From a virus: DNA of 44,119 bases. The position numbers and the translations under genes were made by a program. Numbering within the stretch: the first letter of the stretch is position 1; every line of letters starts with the position of its first letter. Below the pieces are notes generated by a model that worked only from the letters and a program-made list of their open reading frames with translations, searched no databases and was not told the origin of the DNA. The stretch lies in the IMG/VR virus record IMGVR_UViG_3300037507_002302, positions 1 through 44,119 of that record; one strand, 5' to 3'. Shown piece after piece: positions 1-44,119 of this stretch.

Positions 1-63
1 TCCAAAGTCGCAGTTGCTAATGCGAGATCGAACCGCGTCATAGATTGGCTGATATGTGTCCAT
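1..63 (-). CDS. N-terminal part of a small membrane-type protein that continues across the window ends
   Basis: An ATG at 63-61 is preceded by a GGAGG Shine-Dalgarno and opens a frame that is still open at base 1. If the window is circular, it continues at 44119 without a frame change and stops at 44006, giving 58 aa. The N-terminal 21 residues begin MDTYQPIYDAVRSR and are hydrophilic; the remainder holds a hydrophobic segment. It would be the gene before the 90-aa gene and the RNA polymerase. The function is unknown. The start is well supported, and the joining depends on the molecule being circular. Confidence 0.7.
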   Translation of the reverse strand, partial: MDTYQPIYDAVRSRISNCDFG

Positions 64-67
64 GCTA

Positions 68-86
68 CCTCCTAACGCTGCGGGCC
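68..86 (-). repeat. Leader repeat, copy 1 (19 bp)
   Basis: The 19-bp block cctcctaacgctgcgggcc is identical to 294-312. On the minus strand it carries the GGAGG ribosome-binding site of the downstream gene, and it touches the stop codon of the 67-aa gene. The duplication suggests that a gene-plus-leader or RNA unit was copied here. Confidence 0.8.
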
Positions 87-289
87 TACTTCCGTCGCTT
101 GTGATTCATGCTTTGCTTGTACCCACGAAGAAACGCCTCTTCCCAAGCACCGTAAATCACCGCGTAGTTCTCGCCAGCCACGATGCGAGCAAAGAGCGTG
201 TCGTTCTTGAGCTTCTTGTGCCACAGCCTTGCCGCCACGTCCTTGATGTTGTCCATCTCTGCGCGAGTCAGTCGATTCGTCGTCTTCAT
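86..289 (-). CDS. Small basic hypothetical protein (67 aa)
   Basis: The start is the ATG at 289, preceded by GGAGG six bases upstream; longer in-frame extensions have no ribosome-binding site and run through a structured intergenic region. The protein begins MKTTNRLTRAEMDN, is lysine/arginine-rich and mostly helical, and contains aromatic residues near its C-terminus (NYAVIYGAWEEAFLRG). I recognise no domain. It lies between the small DNA methylase and the 58-aa gene in the leftward early operon. Confidence 0.65.
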   Translation of the reverse strand: MKTTNRLTRAEMDNIKDVAARLWHKKLKNDTLFARIVAGENYAVIYGAWEEAFLRGYKQSMNHKRRK

Positions 290-293
290 ATTG

Positions 294-312
294 CCTCCTA
301 ACGCTGCGGGCC
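294..312 (-). repeat. Leader repeat, copy 2 (19 bp)
   Basis: Identical to 68-86. Here the repeat carries the ribosome-binding site of the 67-aa gene and is at the same time the 3' strand of the closing helix of the tRNA-like structure at 303-423. Confidence 0.8.
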
Positions 313-423
313 GGAGTCGAACCGGCTGTGTCGCCCGATGATGGCTCGGCTCCATGAGCCTCTTGCGTTCGACAAACGCGACCATCCCGAGTGGCCGAAG
401 CCCACTGAACCGTCAGCCGCAGC
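303..423 (-). ncRNA. Possible tRNA-like structured RNA with a T-arm
   Basis: The minus strand of this otherwise gene-free stretch has a 7-bp closing helix GCTGCGG/CCGCAGC (423-417 with 309-303). Directly inside its 3' strand is a perfect 5-bp T-arm, GCCGG-TTCGACT-CCGGC, in the position a T-arm has in a tRNA or tmRNA. Between them lie smaller hairpins, including AGTGG/CCACT with a 7-nt loop, and GGCTC/GAGCC. The total of 121 nt is too long for a normal tRNA, and no acceptable D-arm or complete cloverleaf can be drawn. It may be a decayed tRNA, a tRNA mimic, or chance in a GC-rich spacer. Confidence 0.3.
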
Positions 424-463
424 TACTACTCAATCTCCATGTACGCCGCTACGAACTCCGCCG

Positions 464-973
464 TCAAAACCACGCCTCGTTTTTTACCCATGCGCAGCAA
501 ATCGTGTCGTTGTGCGCTCCGCCGTGACACACGGTCAAAAGCTCGGCAAGCTGAAAGCCCTCCCCAAGCCCACAACTATTCCACCCAAACCGAAGAACTA
601 CGCCGCCCGGACCAACAAGCATCTTCATTCTTTTGGCGCATTCAGAATACAATCTGGCGCTCTGGCTTCCAGCGATTCCCATGTTCATGCCGACAGATTT
701 GTAGACCTCCGACATCTGCCGTGGGGAGTAGGGTGGATCGAACAAAATGGCGTCGAAGGTTTGGCGGTTTCTGACAAGCTCTTCGAGAAACTCAACGGCG
801 TCAATCCCGCCACGACCAAGATCGTTTGTAACCGTGCCGTAGGTGGACTGGCCGCAGAACGGATCGCATATGGACTTTCTTCCGACAAGCCACCTCTCAA
901 CAAAGTCCTTGATCGGCGGGATTGAAAATGTCCACGGGCTGGGCATAGACCAAACCCTGCCGAACTTCGTCAT
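464..973 (-). CDS. Phage DNA methyltransferase, DPPY type (169 aa)
   Basis: This is a small adenine/cytosine-N DNA methylase. A DPFCGQS segment (residues about 37-43) corresponds to the SAM-binding DPFxG motif, and FDPPYS (about 78-83) is the catalytic D-P-P-Y motif of amino-methyltransferases. The ATG at 973 lies two bases beyond the end of the upstream gene, and the longer frame upstream is arginine-rich out-of-frame sequence. Short DPPYS methylases are common in phages, probably as stand-alone enzymes protecting DNA from restriction. Target sequence unknown. It is the last enzyme gene of the recombination operon. Confidence 0.8.
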   Translation of the reverse strand: MTKFGRVWSMPSPWTFSIPPIKDFVERWLVGRKSICDPFCGQSTYGTVTNDLGRGGIDAVEFLEELVRNRQTFDAILFDPPYSPRQMSEVYKSVGMNMGIAGSQSARLYSECAKRMKMLVGPGGVVLRFGWNSCGLGEGFQLAELLTVCHGGAHNDTICCAWVKNEAWF

Positions 974-975
974 GG

Positions 976-1671
976 TCACTTCGCCCCCGGAAACTTCGCC
1001 TTCGCCAGCGCCTCGCGTGCGGCGGATTCGGTGGGGAAGTAGGAAATGCCAACGATCCATGTTCCGTCCGTCGCAAGGTCCAGTGTTTTGCAGCCAAATC
1101 GGTACATGCGCACGGCCCAACGATGATTGGGCTCTGGATCGCCAACATTGCCAACCCACACCGCCTCCCTCCACGTCGGCTCCTTCGCGCGTTCGGCGAG
1201 GGTGCGGATGCTTGTGAGCACGTCGCCAAGCAGTGACGCACACACGCCAGTCTTGAAGTTCGGATCGTGCTCACGCATTGCAGCAAGCAGGCAATCCTTC
1301 CACGACAGAAACGCTCGGCGGTGCTTTTCCAGTTCACCAATCGCGGCGGCAGCGGCGTCGTACTCCGACCCCTCGCGCTCCGTAAACCACGTCGATCCGC
1401 CGGTGGCCTCGCTCAGCGCGTGAGCAATCTTGTCCCATGCGGCAGGCGGAATGTCAGATGAACAATCGGACGCCTTCTCACCCTCCCCCCGAATCCACGA
1501 CTCGATCAGCGCGCCGGGGATGGTGATGATGGACTGGCCGGGAGCGGGTGTGGCGTTTTCATCCGCAAAGCCCACGGATCCGTCGCCCCAGACGACCAGA
1601 CGCACATCTTCGATGGCCTGAACAGGCCTAAATTCCACCTTGATCCCGTCGGGGAAAGTCGTCGTCTTCAT
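976..1671 (-). CDS. Hypothetical protein (231 aa)
   Basis: The ATG at 1671 has AAGGAG seven bases upstream and overlaps the stop of the preceding HTH gene (ATGA), so the two are translationally coupled. The protein begins MKTTTFPDGIKVEFRP; the middle is acidic and helical and the C-terminal third contains several Trp/Tyr residues. I recognise no domain. It sits between an excisionase-type HTH protein and a DNA methylase. Confidence 0.7.
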   Translation of the reverse strand: MKTTTFPDGIKVEFRPVQAIEDVRLVVWGDGSVGFADENATPAPGQSIITIPGALIESWIRGEGEKASDCSSDIPPAAWDKIAHALSEATGGSTWFTEREGSEYDAAAAAIGELEKHRRAFLSWKDCLLAAMREHDPNFKTGVCASLLGDVLTSIRTLAERAKEPTWREAVWVGNVGDPEPNHRWAVRMYRFGCKTLDLATDGTWIVGISYFPTESAAREALAKAKFPGAK

Positions 1672-1883
1672 GCGTTGCTCCTTGCCATGCCAGTTCGGCG
1701 TTCCATCTCGATGTCCGCGTAGGTCGCCTGTGCCTGTGCAAACATCCGCACTTCGTCCTCCGAGTAGAGCGTGCGCCGCCCCACTCGCACAGCCCGAATC
1801 CGCCCGAGCCGGCGGTAGCGTTTGATCGTGCCGACGCCGGTTCGGAACATTTCTGCCACCTCCTGCTCCGTGTGGTACTTCAC
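1668..1883 (-). CDS. Excisionase/MerR-type helix-turn-helix protein (71 aa)
   Basis: The protein is a single small DNA-binding domain: YHTEQEVAEMFRTGVGTIKRY followed by RLGRIRAVRVGRRTLYSEDEV. This is the pattern of the excisionase-family helix_turn_helix domain, with one recognition helix and a wing. The start is a GTG at 1883 with GGAGG just upstream, overlapping the preceding stop (GTGA). It could be the Xis partner of the integrase or an early-operon regulator. Its place in the early operon, about 7 kb from int, would couple excision to lytic expression; that is inference. Confidence 0.8.
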   Translation of the reverse strand: MKYHTEQEVAEMFRTGVGTIKRYRRLGRIRAVRVGRRTLYSEDEVRMFAQAQATYADIEMERRTGMARSNA

Positions 1884-2527
1884 TTGGAACCTCCGACGTT
1901 CACCACCTGGCCGTACAGCTCGCGCAGCCAGCCCGGGTCGCGCACCCATTGCTTCTTGCAGCGCTTGACCAACTCGTCGTTGGTTGCCTGGCGCTTCGGC
2001 TCGATGATGAGCCATGTCGTCGGCACCATGCGTCTCTCCGTCAACACCCTGCCCCACTGAACGCCGCGGTCGTTGACGAACACCCCTGCGTCTTCAAGCC
2101 CGTCGATGGTGTGCTTGAGCGACGCGATGATGTTCTGGGGGTCCGACCAGACGCCGCGGCACTTGCAGACCACCACGGTGACGATCGCCTCGGCCATCGG
2201 GCGCTTCCACATGAAGCTACCAGCCGTCGTCGCCTTGCCGAGCGCGTTGAGGCCCACCAGTTGCGCGTGCCGGCGCACCTGCTTGCCGACCTTGGCCTTG
2301 GTCATGTAGTGCGCCCGCGAGTTCGGACTGAGCACCGACGGAATCTGGCCCACTCGCAGCGCCAGCAACTCGGCGTGCAATGCGGCTTGCCACAGTTCCG
2401 CTGGCAAGGCGTGCAACTCCAACGAGGTCAGCGTCTGCAAGTCGCCGTAGATCCTGGGCTCGCGCGGTCCCGAGCCAGGCGGCGAGTTCGAGGAGCCTGT
2501 TGAGGTCGTGGGGTCGGTCGAGTGCAT
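1880..2527 (-). CDS. rusA-like: RusA-like Holliday junction resolvase (215 aa)
   Basis: The core has the RusA pattern: a SPNSRAHYMTKAK segment (about 67-79), then DPQNIIASLKHTIDGLEDAGVFVND with spaced acidic residues (about D129, N132, D142, D153) that would bind the catalytic metal. RusA-family enzymes cut Holliday junctions and are standard in phage recombination modules. I prefer the ATG at 2527, with AAGGA nine bases upstream, over the in-frame TTG at 2533. The N-terminal 60 residues are Ser/Pro-rich and not typical of RusA. It lies next to the helicase, and its stop overlaps the HTH start (GTGA). Confidence 0.8.
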   Translation of the reverse strand: MHSTDPTTSTGSSNSPPGSGPREPRIYGDLQTLTSLELHALPAELWQAALHAELLALRVGQIPSVLSPNSRAHYMTKAKVGKQVRRHAQLVGLNALGKATTAGSFMWKRPMAEAIVTVVVCKCRGVWSDPQNIIASLKHTIDGLEDAGVFVNDRGVQWGRVLTERRMVPTTWLIIEPKRQATNDELVKRCKKQWVRDPGWLRELYGQVVNVGGSK

Positions 2528-2594
2528 CGGCAAGTTCCTTCATCCACCGCGTGTTGGCGTGGCGCAGTTCGCGCACAACTTGGTCGTCAGACAT
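2217..2594 (-). CDS. Doubtful overlapping ORF (125 aa)
   Basis: The ATG at 2594 overlaps the helicase stop. The first 50 residues (MSDDQVVRELRHANTRWMKE and on) read like a natural helical protein with a normal residue mix. Most of the frame overlaps the RusA-like gene, and the C-terminal half looks like out-of-frame sequence (Gly/Ala/Arg-rich). It has no clear Shine-Dalgarno. It may be a short real gene fused to a fortuitously open tail, or spurious. Confidence 0.2.
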   Translation of the reverse strand: MSDDQVVRELRHANTRWMKELADALDRPHDLNRLLELAAWLGTARAQDLRRLADADLVGVARLASGTVASRIARRVAGAASGPDSVGAQSELAGALHDQGQGRQAGAPARATGGPQRARQGDDGW

Positions 2595-4248
2595 TGGCGG
2601 GGCGTTTCCATCCGTTCGCAGCCAGCGCGTCGATCGCGCGCTTGGCGTCCTCGAACGACATCTCGGTGTTGAGCCCGTACTTCTTCAAGAGCTTGGCCTG
2701 CTTGTACGAACAGACGCCAGCACGAAGACGGCGGTAGATTTCGTTGCTGATCTTCTTGGCGTCCGCGGCGTTCATGGTCGTGGCGTCGATGCCCCACTTG
2801 GCGAGCCACGCCGTCTGCTTCGAGCTGGCTGGCGTCATCGCGGCCCACGAAGACTGGGGGGCCGGAGTCAGGTCGAGCACGGAGAACGGCGACACGCTCT
2901 TGACCGTGTAGCTGACCTCGGCACGGATGCCGCGGCGCCGATCGCGCTCTGCCTGCTCACGCTCGCGCCGTTCGCGTTCCTCAGCCTCCATGGTCTCGGC
3001 ATCACGAAGGACGCGCCGAACCTCGGTCGGATCTCCGCCGGCGTCGGCCAGCATCTTGCGGGCACGCTCCACCACCTCGGGCGGCGAGCCGTCTCCGAGC
3101 ACGTCGATCGAGCTGACGAGCGTGTGTCGTCCGCAGTTGCCAACGAAGTCGAGGATGAGCACGTTCGGCTTGGCGCTCGAACGAATCCTGGCCACTCGAT
3201 CCTCGGGATCGTTTACGCCGTCGATCACGCCCGGCAAGACCCTGGTGCCGCGGCCGAGGCATTGCGCATACAGCGGCCTGCTCTTGGTCGGTCGGGCCAT
3301 GACAACACACCCGATGCCAGGATCGTCGAAGCCCTCGGTGGCGACGCCGACGTTGCACAGGAATCTGAACCGCCCATCGGCGTAGTCCCGGAGCATGGCG
3401 CGCCGTTCGTCGCCTGGCGTCTCTCCAGTCAGGAGTCGCGCCGACCCGGGCTCGTACCTGTCCAGAACCTCCGCGAGCTTGTCGGCCTGGGCCACGCTCG
3501 CCGCGAACACCAGCGTCTTGCGGCCCTCGCTCCGCTCGATGGTGGCCTTGGCGATCTCGTGCAGCGGCTTCTCAGCTTCGAGCACCGCGGCCAGCTCGTC
3601 GGGCGCGAAGTCGCCGTTGCGGGTGCTGATGCCACTGAAATCCAGCCCCTCGACGTACACCATCTCCTGCTTCACGTCCACAAGCCAGCCGAGCATGATG
3701 CCGTCAAGGATGCCCAGCTCGTAGGCGATGCTCTTGAAGATGTGCCCGAGCTTGGTGTCGTCCGAGCGGTCGGGCGTCGCGGTCACGCCCAGCACCTTGG
3801 CCTTGGGGTGCTGCTTGATCCACTCAATCACCGCCTGGTAGCTGTCGGCGGTTGCATGGTGCGCCTCGTCGATGACGAGCAGCTTGAAGTCGTCGGCGTT
3901 GAAGCGGTCGATGCGCTTGTTGCCGTGTCGGCCAGCGGCCAAGGTCTGGACCGTGGCGCAGACGATCGGGCTCGGCATCAGCCCCTCGTTGGCGCGAAGG
4001 TCGCCCATCTCGATGTCCGGCATCACGCCGCAGACCTGCTTGAACTTGTCGCGGGCCTGAAAGATCAGCTCCTGCCGGTGCGCGATCATGAGCACGCGCC
4101 CGCCGCGCTCCACCGCCAGCTTGGCGACGTGCGCGAAGGTCACGGTCTTGCCCAGTCCCGTGGCGAGAACCAGCAGGGTGGAGTCGTGCGTTTGCAGCTC
4201 GCGGCAGACCGCGGCCACGGCCTCGCTCTGGTAGTCGCGGAGCTTCAA
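2587..4248 (-). CDS. Superfamily 2 DEAD/DEAH helicase (553 aa)
   Basis: The helicase motifs appear in order: RDYQSEA Q-like motif near the N-terminus, ATGLGKT Walker A (29-35), DEAH box (127-130), TATP motif III (156-159), and QCLGRGTR motif VI in the second RecA-like domain. A C-terminal region of about 150 residues has a charged coiled segment and a helical tail. The start is a TTG at 4248 with GGAGG six bases upstream, overlapping the preceding stop (TTGA); the 111 codons open upstream are out-of-frame sequence of the neighbours. Type III restriction/UvrB-like SF2 helicases of this kind act in phage replication or recombination. It is the only helicase seen. Confidence 0.9.
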   Translation of the reverse strand: MKLRDYQSEAVAAVCRELQTHDSTLLVLATGLGKTVTFAHVAKLAVERGGRVLMIAHRQELIFQARDKFKQVCGVMPDIEMGDLRANEGLMPSPIVCATVQTLAAGRHGNKRIDRFNADDFKLLVIDEAHHATADSYQAVIEWIKQHPKAKVLGVTATPDRSDDTKLGHIFKSIAYELGILDGIMLGWLVDVKQEMVYVEGLDFSGISTRNGDFAPDELAAVLEAEKPLHEIAKATIERSEGRKTLVFAASVAQADKLAEVLDRYEPGSARLLTGETPGDERRAMLRDYADGRFRFLCNVGVATEGFDDPGIGCVVMARPTKSRPLYAQCLGRGTRVLPGVIDGVNDPEDRVARIRSSAKPNVLILDFVGNCGRHTLVSSIDVLGDGSPPEVVERARKMLADAGGDPTEVRRVLRDAETMEAEERERREREQAERDRRRGIRAEVSYTVKSVSPFSVLDLTPAPQSSWAAMTPASSKQTAWLAKWGIDATTMNAADAKKISNEIYRRLRAGVCSYKQAKLLKKYGLNTEMSFEDAKRAIDALAANGWKRPANV

Positions 4249-4487
4249 CGCTTGCCTCCGCGCGTCGTGGGCTTGCGAGGCTTGGCCGTGTTCCGAGAGA
4301 TCCGCCGCAGAATGCTCGCAATCTGCTGCGTGTTGTGGCAGGCGAGAACGGCGTTGATCCGCCTGAGTTCGTCGCGAATGTCCATGAGGACCGCGGCCTG
4401 AATCGTGTCGATTGAGCACTGAAACCCACCCTTGCCGTTTGGCTCGGCATTGTTGAGATTCCAGTCGAGGTCCTTGTGTCGCGCCAT
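4245..4487 (-). CDS. Hypothetical protein (80 aa)
   Basis: The ATG at 4487 follows a GGGGAG ribosome-binding site, and the gene is coupled to the helicase by a TTGA overlap. It begins MARHKDLDWNLNNAEPNGKG and continues with an amphipathic helix (TIQAAVLMDIRDELRRINAVLAC) and a very basic tail. I recognise no domain. Its size, helical segment and basic tail would fit a helicase accessory or nucleic-acid-binding factor, but nothing proves this. Confidence 0.7.
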   Translation of the reverse strand: MARHKDLDWNLNNAEPNGKGGFQCSIDTIQAAVLMDIRDELRRINAVLACHNTQQIASILRRISRNTAKPRKPTTRGGKR

Positions 4488-4490
4488 CGG

Positions 4491-5411
4491 TCACTCTCCC
4501 CTCTGCCGGGCGGCCATGTCGGCCACCTGCTTGGTCCACCACCCGCGTCCGCCGCACTTCTTGCAGCCCGCGCCGTCGCACTTCTCGCAGACCGCGTGCG
4601 GGCGCTGGTGCTTCACGATCTCCCGAAGGTCGCGGAGCGGCTTGCGGTACTGCGCGCCGTCGGCCTGCCCAAGCCCCTCTCCGCCCGGCAGCCCAGCCAG
4701 TCGATCAAGCTCGTCCTCCACCTGGCTCGCCATCTTGCCAGCCGCGGTCATCGCCTCGGCGGTGGACCAGACCACAAGCAGGTTGTCGGGCACGGCTCGG
4801 CCCGTCGCGTCCTTCACCGCGGGCGCAATGGGTCTTGGCGCCGGCTCGGGCTCGGGCCCGGCTTCGCAGTGGGTCTGCCCATCGGGGAGGTCAAAGTTTT
4901 CATCGGGGTCTGGTGCCGAGGTGTCAACGTTGACACCCTGCGCCCTGGGCTCGGGCTTCGCCTTGGCTCGGGCCGCCACGATGCTGCTGACGAAGGTGTT
5001 GGACACGCCCACCCAGTCGGCGATCTTGCGGGCGGACCAGCCCTCGGCGTCGGGCGAGTCCAACACGGCCAGCACCGCGCGGCGCTTTTCCTCGAACGTG
5101 CGACGCAGGCCGTGGTTGCGGTTGCCGCTCGCGGCCACAAGCTTGGCCGTCTCGATGTCGCCGTCCTGAATGGTCGCGTTCAGGTACTCGATTTCGGCCA
5201 TCACCGCGGCGGCGTAGCGATGGTTGCCGTCACAGACCCACATTGTGCCGTCTTCGCCACGCACCACCATGATCGGCGGCCACGTCTTCCAGGCGTCGGG
5301 CGTCAGCGCCAAGCGCTCGGAGTATTCCGCCACCACCTCCTCGTCGATCGCTCGCATCATCACGTCGGCATGACGGGTCAGGTCAGCAACTCGCACGGCC
5401 TCGGTCTTCAC
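4491..5411 (-). CDS. ParB-like nuclease/DNA-binding protein with DnaJ-type zinc motif (306 aa)
   Basis: The N-terminal domain has the ParB/Srx signature DGNHRYAAA (61-69), followed by a helix-turn-helix-like segment (ARKIADWVGVSNTFVSSIVA). A Pro/Asp-rich linker then leads to a C-terminal zinc motif with CxxCxGxxCxxCxGxG spacing (about 275-290), as in DnaJ-type fingers. The start is a GTG at 5411 overlapping the 40-aa gene's stop (GTGA). ParB-like phage proteins act as nucleases, CTPase clamps or regulators; which applies here is unclear. The palindrome at 4922-4935 lies inside the linker codons (GVNVDT). Confidence 0.75.
   Translation of the reverse strand: MKTEAVRVADLTRHADVMMRAIDEEVVAEYSERLALTPDAWKTWPPIMVVRGEDGTMWVCDGNHRYAAAVMAEIEYLNATIQDGDIETAKLVAASGNRNHGLRRTFEEKRRAVLAVLDSPDAEGWSARKIADWVGVSNTFVSSIVAARAKAKPEPRAQGVNVDTSAPDPDENFDLPDGQTHCEAGPEPEPAPRPIAPAVKDATGRAVPDNLLVVWSTAEAMTAAGKMASQVEDELDRLAGLPGGEGLGQADGAQYRKPLRDLREIVKHQRPHAVCEKCDGAGCKKCGGRGWWTKQVADMAARQRGE
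4922..4935. promoter_or_regulatory. 14-bp palindrome site 1 (TGTCAACGTTGACA)
   Basis: Perfect palindrome, here extended to 16 bp (GTGTCAACGTTGACAC). It lies inside the linker region of the ParB-like gene. It is one of five exact copies in the genome, spread around the circle rather than grouped at promoters. It is probably a protein-binding site; the central CG resembles LacI-family operators and the distribution resembles stoperators or centromere sites. Confidence 0.8.
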
Positions 5412-5530
5412 GCCGCACCGCCTTCAGTGGCGCTGGGCGCTTCGACGCCTTCAAGCCGCTTCATGGCTTCCGCGTACACCTCGTCCCGCTTCGCCCGCTC
5501 CAGCATCTGTGTCACGTTGTTCATCGTCAT
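5408..5530 (-). CDS. Micro-protein (40 aa)
   Basis: The ATG at 5530 has a strong GGAGG seven bases upstream, and the stop overlaps the GTG start of the ParB-like gene. The protein begins MTMNNVTQMLERAKRDEVYA and forms one charged helix followed by an Ala/Ser/Gly tail. I recognise no function. The good ribosome-binding site and the tight coupling are the evidence that it is a real gene. Confidence 0.65.
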   Translation of the reverse strand: MTMNNVTQMLERAKRDEVYAEAMKRLEGVEAPSATEGGAA

Positions 5531-5594
5531 GGATTGGCCTCCAAACCGGCGCGAGATGTCTCCACCACGCGCCGGCGCGACAAGAGAGAGAGAA

Positions 5595-6368
5595 TCAGTT
5601 CGCGTCCTCGGGAACCTGCTCGACCACGCGCTCGGGCTTGCGCACCGTTCGGCCAGCCGTCTTGGGCGGCGTCGTCTGCACCGGCGCAGCCTTTGCCTCG
5701 TGAAGCTGGCGGAACTCAGCCAGCACCGTCTTCACGCGGTCGCTGATCGCCGCGGGCCAGTCGCCCACCATGCCGCCAACGGCGTGCGGGTCGGCCCCGT
5801 CTTCAAGCATCCTCGCGCGAAGGTCGTCAACGCTCAGCCCGAACTCGCGCAATCGCTGGTGGATGCGCTCGACCAACAGCACTGTGCCGTTCTCGATCTT
5901 GAGGCTCGAAAGAGTCTCGTCGCGGGACTCGTCGGCATCGGGGTCCGGCTCGTCGTCCGATGCCATGTTGAGCATGAGAAGCTGACCGTACTTGCGGGCC
6001 GAGGTCGTGGCCTTGAGGACCGCCTTCTCGATCGAGCCGTCAGCGCCGCCGCCCCAGGTCGTAATTTCGACCCACTGGCCCGACGAATGAACCGCTCGCG
6101 TCACCGCACGCACCGACACCACCTTCTGCACACCCTGCTGCTTGGTGGCAACGTCGGAGTGCTCCTTGGTCTCGGCAATGGAGGCCAGAACGTGGATGCC
6201 CTGCTCAGCCAAGTCCGCGGCGCTCTCGCGGATGATGTCCTGGATCTGCACGTAGTTGTACTTGTGGAACGCGTTCTTGCCGCTGCGCCCGATGACCTTG
6301 ATGGTCTTGCGGGCCTTGGCAAGTGCCGCCACCAGCTCGTTGATGTGATCAGAATGAACGATGCTCAC
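5595..6368 (-). CDS. erf-like: ERF-family single-strand annealing protein (257 aa)
   Basis: The N-terminal domain matches the ERF recombinase pattern: LVAALAKARKTIKVIGRSGKN, then FHKYNYVQIQDIIRESA, then GIHVLASIAETKE, with YG-QLLMLN near residue 150. ERF proteins anneal complementary single strands in phage recombination, as Red beta does. The start is a GTG at 6368 with GGAGG upstream, overlapping the exonuclease stop. The C-terminal third is acidic (ASDDEPDPDADES) and helical. With the adjacent exonuclease it forms a two-gene recombination system. Confidence 0.88.
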   Translation of the reverse strand: MSIVHSDHINELVAALAKARKTIKVIGRSGKNAFHKYNYVQIQDIIRESAADLAEQGIHVLASIAETKEHSDVATKQQGVQKVVSVRAVTRAVHSSGQWVEITTWGGGADGSIEKAVLKATTSARKYGQLLMLNMASDDEPDPDADESRDETLSSLKIENGTVLLVERIHQRLREFGLSVDDLRARMLEDGADPHAVGGMVGDWPAAISDRVKTVLAEFRQLHEAKAAPVQTTPPKTAGRTVRKPERVVEQVPEDAN

Positions 6369-7246
6369 CAGCCACCTCCGTCGATGACCACGCTGCCGCC
6401 CGTGGTGTTCGGTGCTTCCTCGAACTGCTTTCGTGCCCACAAGGGCAGGCCCAGCGTCTGGACTCCCGAGCCGTACCCGGGCCAAAGGTCGTGTTGACGG
6501 CACGCCTGGAATCGAGCCAGAAGCTCGTCAACCTGGACACGCGCGATGGCGCGAGTCTCGGGATCGAGCCGAACCAGCAGCGTCAGATAGGGCTCCACGC
6601 TCTCAACGAACACGAACAGCATGGGCTGCGGATCGACGCCGGCGCACGCCTTGATGCCGCGCTCGTACCACTCGGCTTGCAAGTGGTAGCCGTAGTTGTG
6701 GACGGCCTGCTCAACCGCCTTCGGATGGGCGGAAGCACACGTCTTCACGTCGATGAGCAGCCCGTCGGTCTCGCGGAATCCGTCAACCTGTCCCTTGGCC
6801 GCAACAGTCGAGCCGCGGCACGCCTCGCCCCAGAACATGGGCATCTCAACGTGAGTGAGCCCGCGAAGCACGTCGGCGGTCTCAGGGTCCGACCGCAGCG
6901 CGTGCTCCATGACCGCCACCTGCCCGGCCTGTTCAACCGTGATGACAGTCTTGCCGGCGGCCTCGTGGACGAACTTCTCCCACGCTGCCTTGCCTTCCTT
7001 GGTGCGACGGTCCACGTTCGGCGCCACCACGATCAGCTCGTCGTACTCGGTCGGACGCAGAAGCCGGGCGTGAAGCGCCGTGCCGAGCGCCATCTGCGGC
7101 GTCGGCTCGTCCTTGGTGCCGACCATAGCGGCGTTGACGTGCGCCATGGACTTGAGCCCGTGCTTCAACGTGCTGATGTTCAGCGCGTCGATCTCGCGGT
7201 ACTTGGCGCGAAGGTCCGGTCGGAACTCTCCGAACGTCGTAATCAT
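6365..7246 (-). CDS. PDDEXK (YqaJ/RecE-like) exonuclease (293 aa)
   Basis: The motifs of phage lambda-exonuclease/RecE-type PDDEXK nucleases are in order: GTALHARLL (55-63), GQVDGF with the metal-binding Asp (about 155), IDVKT with the Asp and Lys (166-168), and YGYHLQAEWY (about 185-194). The enzyme would resect double-strand ends to give single strands for the ERF protein. The ATG at 7246 overlaps the stop of the 28-aa gene, and the stop overlaps the ERF start (GTGA), so all three are translationally coupled. Confidence 0.88.
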   Translation of the reverse strand: MITTFGEFRPDLRAKYREIDALNISTLKHGLKSMAHVNAAMVGTKDEPTPQMALGTALHARLLRPTEYDELIVVAPNVDRRTKEGKAAWEKFVHEAAGKTVITVEQAGQVAVMEHALRSDPETADVLRGLTHVEMPMFWGEACRGSTVAAKGQVDGFRETDGLLIDVKTCASAHPKAVEQAVHNYGYHLQAEWYERGIKACAGVDPQPMLFVFVESVEPYLTLLVRLDPETRAIARVQVDELLARFQACRQHDLWPGYGSGVQTLGLPLWARKQFEEAPNTTGGSVVIDGGGW

Positions 7247-7329
7247 GCCGCACCTCCGCCCGCCGGCGCGTCGAACAGAGGCATGGCGTGCGTTGCATCC
7301 GTCAGACGAACTCGCGTGTATTCCTTCAT
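7243..7329 (-). CDS. Micro-protein (28 aa)
   Basis: The ATG at 7329 follows an AAGGAG ribosome-binding site at proper spacing, and the stop forms ATGA with the exonuclease start. It begins MKEYTRVRLTDATHAMPLFD and ends in a short Ala/Gly tail. It may be a real small protein or a translated leader that delivers ribosomes to the exonuclease start. Confidence 0.55.
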   Translation of the reverse strand: MKEYTRVRLTDATHAMPLFDAPAGGGAA

Positions 7330-7346
7330 GCTGGTCTCCTTGGGGT

Positions 7347-7475
7347 TCACCACGGCCCGGTGAACTCGTCGAATCTCTCAGGGTCAGTCGCCGGGTCCGT
7401 GGCTTCGATGTCTTCGATCAGTCGATGGGCCGCACGCCATGCTCGGGGGCTTGGTGTTGAGCCCTCGCCGGTCAT
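7347..7475 (-). CDS. Micro-protein (42 aa)
   Basis: The ATG at 7475 overlaps the stop of the RHH-like gene (ATGA), so it would be translated by termination-reinitiation. The sequence (MTGEGSTPSPRAWRAAHRLI, then an acidic segment ending in FDEFTGPW) has ordinary composition, unlike the arginine-rich frame upstream of it. Function unknown. Confidence 0.5.
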   Translation of the reverse strand: MTGEGSTPSPRAWRAAHRLIEDIEATDPATDPERFDEFTGPW

Positions 7476-7690
7476 CGCGGCGAACGCCGCCGCCGCGCTT
7501 GCCACGGCGACGCCATCTGTGCCAGCGCCAGCAGGTCGATCCTGCGACGTTCCGGCAGTTTTTCCAGCGCCGCCAGCGCCGCGTCGATCACCGTGGAGCA
7601 GGGAAGCTTGAACTTCGCGCTCTGGTCCAGCAGCAGGCGGTGTGAAGCCTTGGAGATTCGGACGGTCTTCGGGTCGGGTCGGGTGTTCAT
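7472..7690 (-). CDS. Ribbon-helix-helix-like early regulator (72 aa)
   Basis: This is the first gene of the leftward early operon. The core TVRISKASHRLLLDQSAKFK then a second helix (PCSTVIDAALAALEKL) has the strand-helix-helix layout of CopG/Arc-type DNA-binding proteins. The tail is arginine-rich. The Shine-Dalgarno is weak. Its place opposite the XRE repressor, with inverted repeats between them, suggests a Cro-like or anti-repressor role; this is inference from position and fold pattern. Confidence 0.6.
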   Translation of the reverse strand: MNTRPDPKTVRISKASHRLLLDQSAKFKLPCSTVIDAALAALEKLPERRRIDLLALAQMASPWQARRRRSPR

Positions 7691-7815
7691 GGTTCATCAT
7701 GGTACACGATCATCGACCGTTCGTGTACCAAGCGTTTACTGAAAAGGGAAACATTCCCATAACGCTTTGAAGGATTTGGACTTGCGAATGTGGACAACTC
7801 CCATACGCTTGCGGC
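7691..7815. promoter_or_regulatory. Divergent immunity/operator region with nested inverted repeats
   Basis: This stretch separates the repressor (plus) from the early operon (minus). It holds a perfect 10-bp inverted repeat, TGGTACACGA (7700-7709) with TCGTGTACCA (7721-7730), separated by 11 bp. A second pair, AAGCGTT (7730-7736) with AACGCTT (7761-7767), surrounds a third, GGGAA-ACA-TTCCC (7746-7758). It is less GC-rich than the surroundings. These are likely operators for the XRE repressor and the RHH-like protein. I cannot place -35/-10 boxes with confidence. Confidence 0.75.
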
Positions 7816-8430
7816 ATGAACACTGAAACCAGCAAGCAGGCCGGGCTTGGCGCGTGCGTTCGGCGGCTGCGCGAGCGCGACGGCATCGGCATGAATGAGC
7901 TGGCGCGCAAGCTCGGCTGGGCTCCGGCCTTGTTGAGCAAACGCGAGCGCGGTCTGCTCCGCATCAAACCCGAGCACCGAGCGCAGATTGCCAAGGCGCT
8001 GGGCATGACGCTGGCCGAGCTGGATCGGGCTTGGAAGCAGGGAGCTTTGCCAGCGGGCGAGGCGTCCGCGGGTTCGCCGGATCACTGGGCCGGGTTTGAT
8101 GACGGCGGCGTGGGCGTGGCCGAGCCGGGATCAAATCTGGCAACGATCCGTGTTCGTGGCGATTCGATGGAGCCGACGCTGCTTGACGGCGACGTGTGTC
8201 TGGTGCGCATGATCGAACAGACTGAGCGCGTGGCCGACGGCTCGGTGGTGTGTGCCTGGCTCGGCAACGATGCGGCCACTCCGGGCGGCATGTTTGCCCG
8301 CTGGTTCGGTGTTGGCGCTACGGTGGTCGAGCTTGCCAAGGACAACCGCGCCTTTCGCAACCTGACCGTCAGCCGAGTCGCGGTGGTCCGGCTTGGCGTG
8401 GTCGTCGAACGTCGCACAAGGAGCCTGTGA
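7816..8430 (+). CDS. XRE/S24 LexA-like phage repressor (204 aa)
   Basis: The N-terminal residues 8-72 form an XRE helix-turn-helix (MNELARKLGWAPALLSKRER). The C-terminal peptidase S24 domain has the nucleophile motif RGDSMEPTL (Ser117). At the position where LexA and lambda CI have their catalytic Lys (VKRL, FKKL), this protein reads FARW (Ala161), so self-cleavage may be lost. It is one of only two plus-strand genes and faces the early operon across inverted repeats, as expected for the lysogeny repressor. There is no evident Shine-Dalgarno, so the mRNA may be leaderless. Confidence 0.9.
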   Translation: MNTETSKQAGLGACVRRLRERDGIGMNELARKLGWAPALLSKRERGLLRIKPEHRAQIAKALGMTLAELDRAWKQGALPAGEASAGSPDHWAGFDDGGVGVAEPGSNLATIRVRGDSMEPTLLDGDVCLVRMIEQTERVADGSVVCAWLGNDAATPGGMFARWFGVGATVVELAKDNRAFRNLTVSRVAVVRLGVVVERRTRSL

Positions 8431-8648
8431 TGCAGTTGCCCCCAAACGGATCGGTCCGCGTCAACTGGGTTCGACTCTTGCTGGCGGCCTCCGTGGCCAT
8501 CGCTGCGCTGTGGTGGGGCTCAGCCGCGATGATCGTGCGGGGCCGATACGCCGAGCCGCTGGCGATGCACTCGGTGGTCGGCGTCGCCCTGACGCTGCTG
8601 CCGTGGTGGACCGCGCTCGTGGTGGTCTTGGCCCGCCGGCGCCGCTGA
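8430..8648 (+). CDS. Two-helix membrane protein co-expressed with the repressor (72 aa)
   Basis: The ATG at 8430 overlaps the repressor stop (TGATG). Two hydrophobic segments are clear: WVRLLLAASVAIAALWWG and VVGVALTLLPWWTALVVVLA, with an Arg-rich C-terminus that should stay in the cytoplasm. Being transcribed with the repressor, it should be made in the lysogen. A superinfection-exclusion role is plausible for a small lysogenic membrane protein but unproven. Confidence 0.75.
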   Translation: MQLPPNGSVRVNWVRLLLAASVAIAALWWGSAAMIVRGRYAEPLAMHSVVGVALTLLPWWTALVVVLARRRR

Positions 8649-8669
8649 TTGGGGCACTTTTGGGGCACT
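8649..8669 (+). repeat. Paired integrase arm-type repeats, left arm
   Basis: Two direct copies of TTGGGGCACT (8649-8658, 8660-8669) at 11-bp spacing. A similar pair at 8871-8877/8882-8891 lies on the other side of the tRNA-derived core. Paired direct repeats flanking a core are typical of arm-binding sites of lambda-type integrases. Confidence 0.65.
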
Positions 8670-8772
8670 GTGTGCGCAAGTGAGTGAACGCGAGAGAACG
8701 GTACCGAACACGCATTTGCCGTGATTTCACGCACAAACCGCGTTCTGATGTTCGGGTGGCCGATGGCCGGTT

Positions 8773-8815
<43 letters not shown>

Positions 8816-8824
8816 AAACAATTG

Positions 8825-9910
8825 TCAGGACGGGACTTGCGATGCTCTCTCCATCGACATGTCGATGGCTTTGGGGCGAACTTGGGGCACTGCGCCCGTG
8901 ACGCGGGCTAGGGTCTCGGGGAGGGTGGTGTGATAGTGTGCCGCGGCCACGGTGGGGTCGTGCCCAAGCCACTTGCACACGTCCATCGCTGGCAACGTCG
9001 CCAGCCAGTCGGACTCACAGGACTTGCGCAGGGTGTGGAACGGCTTGCCGTAGGGCTCGATGCCGGCCCGTGCCCGCAGCGCCTCCATCTGGCGGTAGGT
9101 GTTGTTGCCGCCGATCGGAGCGACGGACTGCTCGCCGGCGGGCAGTCGGTGCTGCACAGATTCCAGGATCTCGGCGAGCCGTGGCGTGATGGGAACCAGC
9201 CGGGTGCGCTTCTTGGTCGTCTGTGCGCCTTCGTGTCGAACCGTGAGGGTCCGATGCACCAGGTTCACGTCGGCCCAGGTCAGCGACCGGATCTCGTTGA
9301 TGCGAAGCCCAGCGAACCGTGCGAGAGCAATGGCGGCCTGCCACTCGGGCCGTGCGGTGGCGTCGATCAGCTTCTCGGCCTCGCTGGTCGGCAGATACCG
9401 CCAGGGCACGTCGGTCTTGACCATCGACCGGGGCTCGTGGTCAACCGGGTTGGCGGGCAGCGTGCCCAGCTTGACGGCTGAACCAAGGACGGCGCCGAAG
9501 CGCATGAGGTTCCCGCGCACCGTGTTGGTGGCGAGTTCTTCCGCCTGCATGGCCGCGCGCCAGGCCGTGATGGCGGCCCTGCCGATGCGGTCGATCTGCG
9601 TGGTCTCGCCGAAGTGTGCCAGCGTGCGGGCCTTGGTCTTGCCGTACCCGTCCATCGTCTTGGCGCTCAGCCCGACCGCCTCGTGCTGCTCCCACCACTT
9701 CCACCATGCGGCAAGGGTCGGCGATTTGCTGCCGACGGAACGCGCCGTGGGGTTGAGCAGGTGCTGCCGCGCGATCTCGTCGCACAGGCGGTTGGCTTGG
9801 GCTTTGCTCAGCTCGGACCGTGAGCCGAGGCTTTTCTTGTGGCGCTTGCCTGAGTCGTCGGTCCACTCGGCACGCCAGTAGTCGCCGTTGATGGCGAGGT
9901 TTACTCGCAT
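8825..9910 (-). CDS. int: Tyrosine-recombinase integrase (361 aa)
   Basis: It has an N-terminal AP2-like/arm-binding region (NGDYWRAEW), a SAM-like core-binding domain (about 60-150) and a C-terminal catalytic domain. The catalytic residues are visible: Arg in GLRINEIRSL (about 203), His-x-x-Arg in HTLRK (292-295), His in WLGHD (317) and the Tyr in AAAHYH (about 326). The start is the ATG at 9910 with GAGG upstream; the gene overlaps the preceding stop by ten bases. The gene ends beside attP, with arm-type repeats in its last codons. Confidence 0.92.
   Translation of the reverse strand: MRVNLAINGDYWRAEWTDDSGKRHKKSLGSRSELSKAQANRLCDEIARQHLLNPTARSVGSKSPTLAAWWKWWEQHEAVGLSAKTMDGYGKTKARTLAHFGETTQIDRIGRAAITAWRAAMQAEELATNTVRGNLMRFGAVLGSAVKLGTLPANPVDHEPRSMVKTDVPWRYLPTSEAEKLIDATARPEWQAAIALARFAGLRINEIRSLTWADVNLVHRTLTVRHEGAQTTKKRTRLVPITPRLAEILESVQHRLPAGEQSVAPIGGNNTYRQMEALRARAGIEPYGKPFHTLRKSCESDWLATLPAMDVCKWLGHDPTVAAAHYHTTLPETLARVTGAVPQVRPKAIDMSMERASQVPS
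8851..8868. repeat. Perfect 18-bp palindrome in the 3' end of int
   Basis: The sequence ccatcgacatgtcgatgg is a perfect palindrome between the attP core and the right-arm repeats. It may bind Xis, an IHF-like protein or the repressor, or it may form an mRNA hairpin near the end of the int transcript. It occurs once in the window. Confidence 0.6.
8871..8891 (+). repeat. Paired integrase arm-type repeats, right arm
   Basis: TTGGGGC (8871-8877) and TTGGGGCACT (8882-8891) have the same orientation and 11-bp spacing as the left-arm pair. They lie inside the C-terminal codons of int. The symmetry about attP supports a binding function. Confidence 0.6.
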
Positions 9911-10218
9911 GGGTGCGCGCCTCGCTGGATGCACCGTTTGATCGCCGCGCGGATTTCGGCCAGCATGACGTTTCTGCACGGCTCAGCGCCTAGGGCGGCG
10001 ACTGATTCTGCGGCAAGGCCGGAGTCGGCCCCAAGGCGGACCGCCAAGGCGCAAAGCTGATCGACGGGACACAGGAACACTTCGGTTCGCAGCAAGTGAA
10101 GATTGCGCCAGCTGATTTGATCAAGCTTTGGCATTGGTGGCATGCCGGAGGCCGAGCGTGTGTAGTCGAAGACTGTCCCACCAGACTTCAGGCGTCGAAC
10201 GTATGGCTGCGGGCTCAT
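9901..10218 (-). CDS. Hypothetical protein upstream of integrase (105 aa)
   Basis: The ATG at 10218 follows AAGGGGTGA, and the TAA stop lies inside the start region of int. The protein begins MSPQPYVRRLKSGGTVFDYT and includes a Cys-containing helical half (CPVDQLCALAVRLGADSGLA). I recognise no family. A basic protein just before int might assist recombination, but no HTH is evident. Confidence 0.65.
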   Translation of the reverse strand: MSPQPYVRRLKSGGTVFDYTRSASGMPPMPKLDQISWRNLHLLRTEVFLCPVDQLCALAVRLGADSGLAAESVAALGAEPCRNVMLAEIRAAIKRCIQRGAHPCE

Positions 10219-10221
10219 TGG

Positions 10222-10428
10222 TCACCCCTTCCGCTTGGTTGCCGGCGGCGCGCTCCGTGCGGCGAGGGCTTCTTCAACGGCGGTGTTCAGCGCCTCCATC
10301 ATCGTGACGCGCCGTTGATGCTGACCGCTGAGGGCGGCGGCGAGCATTTCCAGCTTGCGCTTCACGTTGTCTTCCTTGTAGGCGGCAACGGTTTCATACG
10401 CTGCGGCACGCTTGTCGGTGCTCGTCAT
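10222..10428 (-). CDS. Small helical hypothetical protein (68 aa)
   Basis: The ATG at 10428 has GGAGAAG immediately upstream. The protein (MTSTDKRAAAYETVAAYKED and on) is almost entirely helical, charged, with a Lys/Arg-rich C-terminus (PPATKRKG). I recognise no motif. It lies between the NPPF methyltransferase and the 105-aa gene in the int operon. Confidence 0.65.
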   Translation of the reverse strand: MTSTDKRAAAYETVAAYKEDNVKRKLEMLAAALSGQHQRRVTMMEALNTAVEEALAARSAPPATKRKG

Positions 10429-10450
10429 GGCTTCTCCAATCTGTGCAAGG

Positions 10451-11458
10451 TTAGGCGGGCTTGTCGAGGACGATCAAGGCGGTGTGGACGCTGGTGCGGC
10501 GGAGCGCATCGGGCCGATCGAAAGCGTCTGGCGGAAGCTGCATGATGTACCCTCCCAGCTTGGCGAACCACTCTTGCCACTCGGTCGACCTTCGATCCGA
10601 TCGGAACGTGGGGCCGACGCTGATGATCGACACAAGCCGACCGCCTGGGGCAAGCCACTCCCATGCCGTGCGGGTGTGCTCGATCTCCTGGCCGTTCTCA
10701 AACGGCGGATTCATGACGATGATGTCGGGCTCACAGGATTGGGGCTGCTGGAGAAAGTTGGCCTGCTCCACGCGGATCAAGTTGGCGTTGTCGAGGCGGG
10801 CCGTGCGGTCTTCGGCGAGCTTGGCTAGCTCGTGGTGCAGTTCGTAGGCCGTGGCGCGGACGTGCTTGGCGCCCGCGCGCCGTGCTGCTTCAACCGCGGC
10901 GAGCAGCAAACAGCCGGCGCCGCATGACGGCTCCAGAATGTGCCGAACGTCCGGCCCAAGGTCCGCGGCATCGGTCACGATCTTGGCAATGCTCGGGGGC
11001 GTCGGCCAGAATCCTTCGGGCTCGGCAAGGGCCATGCGTGCCATGCGGTGGCGCAGTTCGGCCTCTTGTTCGTGGGCCGACGGTGGCGCGCTGATGAGTT
11101 GGGCGAGTAGGCGCCGGGCCTGCTCCATCTCTCTGGCGCCGGCCAATCCAGCCCGCTCCGCGGCTTGATCCGTGGGCGTGCTAGTGTCGTTGCGCATCCA
11201 CCAAACCACTTGATCGAGCGCGGTGAGGGTGACGATCTTGTTCAGCGGCCTCGGAATCGAGTTGGCTTCCACGCACCGCGCCATGGCCTCGGCGGCTTGG
11301 CGAAGCTGCTCCAGCTTCTTCGCGTCTTCGATCTGGCTGCTGACGATTCTGAGGCGTCGCGGCGTGATCCGTTGTCGGCTCGTGCCCGAGTTCATCAGGG
11401 CGTGGGCCTTGCGTGCGGCGTTAGCAGCGTGCTCGCGCCAGCGTTCGGCGGTGGGCAT
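10451..11458 (-). CDS. N6-adenine-type DNA methyltransferase (335 aa)
   Basis: The C-terminal 190 residues hold the methyltransferase: GFWPTPP (149-155), the SAM motif LEPSCGAGCLL (175-185), an acidic motif near YELHH, and the catalytic MNPPFENG (249-256) of type I/gamma-class adenine methylases. The N-terminal 140 residues are helical and lack a recognisable domain; they may serve in target recognition or restrict access. Stand-alone phage methylases usually protect against host restriction. It belongs to the leftward accessory operon with the AAA+ ATPase. Confidence 0.82.
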   Translation of the reverse strand: MPTAERWREHAANAARKAHALMNSGTSRQRITPRRLRIVSSQIEDAKKLEQLRQAAEAMARCVEANSIPRPLNKIVTLTALDQVVWWMRNDTSTPTDQAAERAGLAGAREMEQARRLLAQLISAPPSAHEQEAELRHRMARMALAEPEGFWPTPPSIAKIVTDAADLGPDVRHILEPSCGAGCLLLAAVEAARRAGAKHVRATAYELHHELAKLAEDRTARLDNANLIRVEQANFLQQPQSCEPDIIVMNPPFENGQEIEHTRTAWEWLAPGGRLVSIISVGPTFRSDRRSTEWQEWFAKLGGYIMQLPPDAFDRPDALRRTSVHTALIVLDKPA

Positions 11459-11476
11459 GGGCGTGGTTCCTGGTGG

Positions 11477-11770
11477 TTAGCGGTTCTCGCGGATGATCTC
11501 GGCGTTTATGCGGCGTTCAAAGTCGTCTTGCGCTGCTCGCGCCGCGGCCAGTTCTACGGCGTGCTCCGTGTGTTCTTCGGCTTGTGCTTCGGCGTGGTAG
11601 ATCACCCATCGGCGAAGGTCTTCGGTGGTGTCGTACTCGTCGGGCCCCGGGGTGTAGCCCAAAAGCTGCTTGTGCATGGCGTCAAGCCGGGCCGTGTCGG
11701 CGGTGCGGGCTTCGTCGGCGAGCTGCTGGGCTGCTGCTGCTTCGTGCCGTGCCGTTTCGATTTCGGTCAT
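11477..11770 (-). CDS. Alanine/glutamate-rich coiled-coil protein (97 aa)
   Basis: The ATG at 11770 has GGAGA at a suitable distance; the longer frame upstream is Pro/Arg-rich and unlikely. The protein (MTEIETARHEAAAAQQLADE and on) is a long charged helix with an interruption at YTPGPDEYDTTEDL. I recognise no function. Confidence 0.65.
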   Translation of the reverse strand: MTEIETARHEAAAAQQLADEARTADTARLDAMHKQLLGYTPGPDEYDTTEDLRRWVIYHAEAQAEEHTEHAVELAAARAAQDDFERRINAEIIRENR

Positions 11771-11792
11771 GGGGCGAGTCTCCTGGTGGTGG

Positions 11793-12122
11793 TTACTTGG
11801 TGGCGCCTTCCGCCTTGGCGATGGCGGCGCGGGCCGTCGCGCTGATGTGGTCAAGCCGTTTGCGGGCGTGCTGCGCCGGGTCGATCATCGACAAGGCGCC
11901 GGCCTCTGTGATGCAAAGGCGCAGGGCCTTCAAGAGGTCGGGCGCCGCGGCCAAAAGGTCGGCGTTGGCGCGCACCTCGTCAATCCGTGCCGTGGGGCGT
12001 TCGTCTTTGCGGCCTACCCAAAGCGCCAGCGCAACGGCGGTGCCGTCGGCGGCGTGGATCTGGGCTCCCTGGGTGTCTTCGTTGATGCAGCTCCAAGGTT
12101 CCGGCGTGTGCTTCGTCGTCAT
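11793..12122 (-). CDS. Conserved phage hypothetical protein, HTPEPW type (109 aa)
   Basis: The N-terminus HTPEPWSCI, followed by ANADLLAAAPDLLKALRLCI, matches a pattern seen repeatedly in short phage proteins of unknown function (a TPxPW start followed by NA-LIAAAPELL). The ATG at 12122 follows AGGAGA. It lies directly downstream of one of two related intergenic hairpins. No biochemical role is known. Confidence 0.75.
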   Translation of the reverse strand: MTTKHTPEPWSCINEDTQGAQIHAADGTAVALALWVGRKDERPTARIDEVRANADLLAAAPDLLKALRLCITEAGALSMIDPAQHARKRLDHISATARAAIAKAEGATK

Positions 12123-12130
12123 GGTCTGAG

Positions 12131-12193
12131 TCTCCTAGGCGCCCGCGGCATTGCGGGCGAAGGGCGGGGCGTCGCGTGTCCGCGGCGCCGGCC
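12131..12193 (-). ncRNA. Twin intergenic hairpin element, copy 1
   Basis: The mRNA-sense hairpin at 12159-12140 is CGCCCGC-AATGCC-GCGGGCG. Copy 2 at 14946-14927 has the same six-base loop and a stem in which the C-G pair is replaced by G-C on both strands. The flanks (GACGCCC, CTTCGCC, GGCGCC then AGGA) are also related. It sits in the 79-bp spacer before a ribosome-binding site, so it may affect RNA processing or translation. Confidence 0.55.
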
Positions 12194-12201
12194 TGGTGGT
12201 G

Positions 12202-13239
12202 TCAAGCGGTGGCCCAGTCGGTGCGGATCTGCTGGGCTCGGGCGATGGCGTTCGTCAGTCCAGAGCGAAGGATTCCGCCAGTGATGTCGGCGAGCGTGCC
12301 GGCGTTGGGGCTCCACGCGCCATCGATCACGTAGTCCAAATCCAGCGCCGCGCGCAGGGTCTCGGTCCTGGTCCTGCTCCGGCGGTTGCCCTCCCATGCA
12401 ATCTCCGCGCGCCTGTACCAGTCGTGCGCAACATTCATCATGGCCCACGTCAGCATTTTGTGCCCTGCCGGCGTGCTCGCGCATGCGAACGTGTCGGGGT
12501 CTAGGGGCTCGTCTGCTCGGCACAGTCGATAGGCGGTGCCAAGTGCGGAGAGCGCCGGAGAATGTTCCTGCTCGGCGGCGTTGCACGCCCAAAATTCCAC
12601 GCCGAAGCCAAGCTCTGCCGCGGCGGTCGCGGCGGTGTAGCCGATCACCGCGGCGGTTTGGTAGGCGTCTAGCGTCTGCCATGAGTAGCCGACAAAAGTG
12701 TTCATCCCGATTCGGACCGTGGGCATCGGGTGTCCGCGGCGGATGCTCAGCGCCCAATCCTCGGCGCGCGCGTTGCATCTGTCCGCGTCGGGCTCATCTC
12801 CGTCATCCGACCAAACGGGCCAAGCTCGGCGGGTCGTGTCGGTCAGCGCCGCGGCGACGGCGCCGGGGTCCGCGTGCTCGCGCAGGGCTCGGGCGAATCG
12901 TTCGCGCAGTTCGGCGGATGGCGTGCTCGTGGCGAGGGCCGTTCGCAGTTCGGGCCAGTCGGCGAATCCAGAGCGACAATCGGTGTTCGGGCGTTCGATG
13001 CTGTGCCGGCCTGCTCGGTCGTAGGCGCCGGGTTTCCACAGTGCCAAGGGGACATGCTCCCAAGCCTCGCGGGGCGAATCAAACACGGCGAGTTGGACGC
13101 GCCGTGGTCCGAGCCCTGGTACGTCGATCGTGCGGATCGGCGTTTCGGCGACGCGTTCAAGCCAAGCGGTAGACTCGGCGGCGCCGGGCTCATCGTCCGG
13201 GACGACGTAAACGAATGGCGGGCGTGTGGTGGTGCTCAT
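12202..13239 (-). CDS. Putative partner protein of the CobS-like ATPase (345 aa)
   Basis: The ATG at 13239 forms ATGA with the ATPase stop, so the two proteins are made together. The C-terminal half (VRIGMNTFVGYSWQTLDAYQ, then a helix, then GFGVEFWACN) has a strand-helix-strand layout reminiscent of the degenerate von Willebrand A-like proteins encoded next to CobS/MoxR ATPases in phages. No DxSxS metal site is present. If the analogy holds, it would be the ATPase's adaptor. The family assignment is tentative. Confidence 0.6.
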   Translation of the reverse strand: MSTTTRPPFVYVVPDDEPGAAESTAWLERVAETPIRTIDVPGLGPRRVQLAVFDSPREAWEHVPLALWKPGAYDRAGRHSIERPNTDCRSGFADWPELRTALATSTPSAELRERFARALREHADPGAVAAALTDTTRRAWPVWSDDGDEPDADRCNARAEDWALSIRRGHPMPTVRIGMNTFVGYSWQTLDAYQTAAVIGYTAATAAAELGFGVEFWACNAAEQEHSPALSALGTAYRLCRADEPLDPDTFACASTPAGHKMLTWAMMNVAHDWYRRAEIAWEGNRRSRTRTETLRAALDLDYVIDGAWSPNAGTLADITGGILRSGLTNAIARAQQIRTDWATA

Positions 13240-14477
13240 CGCGTGGTGCTCCCGTCGATGGCCGCGGCCCAGAAGGACAGGGCGCGCGCTTTGTCGAGCG
13301 CCTGTTGATCGGCGCCGGCGAGGATCTGAGCGGCGGTCTCGTGTTGGGTCCAGCCGGCGGCGAGCATGTCCGCGGCGGCGGCGAACATGCGAGTAGTTAC
13401 GTGCCACGTGGGCGCCCAAAGGGTTCGGAGCTCCCAAAGGTGCAGGGCGAGCGGTCCGGCCAAGCGCTCCTCAAGTTCGCGCCAGTAATCGACGCGCAGA
13501 TAGCGGCCGGCGAATCGGTCGCGCACCGATTGATCAAGCCTGGAACGGGTCAAGGTTCCGCCCGCGTTGCCGGCGCCGGTGGTGTTGTCGGCGACGATGA
13601 CGACCGTGTTGACGTGCCGGCGAATGACACGCCGCGCGGGGTCGTGGTGGCGGCCGATATGAAGCTCTCCATTGGCCAAAGCGTTGTTGACGGCGAGGGC
13701 CAAGCTATCCGATGCGCTCAGTTCATCCAGCAGGATGACGTGTCCGTTTTCCCAAGCGTGCACGAAAGCGCTTTCAGTCCAGTGGCCATCGGCCGCGGCC
13801 GATCCGTAGAGCGCCGCGGGCGTGGTCGTCGGGCTCACGGCGAGTTCGGTGTAGGGTCGATCCAGCGCCTCGGCGAGCGTGCGGGCGAGCACCGATTTCC
13901 CGGTGCCGGGCGGGCCGTAAAGCCATGCATTGCGGTTGCTGGGCGCGGCGGCGGTGACGATTCGGAGCAGTCGGGCAAGCTCGGGGCGGGCGTTGTGGAT
14001 GGTGACGGCGGGGGCGTTGTGGTGCTCGATGCGCAGCGTCTGCGGGGCTCGGTTCTCGATGGCGTCGATGCGGGCGACAAGCTGGCCAAGGTGGTGGCCG
14101 AGCTGGTCCGCGGCGGTGCCGGTTGTCTGCTCAAGCTGGTTGACGCGCCCGGCGACAAGCCGGAGCGAATCGCGGGCGGAGTCGAGTTCTCCGGCCAGTT
14201 CTGCGAGCTGGTCCGCGGTGGCGCCGGCCTGCTGCTGAGGAAGTGCCGCGGCGACGGCGCCGGCGATGGCCTGGGCGAGTGCCGCGGGGTCAAGGGCGGG
14301 CGCCGGTGCGGGCGTGGGCCTGGTCCGCGGCGCCGGCGGCGCTTCGGGGCTCGGGGTGTCAACGATGACGGGCGCCGGGCTCGTGGTGCCGGCGGTGGTG
14401 CCGCGGCGCCGGTGAAGTCCGGGAAGTCCGGGGATAGGTTCGGCGTGGTCGGGTTGTCCGGTATACAGGGCGGTCAT
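13236..14477 (-). CDS. CobS/MoxR-like AAA+ ATPase (413 aa)
   Basis: The first 145 residues are Pro/Ala-rich and then coiled coil (ARDSLRLVAGRVNQLEQTTG). The AAA+ domain has Walker A GPPGTGKS (188-195), Walker B HVILLDEL (246-253), and arginine-rich sensor sequences (RSRLDQSVRDRFAGRY). The FVHAWENG-HVILLDEL arrangement is typical of the CobS/dynein-like (MoxR) branch. Such ATPases remodel or load partner proteins. The neighbours are its 345-aa partner and an adenine methylase. The natural target in this phage is unknown. Confidence 0.85.
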   Translation of the reverse strand: MTALYTGQPDHAEPIPGLPGLHRRRGTTAGTTSPAPVIVDTPSPEAPPAPRTRPTPAPAPALDPAALAQAIAGAVAAALPQQQAGATADQLAELAGELDSARDSLRLVAGRVNQLEQTTGTAADQLGHHLGQLVARIDAIENRAPQTLRIEHHNAPAVTIHNARPELARLLRIVTAAAPSNRNAWLYGPPGTGKSVLARTLAEALDRPYTELAVSPTTTPAALYGSAAADGHWTESAFVHAWENGHVILLDELSASDSLALAVNNALANGELHIGRHHDPARRVIRRHVNTVVIVADNTTGAGNAGGTLTRSRLDQSVRDRFAGRYLRVDYWRELEERLAGPLALHLWELRTLWAPTWHVTTRMFAAAADMLAAGWTQHETAAQILAGADQQALDKARALSFWAAAIDGSTTR

Positions 14478-14498
14478 GGGGTCTCCTGGTTGGGGTGT

Positions 14499-14909
14499 TC
14501 AGCGGTTCGGGGTGGCTTGGTCCGCGGCCAGTTCGGCGCAAAGTGCGGCGAGGGATCTGGCCGCGGTGGCGCGGGTTCCTGGCTGCTCCTGGTCGCGCAG
14601 GGCTGAGCGGAGCACGTATCGGGCGTGGGCCCGGCGGATGTCTGCGGCGTTCTGGTCGGTTTCTTCCTCGGCGTTCTCCAGTTCGGCAAGCGCGACGCGT
14701 GCGGCATCGGCGAGTTCGGGCAAGCCGCGGCCGGCCGGCGCCGGCGTGGGCTCGGGCAGAAGTGGCAACGTGGCAAGCTCGGCGGGGCTTGGCGCCGGCG
14801 CCGCGGTGGCGGGCTCCGGCGTGGTGTCAATCAAGCTCGGTTGCGTGGTGCCGATGGGGCCGCACGGGCGGCCGGCTAGGTCAAGCTGTTCGGGGTGGTC
14901 TCGGTGCAT
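14499..14909 (-). CDS. Hypothetical protein (136 aa)
   Basis: The ATG at 14909 follows an AGGA sequence in the spacer holding the second twin hairpin. The N-terminal third is Pro/Thr-rich (PSLIDTTPEPATAAPAP), and the rest is an acidic-basic helix (AELENAEEETDQNAADIRRA). It looks like a linker plus coiled coil. I recognise no family. Confidence 0.6.
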   Translation of the reverse strand: MHRDHPEQLDLAGRPCGPIGTTQPSLIDTTPEPATAAPAPSPAELATLPLLPEPTPAPAGRGLPELADAARVALAELENAEEETDQNAADIRRAHARYVLRSALRDQEQPGTRATAARSLAALCAELAADQATPNR

Positions 14910-14910
14910 G

Positions 14911-14990
14911 GTCTCGGGATCCTGGGCGCCGGCGGCATTGCCGGCGAAGCGCCGGGCGTCCGGTCTCCCGGGCGCCGGCGGTGGTTGGTG
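14911..14990 (-). ncRNA. Twin intergenic hairpin element, copy 2
   Basis: The mRNA-sense hairpin at 14946-14927 is CGCCGGC-AATGCC-GCCGGCG, with a compensatory pair change relative to copy 1 and an identical loop. A second GC-rich helix can form around GGCGCCCGGG upstream. It occupies most of the 87-bp spacer between the 106-aa and 136-aa genes. Confidence 0.55.
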
Positions 14991-14996
14991 GTTGGC

Positions 14997-15317
14997 TCAG
15001 TCGAGTTCGATATCCGAGAGGCCGATGCTGCCGTGCAAGCTGCGCGGGTCGACGTCGCAGCCGCGGCGCTTCGGGGCGACACAGCACCAATGAGCCCAAG
15101 CCCGGCGCTTGCCGCTATACCGGAATCCGGCGCGGATCAGGGCCGCGCGGATCTCGGGGGCGGGCTTGTCGGTGAACGTCACCCATACCCAGCGGCCGAC
15201 AAGCTCGGCCGGCAAGTTGTGGTGCTTGGTCCAGCGGACGACGGCGACGGTATCGGATGCTCGCGAGCATTCGGGCGCGGCGTGCGGGTCGATGGGTTGC
15301 GTGTGAATCCTGGTCAT
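14997..15317 (-). CDS. Hypothetical protein (106 aa)
   Basis: The ATG at 15317 follows AGGAGA. The centre reads LVGRWVWVTFTDKPAPEIRA then ALIRAGFRYSGKRRAWAH, a strand-helix-strand unit also seen in short phage proteins thought to bind nucleic acid, and the C-terminus is acidic. I cannot name a family. It is the second gene of the accessory operon. Confidence 0.65.
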   Translation of the reverse strand: MTRIHTQPIDPHAAPECSRASDTVAVVRWTKHHNLPAELVGRWVWVTFTDKPAPEIRAALIRAGFRYSGKRRAWAHWCCVAPKRRGCDVDPRSLHGSIGLSDIELD

Positions 15318-15341
15318 GGCGTGGGTCTCCTGGTTCTGGGG

Positions 15342-15572
15342 TTACTTGGTGGCGGGCGGGAAGTGGCAAACGCCGGCGCCGGTGCGCTCGATGCGGTCCA
15401 TGCTCACCCAACCGCGGCCGGTGCCCGATTCCGGGCTCACGAGGAAGTCCACGCGGCCAAACACGGTTCGGACGTCCTCAACGAGGCAATACACGGCGAC
15501 GCTGCCGGCGGCGGTCGAGAACGTCACGAGGACGCGAGCGCCAAGGGCCTGAGAAAGTTGGAAGACGGTCAT
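15342..15572 (-). CDS. Small beta-rich hypothetical protein (76 aa)
   Basis: First gene of the accessory operon, with AGGAG before the ATG at 15572. It reads as alternating strands (ARVLVTFSTAAGSVAVYCLV, then VFGRVDFLVSPES), suggesting a small barrel or OB-like fold. Function unknown. A candidate promoter with an operator-like repeat lies about 55 bp upstream. Confidence 0.65.
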   Translation of the reverse strand: MTVFQLSQALGARVLVTFSTAAGSVAVYCLVEDVRTVFGRVDFLVSPESGTGRGWVSMDRIERTGAGVCHFPPATK

Positions 15573-15626
15573 TGGGGTGGCTCCTGCTGCTGGTGGTTCC
15601 GGTCGAGCACGCTGCCCGACTAGTTG

Positions 15627-15653
15627 AGTCTAACCGATATTCGGTAAGGTCAA
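15627..15653 (-). promoter_or_regulatory. Candidate promoter with operator-like repeat for the accessory operon
   Basis: The minus strand has TTGACC (15653-15648) and TAGACT (15632-15627) with a short 15-bp spacer. The spacer contains the inverted repeat ACCGA-TAT-TCGGT (15633-15645), where a repressor could block polymerase. The stretch is less GC-rich than the flanks and lies 55 bp before the first gene. The short spacer weakens the promoter call. Confidence 0.4.
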
Positions 15654-16093
15654 GGCGTCGGATGCAATGTTTCCGCGTGGTTGCAAACATCCAGTGTTTT
15701 CCTTGGGTTATCGTGGTCGGGGTGGGCAAGGGCTCGCGAATAGGCTCAGAGGCTGAGCGGTCGCGCTGCCGGTGCTCGTGGTGCCGGCGTTGGTGGCTCG
15801 CGCGGTGGCGTTGGCCTGGGCTCGGTTGGTTCCGCGGGGCTTGGTTGGCTGGCGTGGTCCGCGGGCGGTGCCGGCGGTGTGCGTCCGCGGTGCCGGGCTT
15901 GAGCGGCGCCGGCGTCAAGGCAAACAGGCAGGGCTCGGGCGCCGGGCTCGGTCAAGGCACAGGGCCAGCGGCGCCGATCCCTGGCCCACGGGCAGAGGCG
16001 GCAAGCTCAACACCAACGGGCAGAGGCAGAGGTCAGGACGTCGGCGCGCACGGATGCGAGCGAATCGGCGGGGGCGGTGGTGCCGGGCTCGGG

Positions 16094-16107
16094 TGTCAGC
16101 GCTGACA
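16094..16107. promoter_or_regulatory. Variant palindrome site (TGTCAGCGCTGACA)
   Basis: Perfect 14-bp palindrome that differs from the repeated TGTCAACGTTGACA by one symmetric base pair (A/T to G/C). The preserved symmetry suggests a bound dimer. It lies in the gap, 344 bp from an exact copy. Confidence 0.55.
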
Positions 16108-16408
16108 GGCTCGGCGCCGGCCTGGTCGGCGGTCGATCGCCCCAAGAGCTGCCCCAAAGTCTGCGCAAGTGCCGACGGCGCAAGCGGTTGCGAGCGGTTC
16201 AAGGAAACGCACGCGCGGGCGTGTGCGGGCGCGGATAGGCAACGGGCGCGCGCGAGGGGGGGCGCGGGGGGTAGCGCCCGCGCGATCAGTCAACGACCCT
16301 CACAACAATCCGGGCTTGGAAATCGGGGGGTGCTGGGAATCGGGGGTGTCAGCGTCGCGTGGGCGTCGTCGGGCGGAGTAGACGAGGCTCGCGGCGTTGT
16401 GGCGGCGT

Positions 16409-16433
16409 CAGTTTCAGTTGGGAAGTGAAACTG
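16409..16433 (-). terminator. Hairpin at the end of the late operon
   Basis: Inverted repeat CAGTTTCA (16409-16416) with TGAAACTG (16426-16433) and a 9-nt loop, 32 bp past the last late gene. No T-run follows on the minus strand, so it is either a weak or factor-dependent terminator or an RNA 3'-end stabiliser. Confidence 0.4.
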
Positions 16434-16450
16434 GGGCCTGGGTCTGCGGG

Positions 16451-16464
16451 TGTCAACGTTGACA
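16451..16464. promoter_or_regulatory. 14-bp palindrome site 2 (TGTCAACGTTGACA)
   Basis: Exact copy of the repeated palindrome, one base past the stop codon of the last late gene. It is one of only two exact copies in intergenic DNA; the other is at 41111-41124. Confidence 0.8.
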
Positions 16465-16465
16465 G

Positions 16466-16684
16466 TCACCAGCCGTCAGAATCCAAGGTTTGTTTGGGGC
16501 TGGACCCAGCGTGAGCCTGTGAAACTGTCTGCGCACGCGGCTGATTGGTGCGTGCGGCTTCGCGGGCAGCGATTCGCCAAGCTTCGGAGTGCTGGCTGGT
16601 GGGCATGTGCAGGCCGTCGGCGACGCCGAGGCGTTCGTGGAAAACGTAGGCGGCCTCGGGGTCATGGAGGGCTGAGGCCTTCAT
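16466..16684 (-). CDS. Hypothetical protein after large terminase (72 aa)
   Basis: The ATG at 16684 overlaps the terminase stop (TGATG), with GGAG upstream. It begins MKASALHDPEAAYVFHERLG and has a helical centre (HSEAWRIAAREAARTN). It is the last gene of the late operon. T7-like phages often have small genes after the large terminase; I see no specific match. Confidence 0.65.
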   Translation of the reverse strand: MKASALHDPEAAYVFHERLGVADGLHMPTSQHSEAWRIAAREAARTNQPRAQTVSQAHAGSSPKQTLDSDGW

Positions 16685-18456
16685 CACTGTCGTCTCCAGA
16701 ACCGCTGGGTGCTTCGGGCGAAGTGCGGGATGTTTTCTTCTGGGGGCTTGAACCGTTCGGCCCGTTCGTCCACCCAGGCGGCGAGGGCGTTGACTCGCTC
16801 TTGCTCAAGCGAGTGTACCGCGGCGGCGTTGGAGGGGTCAATGTTGAGTTCGTGGGAGAAGTGCGCGACGGCGCCGGCGAGTGCGTCGAGCTCGTCGTCG
16901 TGCGGGAGGCTGGCTTGGTCGCGGGTGAACCGGGTGAGCTGGTACTGGAACGTCTCGTTGGCGGCGGCGCGAGGGTGGATGATGAGTCGGTGGGAGCCAA
17001 GGACGGGTTCGAGGGCGTTGAGGATGCGGGCTTCTTTGTTGCCGGCGGCGAAGTGGGTTTCGACGGACGCTGCCCACGGGTTGCCGTCGTGGGTTTGTGT
17101 GGGCTGGTGTCGGGCCACGGCTTGGACGGCGACCTGGAGCAGCGCGGCGAAGGCTTCGCCACCGCGGTTGGATTCGACGCGGATGAGGCGTGCTTGGTAT
17201 CGGCGGGCGACGTTGGCGAGCGCGGCCATGTTTTCGTTGGTGGGTCCGCCGTGGAGTCCGCCGACGTCGTGGATGAACAGCATCCCGTTGAGGTGCGAGA
17301 CCACGGAGGATCCGAGGGCGTCGGAGCCCATGCCGGCGGGGTCAACCTGCATGACGGTGTGGGTGAACCGGGCGCGGTCGGGCGAGTACCACGTGGGTCG
17401 GTGCCAGCCGTCTTCGCCGATGCCACAGGCTTGGAGCTCCGTCGAGTTTTCGATGCGGGTGGAGGCGTTGTCGGAGTCGCGGAGCCCCCAGTTGATCTGG
17501 GTGGGCGCGGTGCCGTGGATGCCCCAGTCGAACACAACGAAGGAGCTGAGCCGGAACGGGTATCGGTTGTGGTCGCCGAGGTTGGCGACAAGCTGGGACT
17601 CGCGGAGCCAGGTGGTCTTGCCGAGCGAGCGGCGGATGGCGATTTCGGTGACACCGAACCGGAGCGGGCAGGTTGGCTCCCCGGGCTTGGCCTGACCCGC
17701 GGCGAGCCTTTGGGCGAGCATCGGGGCGAGGTTGATGGTCAGCTCGTCGGCGGAGGGGTAGGCGATGGGATATGAGCGGACGTCCCAGCCTTGGTTGGCC
17801 CACTTGAGGTAGATGGTCTCCTCGTGCTTCGGGGTGCCGACGCCCAGGATCTCGACCGGATCGGCGGCTTCGCCGGCCTCGAACCCGGTGTCGTTGTAGA
17901 GGATGTTGGTGAACTCGTTGGCGTAGGTCAGCAGCTCAGCGCGGCTCTCGGTGGTCTTGGAGTTGGCCAGGGTCTCGATGTCGTCGGCGATGATGGTGTG
18001 GGCGCGGTTGCCTTCGAGCTGGCCCTTCACGCCAAGGCACGAGACTGAATACTGCCGGTTGGTGGGTGCGGTGGCGACGTTGAAGTACGTGGCGGCGTCC
18101 GCGTCGTCGACCGCGGGGGCAAGGTGCTGGAGAAACGGAATGTGGGCGATCCACTCTCGGATGAGCTTGACGGTCTTCTTCACCTCGTTGGCGGACTTGG
18201 AGATGATGAGGATGCGGCGGTTGCTGTCGCGGAGAAGCCGGAAGCAGGTGATGGTGGCGATGATGTGGGTCTTGCCGAACTGACGGAAGGCCAGCAGGCA
18301 TCGCCGGCGGTTCTTGGAGCCGTCGGCGAGGAAGCTGAGCGCGTCCAGCTCAACCGCGGAGAGCGGGGCAACTTTGTCCAGGTGCTGATGAATCCACACG
18401 GCCTTGGCGAACGTGCGGACGTCGGATGCGAGGGCAAGGTGCAGGGGCGTGTGCAT
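16684..18456 (-). CDS. terL: T7-type large terminase (590 aa)
   Basis: The ATPase domain has a Walker-A-like LLAFRQFGKTH (55-64) as in T7 gp19, and Walker B IIADDIE (155-161). The RNase H-like nuclease domain shows MQVDPAGMGSD near the middle and HDDELDALAGAV near the end, where the metal-binding Asp residues lie. Length matches gp19 (about 590 aa). With the small terminase it packages DNA into proheads through the portal. Phages with this terminase type usually have terminal repeats; none is visible because the window appears circular. Confidence 0.92.
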   Translation of the reverse strand: MHTPLHLALASDVRTFAKAVWIHQHLDKVAPLSAVELDALSFLADGSKNRRRCLLAFRQFGKTHIIATITCFRLLRDSNRRILIISKSANEVKKTVKLIREWIAHIPFLQHLAPAVDDADAATYFNVATAPTNRQYSVSCLGVKGQLEGNRAHTIIADDIETLANSKTTESRAELLTYANEFTNILYNDTGFEAGEAADPVEILGVGTPKHEETIYLKWANQGWDVRSYPIAYPSADELTINLAPMLAQRLAAGQAKPGEPTCPLRFGVTEIAIRRSLGKTTWLRESQLVANLGDHNRYPFRLSSFVVFDWGIHGTAPTQINWGLRDSDNASTRIENSTELQACGIGEDGWHRPTWYSPDRARFTHTVMQVDPAGMGSDALGSSVVSHLNGMLFIHDVGGLHGGPTNENMAALANVARRYQARLIRVESNRGGEAFAALLQVAVQAVARHQPTQTHDGNPWAASVETHFAAGNKEARILNALEPVLGSHRLIIHPRAAANETFQYQLTRFTRDQASLPHDDELDALAGAVAHFSHELNIDPSNAAAVHSLEQERVNALAAWVDERAERFKPPEENIPHFARSTQRFWRRQ

Positions 18457-18458
18457 GG

Positions 18459-18773
18459 TCAGTCTGTGCCGGTGATAGGCAGGCTCTCATCGTCGTCGAT
18501 GTCGCTGATGAGCTTGAGCATGTCCCGATCGGTGCCGGCCTGGGCCTTGAGCTGGTCAAGGAACTTGCGGGCCGCGGCGCGCTGGGTCTCGCGTGAGGCG
18601 TTGGTGACGCCGGCGTCTTTGACGTAGGCCATGACGACCTTGAGCATGGTGGCGGACGGCTGAACGCGCTCGCGCTCGCCGGTGACTTGGTTGATCTGTT
18701 CCTGGCCGTTCTGCATGATGTCGAGCAGGCGGGCGGCCAGAAGCTCGGCGAGTTTCTCTGGTGTGTTGCTCAT
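18459..18773 (-). CDS. terS: Small terminase subunit (104 aa)
   Basis: Directly upstream of the large terminase, as gene 18 precedes 19 in T7. The sequence (EKLAELLAARLLDIMQNGQE, then MLKVVMAYVKDAGV) fits the helical DNA-recognition region, and the C-terminus is acidic (SDIDDDESLPITGTD), as expected for a contact with the large subunit. Length is typical of T7-like small terminases. The assignment is from position and pattern. Confidence 0.8.
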   Translation of the reverse strand: MSNTPEKLAELLAARLLDIMQNGQEQINQVTGERERVQPSATMLKVVMAYVKDAGVTNASRETQRAAARKFLDQLKAQAGTDRDMLKLISDIDDDESLPITGTD

Positions 18774-18782
18774 GGTTGGGGC

Positions 18783-21700
18783 TCAGCGGTTGGGCTGCGG
18801 GAACGGGAAGTCCAGATACGTGCGAGCCATGCGCAGGTAGATGTTGTTGTTGTACGGGAGCGCCTTGAACAGATTCTCGCGTTCGCGTGCGGTGACGGGC
18901 TTGCCGGACAGGATCTTGCGCATGGTGGCCCAGTTGCCCGGGTCCACCCAGCGCGAGGTGAACTCGGCGGCTGGTCCCAGGAGTCCGACGGCGGCGCGAT
19001 AGCGGTTGTCGTAGGTGCGGCGGTTGACGTTCTGGGTGAGAGGCGAGCCCAAGAGCGTGCCAGGTCCGGCGCCCACCGAATCGAGCCAGCCGAACGGGCG
19101 GCTGAGCCAGCCCAACATGCCGGAGTTTTCGACCGCAGCGTACATCATGCCGACGGGGTTGGTCTCCCACTGTTCGGCGGTCTTCTCCAGCGAGTTGCGC
19201 CCGCTGATCTCGTCGCGGACGGCCTGCGTGAGTGCGCCGAAGGCGATCATCATGCCCGCGTGGGTGATGAACTTGTCCCACGGCATCTGGGCGAGGCGGC
19301 GGAGCTTCTGGTCTGAGAACGCCCACGAGAAGCGGTTGAGGAACGTGACCACGAAGCGACCGGCCCAGCCTGCTTTGCCAAGGGCGAGCCGGGGTCCGTT
19401 GCCGACGCGAGAGGTGATGATGTTCTCGGCGGTGGTGATCTTGGTGAGGTTGGCGGTGGTCTGTGCGGCCAGCTTGCGGCCTTGCGGGGTCGCCTTCCAT
19501 CCATCGAACCCGGGCAGCACGGGGTCTTTGCCGATGCGGCTCAAGAACTGGTCGTAGGTGTAGACGGCGTTGATGCGCTTGCCGGCGTGCTTGCCCATGT
19601 GCAGGGTGCCGTTGTTGTAGGTGTAGGTCAGGATCTGCTGCGCGCGGGCGTTGGTCAGTCCGTAGCTGTTCCAGCGAGCGCGCTCGTAGGTGTTCATGGT
19701 CTTGGTGGCCGTGCCGGCGGCGATGTCGCGGGCAGCCTCCAAGAACACCTGGACCTGGACGACCTGATCGAACCTGCGGGCGAAGTGCGTGAACAGGTTG
19801 AAGCCGGAGATCTTGGCGCCGACGCGGGGCAGGGCGTCAGCGGTGGCGGCCACGCCGGTGGACACTGAGCGAACCAGTCCGGGGTTGGACGTGAGCGCGA
19901 AGCTGGGGCCGAAGGCGTCCATGCCGAACCGCTGGAGATTGACGTTGGTGTCTTGGGCGGCGACACCGAGCGCCCACAGGTCGGCGTTCGATGAGGCGCG
20001 CAGTCCCTTGATAGTGTTGACAAGCACTTTGAGCATCCTGGGCCGAGTGATCGCCAGCATGGTGGTGTTGGTCACGTCGTTGATGATGGCGATGATGCCC
20101 GAGTTGAACAGGCCGGACAGGGCGAACGGCTGGAGCGCGCGGTCGGTCAGCCACGGGAAGAACTCGCCACCGACGGGCGACGACGGGTCGCGGCCTTCGA
20201 TAAGGTCGAGGGGGAACACCACGTCGGTGCGGATGTTCTGGATCTGGTTGTTGTAGAGGTTGCTGACTTCTTCCGCGTATTTCGTGTAGTCAGCGCCCAT
20301 TGCCGGCACGCTGGTCGGCGAGTCTGCGAACCGCTCGGTGGAGAGGGTCAGGTCTCGGAGCGATTCCAGAAGCTCGATGGACCACAGGGTCGCGTCCTTG
20401 GCGTTCTTGACGGGCGTGCCATCTTTGAGCGTGCGGTACTTCCAGTCGGAGTACGCGACGGCCATGTGCGAGGCCACGCGCCCGCTGAGGATGCGGTTGT
20501 AGCGATGCGCGAGTCCGGTCACGTCATCGACCATGAACTCCATGAGAAGCCCACGGGGCACGCGCAGCTTGCGGAGCCGTTCGGGGTCGGCGGCGGAACG
20601 GAACGGCGCTTCGAGGATGTCGGCGGTGCCGATGCGCTCGGCCTCGGTGGTCAGGTTTTTGTAGACGCTCTGGGCCACGCTGCGATAGAACGAGCCGCGC
20701 ATGTCGGTGTAAATGATCCGCACGTCCGGCGGAAGGTCCATCATCCGCATGGCTTCTACGGCCTTGACGAACTCGGGATTGATCTTGTCGCCGATCTTGG
20801 GATTGGGCAGATTCTTGCCTGTGAGACGGCGGTACGCAGAGTTGAGCGGAGCACTGAACGACGGCGGCTGCTGACCCATGAGCGTGGGCTGGCCGGCGTT
20901 GGCGATGGCCTGCTGGTCCTTCTCGAACAAGGCCTCCGCCTTGATTTCGTTCTCGCGGATGTCAGCCAGAAGCGCCGGGTTGACCAGCTCGGCGCCGGGC
21001 GGCAAACGCTCAGCGGCCCCGGGGACCTGGTTCATGCTCTCGGCCTGCTCGAACGATTCGATCATGGTCTCGATGAAGCGCTTCTCGTTGCGCTGCACCT
21101 TGTCCACGTCGAACATTGCGGGCAGGTACCACTCGCGGCTGCTGATGGTCCCGGGCTCGATCATGCCCGAGTCTTCCATGTACTGAGCCATTTCCTTGAA
21201 CATCTTGCGGTAGGGCTCTGCAAAGTCCTTGAGGATCGGCGGGAAGTTGGGCAGGTTCTGAGGCAGCTCAAAGCCCGCCTCGATGTCCTCGGAGATCCGG
21301 TACAGGTCGAACGCCTGCTTGGCGAGCTTCTGCTTGGTGATCCCGAACCAGTCTCCGACCTTGTTGAGCGCCCAGTTGTTGGTGATGCCGTCGGGCATGG
21401 CTTCGCCCGCGGCGATGCGCTTGGGGATGCTGTGGACGACCTGCTCGGCTTCCCAGTCAGCCTTCTGGATGAGCCCTTGCAGAATCGAGCGGTAGTTTTC
21501 GACTGACAGGTTGGTCTCGAATGTGCCGGGCGCTGCCGCCGATCCACGCTGGATGTCGGTGGTGCCGCCGAACACAAGGCGGGACAGGTCGCCCCAGAGG
21601 CTTGCCATGAGCGCCTTGATCTGGTCGGGCTTGCCGGTGAGCACGGCGCGGTTGGAGTTGCGCCCCTGAACACTGGTGACGCCCAAGACACGATTGGCCT

Positions 21701-24353
21701 GCGCCGCCAGCTTGTTGAGCGCCTGAGAGAGCGGGCTGCTCGGGTTGATCTGCTCGGGCAGGGCAGTCAGTGCGTTGGCGAGAGCCTTGTTGTTGAGCGC
21801 CGACAGGGCGGTGTAGGTGTTGGTGAACAGGACCTGCTGCGGGTGCTTGGTCGCGTGCAGCGTGTGCCCGGCCTGAGCGAACCGCTCTTGAAGGTCCAGA
21901 AGCAGCTTGTGGTTGGCGTCGCCGGGTCGGTGCAGAACGGCCACGGTCTGGCTGGCCTGCGGAACGTCTCGGCGGTTGCGGAGCACCGAGCCCGTGCGGC
22001 GGGTCTTGACCGAGGTGGCGGGGTACTGCTGGTCGAGCTTCATCAGCTCGGCGCGGCTCTCGTACCACGCGACGGCAAGGGGCTTGAGGTCTCGCGCCGC
22101 GGGCGCAGAGAAGGCCGGGTCCTTGATCGACGCGGCGCCCATTGCCATGCGGAAGTCGTCTCCCAGGTCCTCGTCGAAGCTCTTGGGCAAGCCCGTGGGC
22201 GACCGATAGGGCGCGGGCTCGGAGCGCGCCAGGTCGGCACGGTTGGCAGCGTCGCGGGCGCGGATGTCGTCGATCTCGATGCCGTACTGCCGCGCAAGGT
22301 CTCGCAGCTCGGCGGGCTCCAAAGTGCCGTCGCCCCACGCGACAAGGGCCTCCGTCAGTCGCGGGTCGCCTTCTGCTTCCAGCATCTCGGCGGTGTTCTT
22401 GATGGCGTCACGCTCGCCGATGGTGATGTCCGCGTTGTCGCCGTCCGCAGCGCCCTTGGCCGCGTACATCCGGCTGATGCTGTCTTGCAGCTCGCCGATG
22501 ATCTCGCCATCGCCCAGCCTGATGGAGTCTTTGTCGGCGACGATCTCTCGCACCGTCCACGCGATCGGCTTCCATGGCTCGCCAGCCATGCCGGTCTTTT
22601 CTTCGACGACAGCCATGTCGTCAGTCCAAACGAGCCGGTAGTCCTGTCCGGCAATCTTGAAGGTGGTGCCGTCCGGGAGCGTAGTAGCGTCGTAGGCCAG
22701 CACCTTGCCCTTGAACTTGTTCTTTCCGCGCACGCCTTCAATCAGCCTGGCGTACAACGGCGCGATGGCATCGACTTCGCCGCGAACAAAAGTCTCTTTC
22801 GCAATGTCGGCGATGGCGTCGAGCGTCTGCTGAATGACCCGCTTCCACTCCTTCGGATTGAGCCCGCCGCCGGAGTAGCCCCTGTTGGTGTACGGGTTTT
22901 TCACCCCAACCTTGGTGGCGTTGAGCAGCGAGTTGGTGCGCTGCTCAAGCTTGACGGCCAGGTCAAAGGCTTCATCGCCGAACGCGGCAACGAAGTCCTC
23001 GAAGGTGTTGCGACCCCGGGTCGAGTCCGTGAGTGTGGGCACAATCCCCGTGCCTTCTAGGCGGCGCCGAAGCTCCGGCATGTTCTTTTCGGTCGCAGAA
23101 AAGACGTAGGTGAGCGCTTCGTCGGCGCCGGCAGGGCGAACCCCCGATCCGTCGTCTTCCACGCTCTTGACAATGCCGTCTAGCTGCAGGTAAATCGCGT
23201 CGGCCTCGTATGACGCGGCGTTCTTGACCTGAAAAAGCAGATCGGTCATCTTGAGCGAGATGGGGCGTGTCGGCGGAGAAACCTCGGTCGCCCTAGGCCT
23301 GTCAACGTTGACACCCTCGGCGGTGAGCAGGGGGTCAGAGGCGAACTGGTCAGGGAACTCGGCGGCAAGCTGCTCGATCGTCGGAAGAACGGGCTCGTCG
23401 GGCACGGCTGCCGGAGCTTCGGTTTGTGCAACCTGCACAGGCTCGGGAGTGGGGGTCGGCTCGCTGCTGACCATCCAGTCTTCGGGACGGCCCTGCGGCG
23501 CTGCGGTCGGAGCAACCCGCGCGGGCTCGGCGGCCAGAATCGTCATGCGCTGCCGCTGCTCGGCAAGACGACGATCAAGGAACAGCTCCTGATCGGTCAG
23601 TCGCTGAGCTTCGTTGGCGAGACGTTCAGGGGGCAGGATTCCGACGGGCCTGCCGTCCGCGCTGATGAGCGAGCGGGGCAGAAGCTGCGCGGCGCGCTCG
23701 ACGCCAATCAGGGCGCCAGCAACGCCGCCACCGAACAGAGCACCGATGCCGGCGTTGGTGAGATCGTCTTGGAAGCCGCGGGGGTCCGCCGCGGGCATGA
23801 ACACGCCTTGGGCCTTTTGAAAGAGCACGTTGCCAACCGCGGCCTCGGCTGCGTTGGAGCCGATGCGGGCGGCCACTGAGCCGGTGGCACCGAAGAAGCC
23901 CGGGATCAGGAAGTTCTCACCCTGCGCGATTCCGGCGGCCAACTGGGTGTACCACCGCGCGTTGTCGATGGTGCGGGAACGCTCGTTGTGCTGGCGAGCC
24001 CGGAACAACTCGTAGGTGAACTCGCGCTCGTTGCGGGCAAAGTCGAACTGGCCCGAGTCGGCCAGCTCGATGACCTCGGGGTCGTTGAACAACCACGGGG
24101 TGCGCTTGATGTAGTCCACGGGGTTGAAGCTGGGATCGGGCTGGCCGAACCAGTCGGAAAGCATCGACCGGCCGGCCAGGCTCTGCACGACCGTGGAGCC
24201 GATGCTGTTGAGAAACGACGCCTCCCACGCCTGAACGAACCCCGTGGGCTCCGTGCCGGGCTCCGCGTCCGGCGCGGGCTGCTGCTGCAAGGCAGAGCGA
24301 GTCCGCCGGTACTCGGCAAGCCAGTCGGCGTTGGACAGTCCAAGCGTGCTCAT
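18783..24353 (-). CDS. Giant internal virion/DNA-ejection protein, gp16-like (1856 aa)
   Basis: It sits where T7 gene 16 would be, after gp14- and gp15-like genes. At 1856 aa it is longer than T7 gp16 (about 1318). The N-terminus (FNPVDYIKRTPWLFNDPEVI, FDFARNEREFTYELF) resembles internal-core proteins of T7-like phages. I see no lytic transglycosylase ES/GLMQ motif in the N-terminal region, where T7 gp16 carries it. Gly/Ala-rich segments (GIGALFGGGVAGALIG) could insert in membranes. Such proteins are ejected first and form a channel for the DNA. A palindrome copy lies at 23300. Confidence 0.85.
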   Translation of the reverse strand: MSTLGLSNADWLAEYRRTRSALQQQPAPDAEPGTEPTGFVQAWEASFLNSIGSTVVQSLAGRSMLSDWFGQPDPSFNPVDYIKRTPWLFNDPEVIELADSGQFDFARNEREFTYELFRARQHNERSRTIDNARWYTQLAAGIAQGENFLIPGFFGATGSVAARIGSNAAEAAVGNVLFQKAQGVFMPAADPRGFQDDLTNAGIGALFGGGVAGALIGVERAAQLLPRSLISADGRPVGILPPERLANEAQRLTDQELFLDRRLAEQRQRMTILAAEPARVAPTAAPQGRPEDWMVSSEPTPTPEPVQVAQTEAPAAVPDEPVLPTIEQLAAEFPDQFASDPLLTAEGVNVDRPRATEVSPPTRPISLKMTDLLFQVKNAASYEADAIYLQLDGIVKSVEDDGSGVRPAGADEALTYVFSATEKNMPELRRRLEGTGIVPTLTDSTRGRNTFEDFVAAFGDEAFDLAVKLEQRTNSLLNATKVGVKNPYTNRGYSGGGLNPKEWKRVIQQTLDAIADIAKETFVRGEVDAIAPLYARLIEGVRGKNKFKGKVLAYDATTLPDGTTFKIAGQDYRLVWTDDMAVVEEKTGMAGEPWKPIAWTVREIVADKDSIRLGDGEIIGELQDSISRMYAAKGAADGDNADITIGERDAIKNTAEMLEAEGDPRLTEALVAWGDGTLEPAELRDLARQYGIEIDDIRARDAANRADLARSEPAPYRSPTGLPKSFDEDLGDDFRMAMGAASIKDPAFSAPAARDLKPLAVAWYESRAELMKLDQQYPATSVKTRRTGSVLRNRRDVPQASQTVAVLHRPGDANHKLLLDLQERFAQAGHTLHATKHPQQVLFTNTYTALSALNNKALANALTALPEQINPSSPLSQALNKLAAQANRVLGVTSVQGRNSNRAVLTGKPDQIKALMASLWGDLSRLVFGGTTDIQRGSAAAPGTFETNLSVENYRSILQGLIQKADWEAEQVVHSIPKRIAAGEAMPDGITNNWALNKVGDWFGITKQKLAKQAFDLYRISEDIEAGFELPQNLPNFPPILKDFAEPYRKMFKEMAQYMEDSGMIEPGTISSREWYLPAMFDVDKVQRNEKRFIETMIESFEQAESMNQVPGAAERLPPGAELVNPALLADIRENEIKAEALFEKDQQAIANAGQPTLMGQQPPSFSAPLNSAYRRLTGKNLPNPKIGDKINPEFVKAVEAMRMMDLPPDVRIIYTDMRGSFYRSVAQSVYKNLTTEAERIGTADILEAPFRSAADPERLRKLRVPRGLLMEFMVDDVTGLAHRYNRILSGRVASHMAVAYSDWKYRTLKDGTPVKNAKDATLWSIELLESLRDLTLSTERFADSPTSVPAMGADYTKYAEEVSNLYNNQIQNIRTDVVFPLDLIEGRDPSSPVGGEFFPWLTDRALQPFALSGLFNSGIIAIINDVTNTTMLAITRPRMLKVLVNTIKGLRASSNADLWALGVAAQDTNVNLQRFGMDAFGPSFALTSNPGLVRSVSTGVAATADALPRVGAKISGFNLFTHFARRFDQVVQVQVFLEAARDIAAGTATKTMNTYERARWNSYGLTNARAQQILTYTYNNGTLHMGKHAGKRINAVYTYDQFLSRIGKDPVLPGFDGWKATPQGRKLAAQTTANLTKITTAENIITSRVGNGPRLALGKAGWAGRFVVTFLNRFSWAFSDQKLRRLAQMPWDKFITHAGMMIAFGALTQAVRDEISGRNSLEKTAEQWETNPVGMMYAAVENSGMLGWLSRPFGWLDSVGAGPGTLLGSPLTQNVNRRTYDNRYRAAVGLLGPAAEFTSRWVDPGNWATMRKILSGKPVTARERENLFKALPYNNNIYLRMARTYLDFPFPQPNR
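23300..23313. promoter_or_regulatory. 14-bp palindrome site 3 (TGTCAACGTTGACA)
   Basis: Exact copy inside the ejection-protein gene, in a Pro/Glu-rich linker (EGVNVDRP) where amino-acid constraint looks low. It is 6.8 kb from site 2 and 11 kb from site 4. Confidence 0.8.
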
Positions 24354-24357
24354 GGTG

Positions 24358-26619
24358 TTACCTCAGCATCAGCGGGAAGTCGAGGCGGCCCTGTTCCTGG
24401 GCCTGACGCCGACGCTGGCGATCGGCCATGTCCGTCAGCACCTGATCGCGGCGCATCTGCATCTGCCGCACAGCGCTGGCGTCAACGTTGGGCTGGAAGA
24501 CGACAAGGTTGCCCTGCGAGTCATACACGTCCTCAGCGGTGAAGCCGTTCATCCTGCGGAACTTCCAGCCGATGCGCGGGCCAACAGTGTTGGGCACGGG
24601 CACCACGGTCTCGGGATCGACGCCGTAGTCTTCCAAGAACTTCTTGGCGGGCTCCTCGTAGCTGGTCGCCCACTGAAACGGCGCGAACGCCGCCGGCGGA
24701 ATGTTTTCGATGACGTGCATGGTGACGTCGCCGTTCCACGAGACGCCAGCGGTCTGCGCGAACACGGTCTTCTGCATGGCGTCTTGAGCGGCCTGCTTCG
24801 CCATTTCTGTGTCGCCGAAGTTGGCGTAGTGCGTGCGGAAAGCATCGACGAAGGCTGCGAATGCGATGCCCTCGACCTGCGGGTTGACGTAGCTGCTCTG
24901 CATGTCGGGGTCGTCGCGCCACCAAGCGCGATCGGTGCCGAACAGGGCGGGGAATCCGTCGTTGCTGTTGATGGTGCTGCGAAGAAGCTCAAACACCGCG
25001 GCCTGTGCTGAGGCATCGAAGCCCTTTGAGCCAATGGCCTCGGCCAGAGCCTTGTCCGTCGCGTTGTTGCGGTAGTCCACCTTGTTTGTCAGCCATTCGG
25101 TCTGGCGAGCAACGGCGTCTTGGCGGGCGCGAAGGATGCCAGCGTCGTCGATGCCGGGGTTGGCGGCAATGGCCGTCATCACGTAGGACGCCAGTGGCTG
25201 CATTTCCTCGGGCATCTGGCTCACCATCTCGTGCCGCAAGCTGGGGCTCTTGCTGTCGAGCGTGGCAAGGAACCGCGAGGCGTTGACAACCGTGGCCGGG
25301 TCGGTGCTTGCGAAGTTGGCGGCCACAATCTGGCTCAGCTCTGTGGGCATGGCGGTGATCCCCATGGTCACCACGGCGGTTTCGAGCCGCTGCCAGTCGG
25401 GCACGGCGTTGTTCTGATTCACAAGGCCCTGCTCGCGGAACACGTCAACGACCTCTTTGCCCCACGCAGCCGGAATCAGCACGGCCCGATCGCCAGCAAG
25501 CGAACGGCGCACGGCGTCACGCTTGGCGTCGGTCTCGGTCTTCTTCTCGAAGAACCGGCGCATGGGCATGACGGTCTCGGCTGGAAGGTGCCCAAGCTCG
25601 GTCGAGGGCTTGTTGACGGCCACGTCGAGGCGGGCCGCAAAGTCCTCGGGCGTGATTGCGCCCTGGTCCACAAGCTGCCAAAGAGTGTTCTCGGTGTTGG
25701 CTCGATCGCGCCCGAGAATGGCCGCTTCAAGGGTGCCGGCCTTCTGGCTGCCAATCACGGGCTCAAGGTCCCTTGCAGCCTTGAGCGCCAGAGTGAGCTG
25801 GCCCTTGTTGATGAGCCCGTACACCGAGTCCGCGGCGGCGCCGGCAGCCTCGTCAGCCCGCCGACGCATCATCAGCGTCATGGTGTCGCGGGCCTTGTTC
25901 TGCTCGTCGATGAAGCTGCTGCGCAGCACCGACCGCGCCGCGTTGAACCGGCCAGTGTCGCCGGCGGTTGCCGCAGACCTCAAGGCGGGCACAACCACGC
26001 GGGCCAGAGCTTCCTCGCGCGTTAGGCCAAGGTCGAGGATGCCGCGCTGAACCGCCTGCTCCATGCCCTCTGCGCTGGTGGCGGAGATGGCCGCGTCCTC
26101 AAGGTTCTGAGCCAGGGACGCTTTCTGCTGTTCGGTGTCGGCGCGGATCTTGCCCAGCGTCAGCGAAAGCGTCTCGGGGTACAGGATCGACTCGTACTCG
26201 TCGCGCCAGGCCTCGTCTTGACCGTCACCGCGAAGTCCCACAAGCTCGCGTGCAAAGTCCTCGGGCGTCTGATCCTGTCGCGGGCGCAGCTTGCCGGTGC
26301 TGATCTGGTCCCGCAGCTTTACGATGTCCTCGCGGGCGGCCCGCGAAGCCATGCCGCGAAGGTAGACCTCGGTGGCCCGCTTCTTCTCGGCGTCCTCAGC
26401 GGACAGGCGACCAGCCACGTTGCCGACCTGTGCGGCCACGTCGCCCACAAGGCCCATGGCCCGCATCACCTGCTCCAGCTCGTTGGCGACCTGGCTCACG
26501 GGCGGAGCGGCGACCACGCCCGGAGCGGCCAGCGACTCGGTGAGACCGGGCGTGCCGATGTTGCCCATCACGTTGCGCCGAATGGCCTGCTCGCGCATCC
26601 CGCCTTCAAGTGCGGTCAT
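24358..26619 (-). CDS. Internal virion protein, gp15-like (753 aa)
   Basis: A long, mostly helical protein with repeated Gln/Ala-rich helices (ANELEQVMRAMGLVGDVAAQ; LSLTLGKIRADTEQQKASLA). Length is close to T7 gp15 (747 aa), and it sits between gp14-like and gp16-like genes. In T7 this protein forms part of the internal core and the periplasmic tunnel for DNA ejection. The N-terminus lacks a signal peptide, as expected for a capsid-loaded protein. Confidence 0.85.
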   Translation of the reverse strand: MTALEGGMREQAIRRNVMGNIGTPGLTESLAAPGVVAAPPVSQVANELEQVMRAMGLVGDVAAQVGNVAGRLSAEDAEKKRATEVYLRGMASRAAREDIVKLRDQISTGKLRPRQDQTPEDFARELVGLRGDGQDEAWRDEYESILYPETLSLTLGKIRADTEQQKASLAQNLEDAAISATSAEGMEQAVQRGILDLGLTREEALARVVVPALRSAATAGDTGRFNAARSVLRSSFIDEQNKARDTMTLMMRRRADEAAGAAADSVYGLINKGQLTLALKAARDLEPVIGSQKAGTLEAAILGRDRANTENTLWQLVDQGAITPEDFAARLDVAVNKPSTELGHLPAETVMPMRRFFEKKTETDAKRDAVRRSLAGDRAVLIPAAWGKEVVDVFREQGLVNQNNAVPDWQRLETAVVTMGITAMPTELSQIVAANFASTDPATVVNASRFLATLDSKSPSLRHEMVSQMPEEMQPLASYVMTAIAANPGIDDAGILRARQDAVARQTEWLTNKVDYRNNATDKALAEAIGSKGFDASAQAAVFELLRSTINSNDGFPALFGTDRAWWRDDPDMQSSYVNPQVEGIAFAAFVDAFRTHYANFGDTEMAKQAAQDAMQKTVFAQTAGVSWNGDVTMHVIENIPPAAFAPFQWATSYEEPAKKFLEDYGVDPETVVPVPNTVGPRIGWKFRRMNGFTAEDVYDSQGNLVVFQPNVDASAVRQMQMRRDQVLTDMADRQRRRQAQEQGRLDFPLMLR

Positions 26620-26622
26620 GGA

Positions 26623-27174
26623 TCAGCCCCTCCTGCCCGAGAACGGTGACGGCGGGTTCTGGATGGTCGGCGGCGACCACGGGTTGAAGTAGTTGCCGAT
26701 CTGCATACCCGCCTGCCCGATCTGGATGCCGGTTGAGAAGCCCTGCAAGCCCCCGGTAAACGCGGCAAGAAGCGGGTTGGTGTACCTGCCGGACAGTTCG
26801 AGATTGGCTGCCGTCGCGCCCGACTGGATGCGGCGCTGGGTGTTGGCCTCGTTGCGGTTGATGACGTCCACGTTCCGCAGCGTGTCAAGGTCGATCTGGC
26901 GGGTCAGCGCGTCGTAGGAGCCCGAGTTGAGCGCGCCTCCGTCGGAGGCCACCACGCGAAGCCGGGCCTCCAGTGCTCGCGCCTCACGGATGCGCTTCTC
27001 GCGTTCGAGCGCGGCCTGGTCCCGCACCTGCTCCATTTGGATGCCTGCGGCCCGGTTCTGCTCGTCCTGAGCCTGGCGGATGGCCCGGTTCTGTGCCCGC
27101 GCCGCGGACGCGGACGTGGCGACGCCAAGGCCGGCGCCGCCGATGGCAAGAACAGGCAAGAGTCCGGCTCCCAT
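26623..27174 (-). CDS. Internal virion protein, gp14-like (183 aa)
   Basis: Begins with a hydrophobic Gly/Ala segment (LLPVLAIGGAGLGVATSASA), followed by a long Gln/Arg/Glu-rich helix and a Gly-rich C-terminal part (FTGGLQGFSTGIQIGQAGMQ). This is the usual composition of T7 gp14 relatives (T7 gp14 is 196 aa), which form the outer-membrane part of the ejection channel. Gene order supports the call. Confidence 0.85.
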   Translation of the reverse strand: MGAGLLPVLAIGGAGLGVATSASAARAQNRAIRQAQDEQNRAAGIQMEQVRDQAALEREKRIREARALEARLRVVASDGGALNSGSYDALTRQIDLDTLRNVDVINRNEANTQRRIQSGATAANLELSGRYTNPLLAAFTGGLQGFSTGIQIGQAGMQIGNYFNPWSPPTIQNPPSPFSGRRG

Positions 27175-27185
27175 GGGTGGTGCTC

Positions 27186-27755
27186 CTAGCCGATGCGCGG
27201 CGAGTACGTGAACTCGTGCTCGACGCGGGTGATGATAAACGGTCGGTGATCGACGCTGTTGATGGTTTGCCGCAGTTGGTCCACATTTCCACCAAAGTGG
27301 GCAATGAGCGATCCACGGCTGCTCAACACGTCGGACTGGAAGGTCTTGGTTCGCAGCGGCCGTCCGGTTTGGGCGCAGCGAAGCTGGAAGTGGCCCGAGC
27401 GTTCGTAGGTCGCCACCGCCTTGATCTGGCTGGTCGGGCTGTACGGGTCAGCGTTGCCGTTCTGGTCCCGGTAGTAGGGCCTGGTCAGCTCGACGGCAGC
27501 GGAGAACGCCCGACCGATCATGACAAGACCCGCGGAGTAGTTGCCGGTGGCCGTCACGGTGTTGTCGGTGGCGCTCAGAACGGGGATGGCGGTGCCCGAG
27601 CTTGAGCCAAACGCGACGCCCAGCACGATCCGGTTGAGCCCGGCTGCCGGCGCCGGAATGGTCCACGTCGTGACGTTGGTGGCGGGGTTGTAGACCCCTG
27701 CGGCCTCCACGCGCCGGTCAAGGTGGATGGTAAATGGGAAGTCAGCGGATGCCAT
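27186..27755 (-). CDS. Separate C-terminal segment of tail tubular protein B (189 aa)
   Basis: The start is the ATG at 27755 with AAGGAG upstream; longer frames cross the methyltransferase out of frame. PFTIHLDRRVEAAGVYNPAT, then TTWTIPAPAAG, then VELTRPYYRD, and an end reading RPFIITRVEHEFTYSPRI match the layout of the C-terminal third of T7 gp12-type tail nozzle proteins (hydrophobic LDxR strand, TTxTLP, and the closing W/F-E-F-x-Y-x-x-R segment). The large upstream tubular B ends before this part. It therefore looks like a split gene with two enzymes in between. Alternatively it is an unrelated tail protein in the gp13 position. Confidence 0.6.
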   Translation of the reverse strand: MASADFPFTIHLDRRVEAAGVYNPATNVTTWTIPAPAAGLNRIVLGVAFGSSSGTAIPVLSATDNTVTATGNYSAGLVMIGRAFSAAVELTRPYYRDQNGNADPYSPTSQIKAVATYERSGHFQLRCAQTGRPLRTKTFQSDVLSSRGSLIAHFGGNVDQLRQTINSVDHRPFIITRVEHEFTYSPRIG

Positions 27756-28356
27756 GGTGCTCCTTGACGTGGACCCACCACATCTTTGCGTCGGGGTTGG
27801 TGTAGTCTCCGAGCCAGTCTGATCCGAAGTGGTCGATGACGGCGGCCCGCACCTCAAACTGGTCGATGTCGTGCCCGCAAATGATGCCGCCCGGCTTGGT
27901 GAACGCGCGAGCGGTGAAGATGTCTGCGGCGACGTGCAGGTAGTCGTGGGCTCCGTCAATGAAGGTCAGGTCGGCGTGCCCGCCCATGATGCCAAGGGCT
28001 TCGCGCAAGGCGTTCCGAACGCATCGGATGTTGTGGCTGGGCTTGTCGACCACGATCACGCGGTCACGGAACGGCTGCATGTTCCGGTGAAACGCTGCGC
28101 TGACGTCGCCAGCGTCAGGCTGAACGCCTGCGCCGTCGGTCCACGTGCCCGAGAAGTCGTCCACGCACACGATTCTCGCGTTTCCGGCGGCCAGCATGGC
28201 CGTGGTCGAGCGACCGTGGTAGCTGCCGATTTCGATGATGCGCTTCGCGCCGGTCTGGACAACGCCGCGGGCAAGGATGCGAAGCTCGGTGTTGGTCATG
28301 AGCCCTTGGACGGCCTCGGCGGCTGCCACGGCGCGATCAACTGCGGCCTCAAGCAC
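27742..28356 (-). CDS. Class I SAM-dependent methyltransferase (204 aa)
   Basis: Motif I is clear (RIIEIGSYHGRSTTAML, about 39-55), followed by VCVDDFSGTW and ADLTFIDGAHDYLHVAADI, the pattern of the Methyltransf_24/TylF-like group that acts on sugars or small molecules. The start is a GTG at 28356 with GGGAGG six bases upstream, overlapping the glycosyltransferase stop by eight bases; the stop overlaps the next gene. With the glycosyltransferase it would modify a glycan. Substrate unknown. Confidence 0.8.
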   Translation of the reverse strand: MLEAAVDRAVAAAEAVQGLMTNTELRILARGVVQTGAKRIIEIGSYHGRSTTAMLAAGNARIVCVDDFSGTWTDGAGVQPDAGDVSAAFHRNMQPFRDRVIVVDKPSHNIRCVRNALREALGIMGGHADLTFIDGAHDYLHVAADIFTARAFTKPGGIICGHDIDQFEVRAAVIDHFGSDWLGDYTNPDAKMWWVHVKEHHGIR

Positions 28357-29263
28357 GGGCAACCTCCCTGACGGCCAGATTGGGCAGCGTGTCCATCGCG
28401 TTGACGCACTGGCTGAGCACTTCGCCAGGATCGAGCATGAGCAAGGCGCGACACTGGTAGTCGCACGCCTTGCGGTATCCACGCTCGCCAGCGAAGTGGC
28501 ATCCGACGCACGAAACTTGATCGGCGGTCACGCGAAGCTCGCGGGCGTTCTCGGCGTGCGTAAAGATGTTGCTGGTCGGACCCATGATCCCGAGCGTCGG
28601 TGTGCCGATGGTGGCGGCCAGGTGCGTCGGCCCGGAGTCGTTGCCGATTACGAGGTCGGCGTGCTGCATCCAGGCGGCAATCTGACGCCAAGAATGGCCC
28701 CAGTAGGCAAACGGGAACCCAAGGCCGCCGTCACCGCGGCCCGACGGATAGAACGCGGCTGTGGACACGCCTTCGGCCTCAAGGCCCCACGCGAGATCGA
28801 GCCAGTAGGCCATGGGCCACGTCCGCACGGAGTATTCGCTGAACGGGAACAGAAGCGCAAGCTTGCGGCGGCCGGCACGACGATCCTGCGCGGCGCGCTG
28901 GGCCCACTCTGATTCGGGCTTGGGCGCAAGGAACGGCGGGCGGGCCGGTGCGGGCGGCTGGTTGTCCACGCGAGGCCACCAGACATCAACGCGCCGGCTC
29001 TTGCCGCGGTCGATGCGGAGCTCGATCTGTTGGTACGCGGGGAACGCCGCGCCCAAACGGATGCCGCGCTCATGCTCGGGGGCGGTGTTCTGCTCGGAGC
29101 GTGGATCAACGACCTGGCCGAGCATCTGGAGAACCTGACGGTGGTTGTGGTTGTTGGCGTAGTAGTCCACTTTGACGCCGCGGAATCTGAGCCCTTCGGC
29201 GATCCACGTGGTCGCCACGGCATCACCGATGCCGCCGGTGTCAGCCCAGAATCGAATGTGCAT
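28349..29263 (-). CDS. GT9-family glycosyltransferase, heptosyltransferase-like (304 aa)
   Basis: The N-terminus MHIRFWADTGGIGDAVATTW is the GT-B acceptor-side glycine-rich segment. ADLVIGNDSGPTHLAATIGT (about 202-221) is the conserved donor-binding motif of ADP-heptose:LPS heptosyltransferases (GNDSGPTH), followed by LGIMGPT. A Cys-rich C-terminal stretch (SCVGCHF and YQCR) is also usual in GT9. In this position, inside the tail module, it may alter the host surface glycans or a virion protein. Confidence 0.85.
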   Translation of the reverse strand: MHIRFWADTGGIGDAVATTWIAEGLRFRGVKVDYYANNHNHRQVLQMLGQVVDPRSEQNTAPEHERGIRLGAAFPAYQQIELRIDRGKSRRVDVWWPRVDNQPPAPARPPFLAPKPESEWAQRAAQDRRAGRRKLALLFPFSEYSVRTWPMAYWLDLAWGLEAEGVSTAAFYPSGRGDGGLGFPFAYWGHSWRQIAAWMQHADLVIGNDSGPTHLAATIGTPTLGIMGPTSNIFTHAENARELRVTADQVSCVGCHFAGERGYRKACDYQCRALLMLDPGEVLSQCVNAMDTLPNLAVREVARA

Positions 29264-29266
29264 GGC

Positions 29267-31669
29267 CTAGACGGGGTCGCCCGTTCCGCCGGTGCCCGAG
29301 CCGGTTCCTGCGCCGCCCGAGCCGGAGCCCCCCGCGGGCGAGCATTGCGGTGTGATGGTGAGTGTGCCCGAGAACTCGTAGCTGGGTGTGCCGTCGAACC
29401 TGTTGCGGACCTTGTAGCCCAGCGAAGCCAGCGTGCTGGTCACGATGTTGGTCACGTCGGCGTACTCAGCGACGAGGGGCTGAACTTGCGGCAGGCGGCC
29501 CCAGGCGGTCTCGAACAAGCCAAAGAAGCCGTGAGTTTCAAAGTCCATCGGGCACAGAACGCGGACATTGACGGCTTCGTTGACGGAGCCAGAGCCACCA
29601 ACCAGCACCGTGCGCGTGCGCGTGTACCCCTTGAGTTCTCCGATTTTGCCGCTGACGCTGTGCGAGTAGCGAACGTGCTGAACCAGAACAGGCACGCCAA
29701 AGTCGTCGGTGTCCCACTGCTTGAGGTCTTCCGTGGCCGTAAGCGTGAAACTCCCTTTGTTGACCGACAGGCTGGTGTTGCAGCATGACGCGATCGGCGC
29801 GGAAGCCACGCCAGTGATGAAGTCGGCGTCGAACGGATCGACCACAGCCACCACCGTGGAGCATTGATCGGTACACGCCACACCCGATCCGCTGCCACTC
29901 CCAGAGCCGGAGCCTGCGCCCGAGCCCGAGCCGGAACCCGATCCGCTGCCCGAGCCAGAACCAGAACCTCCACCGCTGCCGCCGCCTCCACCCGTCCCTG
30001 TGCCGGTTCCCGTGCCAGTGCCTGTTCCCGCGCCTCCGCTCGCTCCAGAGTCGCCGCCGTTGGTGCCAGGAAACGGCGTCGGCGTCGGGCTTGGGATGAT
30101 GTCCGTGATGGCGTCAACCGTCAGCGAGCCCATGGCGAACCGCTCGATCACCCACTGGCCCAAGCAGGTGTCTTCGACGAGCATGTAGATGTCGCTCTTG
30201 ATGGTCGCCAAGTCGGTGACGCGGTAGCACGGCGAGAACGTGAACGTCGTCCACGCCGATTGGTCCTTCCTGATGCTGGTCCAGAACGCCTGATAAACGT
30301 ACAGGACCGTCGGCGCCGACGTCGGAAGCACGAACACGGTGTTGTCGTTGCTCACCGAAGCGATGCGACGGATGCCCGTGGGAACCAGCCGCTCGACGTG
30401 CGCGGTCACGTCTGACGCAGCGTTGGACGCCTGGGCTTCATCGAACAAATACTCGAAGATGGTGGCATTGCTCTTGTTCAACGCCGGGAAGTAGATGAAG
30501 TTGCCCATTTGGCACGGGCGCACGCCGCTGATGGTCTGGTACGAAGTTGTGGGCGTGATGGCTGCGGTGCTTGGAGTCAACGCCTCGGGCGCGTTTAGCT
30601 CGAACTGCCGCCCGGTCTGGGTGAACACGATGAGCGCCTTGCGGAATGGGATCACGTGGTCAACCAGTGACACTTCTTCGGCAGAAAGCGTCCGCTCGAT
30701 CGGGTCGGAATCCACAAGGTCTTCGGCGTCGTCGATCCAGAAGTTGAACAGGTCGTCAGCCTGCGAGAACGCGAGCTGTTCGCCGCCGGCAAGCACAAGC
30801 CGGTCGCGGTGGAACGCGATGTCCTTGATGGGCGTCGCGCTTGACCACAGACGGATGGGCGGGTTGGTGTTTTGGTCGCCGCTGGTCCGATCGTTCCACG
30901 TGATCGGCGAGACTGTAAACACGGCGGGGCTGGCGCCGACGCCGATGGCGGTGCGGCGCATCTGGATGGGCAGCGTGCTCTTGTCGGGGCGCGCGCCGAC
31001 CTGGCCGGACGGGGCAACGCGAGTGAACTTGCCCGCGGCGGTCTTGAACCAGAACCCCTTCTTGGCAACGGCGGAGTCCGCGTTGGTCTGGTAGTACTGC
31101 CCGATCGGATCAGTGGCCGCGACCATGGCCTCGTAGTTGGCGTAGGCCAGCGACACCACGTAGGTTGGAGCGTCGAGGATTGCGGGCGCGACCTTGGTGT
31201 TGACGATGATCGTGTAGTCGGCGATCGTCAGCAGTCGTAGATCGTCAGCACCAGCGCCGTTGGCGGAGAGATACGCCTGCGCAGTCGCGTCGATGTTGAC
31301 CGTGGCCTCGGGGCCGTTCGGCCGAAGGTCCAGAACGCGGAGACAGTTCGAGCCGTACACCACCAAATACTGCTCGTTCTGGTCGCGGTAGATCGAGTGC
31401 AGGCGGAAGCTCCCACCACGGCTCAACCCGGAAGTGAGCGATGCGCTGGCGCCTGAGCCAGACCCAGAACCAGCGGAGAACGTGGGGTCTACAGCCGCAC
31501 CAAGACTTGCGACAAACCATGTTCCCGCCCTCTTGCTCATGCCGTCCTTGACCGAGAACGTCGTGTTCACGGCAGAGACGACTTGGTTGGTGAACCGTAG
31601 GTGGTCAGGCTGCTGGCTGATCCCGCCGAACAGGCTCGAAGCGACCTGCTTTAGTTGGTCCCGGGCCAT
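29267..31669 (-). CDS. Tail tubular protein B, N-terminal part, with Gly/Ser linker and extra domain (800 aa)
   Basis: The N-terminus (SSLFGGISQQPDHLRFTNQV, then NTTFSVKDGMSKRAGT) is the hallmark of T7 gp12-type nozzle proteins. The gp12-like part runs to about residue 525 (VIERFAMGSLTVDAI). A PT-rich and then Gly/Ser/Thr-repeat linker (about 527-600) leads to a Cys-containing domain with no gp12 counterpart (about 600-780), and a second Gly/Ser tail ends the protein. An additional GSGSGSG stretch lies near residue 70. The usual C-terminal part appears to be encoded separately at 27186-27755. The extra domain might bind the host surface; that is inference. Confidence 0.85.
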   Translation of the reverse strand: MARDQLKQVASSLFGGISQQPDHLRFTNQVVSAVNTTFSVKDGMSKRAGTWFVASLGAAVDPTFSAGSGSGSGASASLTSGLSRGGSFRLHSIYRDQNEQYLVVYGSNCLRVLDLRPNGPEATVNIDATAQAYLSANGAGADDLRLLTIADYTIIVNTKVAPAILDAPTYVVSLAYANYEAMVAATDPIGQYYQTNADSAVAKKGFWFKTAAGKFTRVAPSGQVGARPDKSTLPIQMRRTAIGVGASPAVFTVSPITWNDRTSGDQNTNPPIRLWSSATPIKDIAFHRDRLVLAGGEQLAFSQADDLFNFWIDDAEDLVDSDPIERTLSAEEVSLVDHVIPFRKALIVFTQTGRQFELNAPEALTPSTAAITPTTSYQTISGVRPCQMGNFIYFPALNKSNATIFEYLFDEAQASNAASDVTAHVERLVPTGIRRIASVSNDNTVFVLPTSAPTVLYVYQAFWTSIRKDQSAWTTFTFSPCYRVTDLATIKSDIYMLVEDTCLGQWVIERFAMGSLTVDAITDIIPSPTPTPFPGTNGGDSGASGGAGTGTGTGTGTGTGGGGGSGGGSGSGSGSGSGSGSGSGAGSGSGSGSGSGVACTDQCSTVVAVVDPFDADFITGVASAPIASCCNTSLSVNKGSFTLTATEDLKQWDTDDFGVPVLVQHVRYSHSVSGKIGELKGYTRTRTVLVGGSGSVNEAVNVRVLCPMDFETHGFFGLFETAWGRLPQVQPLVAEYADVTNIVTSTLASLGYKVRNRFDGTPSYEFSGTLTITPQCSPAGGSGSGGAGTGSGTGGTGDPV
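29880..30060 (-). repeat. Gly/Ser/Thr-coding low-complexity repeat
   Basis: GC-rich simple repeats encode runs of GT, GS and GA dipeptides in the tail tubular protein. Such tracts mutate by slippage, so linker length could vary between isolates. They separate the gp12-like body from the extra C-terminal domain. Confidence 0.85.
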
Positions 31670-32259
31670 GATCCCACCTGGGTGCTGTCGTCCATTCGAT
31701 CGCGCCCGCCGAGCATCTGCGCGGCAGCGTTGGTTGCCAGCACGTTGGACGGCCCGGCCTCGTTGTCTTCGCGCTCGGCCTGCACGCGAGCCGCTGAAAG
31801 GCGCTGCGACAGAAGTCCTTCATCGACGATGCCACGGCGCTTGAAGCGCTGGAACGTGGCCGTGGCGTGTGCCACAACCAGATGGCTCAGCCCGTTCGGA
31901 AGACTCTCGAACGGAAGCAGCACGATGGTCTTGAGCGTCACGTCCGCCGTGAACGTGGCTGTGTCGTTGTCGAAGTCGTAGAGCGTTGAGCCCTGCGGCG
32001 CCAGCTTGCGGTGGGTGTCGGTGTGCGCCGGGATTACGCGGATCACGTTGGCCGGGACGGTGATGGTGCCGGAGACGGGCGAGTAGACGCGCTCTGGTAT
32101 GGTGTTGCACAACCAGCCCTCAGACTGGACCGTGAGGTTGTCTTCGTCCAGGATCTGCTCGGCGTCGCCGGCGTCGGTTGGCTGGCCGGTTTCCAGAGTG
32201 GACGGCGCAGACTCGCCGATGGAACGGAGCATTCGGCGGATGGCTTCGAGCTTGGTCAC
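31651..32259 (-). CDS. Tail tubular protein A, gp11-like (202 aa)
   Basis: The opening MTKLEAIRRMLRSIGESAPS, followed by an acidic helix (AEQILDEDNLTVQSEGWLCN) and PANVIRVIPAHTD, is the standard T7 gp11 (adaptor) pattern. Length matches gp11 (196 aa). It forms the ring between portal and nozzle. The stop overlaps the tubular-B start region, so the pair is translated together. Confidence 0.9.
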   Translation of the reverse strand: MTKLEAIRRMLRSIGESAPSTLETGQPTDAGDAEQILDEDNLTVQSEGWLCNTIPERVYSPVSGTITVPANVIRVIPAHTDTHRKLAPQGSTLYDFDNDTATFTADVTLKTIVLLPFESLPNGLSHLVVAHATATFQRFKRRGIVDEGLLSQRLSAARVQAEREDNEAGPSNVLATNAAAQMLGGRDRMDDSTQVGSWPGTN

Positions 32260-33443
32260 AGGGGGCCTCCACGGCGCAGTTGAATGGGACCAGTGCGGGG
32301 CGCGTGGGCCCCGGCGGGAAGCTGATACAGATACCCGGCGTTGATGCTGCGAAGGCGGAAGTCGGCGATGGCCGCGTTGATGAAATCGTCTTCGCCTGCT
32401 GCCTGCTCGTGCAAGCTGGGCCAGTCGCCCAAGCCCGTTGAAGCCGTGCCTCCGCGGACGCGGTTGCCTGCCAGCAAGCAGTTGAGTCGTCCGCTGGGGT
32501 TGGCGACCGCCGTGGTCACGTCAACGAAGTAGTTGTTGCAGACCACGCCGCCTTCGTCGAGACTGGCGTTCTGGAAGCGCACGCCCTCGACAAAGCCTCG
32601 CACGGTGTTGAACAGGAAGTCGATTGGCCCTGAGTTGGTCCCGCGCAGCTCGCACGCGCCGATCGCCGAGCCGCCGCCGATGAACTGGTTGTACGCCACC
32701 AGGTCCGCGCCGTCGCTGCTGTTGGGCGTAAACACGCCACGGGAAAGCAGCGTGGTCAGGCGGCAGCCGAGCACGCGGGTGTTGCCGCTCTGGCTCTGCA
32801 CCGCGCCGACGTTGCTTGTGACCGCGTCCGCGCTCGACGCGTCGCACCGAAGGTCGCAGTTGATGAGTCCCGAGGCGTTGCCGAGACGAACGGCCGAGGC
32901 GTTGGTCTGGAGGCCGACCACGGTGTTCCGGACATCGCAGTTGACCATGTACGCGGCGTTGCTCGTAAGGTTTACGAGGTTGTTGGCGACTGCGCCCTCG
33001 ATCCTCACGCAGTCCACCACGAGATTGGCGACTTGGAGATCCAGATTGTTCCCGCCGAACTGCAACACCGGGTAGCGCGAGGTGTCCAGGGGCCCGAGGC
33101 CCCCGAGCGTGCGGCCCAGGTACGCATCGCTCACGGCGTTGGCGCCCGTCGGCGGCGTCTGCCAGTAGCCGCGCAGGATCACCGGAGATCCGTTCTGGGC
33201 CGTGATCGTGCGGAGCGTCCGGAAGGCGTTGATCGTGTAGGTGCCGGCCTTGATGAGCACCAGGACCCCGTCGGTGGAGCTGGGGTTCAGGCCCGCCCCG
33301 CCCAGCCCCGCGCCCGCCGCGCCCGTGGTTGCAAAGAGCACCTGATTGATCGACCACGCGCCGGTAGCGCCGCCAACCGTGGGGGTCGTGCCGTCGCCAA
33401 GACCGTCGGCGTTTTGGTCGACATATCGAACGAGAAGGGCCAT
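32256..33443 (-). CDS. Right-handed beta-helix tail spike/fibre protein (395 aa)
   Basis: After a short N-terminal segment (MALLVRYVDQNADGLGDGTT), the protein consists of repeating short strands with Asn and small residues (LVNLTSNAAYMVNCDVRNTV; RLGNASGLINCDLRC; VGAVQSQSGNTRVLGCRL), typical of pectate-lyase-like beta-helices. VLIKAGTYTI is the usual first rung. It probably recognises or degrades a host glycan. A catalytic triad cannot be assigned. Its position beside tail tubular A is unusual for T7-like fibres, which come after gp16. Confidence 0.75.
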   Translation of the reverse strand: MALLVRYVDQNADGLGDGTTPTVGGATGAWSINQVLFATTGAAGAGLGGAGLNPSSTDGVLVLIKAGTYTINAFRTLRTITAQNGSPVILRGYWQTPPTGANAVSDAYLGRTLGGLGPLDTSRYPVLQFGGNNLDLQVANLVVDCVRIEGAVANNLVNLTSNAAYMVNCDVRNTVVGLQTNASAVRLGNASGLINCDLRCDASSADAVTSNVGAVQSQSGNTRVLGCRLTTLLSRGVFTPNSSDGADLVAYNQFIGGGSAIGACELRGTNSGPIDFLFNTVRGFVEGVRFQNASLDEGGVVCNNYFVDVTTAVANPSGRLNCLLAGNRVRGGTASTGLGDWPSLHEQAAGEDDFINAAIADFRLRSINAGYLYQLPAGAHAPRTGPIQLRRGGPL

Positions 33444-33446
33444 GGT

Positions 33447-33770
33447 TTACTCCAGGTTGTTGGCCCGCTGAATGCCGCGGAGTTCGCCGACGGCCCCGTG
33501 GATCATCACGGCTGCGCCGTTCAGCGCATCCGACGTGCCCTTGTTGATCTCAGCGATCTCTTTCATCTGCGTCAGGTGCGCTTGGAGAATCTCGTCGCTG
33601 GCCTTCTTCTCGCTGGCGCGCGACTCGTCCGCAGCTTTCTTCTCGGCGAGCCTTGCCGCTTCGAGCTGCTTGAAGGCCCAGAACCCGACCAGCAGAATCG
33701 CGCCGGGCGTGCCGAGCGCGCCCAGAGTGTTCACGAGAAACGTGGGGTCCATGCCCGCGGGCGAAACCAT
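33447..33770 (-). CDS. Membrane-anchored coiled-coil protein, holin or i-spanin-like (107 aa)
   Basis: The ATG at 33770 overlaps the preceding stop (TGATG) with GGAGG upstream. One N-terminal transmembrane helix (TFLVNTLGALGTPGAILLVGF) is followed by a charged coiled coil (LEAARLAEKKAADESRASEK). The topology fits either a single-helix holin or an inner-membrane spanin. It is paired with a lipoprotein gene immediately upstream, which supports a lysis role; no biochemical proof from sequence. Confidence 0.55.
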   Translation of the reverse strand: MVSPAGMDPTFLVNTLGALGTPGAILLVGFWAFKQLEAARLAEKKAADESRASEKKASDEILQAHLTQMKEIAEINKGTSDALNGAAVMIHGAVGELRGIQRANNLE

Positions 33771-34327
33771 CACAGGCCTCCAATCAGCTTGGTGACGATC
33801 TCGACGATGCCGGGATAGCTGGCCTCCAGCGCCTTGACCTCGGCCAGCCGCGCATCGCGCTGCGCCTCGGTCATGCTCTGCCAACCCGTCACGAGCACGC
33901 GGGCTAGCGGTTCGAGCGCCCGCGTCGGTTCGCTCGCGCCCAGCGTGATCCGCAGGTTCTTGACCATCAGCGCCCGCGTCTTGGGCTCCACGCTGATCTG
34001 ATCGGCCTGGATCGTCGAGTCGGTGGCCAGCACCGCCGCGAGTGACCCGAACTCGGCCACGTGCCAGTGGATGCCCTGCACGACGCCGCTGCTCAGGACG
34101 CCGCGCGCCTCGCTCTCGCTCAGGGCGAGGTAGCTGGTGGTGCCCGCGCCCCCGGCCTGGACGTTCGCCCCGAGCTCCGCCGGGGTCACCGTCAGGGTGT
34201 TCGTCGCCGGCACGCGGACGCGCGTGGCGTCGGCCGTCTGTTCGATGCCGGGACCGACCGGCGTGCAGGCTGTCAACGTTGACACCGCCAGCAGAACAGA
34301 AACACAGGAAGCCTTGTGAGTGCGCAT
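33770..34327 (-). CDS. Phage lipoprotein, possible o-spanin or lysis/entry protein (185 aa)
   Basis: A basic N-terminus, a hydrophobic segment and the lipobox LTA-C (Cys21) form a lipoprotein signal peptide. The mature part has no transmembrane helix. At 185 aa it is longer than typical o-spanins. The gene before the membrane-anchored coiled-coil protein could form a spanin pair with it, or it might be a superinfection-exclusion lipoprotein. The palindrome at 34271-34284 encodes part of its signal peptide (VSTLTA). Confidence 0.6.
   Translation of the reverse strand: MRTHKASCVSVLLAVSTLTACTPVGPGIEQTADATRVRVPATNTLTVTPAELGANVQAGGAGTTSYLALSESEARGVLSSGVVQGIHWHVAEFGSLAAVLATDSTIQADQISVEPKTRALMVKNLRITLGASEPTRALEPLARVLVTGWQSMTEAQRDARLAEVKALEASYPGIVEIVTKLIGGL
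34271..34284. promoter_or_regulatory. 14-bp palindrome site 4 (TGTCAACGTTGACA)
   Basis: Exact copy inside the lipoprotein signal-peptide codons, a part of a protein that tolerates many sequences. It is 6.84 kb from site 5 and 10.97 kb from site 3. Confidence 0.8.
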
Positions 34328-34343
34328 GGTGGTTTCCTTGGTT

Positions 34344-34850
34344 TTAGACGATCTTGGATTCGAGCACTGCCCCGGTGACGCCAGTGCCCGCCAAGGCGGT
34401 CTCGATGCCGACGATGATCTCGTTGCAGCCGAGGCAGTCCACGGCGTGGAGGGTGTGATCCACGGTGGTCACGTCGTTGGTGCCGTCCGTGGCGTCCGCA
34501 GCGTCGGCGGCGATGGTGATGCTGAGGTTGCCGGCGCGGTTGCGGAGTCGTTCCCACGCGCCCGAGCCCGTCCGGCCGAACACCGCGAACGTGGGATTGG
34601 TGACGCTGAACGGAACAGTGGCCCCCGCCGGGTACCGCAGCCGGAACAGGATTGTGGTGCCGATGTTTTCGGACCGGCTCATGATGGTGGACCGCCCCGT
34701 GTTGAGCTGGGCCGCGGGGTTGGTCACGGTCGCCGCGTCCTGGGTGGTCGGCAACGAATGGATCGGCTGCCAGCTCGACGTGACGGAGCCGGCCTGAACA
34801 GGCGGAGCCTTGGTTTGCTCCAAGAACGTCACACGCGGGAAGCTGGACAT
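34344..34850 (-). CDS. Probable virion protein (168 aa)
   Basis: The ATG at 34850 follows AGGAG. The protein is Ser/Thr-rich with beta-type composition (ENIGTTILFRLRYPAGATVP; FAVFGRTGSGAWERLRN). It contains a Cys pair (VDCLGCNEII). Its place two genes after the capsid, separated by a hairpin, suggests a minor structural or decoration protein. No family recognised. Confidence 0.6.
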   Translation of the reverse strand: MSSFPRVTFLEQTKAPPVQAGSVTSSWQPIHSLPTTQDAATVTNPAAQLNTGRSTIMSRSENIGTTILFRLRYPAGATVPFSVTNPTFAVFGRTGSGAWERLRNRAGNLSITIAADAADATDGTNDVTTVDHTLHAVDCLGCNEIIVGIETALAGTGVTGAVLESKIV

Positions 34851-34875
34851 GGGTGAACTCCTGAATGAACGGAAA

Positions 34876-34906
34876 CCCCTGCCGGGGCTTTCGCAACCGG
34901 CAGGGG
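34876..34906 (-). terminator. Strong hairpin after the capsid genes
   Basis: Inverted repeat CCCCTGCCGG (34876-34885) with CCGGCAGGGG (34897-34906) and an 11-nt loop, 17 bp past the stop of the 198-aa gene. A uridine tract is missing, so it may attenuate transcription, mark an RNA-processing site, or protect capsid mRNA. Confidence 0.5.
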
Positions 34907-34922
34907 TGGATGGGAGACCGAA

Positions 34923-35519
34923 TCAGGACGCGAGACGGCAGTACGCGATCTCGATGGTGCCCGTGAACCGGAGCGGCGTGGTGGCCGTGATCTGAGCGTC
35001 AGCGACGCCGACGTTCAGAACGAGGCTGTTGGTGCCGCCAACCGCGCCGGCGGTCGCTGCCACGCCCGTGGCGTTGCTGGTGACCGTCGAGGCCGCCAGC
35101 GTGGCCGAGGTGGACGCCACGAGGTTGGCTTCTGTGCTGTCCAGCGTGTCGTTGCCGGTCACTGCCGCCGTGCCCAGCGAGTGCTTGACGATCGCCGTCG
35201 CGCCGATGCCGGCGCCCTGCGAGGTCAGCGTGAACTTCTCGACCGTCGGCAGAAGGTGCAGCACGCCGTCGGGCAGCGAGCCCAGCGTCAGCGAGCCGAT
35301 GCCGCCGTTGGCGCCGCCGGAGTCGGTCACGGTGATGTCGACGTTCGTGAGCTGGAGGACCAGCCGGTTGTACGTGCCATCACGAGTCTGAGACACGATG
35401 GACACGCCACGCTCCGCCGCCGCCGTGGGCGAGCCACTGGCGACGGTGAAGACGTTGGCGCGCGCGAACGAACTGTTGCGGTCCACAATCGAGATCGTGG
35501 ACGGATTGAGCTGAGTCAT
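34923..35519 (-). CDS. Probable head decoration or fibre protein (198 aa)
   Basis: The start is the ATG at 35519 with AAGGAG upstream; longer frames read the capsid gene out of frame. It begins MTQLNPSTISIVDRNSSFAR, is rich in Thr/Ser/Ala/Val with alternating strands (LVLQLTNVDITVTDSGGANG; SATLAASTVTSNATGVAATA), and ends IEIAYCRLAS. It follows the major capsid gene with a 26-bp gap. The composition and position suit a capsid surface protein; not proven. Confidence 0.65.
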   Translation of the reverse strand: MTQLNPSTISIVDRNSSFARANVFTVASGSPTAAAERGVSIVSQTRDGTYNRLVLQLTNVDITVTDSGGANGGIGSLTLGSLPDGVLHLLPTVEKFTLTSQGAGIGATAIVKHSLGTAAVTGNDTLDSTEANLVASTSATLAASTVTSNATGVAATAGAVGGTNSLVLNVGVADAQITATTPLRFTGTIEIAYCRLAS

Positions 35520-35545
35520 TCTTGTGCTCCTTGTGGTGTGTGCGA

Positions 35546-36631
35546 TTAGGAGACGGTGGTGACGTCGATGACGCCGAGCAGCCACGGGTGCATGACGCCG
35601 AAGCCGGCCTGCATGTGGGCGTCGAAGTACCACGCCTTTTGGCGCTTGATGTACTCCATTTCCGTGGTGAGGTTCTTGTAGATGGCCGCACCCAGCGGGT
35701 ACATGCCCGGCTCGCCCTGCGCCACGGCGATCACCGCGGGCTGGCCGTTCGCGCCGCCCGGGGTGTAGTCGCCCTGGTACTTCGCCAGCGCGAGGTTGGC
35801 GTTGGTAGAGGTGTCCGGGAACGGGCCGCCCTGAGTCTCGCCGTTGACGAATCCGAGGACGCGGAACCCTTCGACCATCATGATGGTGCGGGAGTTGAGG
35901 TCGTTGCCACTCTGGTAGTCGCTGCTGAACAGCGTCGAGCCGCCGGGCGTCGTGGTGGCGGACGGCGTGCCGTAGACGAACCCGTTCTCGCGGGTCAGGA
36001 CCGACCGCAGAGACGAGTGCAGGAAGATGCCGCGGCCTTCCGCGGGCACGTTGTCGTAGTCCATCAGCTGAGCCAGCTCGGCGAGGTTGTCGATGAGCCG
36101 GCGAGCGCCGATCGGGGTGGCGGGGAACGCCAGCGCCATGCTGGAATAGCCGCCAACGCGGACGCGGTTGCCGCCGTTGTGGATGTTGATGCCGTTCTTG
36201 TTCACCGCCGCGGCGCGAGCGCCGTTGACCGCGATGCGGAACAGGCGACGGTCGATGTAGCGGATGGTGCGGGCGCCGAGCTTCGCGCCGGTGTTGGAGG
36301 TCCACGTCGGATCGGCGATGTTGGTCTGATCCTCGCGCAGCTTGCGGTGCGCGACGATCAGGTCGTCCGCGGTGATCGTGCCCTCGTCGAACGCAAACGG
36401 CTGGCCTTCGAGGGTCGCCGTGCCGGGCGCGAACGGCTCGGGCTCAACCGCGTCGCCTTCCATGATGAACTGGAACGACTTGCCCATGCTGTGCCGGACG
36501 TTCATCTTCTGGATGAACGGCAGGTTGTAGAGCACGGGACGCTGACGGAACGCCTCAACCACGGACCCGGTGTAGACCTTGTTCGCCATCGCCAGGTCGT
36601 CGGCGCCAGTACCAAGATACGCAATGGACAT
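35546..36631 (-). CDS. Major capsid protein, T7 gp10-like (361 aa)
   Basis: The N-terminal arm (VYTGSVVEAFRQRPVLYNLP, then SMGKSFQFIMEGDA) matches the N-terminal pattern of gp10-type HK97-fold capsids (F-G-V-x-x-A-F, then G-K-S/T-x-x-F). The body includes ITADDLIVAHRKLREDQTNI and the C-terminal MHPWLLGVIDV. Length is similar to T7 gp10A (345 aa). It is preceded by AAGGAG, and a strong terminator lies upstream of its leader. It follows the scaffold gene, as in T7. Confidence 0.9.
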   Translation of the reverse strand: MSIAYLGTGADDLAMANKVYTGSVVEAFRQRPVLYNLPFIQKMNVRHSMGKSFQFIMEGDAVEPEPFAPGTATLEGQPFAFDEGTITADDLIVAHRKLREDQTNIADPTWTSNTGAKLGARTIRYIDRRLFRIAVNGARAAAVNKNGINIHNGGNRVRVGGYSSMALAFPATPIGARRLIDNLAELAQLMDYDNVPAEGRGIFLHSSLRSVLTRENGFVYGTPSATTTPGGSTLFSSDYQSGNDLNSRTIMMVEGFRVLGFVNGETQGGPFPDTSTNANLALAKYQGDYTPGGANGQPAVIAVAQGEPGMYPLGAAIYKNLTTEMEYIKRQKAWYFDAHMQAGFGVMHPWLLGVIDVTTVS

Positions 36632-36772
36632 GATGCTTCTCCTTGGAAAGACAGGCTGCTCCCGTCTCTGCCAAGGTGTCTGTCACGTCCTGCGGGCCGG
36701 TGGTCCGGGTATCCGAAGGCGATCAAGGCTTGTCAGACGTAGACACGCTGCGCGAACACCGCGCAGCAAAAA
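36632..36772 (-). promoter_or_regulatory. Capsid-gene leader
   Basis: This 140-bp leader lies between the terminator and the capsid ATG. It contains a second hairpin (GCTGCGC/GCGCAGC, 36747-36767) directly after the terminator T-run, and the AAGGAG ribosome-binding site. A terminator just before the most strongly expressed gene suggests that a separate promoter, perhaps for the phage polymerase, lies here. I could not recognise its sequence. Confidence 0.4.
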
Positions 36773-36802
36773 GACCCCGCGCGCGTTTCCGCGCACAGGG
36801 TC
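36768..36802 (-). terminator. Rho-independent terminator between scaffold and capsid genes
   Basis: On the minus strand a 13-bp stem (GACCCTGTGCGCG with CGCGCGCGGGGTC, two G-U pairs) is closed by a GAAA tetraloop and followed by TTTTTGC. This is the clearest intrinsic terminator in the window, 23 bp past the stop of the 163-aa gene. Confidence 0.88.
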
Positions 36803-36825
36803 CGGAGTGGGGGGCGAGGCTTGAA

Positions 36826-37317
36826 TCAGTCGTCGCTGCCGCCGCTGATCGGAAGCGATTCCGGGTCGGGCTTCTCGATGGGCACGTTGCCGCGGCGTCG
36901 ATCACGCCTCACGTTGATCGACGGGGCCTCGAACTGGGGCTCGGTCGGCTCGGAAGGCTGGACGCCCGTGGCGCCAGCGATCTGAGCCTTAAGCTGCGCG
37001 ATCTCCGCGTCGCGCTTGCGGATTTCTTCGTTGGCGTGGTCGGTCGCCTGCTGAGCCTGAGTCTTGGGCTTGGGCGCGTTGGGAATGAGCTCGATGAGTT
37101 TGCCGATGGCCTCGGCTTCGCTCGTGCCGTAGGCGACCGCGTAGCGGATGCCCGTGGTGAGGTCGATGGCCTCGGCCTGCACGGCGTTGAAAATGCCCTC
37201 GGGAAGCTGCTTGTCGGCGATCAGGCGCTCAATGCCGGTGCGAACGCCGGCAACGCGGTACGTGGAGTTGTACGTCTCAAGAACGCCGATCTGGTACGGG
37301 CTGGGTTGGTATCCCAT
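36826..37317 (-). CDS. Hypothetical protein between scaffold and capsid (163 aa)
   Basis: The ATG at 37317 follows AAGGAACAACC. The N-terminal 85 residues (YQIGVLETYNSTYRVAGVRT and on) may form a small fold. A coiled coil follows (HANEEIRKRDAEIAQLKAQI), then a disordered acidic tail (ESLPISGGSDD). No family recognised. It probably belongs to head assembly because of its position. Confidence 0.65.
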   Translation of the reverse strand: MGYQPSPYQIGVLETYNSTYRVAGVRTGIERLIADKQLPEGIFNAVQAEAIDLTTGIRYAVAYGTSEAEAIGKLIELIPNAPKPKTQAQQATDHANEEIRKRDAEIAQLKAQIAGATGVQPSEPTEPQFEAPSINVRRDRRRGNVPIEKPDPESLPISGGSDD

Positions 37318-37326
37318 GGTTGTTCC

Positions 37327-38172
37327 TTAGCTGAACGTCGCCTCGTTGGCGGCCTTGATGGGGTCGAATCGAGAAGCCGCCTGACGAAGTGCGGCCAGAG
37401 CTGTGGGGTCGTTGCCGGCGCGGCGCGCCAGGTTGGCAATCTCCGAAGCAGAGACGGGCGCGGACGGAACAAACCCGGCGCCAGTCAGAAGCGGCTTGCC
37501 GCCAGCGGTGCCGGTGGCCTGCGCGTACATGCCCAGAAGCTCCTGGAACCCCTGTCGGTACGTCTGCACGTTGCCCAGCTTGGCGTTGAGTTCCGAGCGT
37601 TGCGCCGGAGTCAGAGCCCCAGAAGCCCATTGCATCACCACGTCGTACTGCTGCTGGCCGCCAGCGGCAGCAACCACGGACGCCAGAGCGGTCTGGGTGG
37701 TCTGTGCCTCAACATGGAGATGGTAGTTGACCATCTCAGGCGTGATGCCCGGGTTGACCTTCTGGATGGCCTCGTACTTCTCGGGGCTCAGCTTGCCGTT
37801 CTCGACAAACTCAGTCAGAAGCGCGGCGCCGTCAAGGCCAGCGGCCTTCACGATCTCCGCGGGCGTGGCGGCTGCGGGGGGCTTGGGAGCCGCGGGATCG
37901 GGAATCGTCGGCGGCGTGCTCGCCGTCGGCTTGGCCGGTTCCGCGGGCTTCGCGGTTAGCCTGCCCAACATGGATTCCAGACGCCTGTACCCAGCCTCGG
38001 CGGCCTTGGCGTCGGCGAACTTGGGTGGCTCGCCGGGCAGTTCGAGCTTGCCGTGCAACTCCGTGTAGCCCTGCATGAGCGCTTCGGGCGTGGCGTACTT
38101 GCCGGCCAGAAGCGACGTCGACGGCTCGGGCGGAGGTGTGGCGGTCGGTTCGGGGATGGTCGGGGTGGTCAT
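37327..38172 (-). CDS. Scaffolding protein, gp9-like (281 aa)
   Basis: The LLAGKYATPEALMQGYTELH opening (about 21-40), a Pro/Ala-rich linker and an acidic helical C-terminal half (YDVVMQWASGALTPAQRSEL) match T7-like scaffold proteins (about 300 aa). It lies between portal and capsid as in T7, and directs prohead assembly before leaving the particle. Confidence 0.85.
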   Translation of the reverse strand: MTTPTIPEPTATPPPEPSTSLLAGKYATPEALMQGYTELHGKLELPGEPPKFADAKAAEAGYRRLESMLGRLTAKPAEPAKPTASTPPTIPDPAAPKPPAAATPAEIVKAAGLDGAALLTEFVENGKLSPEKYEAIQKVNPGITPEMVNYHLHVEAQTTQTALASVVAAAGGQQQYDVVMQWASGALTPAQRSELNAKLGNVQTYRQGFQELLGMYAQATGTAGGKPLLTGAGFVPSAPVSASEIANLARRAGNDPTALAALRQAASRFDPIKAANEATFS

Positions 38173-38182
38173 GGAACGCTAC

Positions 38183-39808
38183 TCACGGGGAAACGCCCTG
38201 CTGAGTCGCCTGCGTGGCGACGGCTTGGGCGAGGGATTGCACGGTTGCCGTGGTCGAGTCAGCGGCTACCTGAGCGGCCATGGCGCGGTCGCGTTCGGCC
38301 TGCACTTCTTCCTCGGACTTGACCAACCCGGGCGCGTCGATGCGGGCCGAGCGCGCCAGGATGTCCACAAGCACCGACGTGTTGAGACGGGCCAGGGCCT
38401 GTTCGCCAAGGGCGGCCACAGCCTGCGTGAACGAAATGGCGCGGGTCGCACGCTCAGCCTGTGCCAGCGCCGATGCGCCAGTCAGGATCTGCATGTCGGC
38501 AACCAGCTCGTTGATCGGTGGCATGAGTCGGGCCTTCACCGCCTGAAAAACGGCGCGGCGCAGCATCGGGATCTGCTGCTGGTCGGAGATGTTCGCGTAC
38601 ACGCCTCCGGTGGCGCCTTGAAGTTCCAGCGCGATGCGCTCGATCTGTGTGGCCGTCACGCGCTCGCCGGTGGGCTGCACCGCGGACTCCAGCAGGAACG
38701 ACCGCGCGATGCGGGCCTGCAACGAGCCCATGATGTTGGCCAGGATGCCGAAGTCGCCACCCTTCTGGCTCTGCCACAGGGCGATGTCCTGCACCTGACC
38801 GCCGACCACGCGGCCACCAAGCACCACGCCGCCGGGCGGGCTTTGGAGGTCGCGCGTTTTGATGTTGCTGGCCTGGTCCTTGAACATGAGCACGAGCGAC
38901 GCCACGTGCGCGATGTCCAGCGAGCGCTCGGTCATTTCGTTGAACGAGCGAAGGTCGCCGATGCACAGGTCCACGAACCCGCGGCCATAGTGCTGGCCCG
39001 GCGCGATCGAGTAGGCCGTCGAGAAGAACGGGCTGATCGCTGGATCATCGACGCGCTCGGTGAGTTCTCGCCCGTTGATCTCCTGCGTGATGAGCCATCG
39101 CTTGCTGTACGGCTGCCACTCGACCGCGGTGTAAAGCGGCAGCACGCGCTCGGCGTAGGTCTTGCGACGGCACGCCTCGATGTCGATGCCGGCGTCTTCC
39201 GCGTCCTTGGGGCTCAGCGTCAGCGGATCGACCTTCTCGCAGATGGCGTGCATCACCACCTCGCCAGCGTCGTCGCGGGTCGTCACGTACTGGTCGCGGC
39301 GGAACACACGGATGCGGAAGTCATCGCGCATGTGCTCCAGCGTCTCGCCGGTGACAAGGATCTGCTCAAGCGCCTGGCGCTTGCGGGTCAGAAACCCGCT
39401 GGGCAGACGGTCGCGCATGTCGTGAGACGTGCCGGCGCGCTCGATGAGCGACGCCACCACCTTCTCGCACACTTCCAGGGTCGCGTCGAGCTGGCGCATC
39501 CGCGCGACGTGCTCGGGCGAGTTGTCGGTCAGAAACTTCTTGGGGATCGTGAACGTGAACCACGGCTGGCCCGGCGGGAACAGACTGAGCAACATGCGGC
39601 CAGCGATGTTGGTGAGGCCGGTCGTCCCAAGAGACTGGAAGCTCTCCGGGGTCTTGTCGTCTTCGGTGTAGTTCTCGGGCGGCAGCACCATCGGGTTGGT
39701 GAGCAGGGCGCAGAGTCTGGCGCGCTTGAGCACGGTGTCCCGCAGAGCTTCGCCCTGGCGGTACAGGTCCGCGATTCGGGCTTGGCCTGGCGCGATGGCG
39801 TACATCAT
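38183..39808 (-). CDS. Portal (head-tail connector) protein, gp8-like (541 aa)
   Basis: Signature segments of T7 gp8-type portals are present: RARLCALLTNPMVLPPENYT, GLTNIAGRMLLSLFPPGQPW, DYxxE-like VFRRDQYVTTRDDAG, and LRSFNEMTERSLDIAHVASL. Length matches gp8 (536 aa). The C-terminal region is Gln/Ala-rich. The start overlaps the preceding stop, and the protein forms the 12-subunit DNA channel bound by terminase and tail. Confidence 0.92.
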   Translation of the reverse strand: MMYAIAPGQARIADLYRQGEALRDTVLKRARLCALLTNPMVLPPENYTEDDKTPESFQSLGTTGLTNIAGRMLLSLFPPGQPWFTFTIPKKFLTDNSPEHVARMRQLDATLEVCEKVVASLIERAGTSHDMRDRLPSGFLTRKRQALEQILVTGETLEHMRDDFRIRVFRRDQYVTTRDDAGEVVMHAICEKVDPLTLSPKDAEDAGIDIEACRRKTYAERVLPLYTAVEWQPYSKRWLITQEINGRELTERVDDPAISPFFSTAYSIAPGQHYGRGFVDLCIGDLRSFNEMTERSLDIAHVASLVLMFKDQASNIKTRDLQSPPGGVVLGGRVVGGQVQDIALWQSQKGGDFGILANIMGSLQARIARSFLLESAVQPTGERVTATQIERIALELQGATGGVYANISDQQQIPMLRRAVFQAVKARLMPPINELVADMQILTGASALAQAERATRAISFTQAVAALGEQALARLNTSVLVDILARSARIDAPGLVKSEEEVQAERDRAMAAQVAADSTTATVQSLAQAVATQATQQGVSP

Positions 39809-40014
39809 CCGGGGATGCTCAATCCGGTCGAGTTGCGGTTGCTGTCGGGCGTGCTCGGCGGCTCGATGAGCAGCGAGTACCTGCCTCGGCGGTTCTTGCG
39901 AAGGTCGCGGCGCTGCCGTGCCAGCTCAGAGGAGTTGGTCGTGTCCTCCGAAGGCGGCGGGGGAGGAGGCGGGGGGGGATCAGGAGATCCGCCCCCGAAG
40001 ATTCCGCCATCCAT
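39805..40014 (-). CDS. Small Gly/Pro-rich protein before portal (69 aa)
   Basis: Begins MDGGIFGGGSPD followed by nine prolines, then a basic segment (LARQRRDLRKNRRGRYSLLI) ending in SNRNSTGLSIPG. Short proteins with a GGxFGG-poly-Pro start and a final glycine-rich motif occur just before portals in many podoviruses and are thought to be minor tail or head-assembly proteins. The start codon overlaps nothing upstream and the stop overlaps the portal ATG. Confidence 0.7.
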   Translation of the reverse strand: MDGGIFGGGSPDPPPPPPPPPSEDTTNSSELARQRRDLRKNRRGRYSLLIEPPSTPDSNRNSTGLSIPG

Positions 40015-40026
40015 GTGTGCCTCCGT

Positions 40027-40242
40027 TCACTGCGGCTTGCGGGCCGCGTAAGCCATGTGCTCAACCAACTCGCGCACGCCAACCAGCTTGGCGTAGGCGA
40101 GTCGCCCGGCCTCGGTGGAGACTTCCTCAACGCTCGGCATCCTCTGCGGATACAGCGCGTTGAGCAGGTCCACCACGCCCTCAAGCGTCGCCTGCGGGAT
40201 CTCGTTCCACGCGCGTTCGTGAGTCGAACTCTCCGATGTCAT
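40027..40242 (-). CDS. Small hypothetical protein (71 aa)
   Basis: The ATG at 40242 follows AGGAG; the protein overlaps the C-terminal codons of the papain-like gene by 62 bp in another frame. It is acidic and helical (NEIPQATLEGVVDLLNALYP; EVSTEAGRLAYAKLVGVREL). No domain recognised. A start further inside would remove the overlap but lacks a ribosome-binding site. Confidence 0.6.
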   Translation of the reverse strand: MTSESSTHERAWNEIPQATLEGVVDLLNALYPQRMPSVEEVSTEAGRLAYAKLVGVRELVEHMAYAARKPQ

Positions 40243-40753
40243 ACCCCTGGCTCCTGCCCCAGTCCCACAACGCCTGCGGCGTGGTGACGTGACGAGGAAC
40301 CTCGACACCCGACCACGCCAGATATCGCTTCGCCACGGCCACGCAGTCGTTGGACGCGACGCGGCCCCGAGTCAGCCACGCGGCGAGCGTCCGCCATGGC
40401 CCCTTGTGCCCGACCTTGACGTGCCCGCGAAACGCCAGCGGCCTCGGCATCGGAACCACGATGTACGTCAGAAGCGCCGGATGCCTGACCACGTAGTGCC
40501 GGTATGGAAACCACGCATCGCCCCACGACGTGATCTCCAGCACGGCAAAGCCGTCAGAAAGCGCCACGTGTGTCGGGTCGCCGCGGCCCAGCGTGCGAAT
40601 CAGCCATGGGTACAGCGTGTTCCGAAGCCACCAGTGGGGCTTGCGAAGAACGAACGACCACCAAGGCCGGCGAGCCTTGCGACGCTGCGGCGGATGGCTG
40701 GAGAACAAGAGCACGCAAGCAAACTTGCTCGCGGCACTCGCGCGATTGGTCAT
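40181..40753 (-). CDS. Permuted papain-like (NlpC/YiiX-type) protein, candidate endolysin (190 aa)
   Basis: A His in DPTHVALSDGFAVLE (His62, Glu73) comes before a Cys in ASNDCVAVAKRYL (Cys137), the order seen in circularly permuted NlpC/P60-type thiol hydrolases. The N-terminal 55 residues are basic and aromatic. It is the first gene after the intergenic region downstream of the RNA polymerase. No other cell-wall hydrolase was recognised in the genome, so it is a candidate endolysin; a virion-maturation or other thiol-enzyme role is equally possible. Confidence 0.6.
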   Translation of the reverse strand: MTNRASAASKFACVLLFSSHPPQRRKARRPWWSFVLRKPHWWLRNTLYPWLIRTLGRGDPTHVALSDGFAVLEITSWGDAWFPYRHYVVRHPALLTYIVVPMPRPLAFRGHVKVGHKGPWRTLAAWLTRGRVASNDCVAVAKRYLAWSGVEVPRHVTTPQALWDWGRSQGYDIGEFDSRTRVERDPAGDA

Positions 40754-40912
40754 CTGCGAACGGGGACCGCTGATCGCTCAAGGCTGCGAACAACACCGCG
40801 CCTGCGACGCAGACGGCAACACCTCGATGCCATGTTCAAGCACCGACCATTCAACACACCCGAACGAATCTCACCGTTCGGGCGCGAGCCAGGAGACCAG
40901 TCCAGGCATCAG

Positions 40913-40941
40913 AGGGTACCAGACCCATCCGTGACCGTCAA
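40913..40941 (-). promoter_or_regulatory. Candidate sigma70-type promoter before the late genes
   Basis: The minus strand has TTGACG (40941-40936), a 17-bp spacer, and TACCCT (40918-40913). The -35 matches five of six consensus bases; the -10 is weak. It lies 160 bp before the papain-like gene. Confidence 0.35.
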
Positions 40942-41066
40942 GCCCAGTGTTCATGGGTAGATCCGGGCGGAGGGAGACCCCACCGCTTTGGATGAGGTCT
41001 AGCCGTGTCCACGGGTGAGTCCGGGCTTTCGGGTTGCTTGCCGTTGAACCATTTCGGCTGGAACAT
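40938..41066 (-). CDS. Doubtful small ORF (42 aa)
   Basis: An ATG at 41066 opens MFQPKWFNGKQPESPDSPVD and ends in STHEHWA. The codons in the first half have the high third-position GC of neighbouring genes, and the same frame stays coding-like upstream to the palindrome. There is no Shine-Dalgarno, and the frame lies in a region with strong inverted repeats. Confidence 0.25.
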   Translation of the reverse strand: MFQPKWFNGKQPESPDSPVDTARPHPKRWGLPPPGSTHEHWA

Positions 41067-41085
41067 CAGCCCGCTGCACGGCAAG
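41037..41085. repeat. Long inverted repeat with inner hairpin
   Basis: CTTGCCGT (41037-41044) pairs with ACGGCAAG (41078-41085), and inside it GGCTG (41056-41060) pairs with CAGCC (41067-41071). Together they could fold as a two-helix RNA in the leader of the late genes. Confidence 0.5.
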
Positions 41086-41110
41086 TTGAGCGCGTCGTCG
41101 GTGCGGCGGG

Positions 41111-41124
41111 TGTCAACGTTGACA
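41111..41124. promoter_or_regulatory. 14-bp palindrome site 5 (TGTCAACGTTGACA)
   Basis: Exact intergenic copy, extended to 16 bp by a flanking G/C pair, located 185 bp past the RNA polymerase stop codon. With site 2 it brackets the late operon, which could mean operators at both ends, although sites 3 and 4 are inside it. Confidence 0.8.
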
Positions 41125-41143
41125 CCTCAAGGCCCGGCGGCGG

Positions 41144-41168
41144 CCACGGGTAGGGTGAACTCCCGTGG
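41144..41168 (-). terminator. Hairpin downstream of the RNA polymerase gene
   Basis: CCACGGG (41144-41150) pairs with CCCGTGG (41162-41168), with an 11-nt loop, about 140 bp past the polymerase stop. No T-run follows, so termination is uncertain; an RNA-processing hairpin is possible. Confidence 0.35.
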
Positions 41169-41308
41169 TCTTAGTCTTCTGCGCCTCGTGCGACGGCAGG
41201 CGCTTCCTGTCGCTGTCCCCTGGGGGCGTTCGGCAGCGACGCCGAGAACTGGTTGGGAAAGCCCCGCGTCCGGTGTGTGGCAGACGCGAGGCCGCATGGG
41301 GGAAGTGG

Positions 41309-43750
41309 CTAGGCGAAAAAGTAGAGGCTGGAGAGGACGCTGTTGATGTCGAAGCTCCCGCGCTCGGGCGGTTGGGGCAGCTCGATCCCGGTGCGCGAGA
41401 CCTGCTGCTGTCGCCAGTCCGCGAGCACGTCGTGGCTATGGAGATCCACAAACGTTCTCCGGATGGTACCCGACAATGCAGGCATGTGTCCAGCCGTGGT
41501 CCAGAAAGAATCATGGACGGCGGCAAACGGCATCCCCGCGTGGCCGGCCTCCAGCGCCGTCAGCATCATGTGGGTCGCGTCGAGGGAGTGAATCAGGTTG
41601 GGTCCGATGGCGTCCACCTGCTTGCCCTTCTTGGGCGGGGATGTCTCCGCGTGCTGGGCCAGCTTGATGTTGTGCCGAACGCACTCGATGGCAATGCTTG
41701 GGTGCTTCTGCTGGGGCTGAAACACCGGGAACCCAAGCGGCGTGGTCCATTCGATGGGCCGGGCGTTCTCGGCGGCCATCATGGTCCGCGCGCATCCCAG
41801 AAGCCAGTCCAGAATGTTCTTGGCCGCGGGCCCGAGCTGCCCCACCGAGTCCAGCACGAGCTTGGTGAGGTACTGCGCCGTGGCGTAGCGCTCGCGGACG
41901 TTGGGCAGGCCGTCCGCAAGCTGCTCGGCAATCTGAGCCGCGGCGCCGTGGCGCGTCACGTTGTACGTGTACGTCATCACCGGCTGCTTGACCACCTTGC
42001 GGGTCAGGAGCGGCAACGCTCGCACCGCGTTCACGTAGCCCTCGCGGGCGTCGGCGTACACCTTGGCCTTCACGATCTCCAGGCAGGCGGTGTAGATGTC
42101 GGCGGGTCGGTCAGCCGGGGCAAGGCAAACCGCGGCGGCCAGCCCAGAGTCTCGCGCCAGCGCCGCGTAGTGCTGGAGTCCGTTGCAGGCCCCGTCCACG
42201 CGGACACAGGCGTTGCCCGAGCCGTCTTCGAGCGCGTAGCACGCGGCGAGGAACTGCCAGGGCTCGTCGGCCTGATGCCACCATGTGTTCTTGATGGGGT
42301 CGCTGGTGACGCGATGGATCTCGGATCGGTGCTGGTTCACCCAGTCCACGCGCTCCGCGAACGGCACCTTGTCGATGCCGAAGGCGTTGGCGACGGAGAC
42401 GTGCAGCCAGAATGAGCCGTGCTGCCCGAGCGGGGCCTTGTCAGCAAACTCCAGCAGGCCGCGCGTCAGGTCGCTGCGCTGGTGATTCAGGTGAGACGGG
42501 ATCGGGTACGCGCGCCCGCGGTAGTCGAGCTGGTGCGGGAACCAAATCATCGGGCGGTCGGCCAGGCGGTCGGCAATCGCCAGCGTCAAGTTGAGGCGCC
42601 GGCGCTCACCCTTGATGCCGATGTTCTGGCGGTAGATCGTCGCCGCCGTGTGCCGCCACTCTCGATGCTGCTCGTCGGTGAGCCCCGGCGGCCTTCTCGG
42701 GATCGTCAAGTCCTCCGCGGGCGGAAGGTCCAGCACCGAACCGGCCTTGCTGAGCTGCTTGGCGACGTCCAAGACACGGCGGTTGATGCGCCAGCGAGTG
42801 CGGTTCAGGACGTTGATGGCGTCGTACACGCGCTCCATGCTGGGCGCAGACCGAAGCCGGCGGCGTTGAAGCGTCGTGCTCTTGGTCACGAGCGGCGAGC
42901 GGATGCGGACGTAGCCGCCCGACACGCCGCGGTTCGCCAGGTTCTGCTCCCACGCCACAGGCTCCACCACCATGGGCAGATACAGAGGCCGAAGTGATTC
43001 TCGCAGCGTCAAGCCATTGCCGACAAGCGCGAGGCAGTCGTCGGTCAGCCGAACAATGCCGACCTTGCCGACGCGCCCGCCGCCGGTGCGGGTGCGCATG
43101 TGCGTCAGCACCAGCCCGGCCACCTCTTTCGCGTCCTCGCCGTCGCCGATCCAGAGTGTGGCGATGTCGAGCATGGACACGAGCAGGCGCCAGCCCACGT
43201 GGATCTCGGCGTGAATCGTGTGCAGGCCGTCTTCAAGGTCGAAGCTGCGAGCCAGCTTGTTGACCCGCGCTGGCGTGATGCGCTTGGCAAAATCCACGAG
43301 CTTCTTCCAGTCCTCCTGGCGCTCAGACTTCAAGACGTTGGCGTGGATCTCCGCGAAGACCGCGTTGCCGATGATGCGCGCAAGCACCGTCCGGCGGATT
43401 CCAGCCGGGCAAGTCAGAAGCTCGTTGAACGTGAAGTTGAGCGTGATCGCGGCCAAGGTGTCAGCGTCCACCATGGCGATGACGGGAGCCCAAACGTCGG
43501 CGCCCTTGCCGATCTGCGCCTTTGGGCCGGGCCGCTTGATGAGGCGTTGAAGCACCTTGATGGACGAGACCATGGCCGGGAACCAGCGTGAGATGATCTT
43601 GGCGGCTGGCGGCAGCGATGCCGCGGCGTCTCGCTTCATGGCCTGTTCGACCATGGCGCGATACCGACGCACGCCCTCAGCAACCGCCTCCGTCTCAAGG
43701 CGGATCTGCTCGTCGTAGGCCGACCCTTGCAGTGCTTCACCGATCAGCAT
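41309..43750 (-). CDS. T7-family single-subunit RNA polymerase (813 aa)
   Basis: All palm motifs are present: motif A VDGACNGLQHYAAL with catalytic Asp (about 519), motif B RKVVKQPVMTYTYNVTRHG with Lys (about 588), and motif C VHDSFW with catalytic Asp (about 747). DYRGRAYPIPSHLNHQRSD is the TxGR/DYRGR motif, and the protein ends SLYFFA, like the FAFA foot of T7 polymerase. It is shorter than T7 (883 aa), mostly in the N-terminal promoter-recognition part. The ATG at 43750 follows GGGAGG. It should transcribe the downstream virion genes. Confidence 0.95.
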   Translation of the reverse strand: MLIGEALQGSAYDEQIRLETEAVAEGVRRYRAMVEQAMKRDAAASLPPAAKIISRWFPAMVSSIKVLQRLIKRPGPKAQIGKGADVWAPVIAMVDADTLAAITLNFTFNELLTCPAGIRRTVLARIIGNAVFAEIHANVLKSERQEDWKKLVDFAKRITPARVNKLARSFDLEDGLHTIHAEIHVGWRLLVSMLDIATLWIGDGEDAKEVAGLVLTHMRTRTGGGRVGKVGIVRLTDDCLALVGNGLTLRESLRPLYLPMVVEPVAWEQNLANRGVSGGYVRIRSPLVTKSTTLQRRRLRSAPSMERVYDAINVLNRTRWRINRRVLDVAKQLSKAGSVLDLPPAEDLTIPRRPPGLTDEQHREWRHTAATIYRQNIGIKGERRRLNLTLAIADRLADRPMIWFPHQLDYRGRAYPIPSHLNHQRSDLTRGLLEFADKAPLGQHGSFWLHVSVANAFGIDKVPFAERVDWVNQHRSEIHRVTSDPIKNTWWHQADEPWQFLAACYALEDGSGNACVRVDGACNGLQHYAALARDSGLAAAVCLAPADRPADIYTACLEIVKAKVYADAREGYVNAVRALPLLTRKVVKQPVMTYTYNVTRHGAAAQIAEQLADGLPNVRERYATAQYLTKLVLDSVGQLGPAAKNILDWLLGCARTMMAAENARPIEWTTPLGFPVFQPQQKHPSIAIECVRHNIKLAQHAETSPPKKGKQVDAIGPNLIHSLDATHMMLTALEAGHAGMPFAAVHDSFWTTAGHMPALSGTIRRTFVDLHSHDVLADWRQQQVSRTGIELPQPPERGSFDINSVLSSLYFFA

Positions 43751-44009
43751 TTCGCGCCTCCCACACCAGCTTGCTCAGTGCGTACCAGTCACGGATCATG
43801 GAGTCCCAGGTAGATCCACAACTTTTGACAGTGACAAACCCATTACCGTTCGGGGCGTGCCACTCATCTGTCACGACAATCCACCACGGCACCACCCCCT
43901 CGGGAAAGCTTGCGCGTGCGCCGTCAAGAGTTGCAGGAAAGGGGTCGGGATCGGTACCATTCCACCCCACCCGCCGCCTGTGCCAGTCTTGGAGTTCGGA
44001 GAGGGTCAT
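43737..44009 (-). CDS. Hypothetical protein before RNA polymerase (90 aa)
   Basis: The ATG at 44009 follows AAGGA and overlaps the stop of the 58-aa gene (ATGA); the stop overlaps the polymerase start region. It begins MTLSELQDWHRRRVGWNGTD, with WWIVVTDEWHAP and a Trp/Tyr-rich end. Function unknown. Confidence 0.7.
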   Translation of the reverse strand: MTLSELQDWHRRRVGWNGTDPDPFPATLDGARASFPEGVVPWWIVVTDEWHAPNGNGFVTVKSCGSTWDSMIRDWYALSKLVWEARNADR

Positions 44010-44119
44010 GGGTTGTCCTTTCGGCTGAACATGGCTTGCAGAAGATACACGAACCAAAGCGGAATCAGCCCGAGCCCGTCCCACCACCGCGTCGGGTCTT
44101 CGTCAAACTCGGGATCGAC
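44006..44119 (-). CDS. C-terminal part of the protein that begins at 63
   Basis: The frame is open at base 44119 and ends in TGA at 44008-44006. It reads VDPEFDEDPTRWWDGLG then a hydrophobic LIPLWFVYLLQAMF and SRKDNP. It continues the 21 codons at 1-63 without a frame change, giving a 58-aa protein with one membrane-type helix near its C-terminus. Base 44119 is exactly the first base of a codon and base 1 the last base of one. Confidence 0.7.
   Translation of the reverse strand, partial: VDPEFDEDPTRWWDGLGLIPLWFVYLLQAMFSRKDNP

What the first reader, a model, noticed from the sequence alone, without database searches (positions are those of the whole stretch)
4922..41124. A 14-bp palindrome repeated five times around the genome, mostly inside genes
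TGTCAACGTTGACA occurs exactly at 4922, 16451, 23300, 34271 and 41111, and as TGTCAGCGCTGACA at 16094. A given 14-mer is expected about 0.0002 times in 44 kb. Three copies are inside genes, each at a weakly constrained segment (a linker, a linker, a signal peptide), so selection is on the DNA. Circular gaps are about 11.5, 6.85, 11.0, 6.84 and 7.9 kb. Candidates are stoperators for the repressor, sites for the ParB-like protein, or operators of a host LacI-type regulator (central CG).
Basis: partly seen in the sequence, partly recalled or inferred. Interest (0 to 1): 0.85.

Follow-up and report, generated by a model that had tools for sequence, protein, structure and literature searches.

The report
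Phage ParB-like protein and scattered binding sites
The repeated 14-letter DNA palindrome is almost certainly the landing site of a ParB-like DNA-binding protein that this virus itself encodes; one copy lies inside that protein's own gene, and across many related viruses the site and the protein's DNA-reading residues change together in a readable amino-acid-to-base code.

Summary
In detail: TGTCAACGTTGACA occurs exactly five times in 44 kb, plus the symmetric variant TGTCAGCGCTGACA. One site lies inside its gene, in the disordered linker after the HTH. In 162 related ParB-like genes, 51% carry a strong palindrome in that stretch (5% after synonymous-codon shuffling), but its sequence differs between lineages and covaries with the gene's own HTH: recognition-helix residue N/P goes with T at half-site base 3, H/K/R with G, Q with A, D/E with C; three other residue-base pairs covary as strongly. 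The R-G and Q-A rules agree with ParB/Noc crystal data (PMC7383237). Other lineages scatter their own version over the genome (5 copies in 36 kb, 8 in 45 kb, 14 in 57.6 kb), mostly inside genes, usually with one copy in the parB-like gene. An SF2 helicase gene follows in 114 of 159 loci; no ParA was found in the window genes scanned. Best reading: an orphan ParB-like protein loads at scattered self-marking sites on the phage genome. That it reads this site is near-certain by covariation; its downstream role is inferred.

The parts
4491..5411 (-). gene of the ParB-like protein (306 aa): ParB/sulfiredoxin-type N domain, HTH (S126-A-R128-K-I-A ... V136-S-N138-T139-F140-V141), disordered linker; predicted binder of the palindrome
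   Evidence: PHROG 1033 ParB-like partition protein E 4.9e-17; AlphaFold model with pLDDT above 90 over most of the N domain and HTH, about 50 in the linker; Foldseek best hits ParB, Noc, KorB
4922..4935 (.). site 1, TGTCAACGTTGACA (as GGTGTCAACGTTGACACC), inside the ParB-like gene in the linker just after the HTH, encoding VNVDT
   Evidence: same position as the in-gene palindromes of homologues
16094..16107 (.). symmetric variant TGTCAGCGCTGACA, gap downstream of terL
16451..16464 (.). site 2, TGTCAACGTTGACA, gap downstream of terL
23300..23313 (.). site 3, TGTCAACGTTGACA, inside the 1856-aa gene, encoding GVNVD
34271..34284 (.). site 4, TGTCAACGTTGACA, 43 nt into a gene, encoding VSTLT of a signal-peptide-like N terminus with rare codons
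41111..41124 (.). site 5, TGTCAACGTTGACA (GGTGTCAACGTTGACACC), gap downstream of the RNA polymerase gene
   Evidence: conserved in L005
14357..14370 (.). possible weak site TGTCAACGATGACG (2 mismatches)
   Evidence: may be chance
2587..4248 (-). SF2 helicase (ResIII/DEAD) downstream of the ParB-like gene; an SF2 helicase follows the ParB-like gene in 114 of 159 homologous loci
   Evidence: Pfam ResIII 7.3e-32; adjacency count

Best explanation
The palindrome is the DNA site of the phage's own orphan ParB-like protein (4491-5411). A dimer reads the two 7-nt half-sites TGTCAAC with its HTH: R128 goes with base 2 (G), N138 with base 3 (T), T139 with base 4 (C) and F140 with base 7 (C). One site sits inside the protein's own gene, so protein and site travel together; four more exact copies mark the rest of the genome. 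By analogy with ParB, Noc and KorB, the protein is expected to load at the marked sites as an NTP-dependent clamp and cover or organise the phage DNA, probably together with the SF2 helicase encoded next to it. Shown by computation: the site family, its in-gene position, its covariation with the HTH, its dispersal in independent phages, and the ParB/Noc/KorB fold. Inferred: binding in vitro, NTP-gated loading, and the role in phage DNA replication, organisation, segregation or long-range control. The confidence given is for the protein-site pairing; for the loading-and-organising role it is about 0.5.
For: Motif count far above shuffles. In-gene palindrome in the 160 nt after the HTH: 83 of 162 homologues at score 7 or more (51%) versus 4.9% in synonymous shuffles; 40 (25%) versus 0.12% at score 10 or more; 1.9% in the N-domain part of the same genes and 3.7% in random 160-nt stretches of the same loci at score 7 or more. 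Residue-base covariation in 53 representatives: HTH residue -4 with base 3 (z 14), -14 with base 2 (z 13), -3 with base 4 (z 11.7), -2 with base 7 (z 15.5), none reached in 200 permutations; a simple code fits 44 of 48 (shuffle mean 15, maximum 28 in 5000). Window and L064 share the code residues R/N/T/F and the same TGTCAAC half-site although their proteins are only about 24-35% identical. Dispersed families: G001 TGGTAACGTTACCA x5; in whole contigs pattern TGKNAACGTTNMCA gives 14, 8, 7, 6, 5 sites in G028, G027, G036, G030, G029, reversed control 0; HTHs of most dispersed lineages fit the code. Orthologous sites in about 90%-identical phages changed in both arms together, GTCAACGTTGAC versus GTAAACGTTTAC. 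Fold: ParB, Noc, KorB. By alignment, residue -4 is residue 173 of Caulobacter ParB, where R contacts G and Q (Noc) contacts A (PMC7383237).
Against: No binding experiment exists. About half of the homologues show no strong in-gene palindrome, and most phages with an in-gene palindrome have no further copy at 1 mismatch or less in the DNA held, so dispersal is not general. Exceptions to the code exist (L243, L323, L352, L393). The code groups were named on the same data, although the mutual-information permutation test does not depend on them; shared ancestry was reduced only by taking representatives. The window protein has no Pfam hit, and NTP binding is unproven; its DGNHR motif is sulfiredoxin-like. 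Some repeated palindromes in these loci are unrelated to the HTH.
Confidence: 0.9

Rival explanations
1. Stoperators: the S24/XRE repressor (7816-8430) binds the scattered sites and blocks transcription in the lysogen, as in mycobacteriophage L5.
For: The phage encodes a CI-like repressor and an integrase; scattered repressor sites are a known phage device (general knowledge).
Against: Across homologous phages the site sequence tracks the HTH of the ParB-like protein, residue by base, and a copy usually lies in the parB-like gene. Most dispersed sites are inside genes (30 of 45). From general knowledge, L5 stoperators are asymmetric.
Confidence: 0.04
2. Host regulator operators (LacI type) carried by the phage.
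For: The form TGNNANCGNTNNCA fits LacI/CcpA-type operators (general knowledge).
Against: Homologous loci in Proteobacteria, Planctomycetes and other phyla replace it with non-LacI forms that follow their own ParB-like HTH.
Confidence: 0.02
3. Same binder, other use, KorB-like: the protein acts mainly as a long-range transcriptional silencer from the scattered sites, not as a genome organiser.
For: Fold match to KorB; RK2 KorB silences from sites 45 bp to over 1 kb from promoters by sliding (PMC11790492); sites within genes would suit a sliding clamp.
Against: No KorA-like partner identified; sites are not concentrated between genes; not testable from sequence.
Confidence: 0.3
4. Same binder, other use, partition: the sites are centromeres that segregate a plasmid-like prophage, as the four inverted repeats of N15.
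For: ParB-like fold; several inverted-repeat sites resemble N15 IR1-4 (PMC7205306).
Against: No ParA was found among the window genes scanned, and the window phage has an integrase, so chromosomal lysogeny is expected.
Confidence: 0.15

Closest known systems
ParB-parS and Noc-NBS (Caulobacter ParB, Bacillus Noc)
   Same: Same fold; palindromic site read by an HTH recognition helix; residue 173 rule, R contacts G and Q contacts A (PMC7383237); Noc sites are scattered over the chromosome (general knowledge)
   Different: 14-15 bp site whose sequence differs between phage lineages, no ParA found in the window, site placed inside the parB-like gene's own linker, SF2 helicase as neighbouring gene
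KorB-OB of plasmid RK2
   Same: ParB-family protein with operators at several places on a mobile element, acting at a distance (PMC11790492)
   Different: OB is placed relative to promoters and works with KorA; here sites are mostly within genes and no KorA-like partner is known
SopB and IR1-4 centromeres of phage N15
   Same: Phage genome with several inverted-repeat ParB sites (PMC7205306)
   Different: N15 has SopA and is a linear plasmid prophage; here an orphan ParB-like gene and an integrase
Orphan phage ParB-CTPase-fold proteins (Kaljevic et al. 2025, PMC12704722)
   Same: Same broad class of orphan ParB-like proteins in phages, including fusions to methyltransferases (as L064 and L190 here)

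Membership tests
ParB/Noc/KorB superfamily | ParB-type N domain plus HTH fold | tested here: met
   Foldseek best hits ParB, Noc, KorB, E 7e-07 to 5e-05, prob 1.00; PHROG 1033 in all 19 members
ParB/Noc/KorB superfamily | Palindromic cognate site read by the recognition helix | tested here: met
   Residue-base covariation; direct binding not tested
ParB/Noc/KorB superfamily | CTP (or other NTP) binding and clamp sliding | not testable with these tools
   DGNHR in place of the canonical ParB box; sulfiredoxin is the best sequence match in the PDB
ParABS partition system | ParA ATPase encoded with parB | tested here: not met
   No ParA-like domain among the window genes scanned, neighbours of the ParB-like gene included; structural genes not all scanned
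Mycobacteriophage-type stoperators | Sites bound by the immunity repressor | tested here: inconclusive
   Sites covary with the ParB-like HTH instead; repressor binding not tested
LacI-type operators | Bound by a LacI-family regulator | not testable with these tools
   No LacI gene among the window genes scanned; host unknown; similarity of form only

The most novel reading that the evidence does not exclude
A large, diverse family of phage and prophage ParB-like proteins carries its own binding site inside its own coding sequence, with a readable residue-to-base code linking HTH and site, and in many lineages the site is copied across the genome, mostly within genes, as a self-marking system that directs the protein and a partner helicase to phage DNA.
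Probability: 0.6. Interest if true: 0.9.

Novelty: new variant of a known kind. Interest (0 to 1): 0.85.

Why it matters
It gives candidate DNA sites for a widespread group of orphan phage ParB-like proteins whose role is open, and a residue-to-base code that should predict the site of many members from sequence alone. It makes the function directly testable (which DNA, which partner, what happens when sites are removed), offers a natural set of possibly orthogonal protein-DNA pairs, and suggests how a mobile gene can keep its binding site linked to it through recombination.

Tried and rejected
Megablast of window 1-25000 against phage records: no match. RNAP as query in viral contigs: only the near-identical L005. 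The exact 14-mer in the 79 other ParB-like loci: absent, which at first argued against ParB until the in-gene palindromes were seen to differ by lineage. Phage records with more distant ParB-like genes (Vibrio phage CHOED, Aeromonas phage MQM1, MW202898, MT835519) and Serratia phage Eta: no in-gene palindrome or family found. Families TTGTCCGTCGGACAA (L171, L417, L467), GTTAAATTTAAC (L317, L318) and others do not follow the HTH code and were set aside.

Full report
Observation. TGTCAACGTTGACA is present exactly at 4922, 16451, 23300, 34271 and 41111, and TGTCAGCGCTGACA at 16094. With up to 3 mismatches there are 9 matches against a shuffled mean of 1.24 and maximum of 5. No other 14-bp palindrome of the window is repeated. 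Three exact copies are in genes, two in gaps. The circular gaps are arithmetically right, but no end repeat was found, so a closed circle is not shown.

The phage. The window is a T7-like podophage with a single-subunit RNA polymerase, T7-type terminase, integrase, S24 repressor, ERF recombinase, DUF3799 nuclease, a ParB-like protein and an SF2 helicase. Its first 25 kb have no near relative among phage records; its RNA polymerase is at best about 31% identical to those in the phage collection.

From motif to protein. A scan of viral contigs for the 14-mer gave mostly single, chance-like hits plus L020, an unrelated 43% GC phage with four copies in 8.9 kb, and three contigs with a ParB-like homologue (L055, L064, L113). 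In L064 the motif lies in the ParB-like gene just after the HTH, as in the window. The exact 14-mer was absent from 79 further ParB-like loci, but many of these carried other palindromes at the same place.

The in-gene palindrome. In 162 non-identical ParB-like genes from viral and bacterial contigs, 83 have a palindrome of score 7 or more within 160 nt after the HTH, versus 4.9% for synonymous-codon shuffles; at 10 or more, 40 versus 0.12%. The same genes' N-domain part and random stretches of the same loci give 1.9% and 3.7% at score 7 or more. The median start is 18 nt after the HTH. The linker is predicted disordered, which explains how DNA constraint can sit there.

The code. In 53 representatives (HTH region under 75% identical), residue -4 (X of V-S-X-x-F-V) covaries with half-site base 3, -14 with base 2, -3 with base 4 and -2 with base 7, none reached by 200 permutations. 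N and P go with T (11 of 11), H, K, R with G (21 of 22), D and E with C (7 of 7), Q with A (5 of 8); R at -14 goes with G (30 of 31), N or S with T (11 of 12); F at -2 with C (28 of 30), T at -2 with A (12 of 13). By alignment of G-V-S-X with G170-K171-S172-R173, X is residue 173 of Caulobacter ParB, where R contacts guanine and Noc's Q contacts adenine (PMC7383237). Two of the rules thus agree with published structures.

Dispersal. Several lineages scatter their own site: G001 has five exact copies of TGGTAACGTTACCA in 36 kb; MW202545 four of ACTAGTCnGACTAGT, two of them in its ParB-like gene; G007, L192, L321 and L392 three or four. With pattern TGKNAACGTTNMCA, whole contigs hold 14 (G028), 8 (G027), 7 (G036), 6 (G030) and 5 (G029) sites with none for the reversed control. 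Repeated palindrome families were found de novo in 20 of 163 loci against 0.6% of simulated sequences. Of 45 sites in six contigs, 30 are inside genes, often in Pro-rich or low-complexity stretches (VETLPP, GNVAT, GNVTS), and five of the six contigs have one in the ParB-like gene (by comparison). The HTHs of these lineages fit the code: SHVFV TGGTAAC, SHTFV TGGCAAC, SHPYV TGGTAAC, SDTFV base 3 C, SEKMA base 3 C. L020/L202 versus the about 90%-identical L016/L053 show orthologous sites changed in both arms at once. In most phages, however, the in-gene site is the only one seen.

Protein and partner. The AlphaFold model (pLDDT above 90 over most of the N domain and HTH) matches ParB, Noc and KorB; the profile search also hits sulfiredoxin. 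An SF2 helicase lies on the same strand within 3.5 kb downstream in 114 of 159 loci; 132 of the 159 have over 3.5 kb of sequence there. No ParA was found in the window genes scanned.

Interpretation. The palindrome is the site of the phage's own orphan ParB-like protein (near-certain by covariation, unproven at the bench). In-gene placement keeps protein and site linked through recombination (inference). Loading at scattered sites and acting with the helicase on phage DNA is the most likely use (inference, about 0.5); KorB-like silencing and partition are the main alternatives.

Literature. Text searches of the open library found no report of these sites, of in-gene sites, or of such a code for phage proteins; Kaljevic et al. 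2025 survey orphan phage ParB folds, and the parts read here describe no DNA sites for them. Subscription papers and preprints were not searched, so novelty is provisional.

Noticed in passing
L407, L409, L412, L421, L424, L440, L460, L469 (Planctomycetes bacterium syqfu chromosome): One bacterial chromosome carries at least eight loci of this ParB-like family, with different in-gene palindromes where one was found; may be prophages or domesticated copies.
   Followed up: partly
L171 7644-8252; L417 14180-14759; L467 14112-14753: Palindrome TTGTCCGTCGGACAA repeated three to four times about 4 kb downstream of the ParB-like gene in three loci; it does not follow the HTH code, perhaps operators of another regulator.
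   Followed up: no
L317 9312-9726; L318 11344-11757: GTTAAATTTAAC four times at about 110-160 bp spacing, iteron-like, possibly a replication origin.
   Followed up: no
L064 8576-9820; L190 10076-11146: ParB-like domain seemingly fused to an adenine methyltransferase domain (MT-A70 and Dam hits among the aligned members).
   Followed up: no
window 41309-43750, 8825-9910, 7816-8430: T7-like RNA polymerase together with integrase and S24 repressor: a temperate-looking podophage far from known ones.
   Followed up: partly
L489 10010-10026, 11145-11161, 33375-33391 (Serratia phage Eta): 17-bp repeats annotated in a phage with an orphan ParB-like gene of another family next to beta-clamp and helicase genes.
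   Followed up: no
L473-L474 (G028 31397-48747): Five successive sites are almost evenly spaced, 4.0-4.6 kb apart.
   Followed up: no

Follow-up and report, generated by a model that had tools for sequence, protein, structure and literature searches.

Can the nozzle of a T7-like phage tail be made from two polypeptides whose genes do not even touch? Few parts of T7-like tails are as conserved as the nozzle, tail tubular protein B or gp12. A locus that appears to encode it in two pieces asks how such a gene came to be opened and whether its products still meet in the virion. The locus lies in virus record IMGVR_UViG_3300037507_002302, all 44,119 bases of which were analyzed (the window). The record comes from an uncultured T7-like phage whose genes include those for a T7-type RNA polymerase, a portal, a gp11-like adaptor, a gp14-like protein, a terminase, and an integrase. 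The late genes lie on the minus strand and encode, in order, the adaptor, an 800-aa protein, a GT9-family glycosyltransferase, a methyltransferase, a 189-aa protein, the gp14-like protein, and two large proteins whose positions match those of gp15 and gp16. The original prediction, made from the letters of 27186-31669, was that the nozzle is split there with two sugar-type enzymes between the halves, and both the coordinates and the content of that region proved to be as claimed. The features, in order of transcription, are as follows.

31651..32259, minus strand: tail tubular protein A/adaptor gp11 (PF17212, 2e-26), the upstream neighbor
29267..31669, minus strand: nozzle N-chain gene, 800 aa (PF25675, 6e-93; phrog_457, 7e-97)
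30113..31669, minus strand: nozzle part of the N-chain, residues 1-519 (from profile, alignment, and model)
31409..31489, minus strand: Gly/Ser-rich insert, residues 61-87, separating the N-terminal strands from the propeller; relatives lack it
29876..30112, minus strand: Pro/Thr- and then Gly/Ser-rich linker, residues 520-598 (pLDDT of ~30)
29342..29875, minus strand: orphan Cys-containing domain, residues 599-776 (no relative; low-confidence model)
29270..29341, minus strand: second Gly/Ser-rich linker, residues 777-800, the C terminus of the N-chain (from composition)
28349..29263, minus strand: GT9-family glycosyltransferase, 304 aa (PF01075, 2e-18)
27742..28356, minus strand: class I SAM methyltransferase (Methyltransf_24; PF13578, 1e-16)
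27186..27755, minus strand: nozzle C-chain gene, 189 aa, fiber dock and C-terminal platform (PF25675, 5e-11; phrog_457, 6e-18)
26623..27174, minus strand: T7 gp14-like internal virion protein (PF24072, 6e-15), downstream neighbor of the C-chain

Several other features of the window describe the phage that carries this locus. There is no gp13 gene between the C-chain and gp14 genes; in relatives, the gene after the nozzle usually encodes a gp13-like or an acetyltransferase-like protein. A gp17-type fiber gene was not found between the protein in the gp16 position and the terminase genes (18459-24353, minus strand). A 395-aa open reading frame (ORF) at 32256-33443, without a family match and beta-helix-like by eye, could be a candidate receptor-binding protein. 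A tyrosine integrase is encoded at 8825-9979 on the minus strand (phrog_1, 2e-48; PF00589), and its presence alongside a T7-type RNA polymerase makes a temperate T7-like phage possible. The 14-nt palindrome TGTCAACGTTGACA occurs in five exact copies in the window (at 4922, 16451, 23300, 34271, and 41111), one of them inside the ORF at 4491-5411 (minus strand) for a ParB-like partition protein (phrog_1033, 5e-17). These copies could be parS-like sites of that protein; no ParA was identified.

Where does the nozzle sequence stop, and where does it resume? The match of the N-chain to PF25675 (Phage_nozzle) stops at profile position 568 and that of the C-chain begins at 588, while for phrog_457 the corresponding positions are 588 and 590. 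T7 gp12 itself aligns to the N-chain as far as residue 567, and a six-frame search recovered the nozzle as consecutive pieces, covering profile positions 6-57, 53-135, 303-568, and 583-747. The motifs LDRRV, TTWTIP, and VEHEFTYSPR, said to appear in a separate 189-aa protein, are indeed located there. The gp12 match within the 800-aa protein is likewise real, though its end, placed at about residue 525, was found at 519-524. In an alignment with compact intact nozzles, the N-chain ends ...ERFAMGSLTVDAITD exactly where the C-chain starts MASADFPFTIHLDRRV, so that no nozzle residues were lost at the cut; the same alignment leaves the C-chain short of ~11 platform residues. The nozzle domains are thus divided between two frames with two genes between them, and the N-terminal platform motif SLFGGISQQPDHLR is retained in the N-chain although its partner sits in the C-chain. 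The nozzle-tip domain, which is inserted in blade 3, is mostly missing, with gp12 134-316 matched by only ~86 residues. This reduction, at N-chain residues ~161-247, is also seen in compact relatives (L010-L025) and is a separate feature of the lineage.

Structural models were built with AlphaFold for each chain alone and compared to T7 gp12, and that of the C-chain was used in a Foldseek search of the PDB. The N-chain model is confident over residues ~20-515, with the short Gly/Ser insert at about 60-80 as the exception; its residues 6-524 superimpose on T7 gp12 6-589 with a Z score of 30.2 over 478 residues. The C-chain model (built on 66 relatives; pLDDT of 90.7, pTM of 0.80) fits end to end on T7 gp12 583-792 with a Z score of 12.1 over 179 residues and an rmsd of 3.0, and its top 14 matches in the PDB are all T7-type nozzles. 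The 189-aa protein, which might have had an unrelated fold, is therefore predicted to have that of the gp12 C terminus. As modeled, nothing of the nozzle is lost at the cut when the two proteins are combined, each has the matching gp12 fold, and the cut is located where the beta-propeller meets the fiber dock. In T7 gp12, the platform barrel is formed by three strands of the 45-residue N terminus together with the C-terminal domain (PMC6702177, Cuervo et al.). With a cut at the propeller/fiber-dock joint, the platform barrel, if built at all, needs both chains, and we infer from the models that the two would coassemble into one nozzle.

What, then, occupies the rest of the N-chain? After the N-terminal platform strands and the propeller, it continues for 281 residues past the nozzle part through a linker of Pro/Thr and then Gly/Ser, a six-cysteine domain (Cys 599, 603, 629, 630, 706, and 776), and a second Gly/Ser stretch, bearing out the claim of a Gly/Ser-rich stretch and a Cys-containing domain beyond the nozzle part. 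In the model, everything past residue 515 is disordered linker or, for the Cys domain, at best half-confident: it is partly beta, with a pLDDT of ~60 at residues 631-680. Residues 600-780 are not seen forming the gp12 C-terminal domains, as far as models whose confidence stops at ~515 can tell. No relatives of the Cys domain were found in Pfam or phages, and PDB sequences gave just chance antibody-like hits. Stretches rich in Gly, Ser, Thr, and Ala are few and short in the window's other proteins that were examined. Because linkers flank the Cys domain on both sides, the arrangement suggests that the domain first entered the junction of propeller and dock and that the gene was broken afterward, at the second linker.

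The proposal of a two-chain nozzle, with an extra domain and a cassette of two enzyme genes, is supported. Of the two origins originally offered, gene fission or insertion of a cassette, the second, as an insertion of linker-domain-linker plus two genes, fits better than simple fission, because compact intact relatives carry no residues at the junction. The reading we prefer, at a probability of roughly 0.7, is that a nozzle gene was opened at the propeller/fiber-dock junction by the linker-domain-linker and the two enzyme genes, and that the phage builds a two-chain nozzle. Insertion of these elements into a gp12-type gene would have left two structural genes within a single late operon whose translation is coupled, and in the virion their products would reunite into a six-fold, two-chain nozzle. 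The N-chain would contribute the platform strands it keeps and the C-chain the rest of the barrel, strand complementation joining the two, while the orphan domain would hang on its flexible linkers on the outside, next to the fiber dock. Most speculatively, the enzymes, made along with the virion proteins, may attach a sugar and methylate it; the target would be the virion, perhaps its Ser-rich linker, or, late in infection, the host surface.

The enzymes themselves are readily assigned to families. As originally stated, a GT9 glycosyltransferase and a SAM methyltransferase with overlapping ends lie between the halves. The former scores 67.1 bits against PF01075 (curated cut-off, 22) and carries the DSGPTH motif; against the NCBIfam equivalogs for ADP-heptose LPS heptosyltransferases, its best score of 34.4 bits falls well short of the cut-off of 170.2. 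The methyltransferase scores 62.2 bits against PF13578 (curated cut-off, 26.3), and its start is most likely the GTG at 28356 (204 aa), behind AGGGAGG, rather than 28482. Relatives of the two enzymes were absent from nozzle neighborhoods, and phage records gave weak partial matches. The genes are tightly packed: the adaptor and N-chain genes overlap by 19 nt, the GT9 ATG lies 3 nt past the N-chain stop, the two enzyme genes share 8 nt (GTGCTTGA), the methyltransferase and C-chain genes overlap by 14 nt, and an AAGGAG ribosome-binding site stands shortly 5' of the C-chain ATG. No sigma-70-like promoter or terminator-like site was found in the region, as expected for a single operon. All four genes are close to other late genes in third-position GC and in codon use; in the N-chain extension and both enzymes, the values are slightly lower (third-position GC of 0.76-0.80), which is compatible with acquired cargo and is no proof of it.

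Are the enzymes connected with the nozzle at all? They could be lysogenic-conversion genes that act on the host surface and happened to land in a tolerated spot, a reading that bears on the enzymes alone and leaves room for a two-chain nozzle. Two facts speak for it: the heptosyltransferase family is GT9, and the phage carries an integrase. Against it, the enzymes sit inside a late structural operon with no sigma-70-like promoter of their own, and expression in a lysogen is not expected from such a position. On balance, it is a plausible reading, though less likely than not. Rather unlikely, in turn, is the most elaborate version of the preferred reading, in which the domain on Ser-rich linkers and its own enzymes form a dedicated unit, glycosylated and mounted beside the dock with the two-chain nozzle. 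If it were true, a sugar-bearing domain would be made and mounted in step with the nozzle.

It might also be asked whether the C-chain is used. It could be a decaying remnant, with the N-chain forming the nozzle alone and the new domain replacing the fiber dock and platform. The C-chain has kept 16 of 39 conserved family residues against a median of 80% in relatives, fewer than in any relative surveyed, and has the short platform deletion mentioned above. The N-chain has likewise kept 96 of 168 against a median of 85%, and low conservation in both chains could reflect relaxed constraint or a divergent lineage. Yet the C-chain frame is open, its codon use is normal, its ribosome-binding site is strong, and its predicted fold is confident over the full length. 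Moreover, the platform strands of the N-chain have no other known partner, and the extra domain has no detectable sequence likeness to a platform. A remnant is therefore improbable.

How rare is the arrangement? The survey covered loci from IMG/VR and from genomes, retrieved through their similarity to the nozzle or the portal, plus five phage records. Both nozzle parts lie in one ORF at 119 other loci, and at none are they separated by other genes. The 119 include a prophage remnant of Rhizobium sp. G21 (L148), counted there since one of its frames spans the junction; its nozzle gene is broken into two overlapping frames without an insert. No relative has a comparable insert at the exact junction, and some have ~70-190 additional residues deeper in the dock. 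In 15 portal-linked records, 8 related-prophage genomes, and 754 genomes sampled from two classes, no other nozzle was found split by intervening genes. Single-protein scans of IMG/VR gave no close relatives of either half, and the C-half was not found in plasmids. A BFVD search with the C-half model returned mostly full-length nozzles and a few short entries, including phage VLC6 and the 471-aa Ralstonia BMB50. A literature search, with the terms tried, found no paper on a split T7-type nozzle.

The split region is known from one metagenomic contig. Another contig (L090), which differs by one mismatch over 9,381 bases, covers 34366-43746, with the nozzle outside it; in scans with the RNA polymerase, portal, TerL, capsid, and gp16, it was the sole near-identical contig, besides distant portals. 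With no second contig across the junctions, sequence from a foreign molecule could have been joined into an intact nozzle gene during assembly. A chimera, however, is not expected to cut exactly at a domain boundary, to place an AAGGAG-ATG start before the second half, or to produce three successive overlaps or abutments in one orientation. Third-position GC and codon use, moreover, are similar across the region, and we regard an artifact as very improbable. Least credible of all is that an intron, intein, or programmed frameshift rejoins the halves before assembly: introns and inteins commonly invade phage genes, but the window has no Rfam match at the gathering threshold, the halves differ in frame and are separated by stop codons and two complete genes, and the second half comes with a start signal of its own.

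A natural two-chain nozzle would matter in three ways. (i) It would mark a hinge that tolerates cutting and insertion. (ii) It would be a direct test of the proposed coassembly of the N- and C-terminal parts of the platform barrel. (iii) It would show a site of cargo entry inside an essential virion gene.

How does the two-chain nozzle compare with known systems? In Klebsiella phage VLC6 (L166; MT197176.1, 4366-6724), the nozzle is also annotated as two proteins, of 514 and 289 aa, the second labeled a tail spike. There, however, the ORFs share 56 nt in another frame with no gene between them, and a frameshift or sequencing error is likely, because the gene of VLC5 is single. Mycobacteriophage virions are glycosylated by phage glycosyltransferases that work with methyltransferases; there, too, phage enzymes decorate virion proteins, an activity that is putative here, but their genes do not lie inside a nozzle gene. 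Nozzles with an enlarged fiber dock (L061, L076, L056, L082, and L093) likewise have extra residues beyond the propeller, in the C-terminal part, though these follow the LDRR motif or sit within the dock, in a single gene. The compact nozzles found in uncultured phages and prophages (L014-L024 and L120; mostly 676-700 aa) share the reduced nozzle-tip region and are similar in total nozzle length, here ~519 plus 184 residues, but are encoded in one reading frame with a junction that lacks an insert. T7 gp12 (PF25675, phrog_457), finally, has the same propeller, fiber dock, and platform folds and the same position between gp11 and gp14. It is encoded by one gene, whereas here there are two and the nozzle-tip part is largely missing, and only here do a linker-Cys domain-linker and two enzyme genes stand at the cut.
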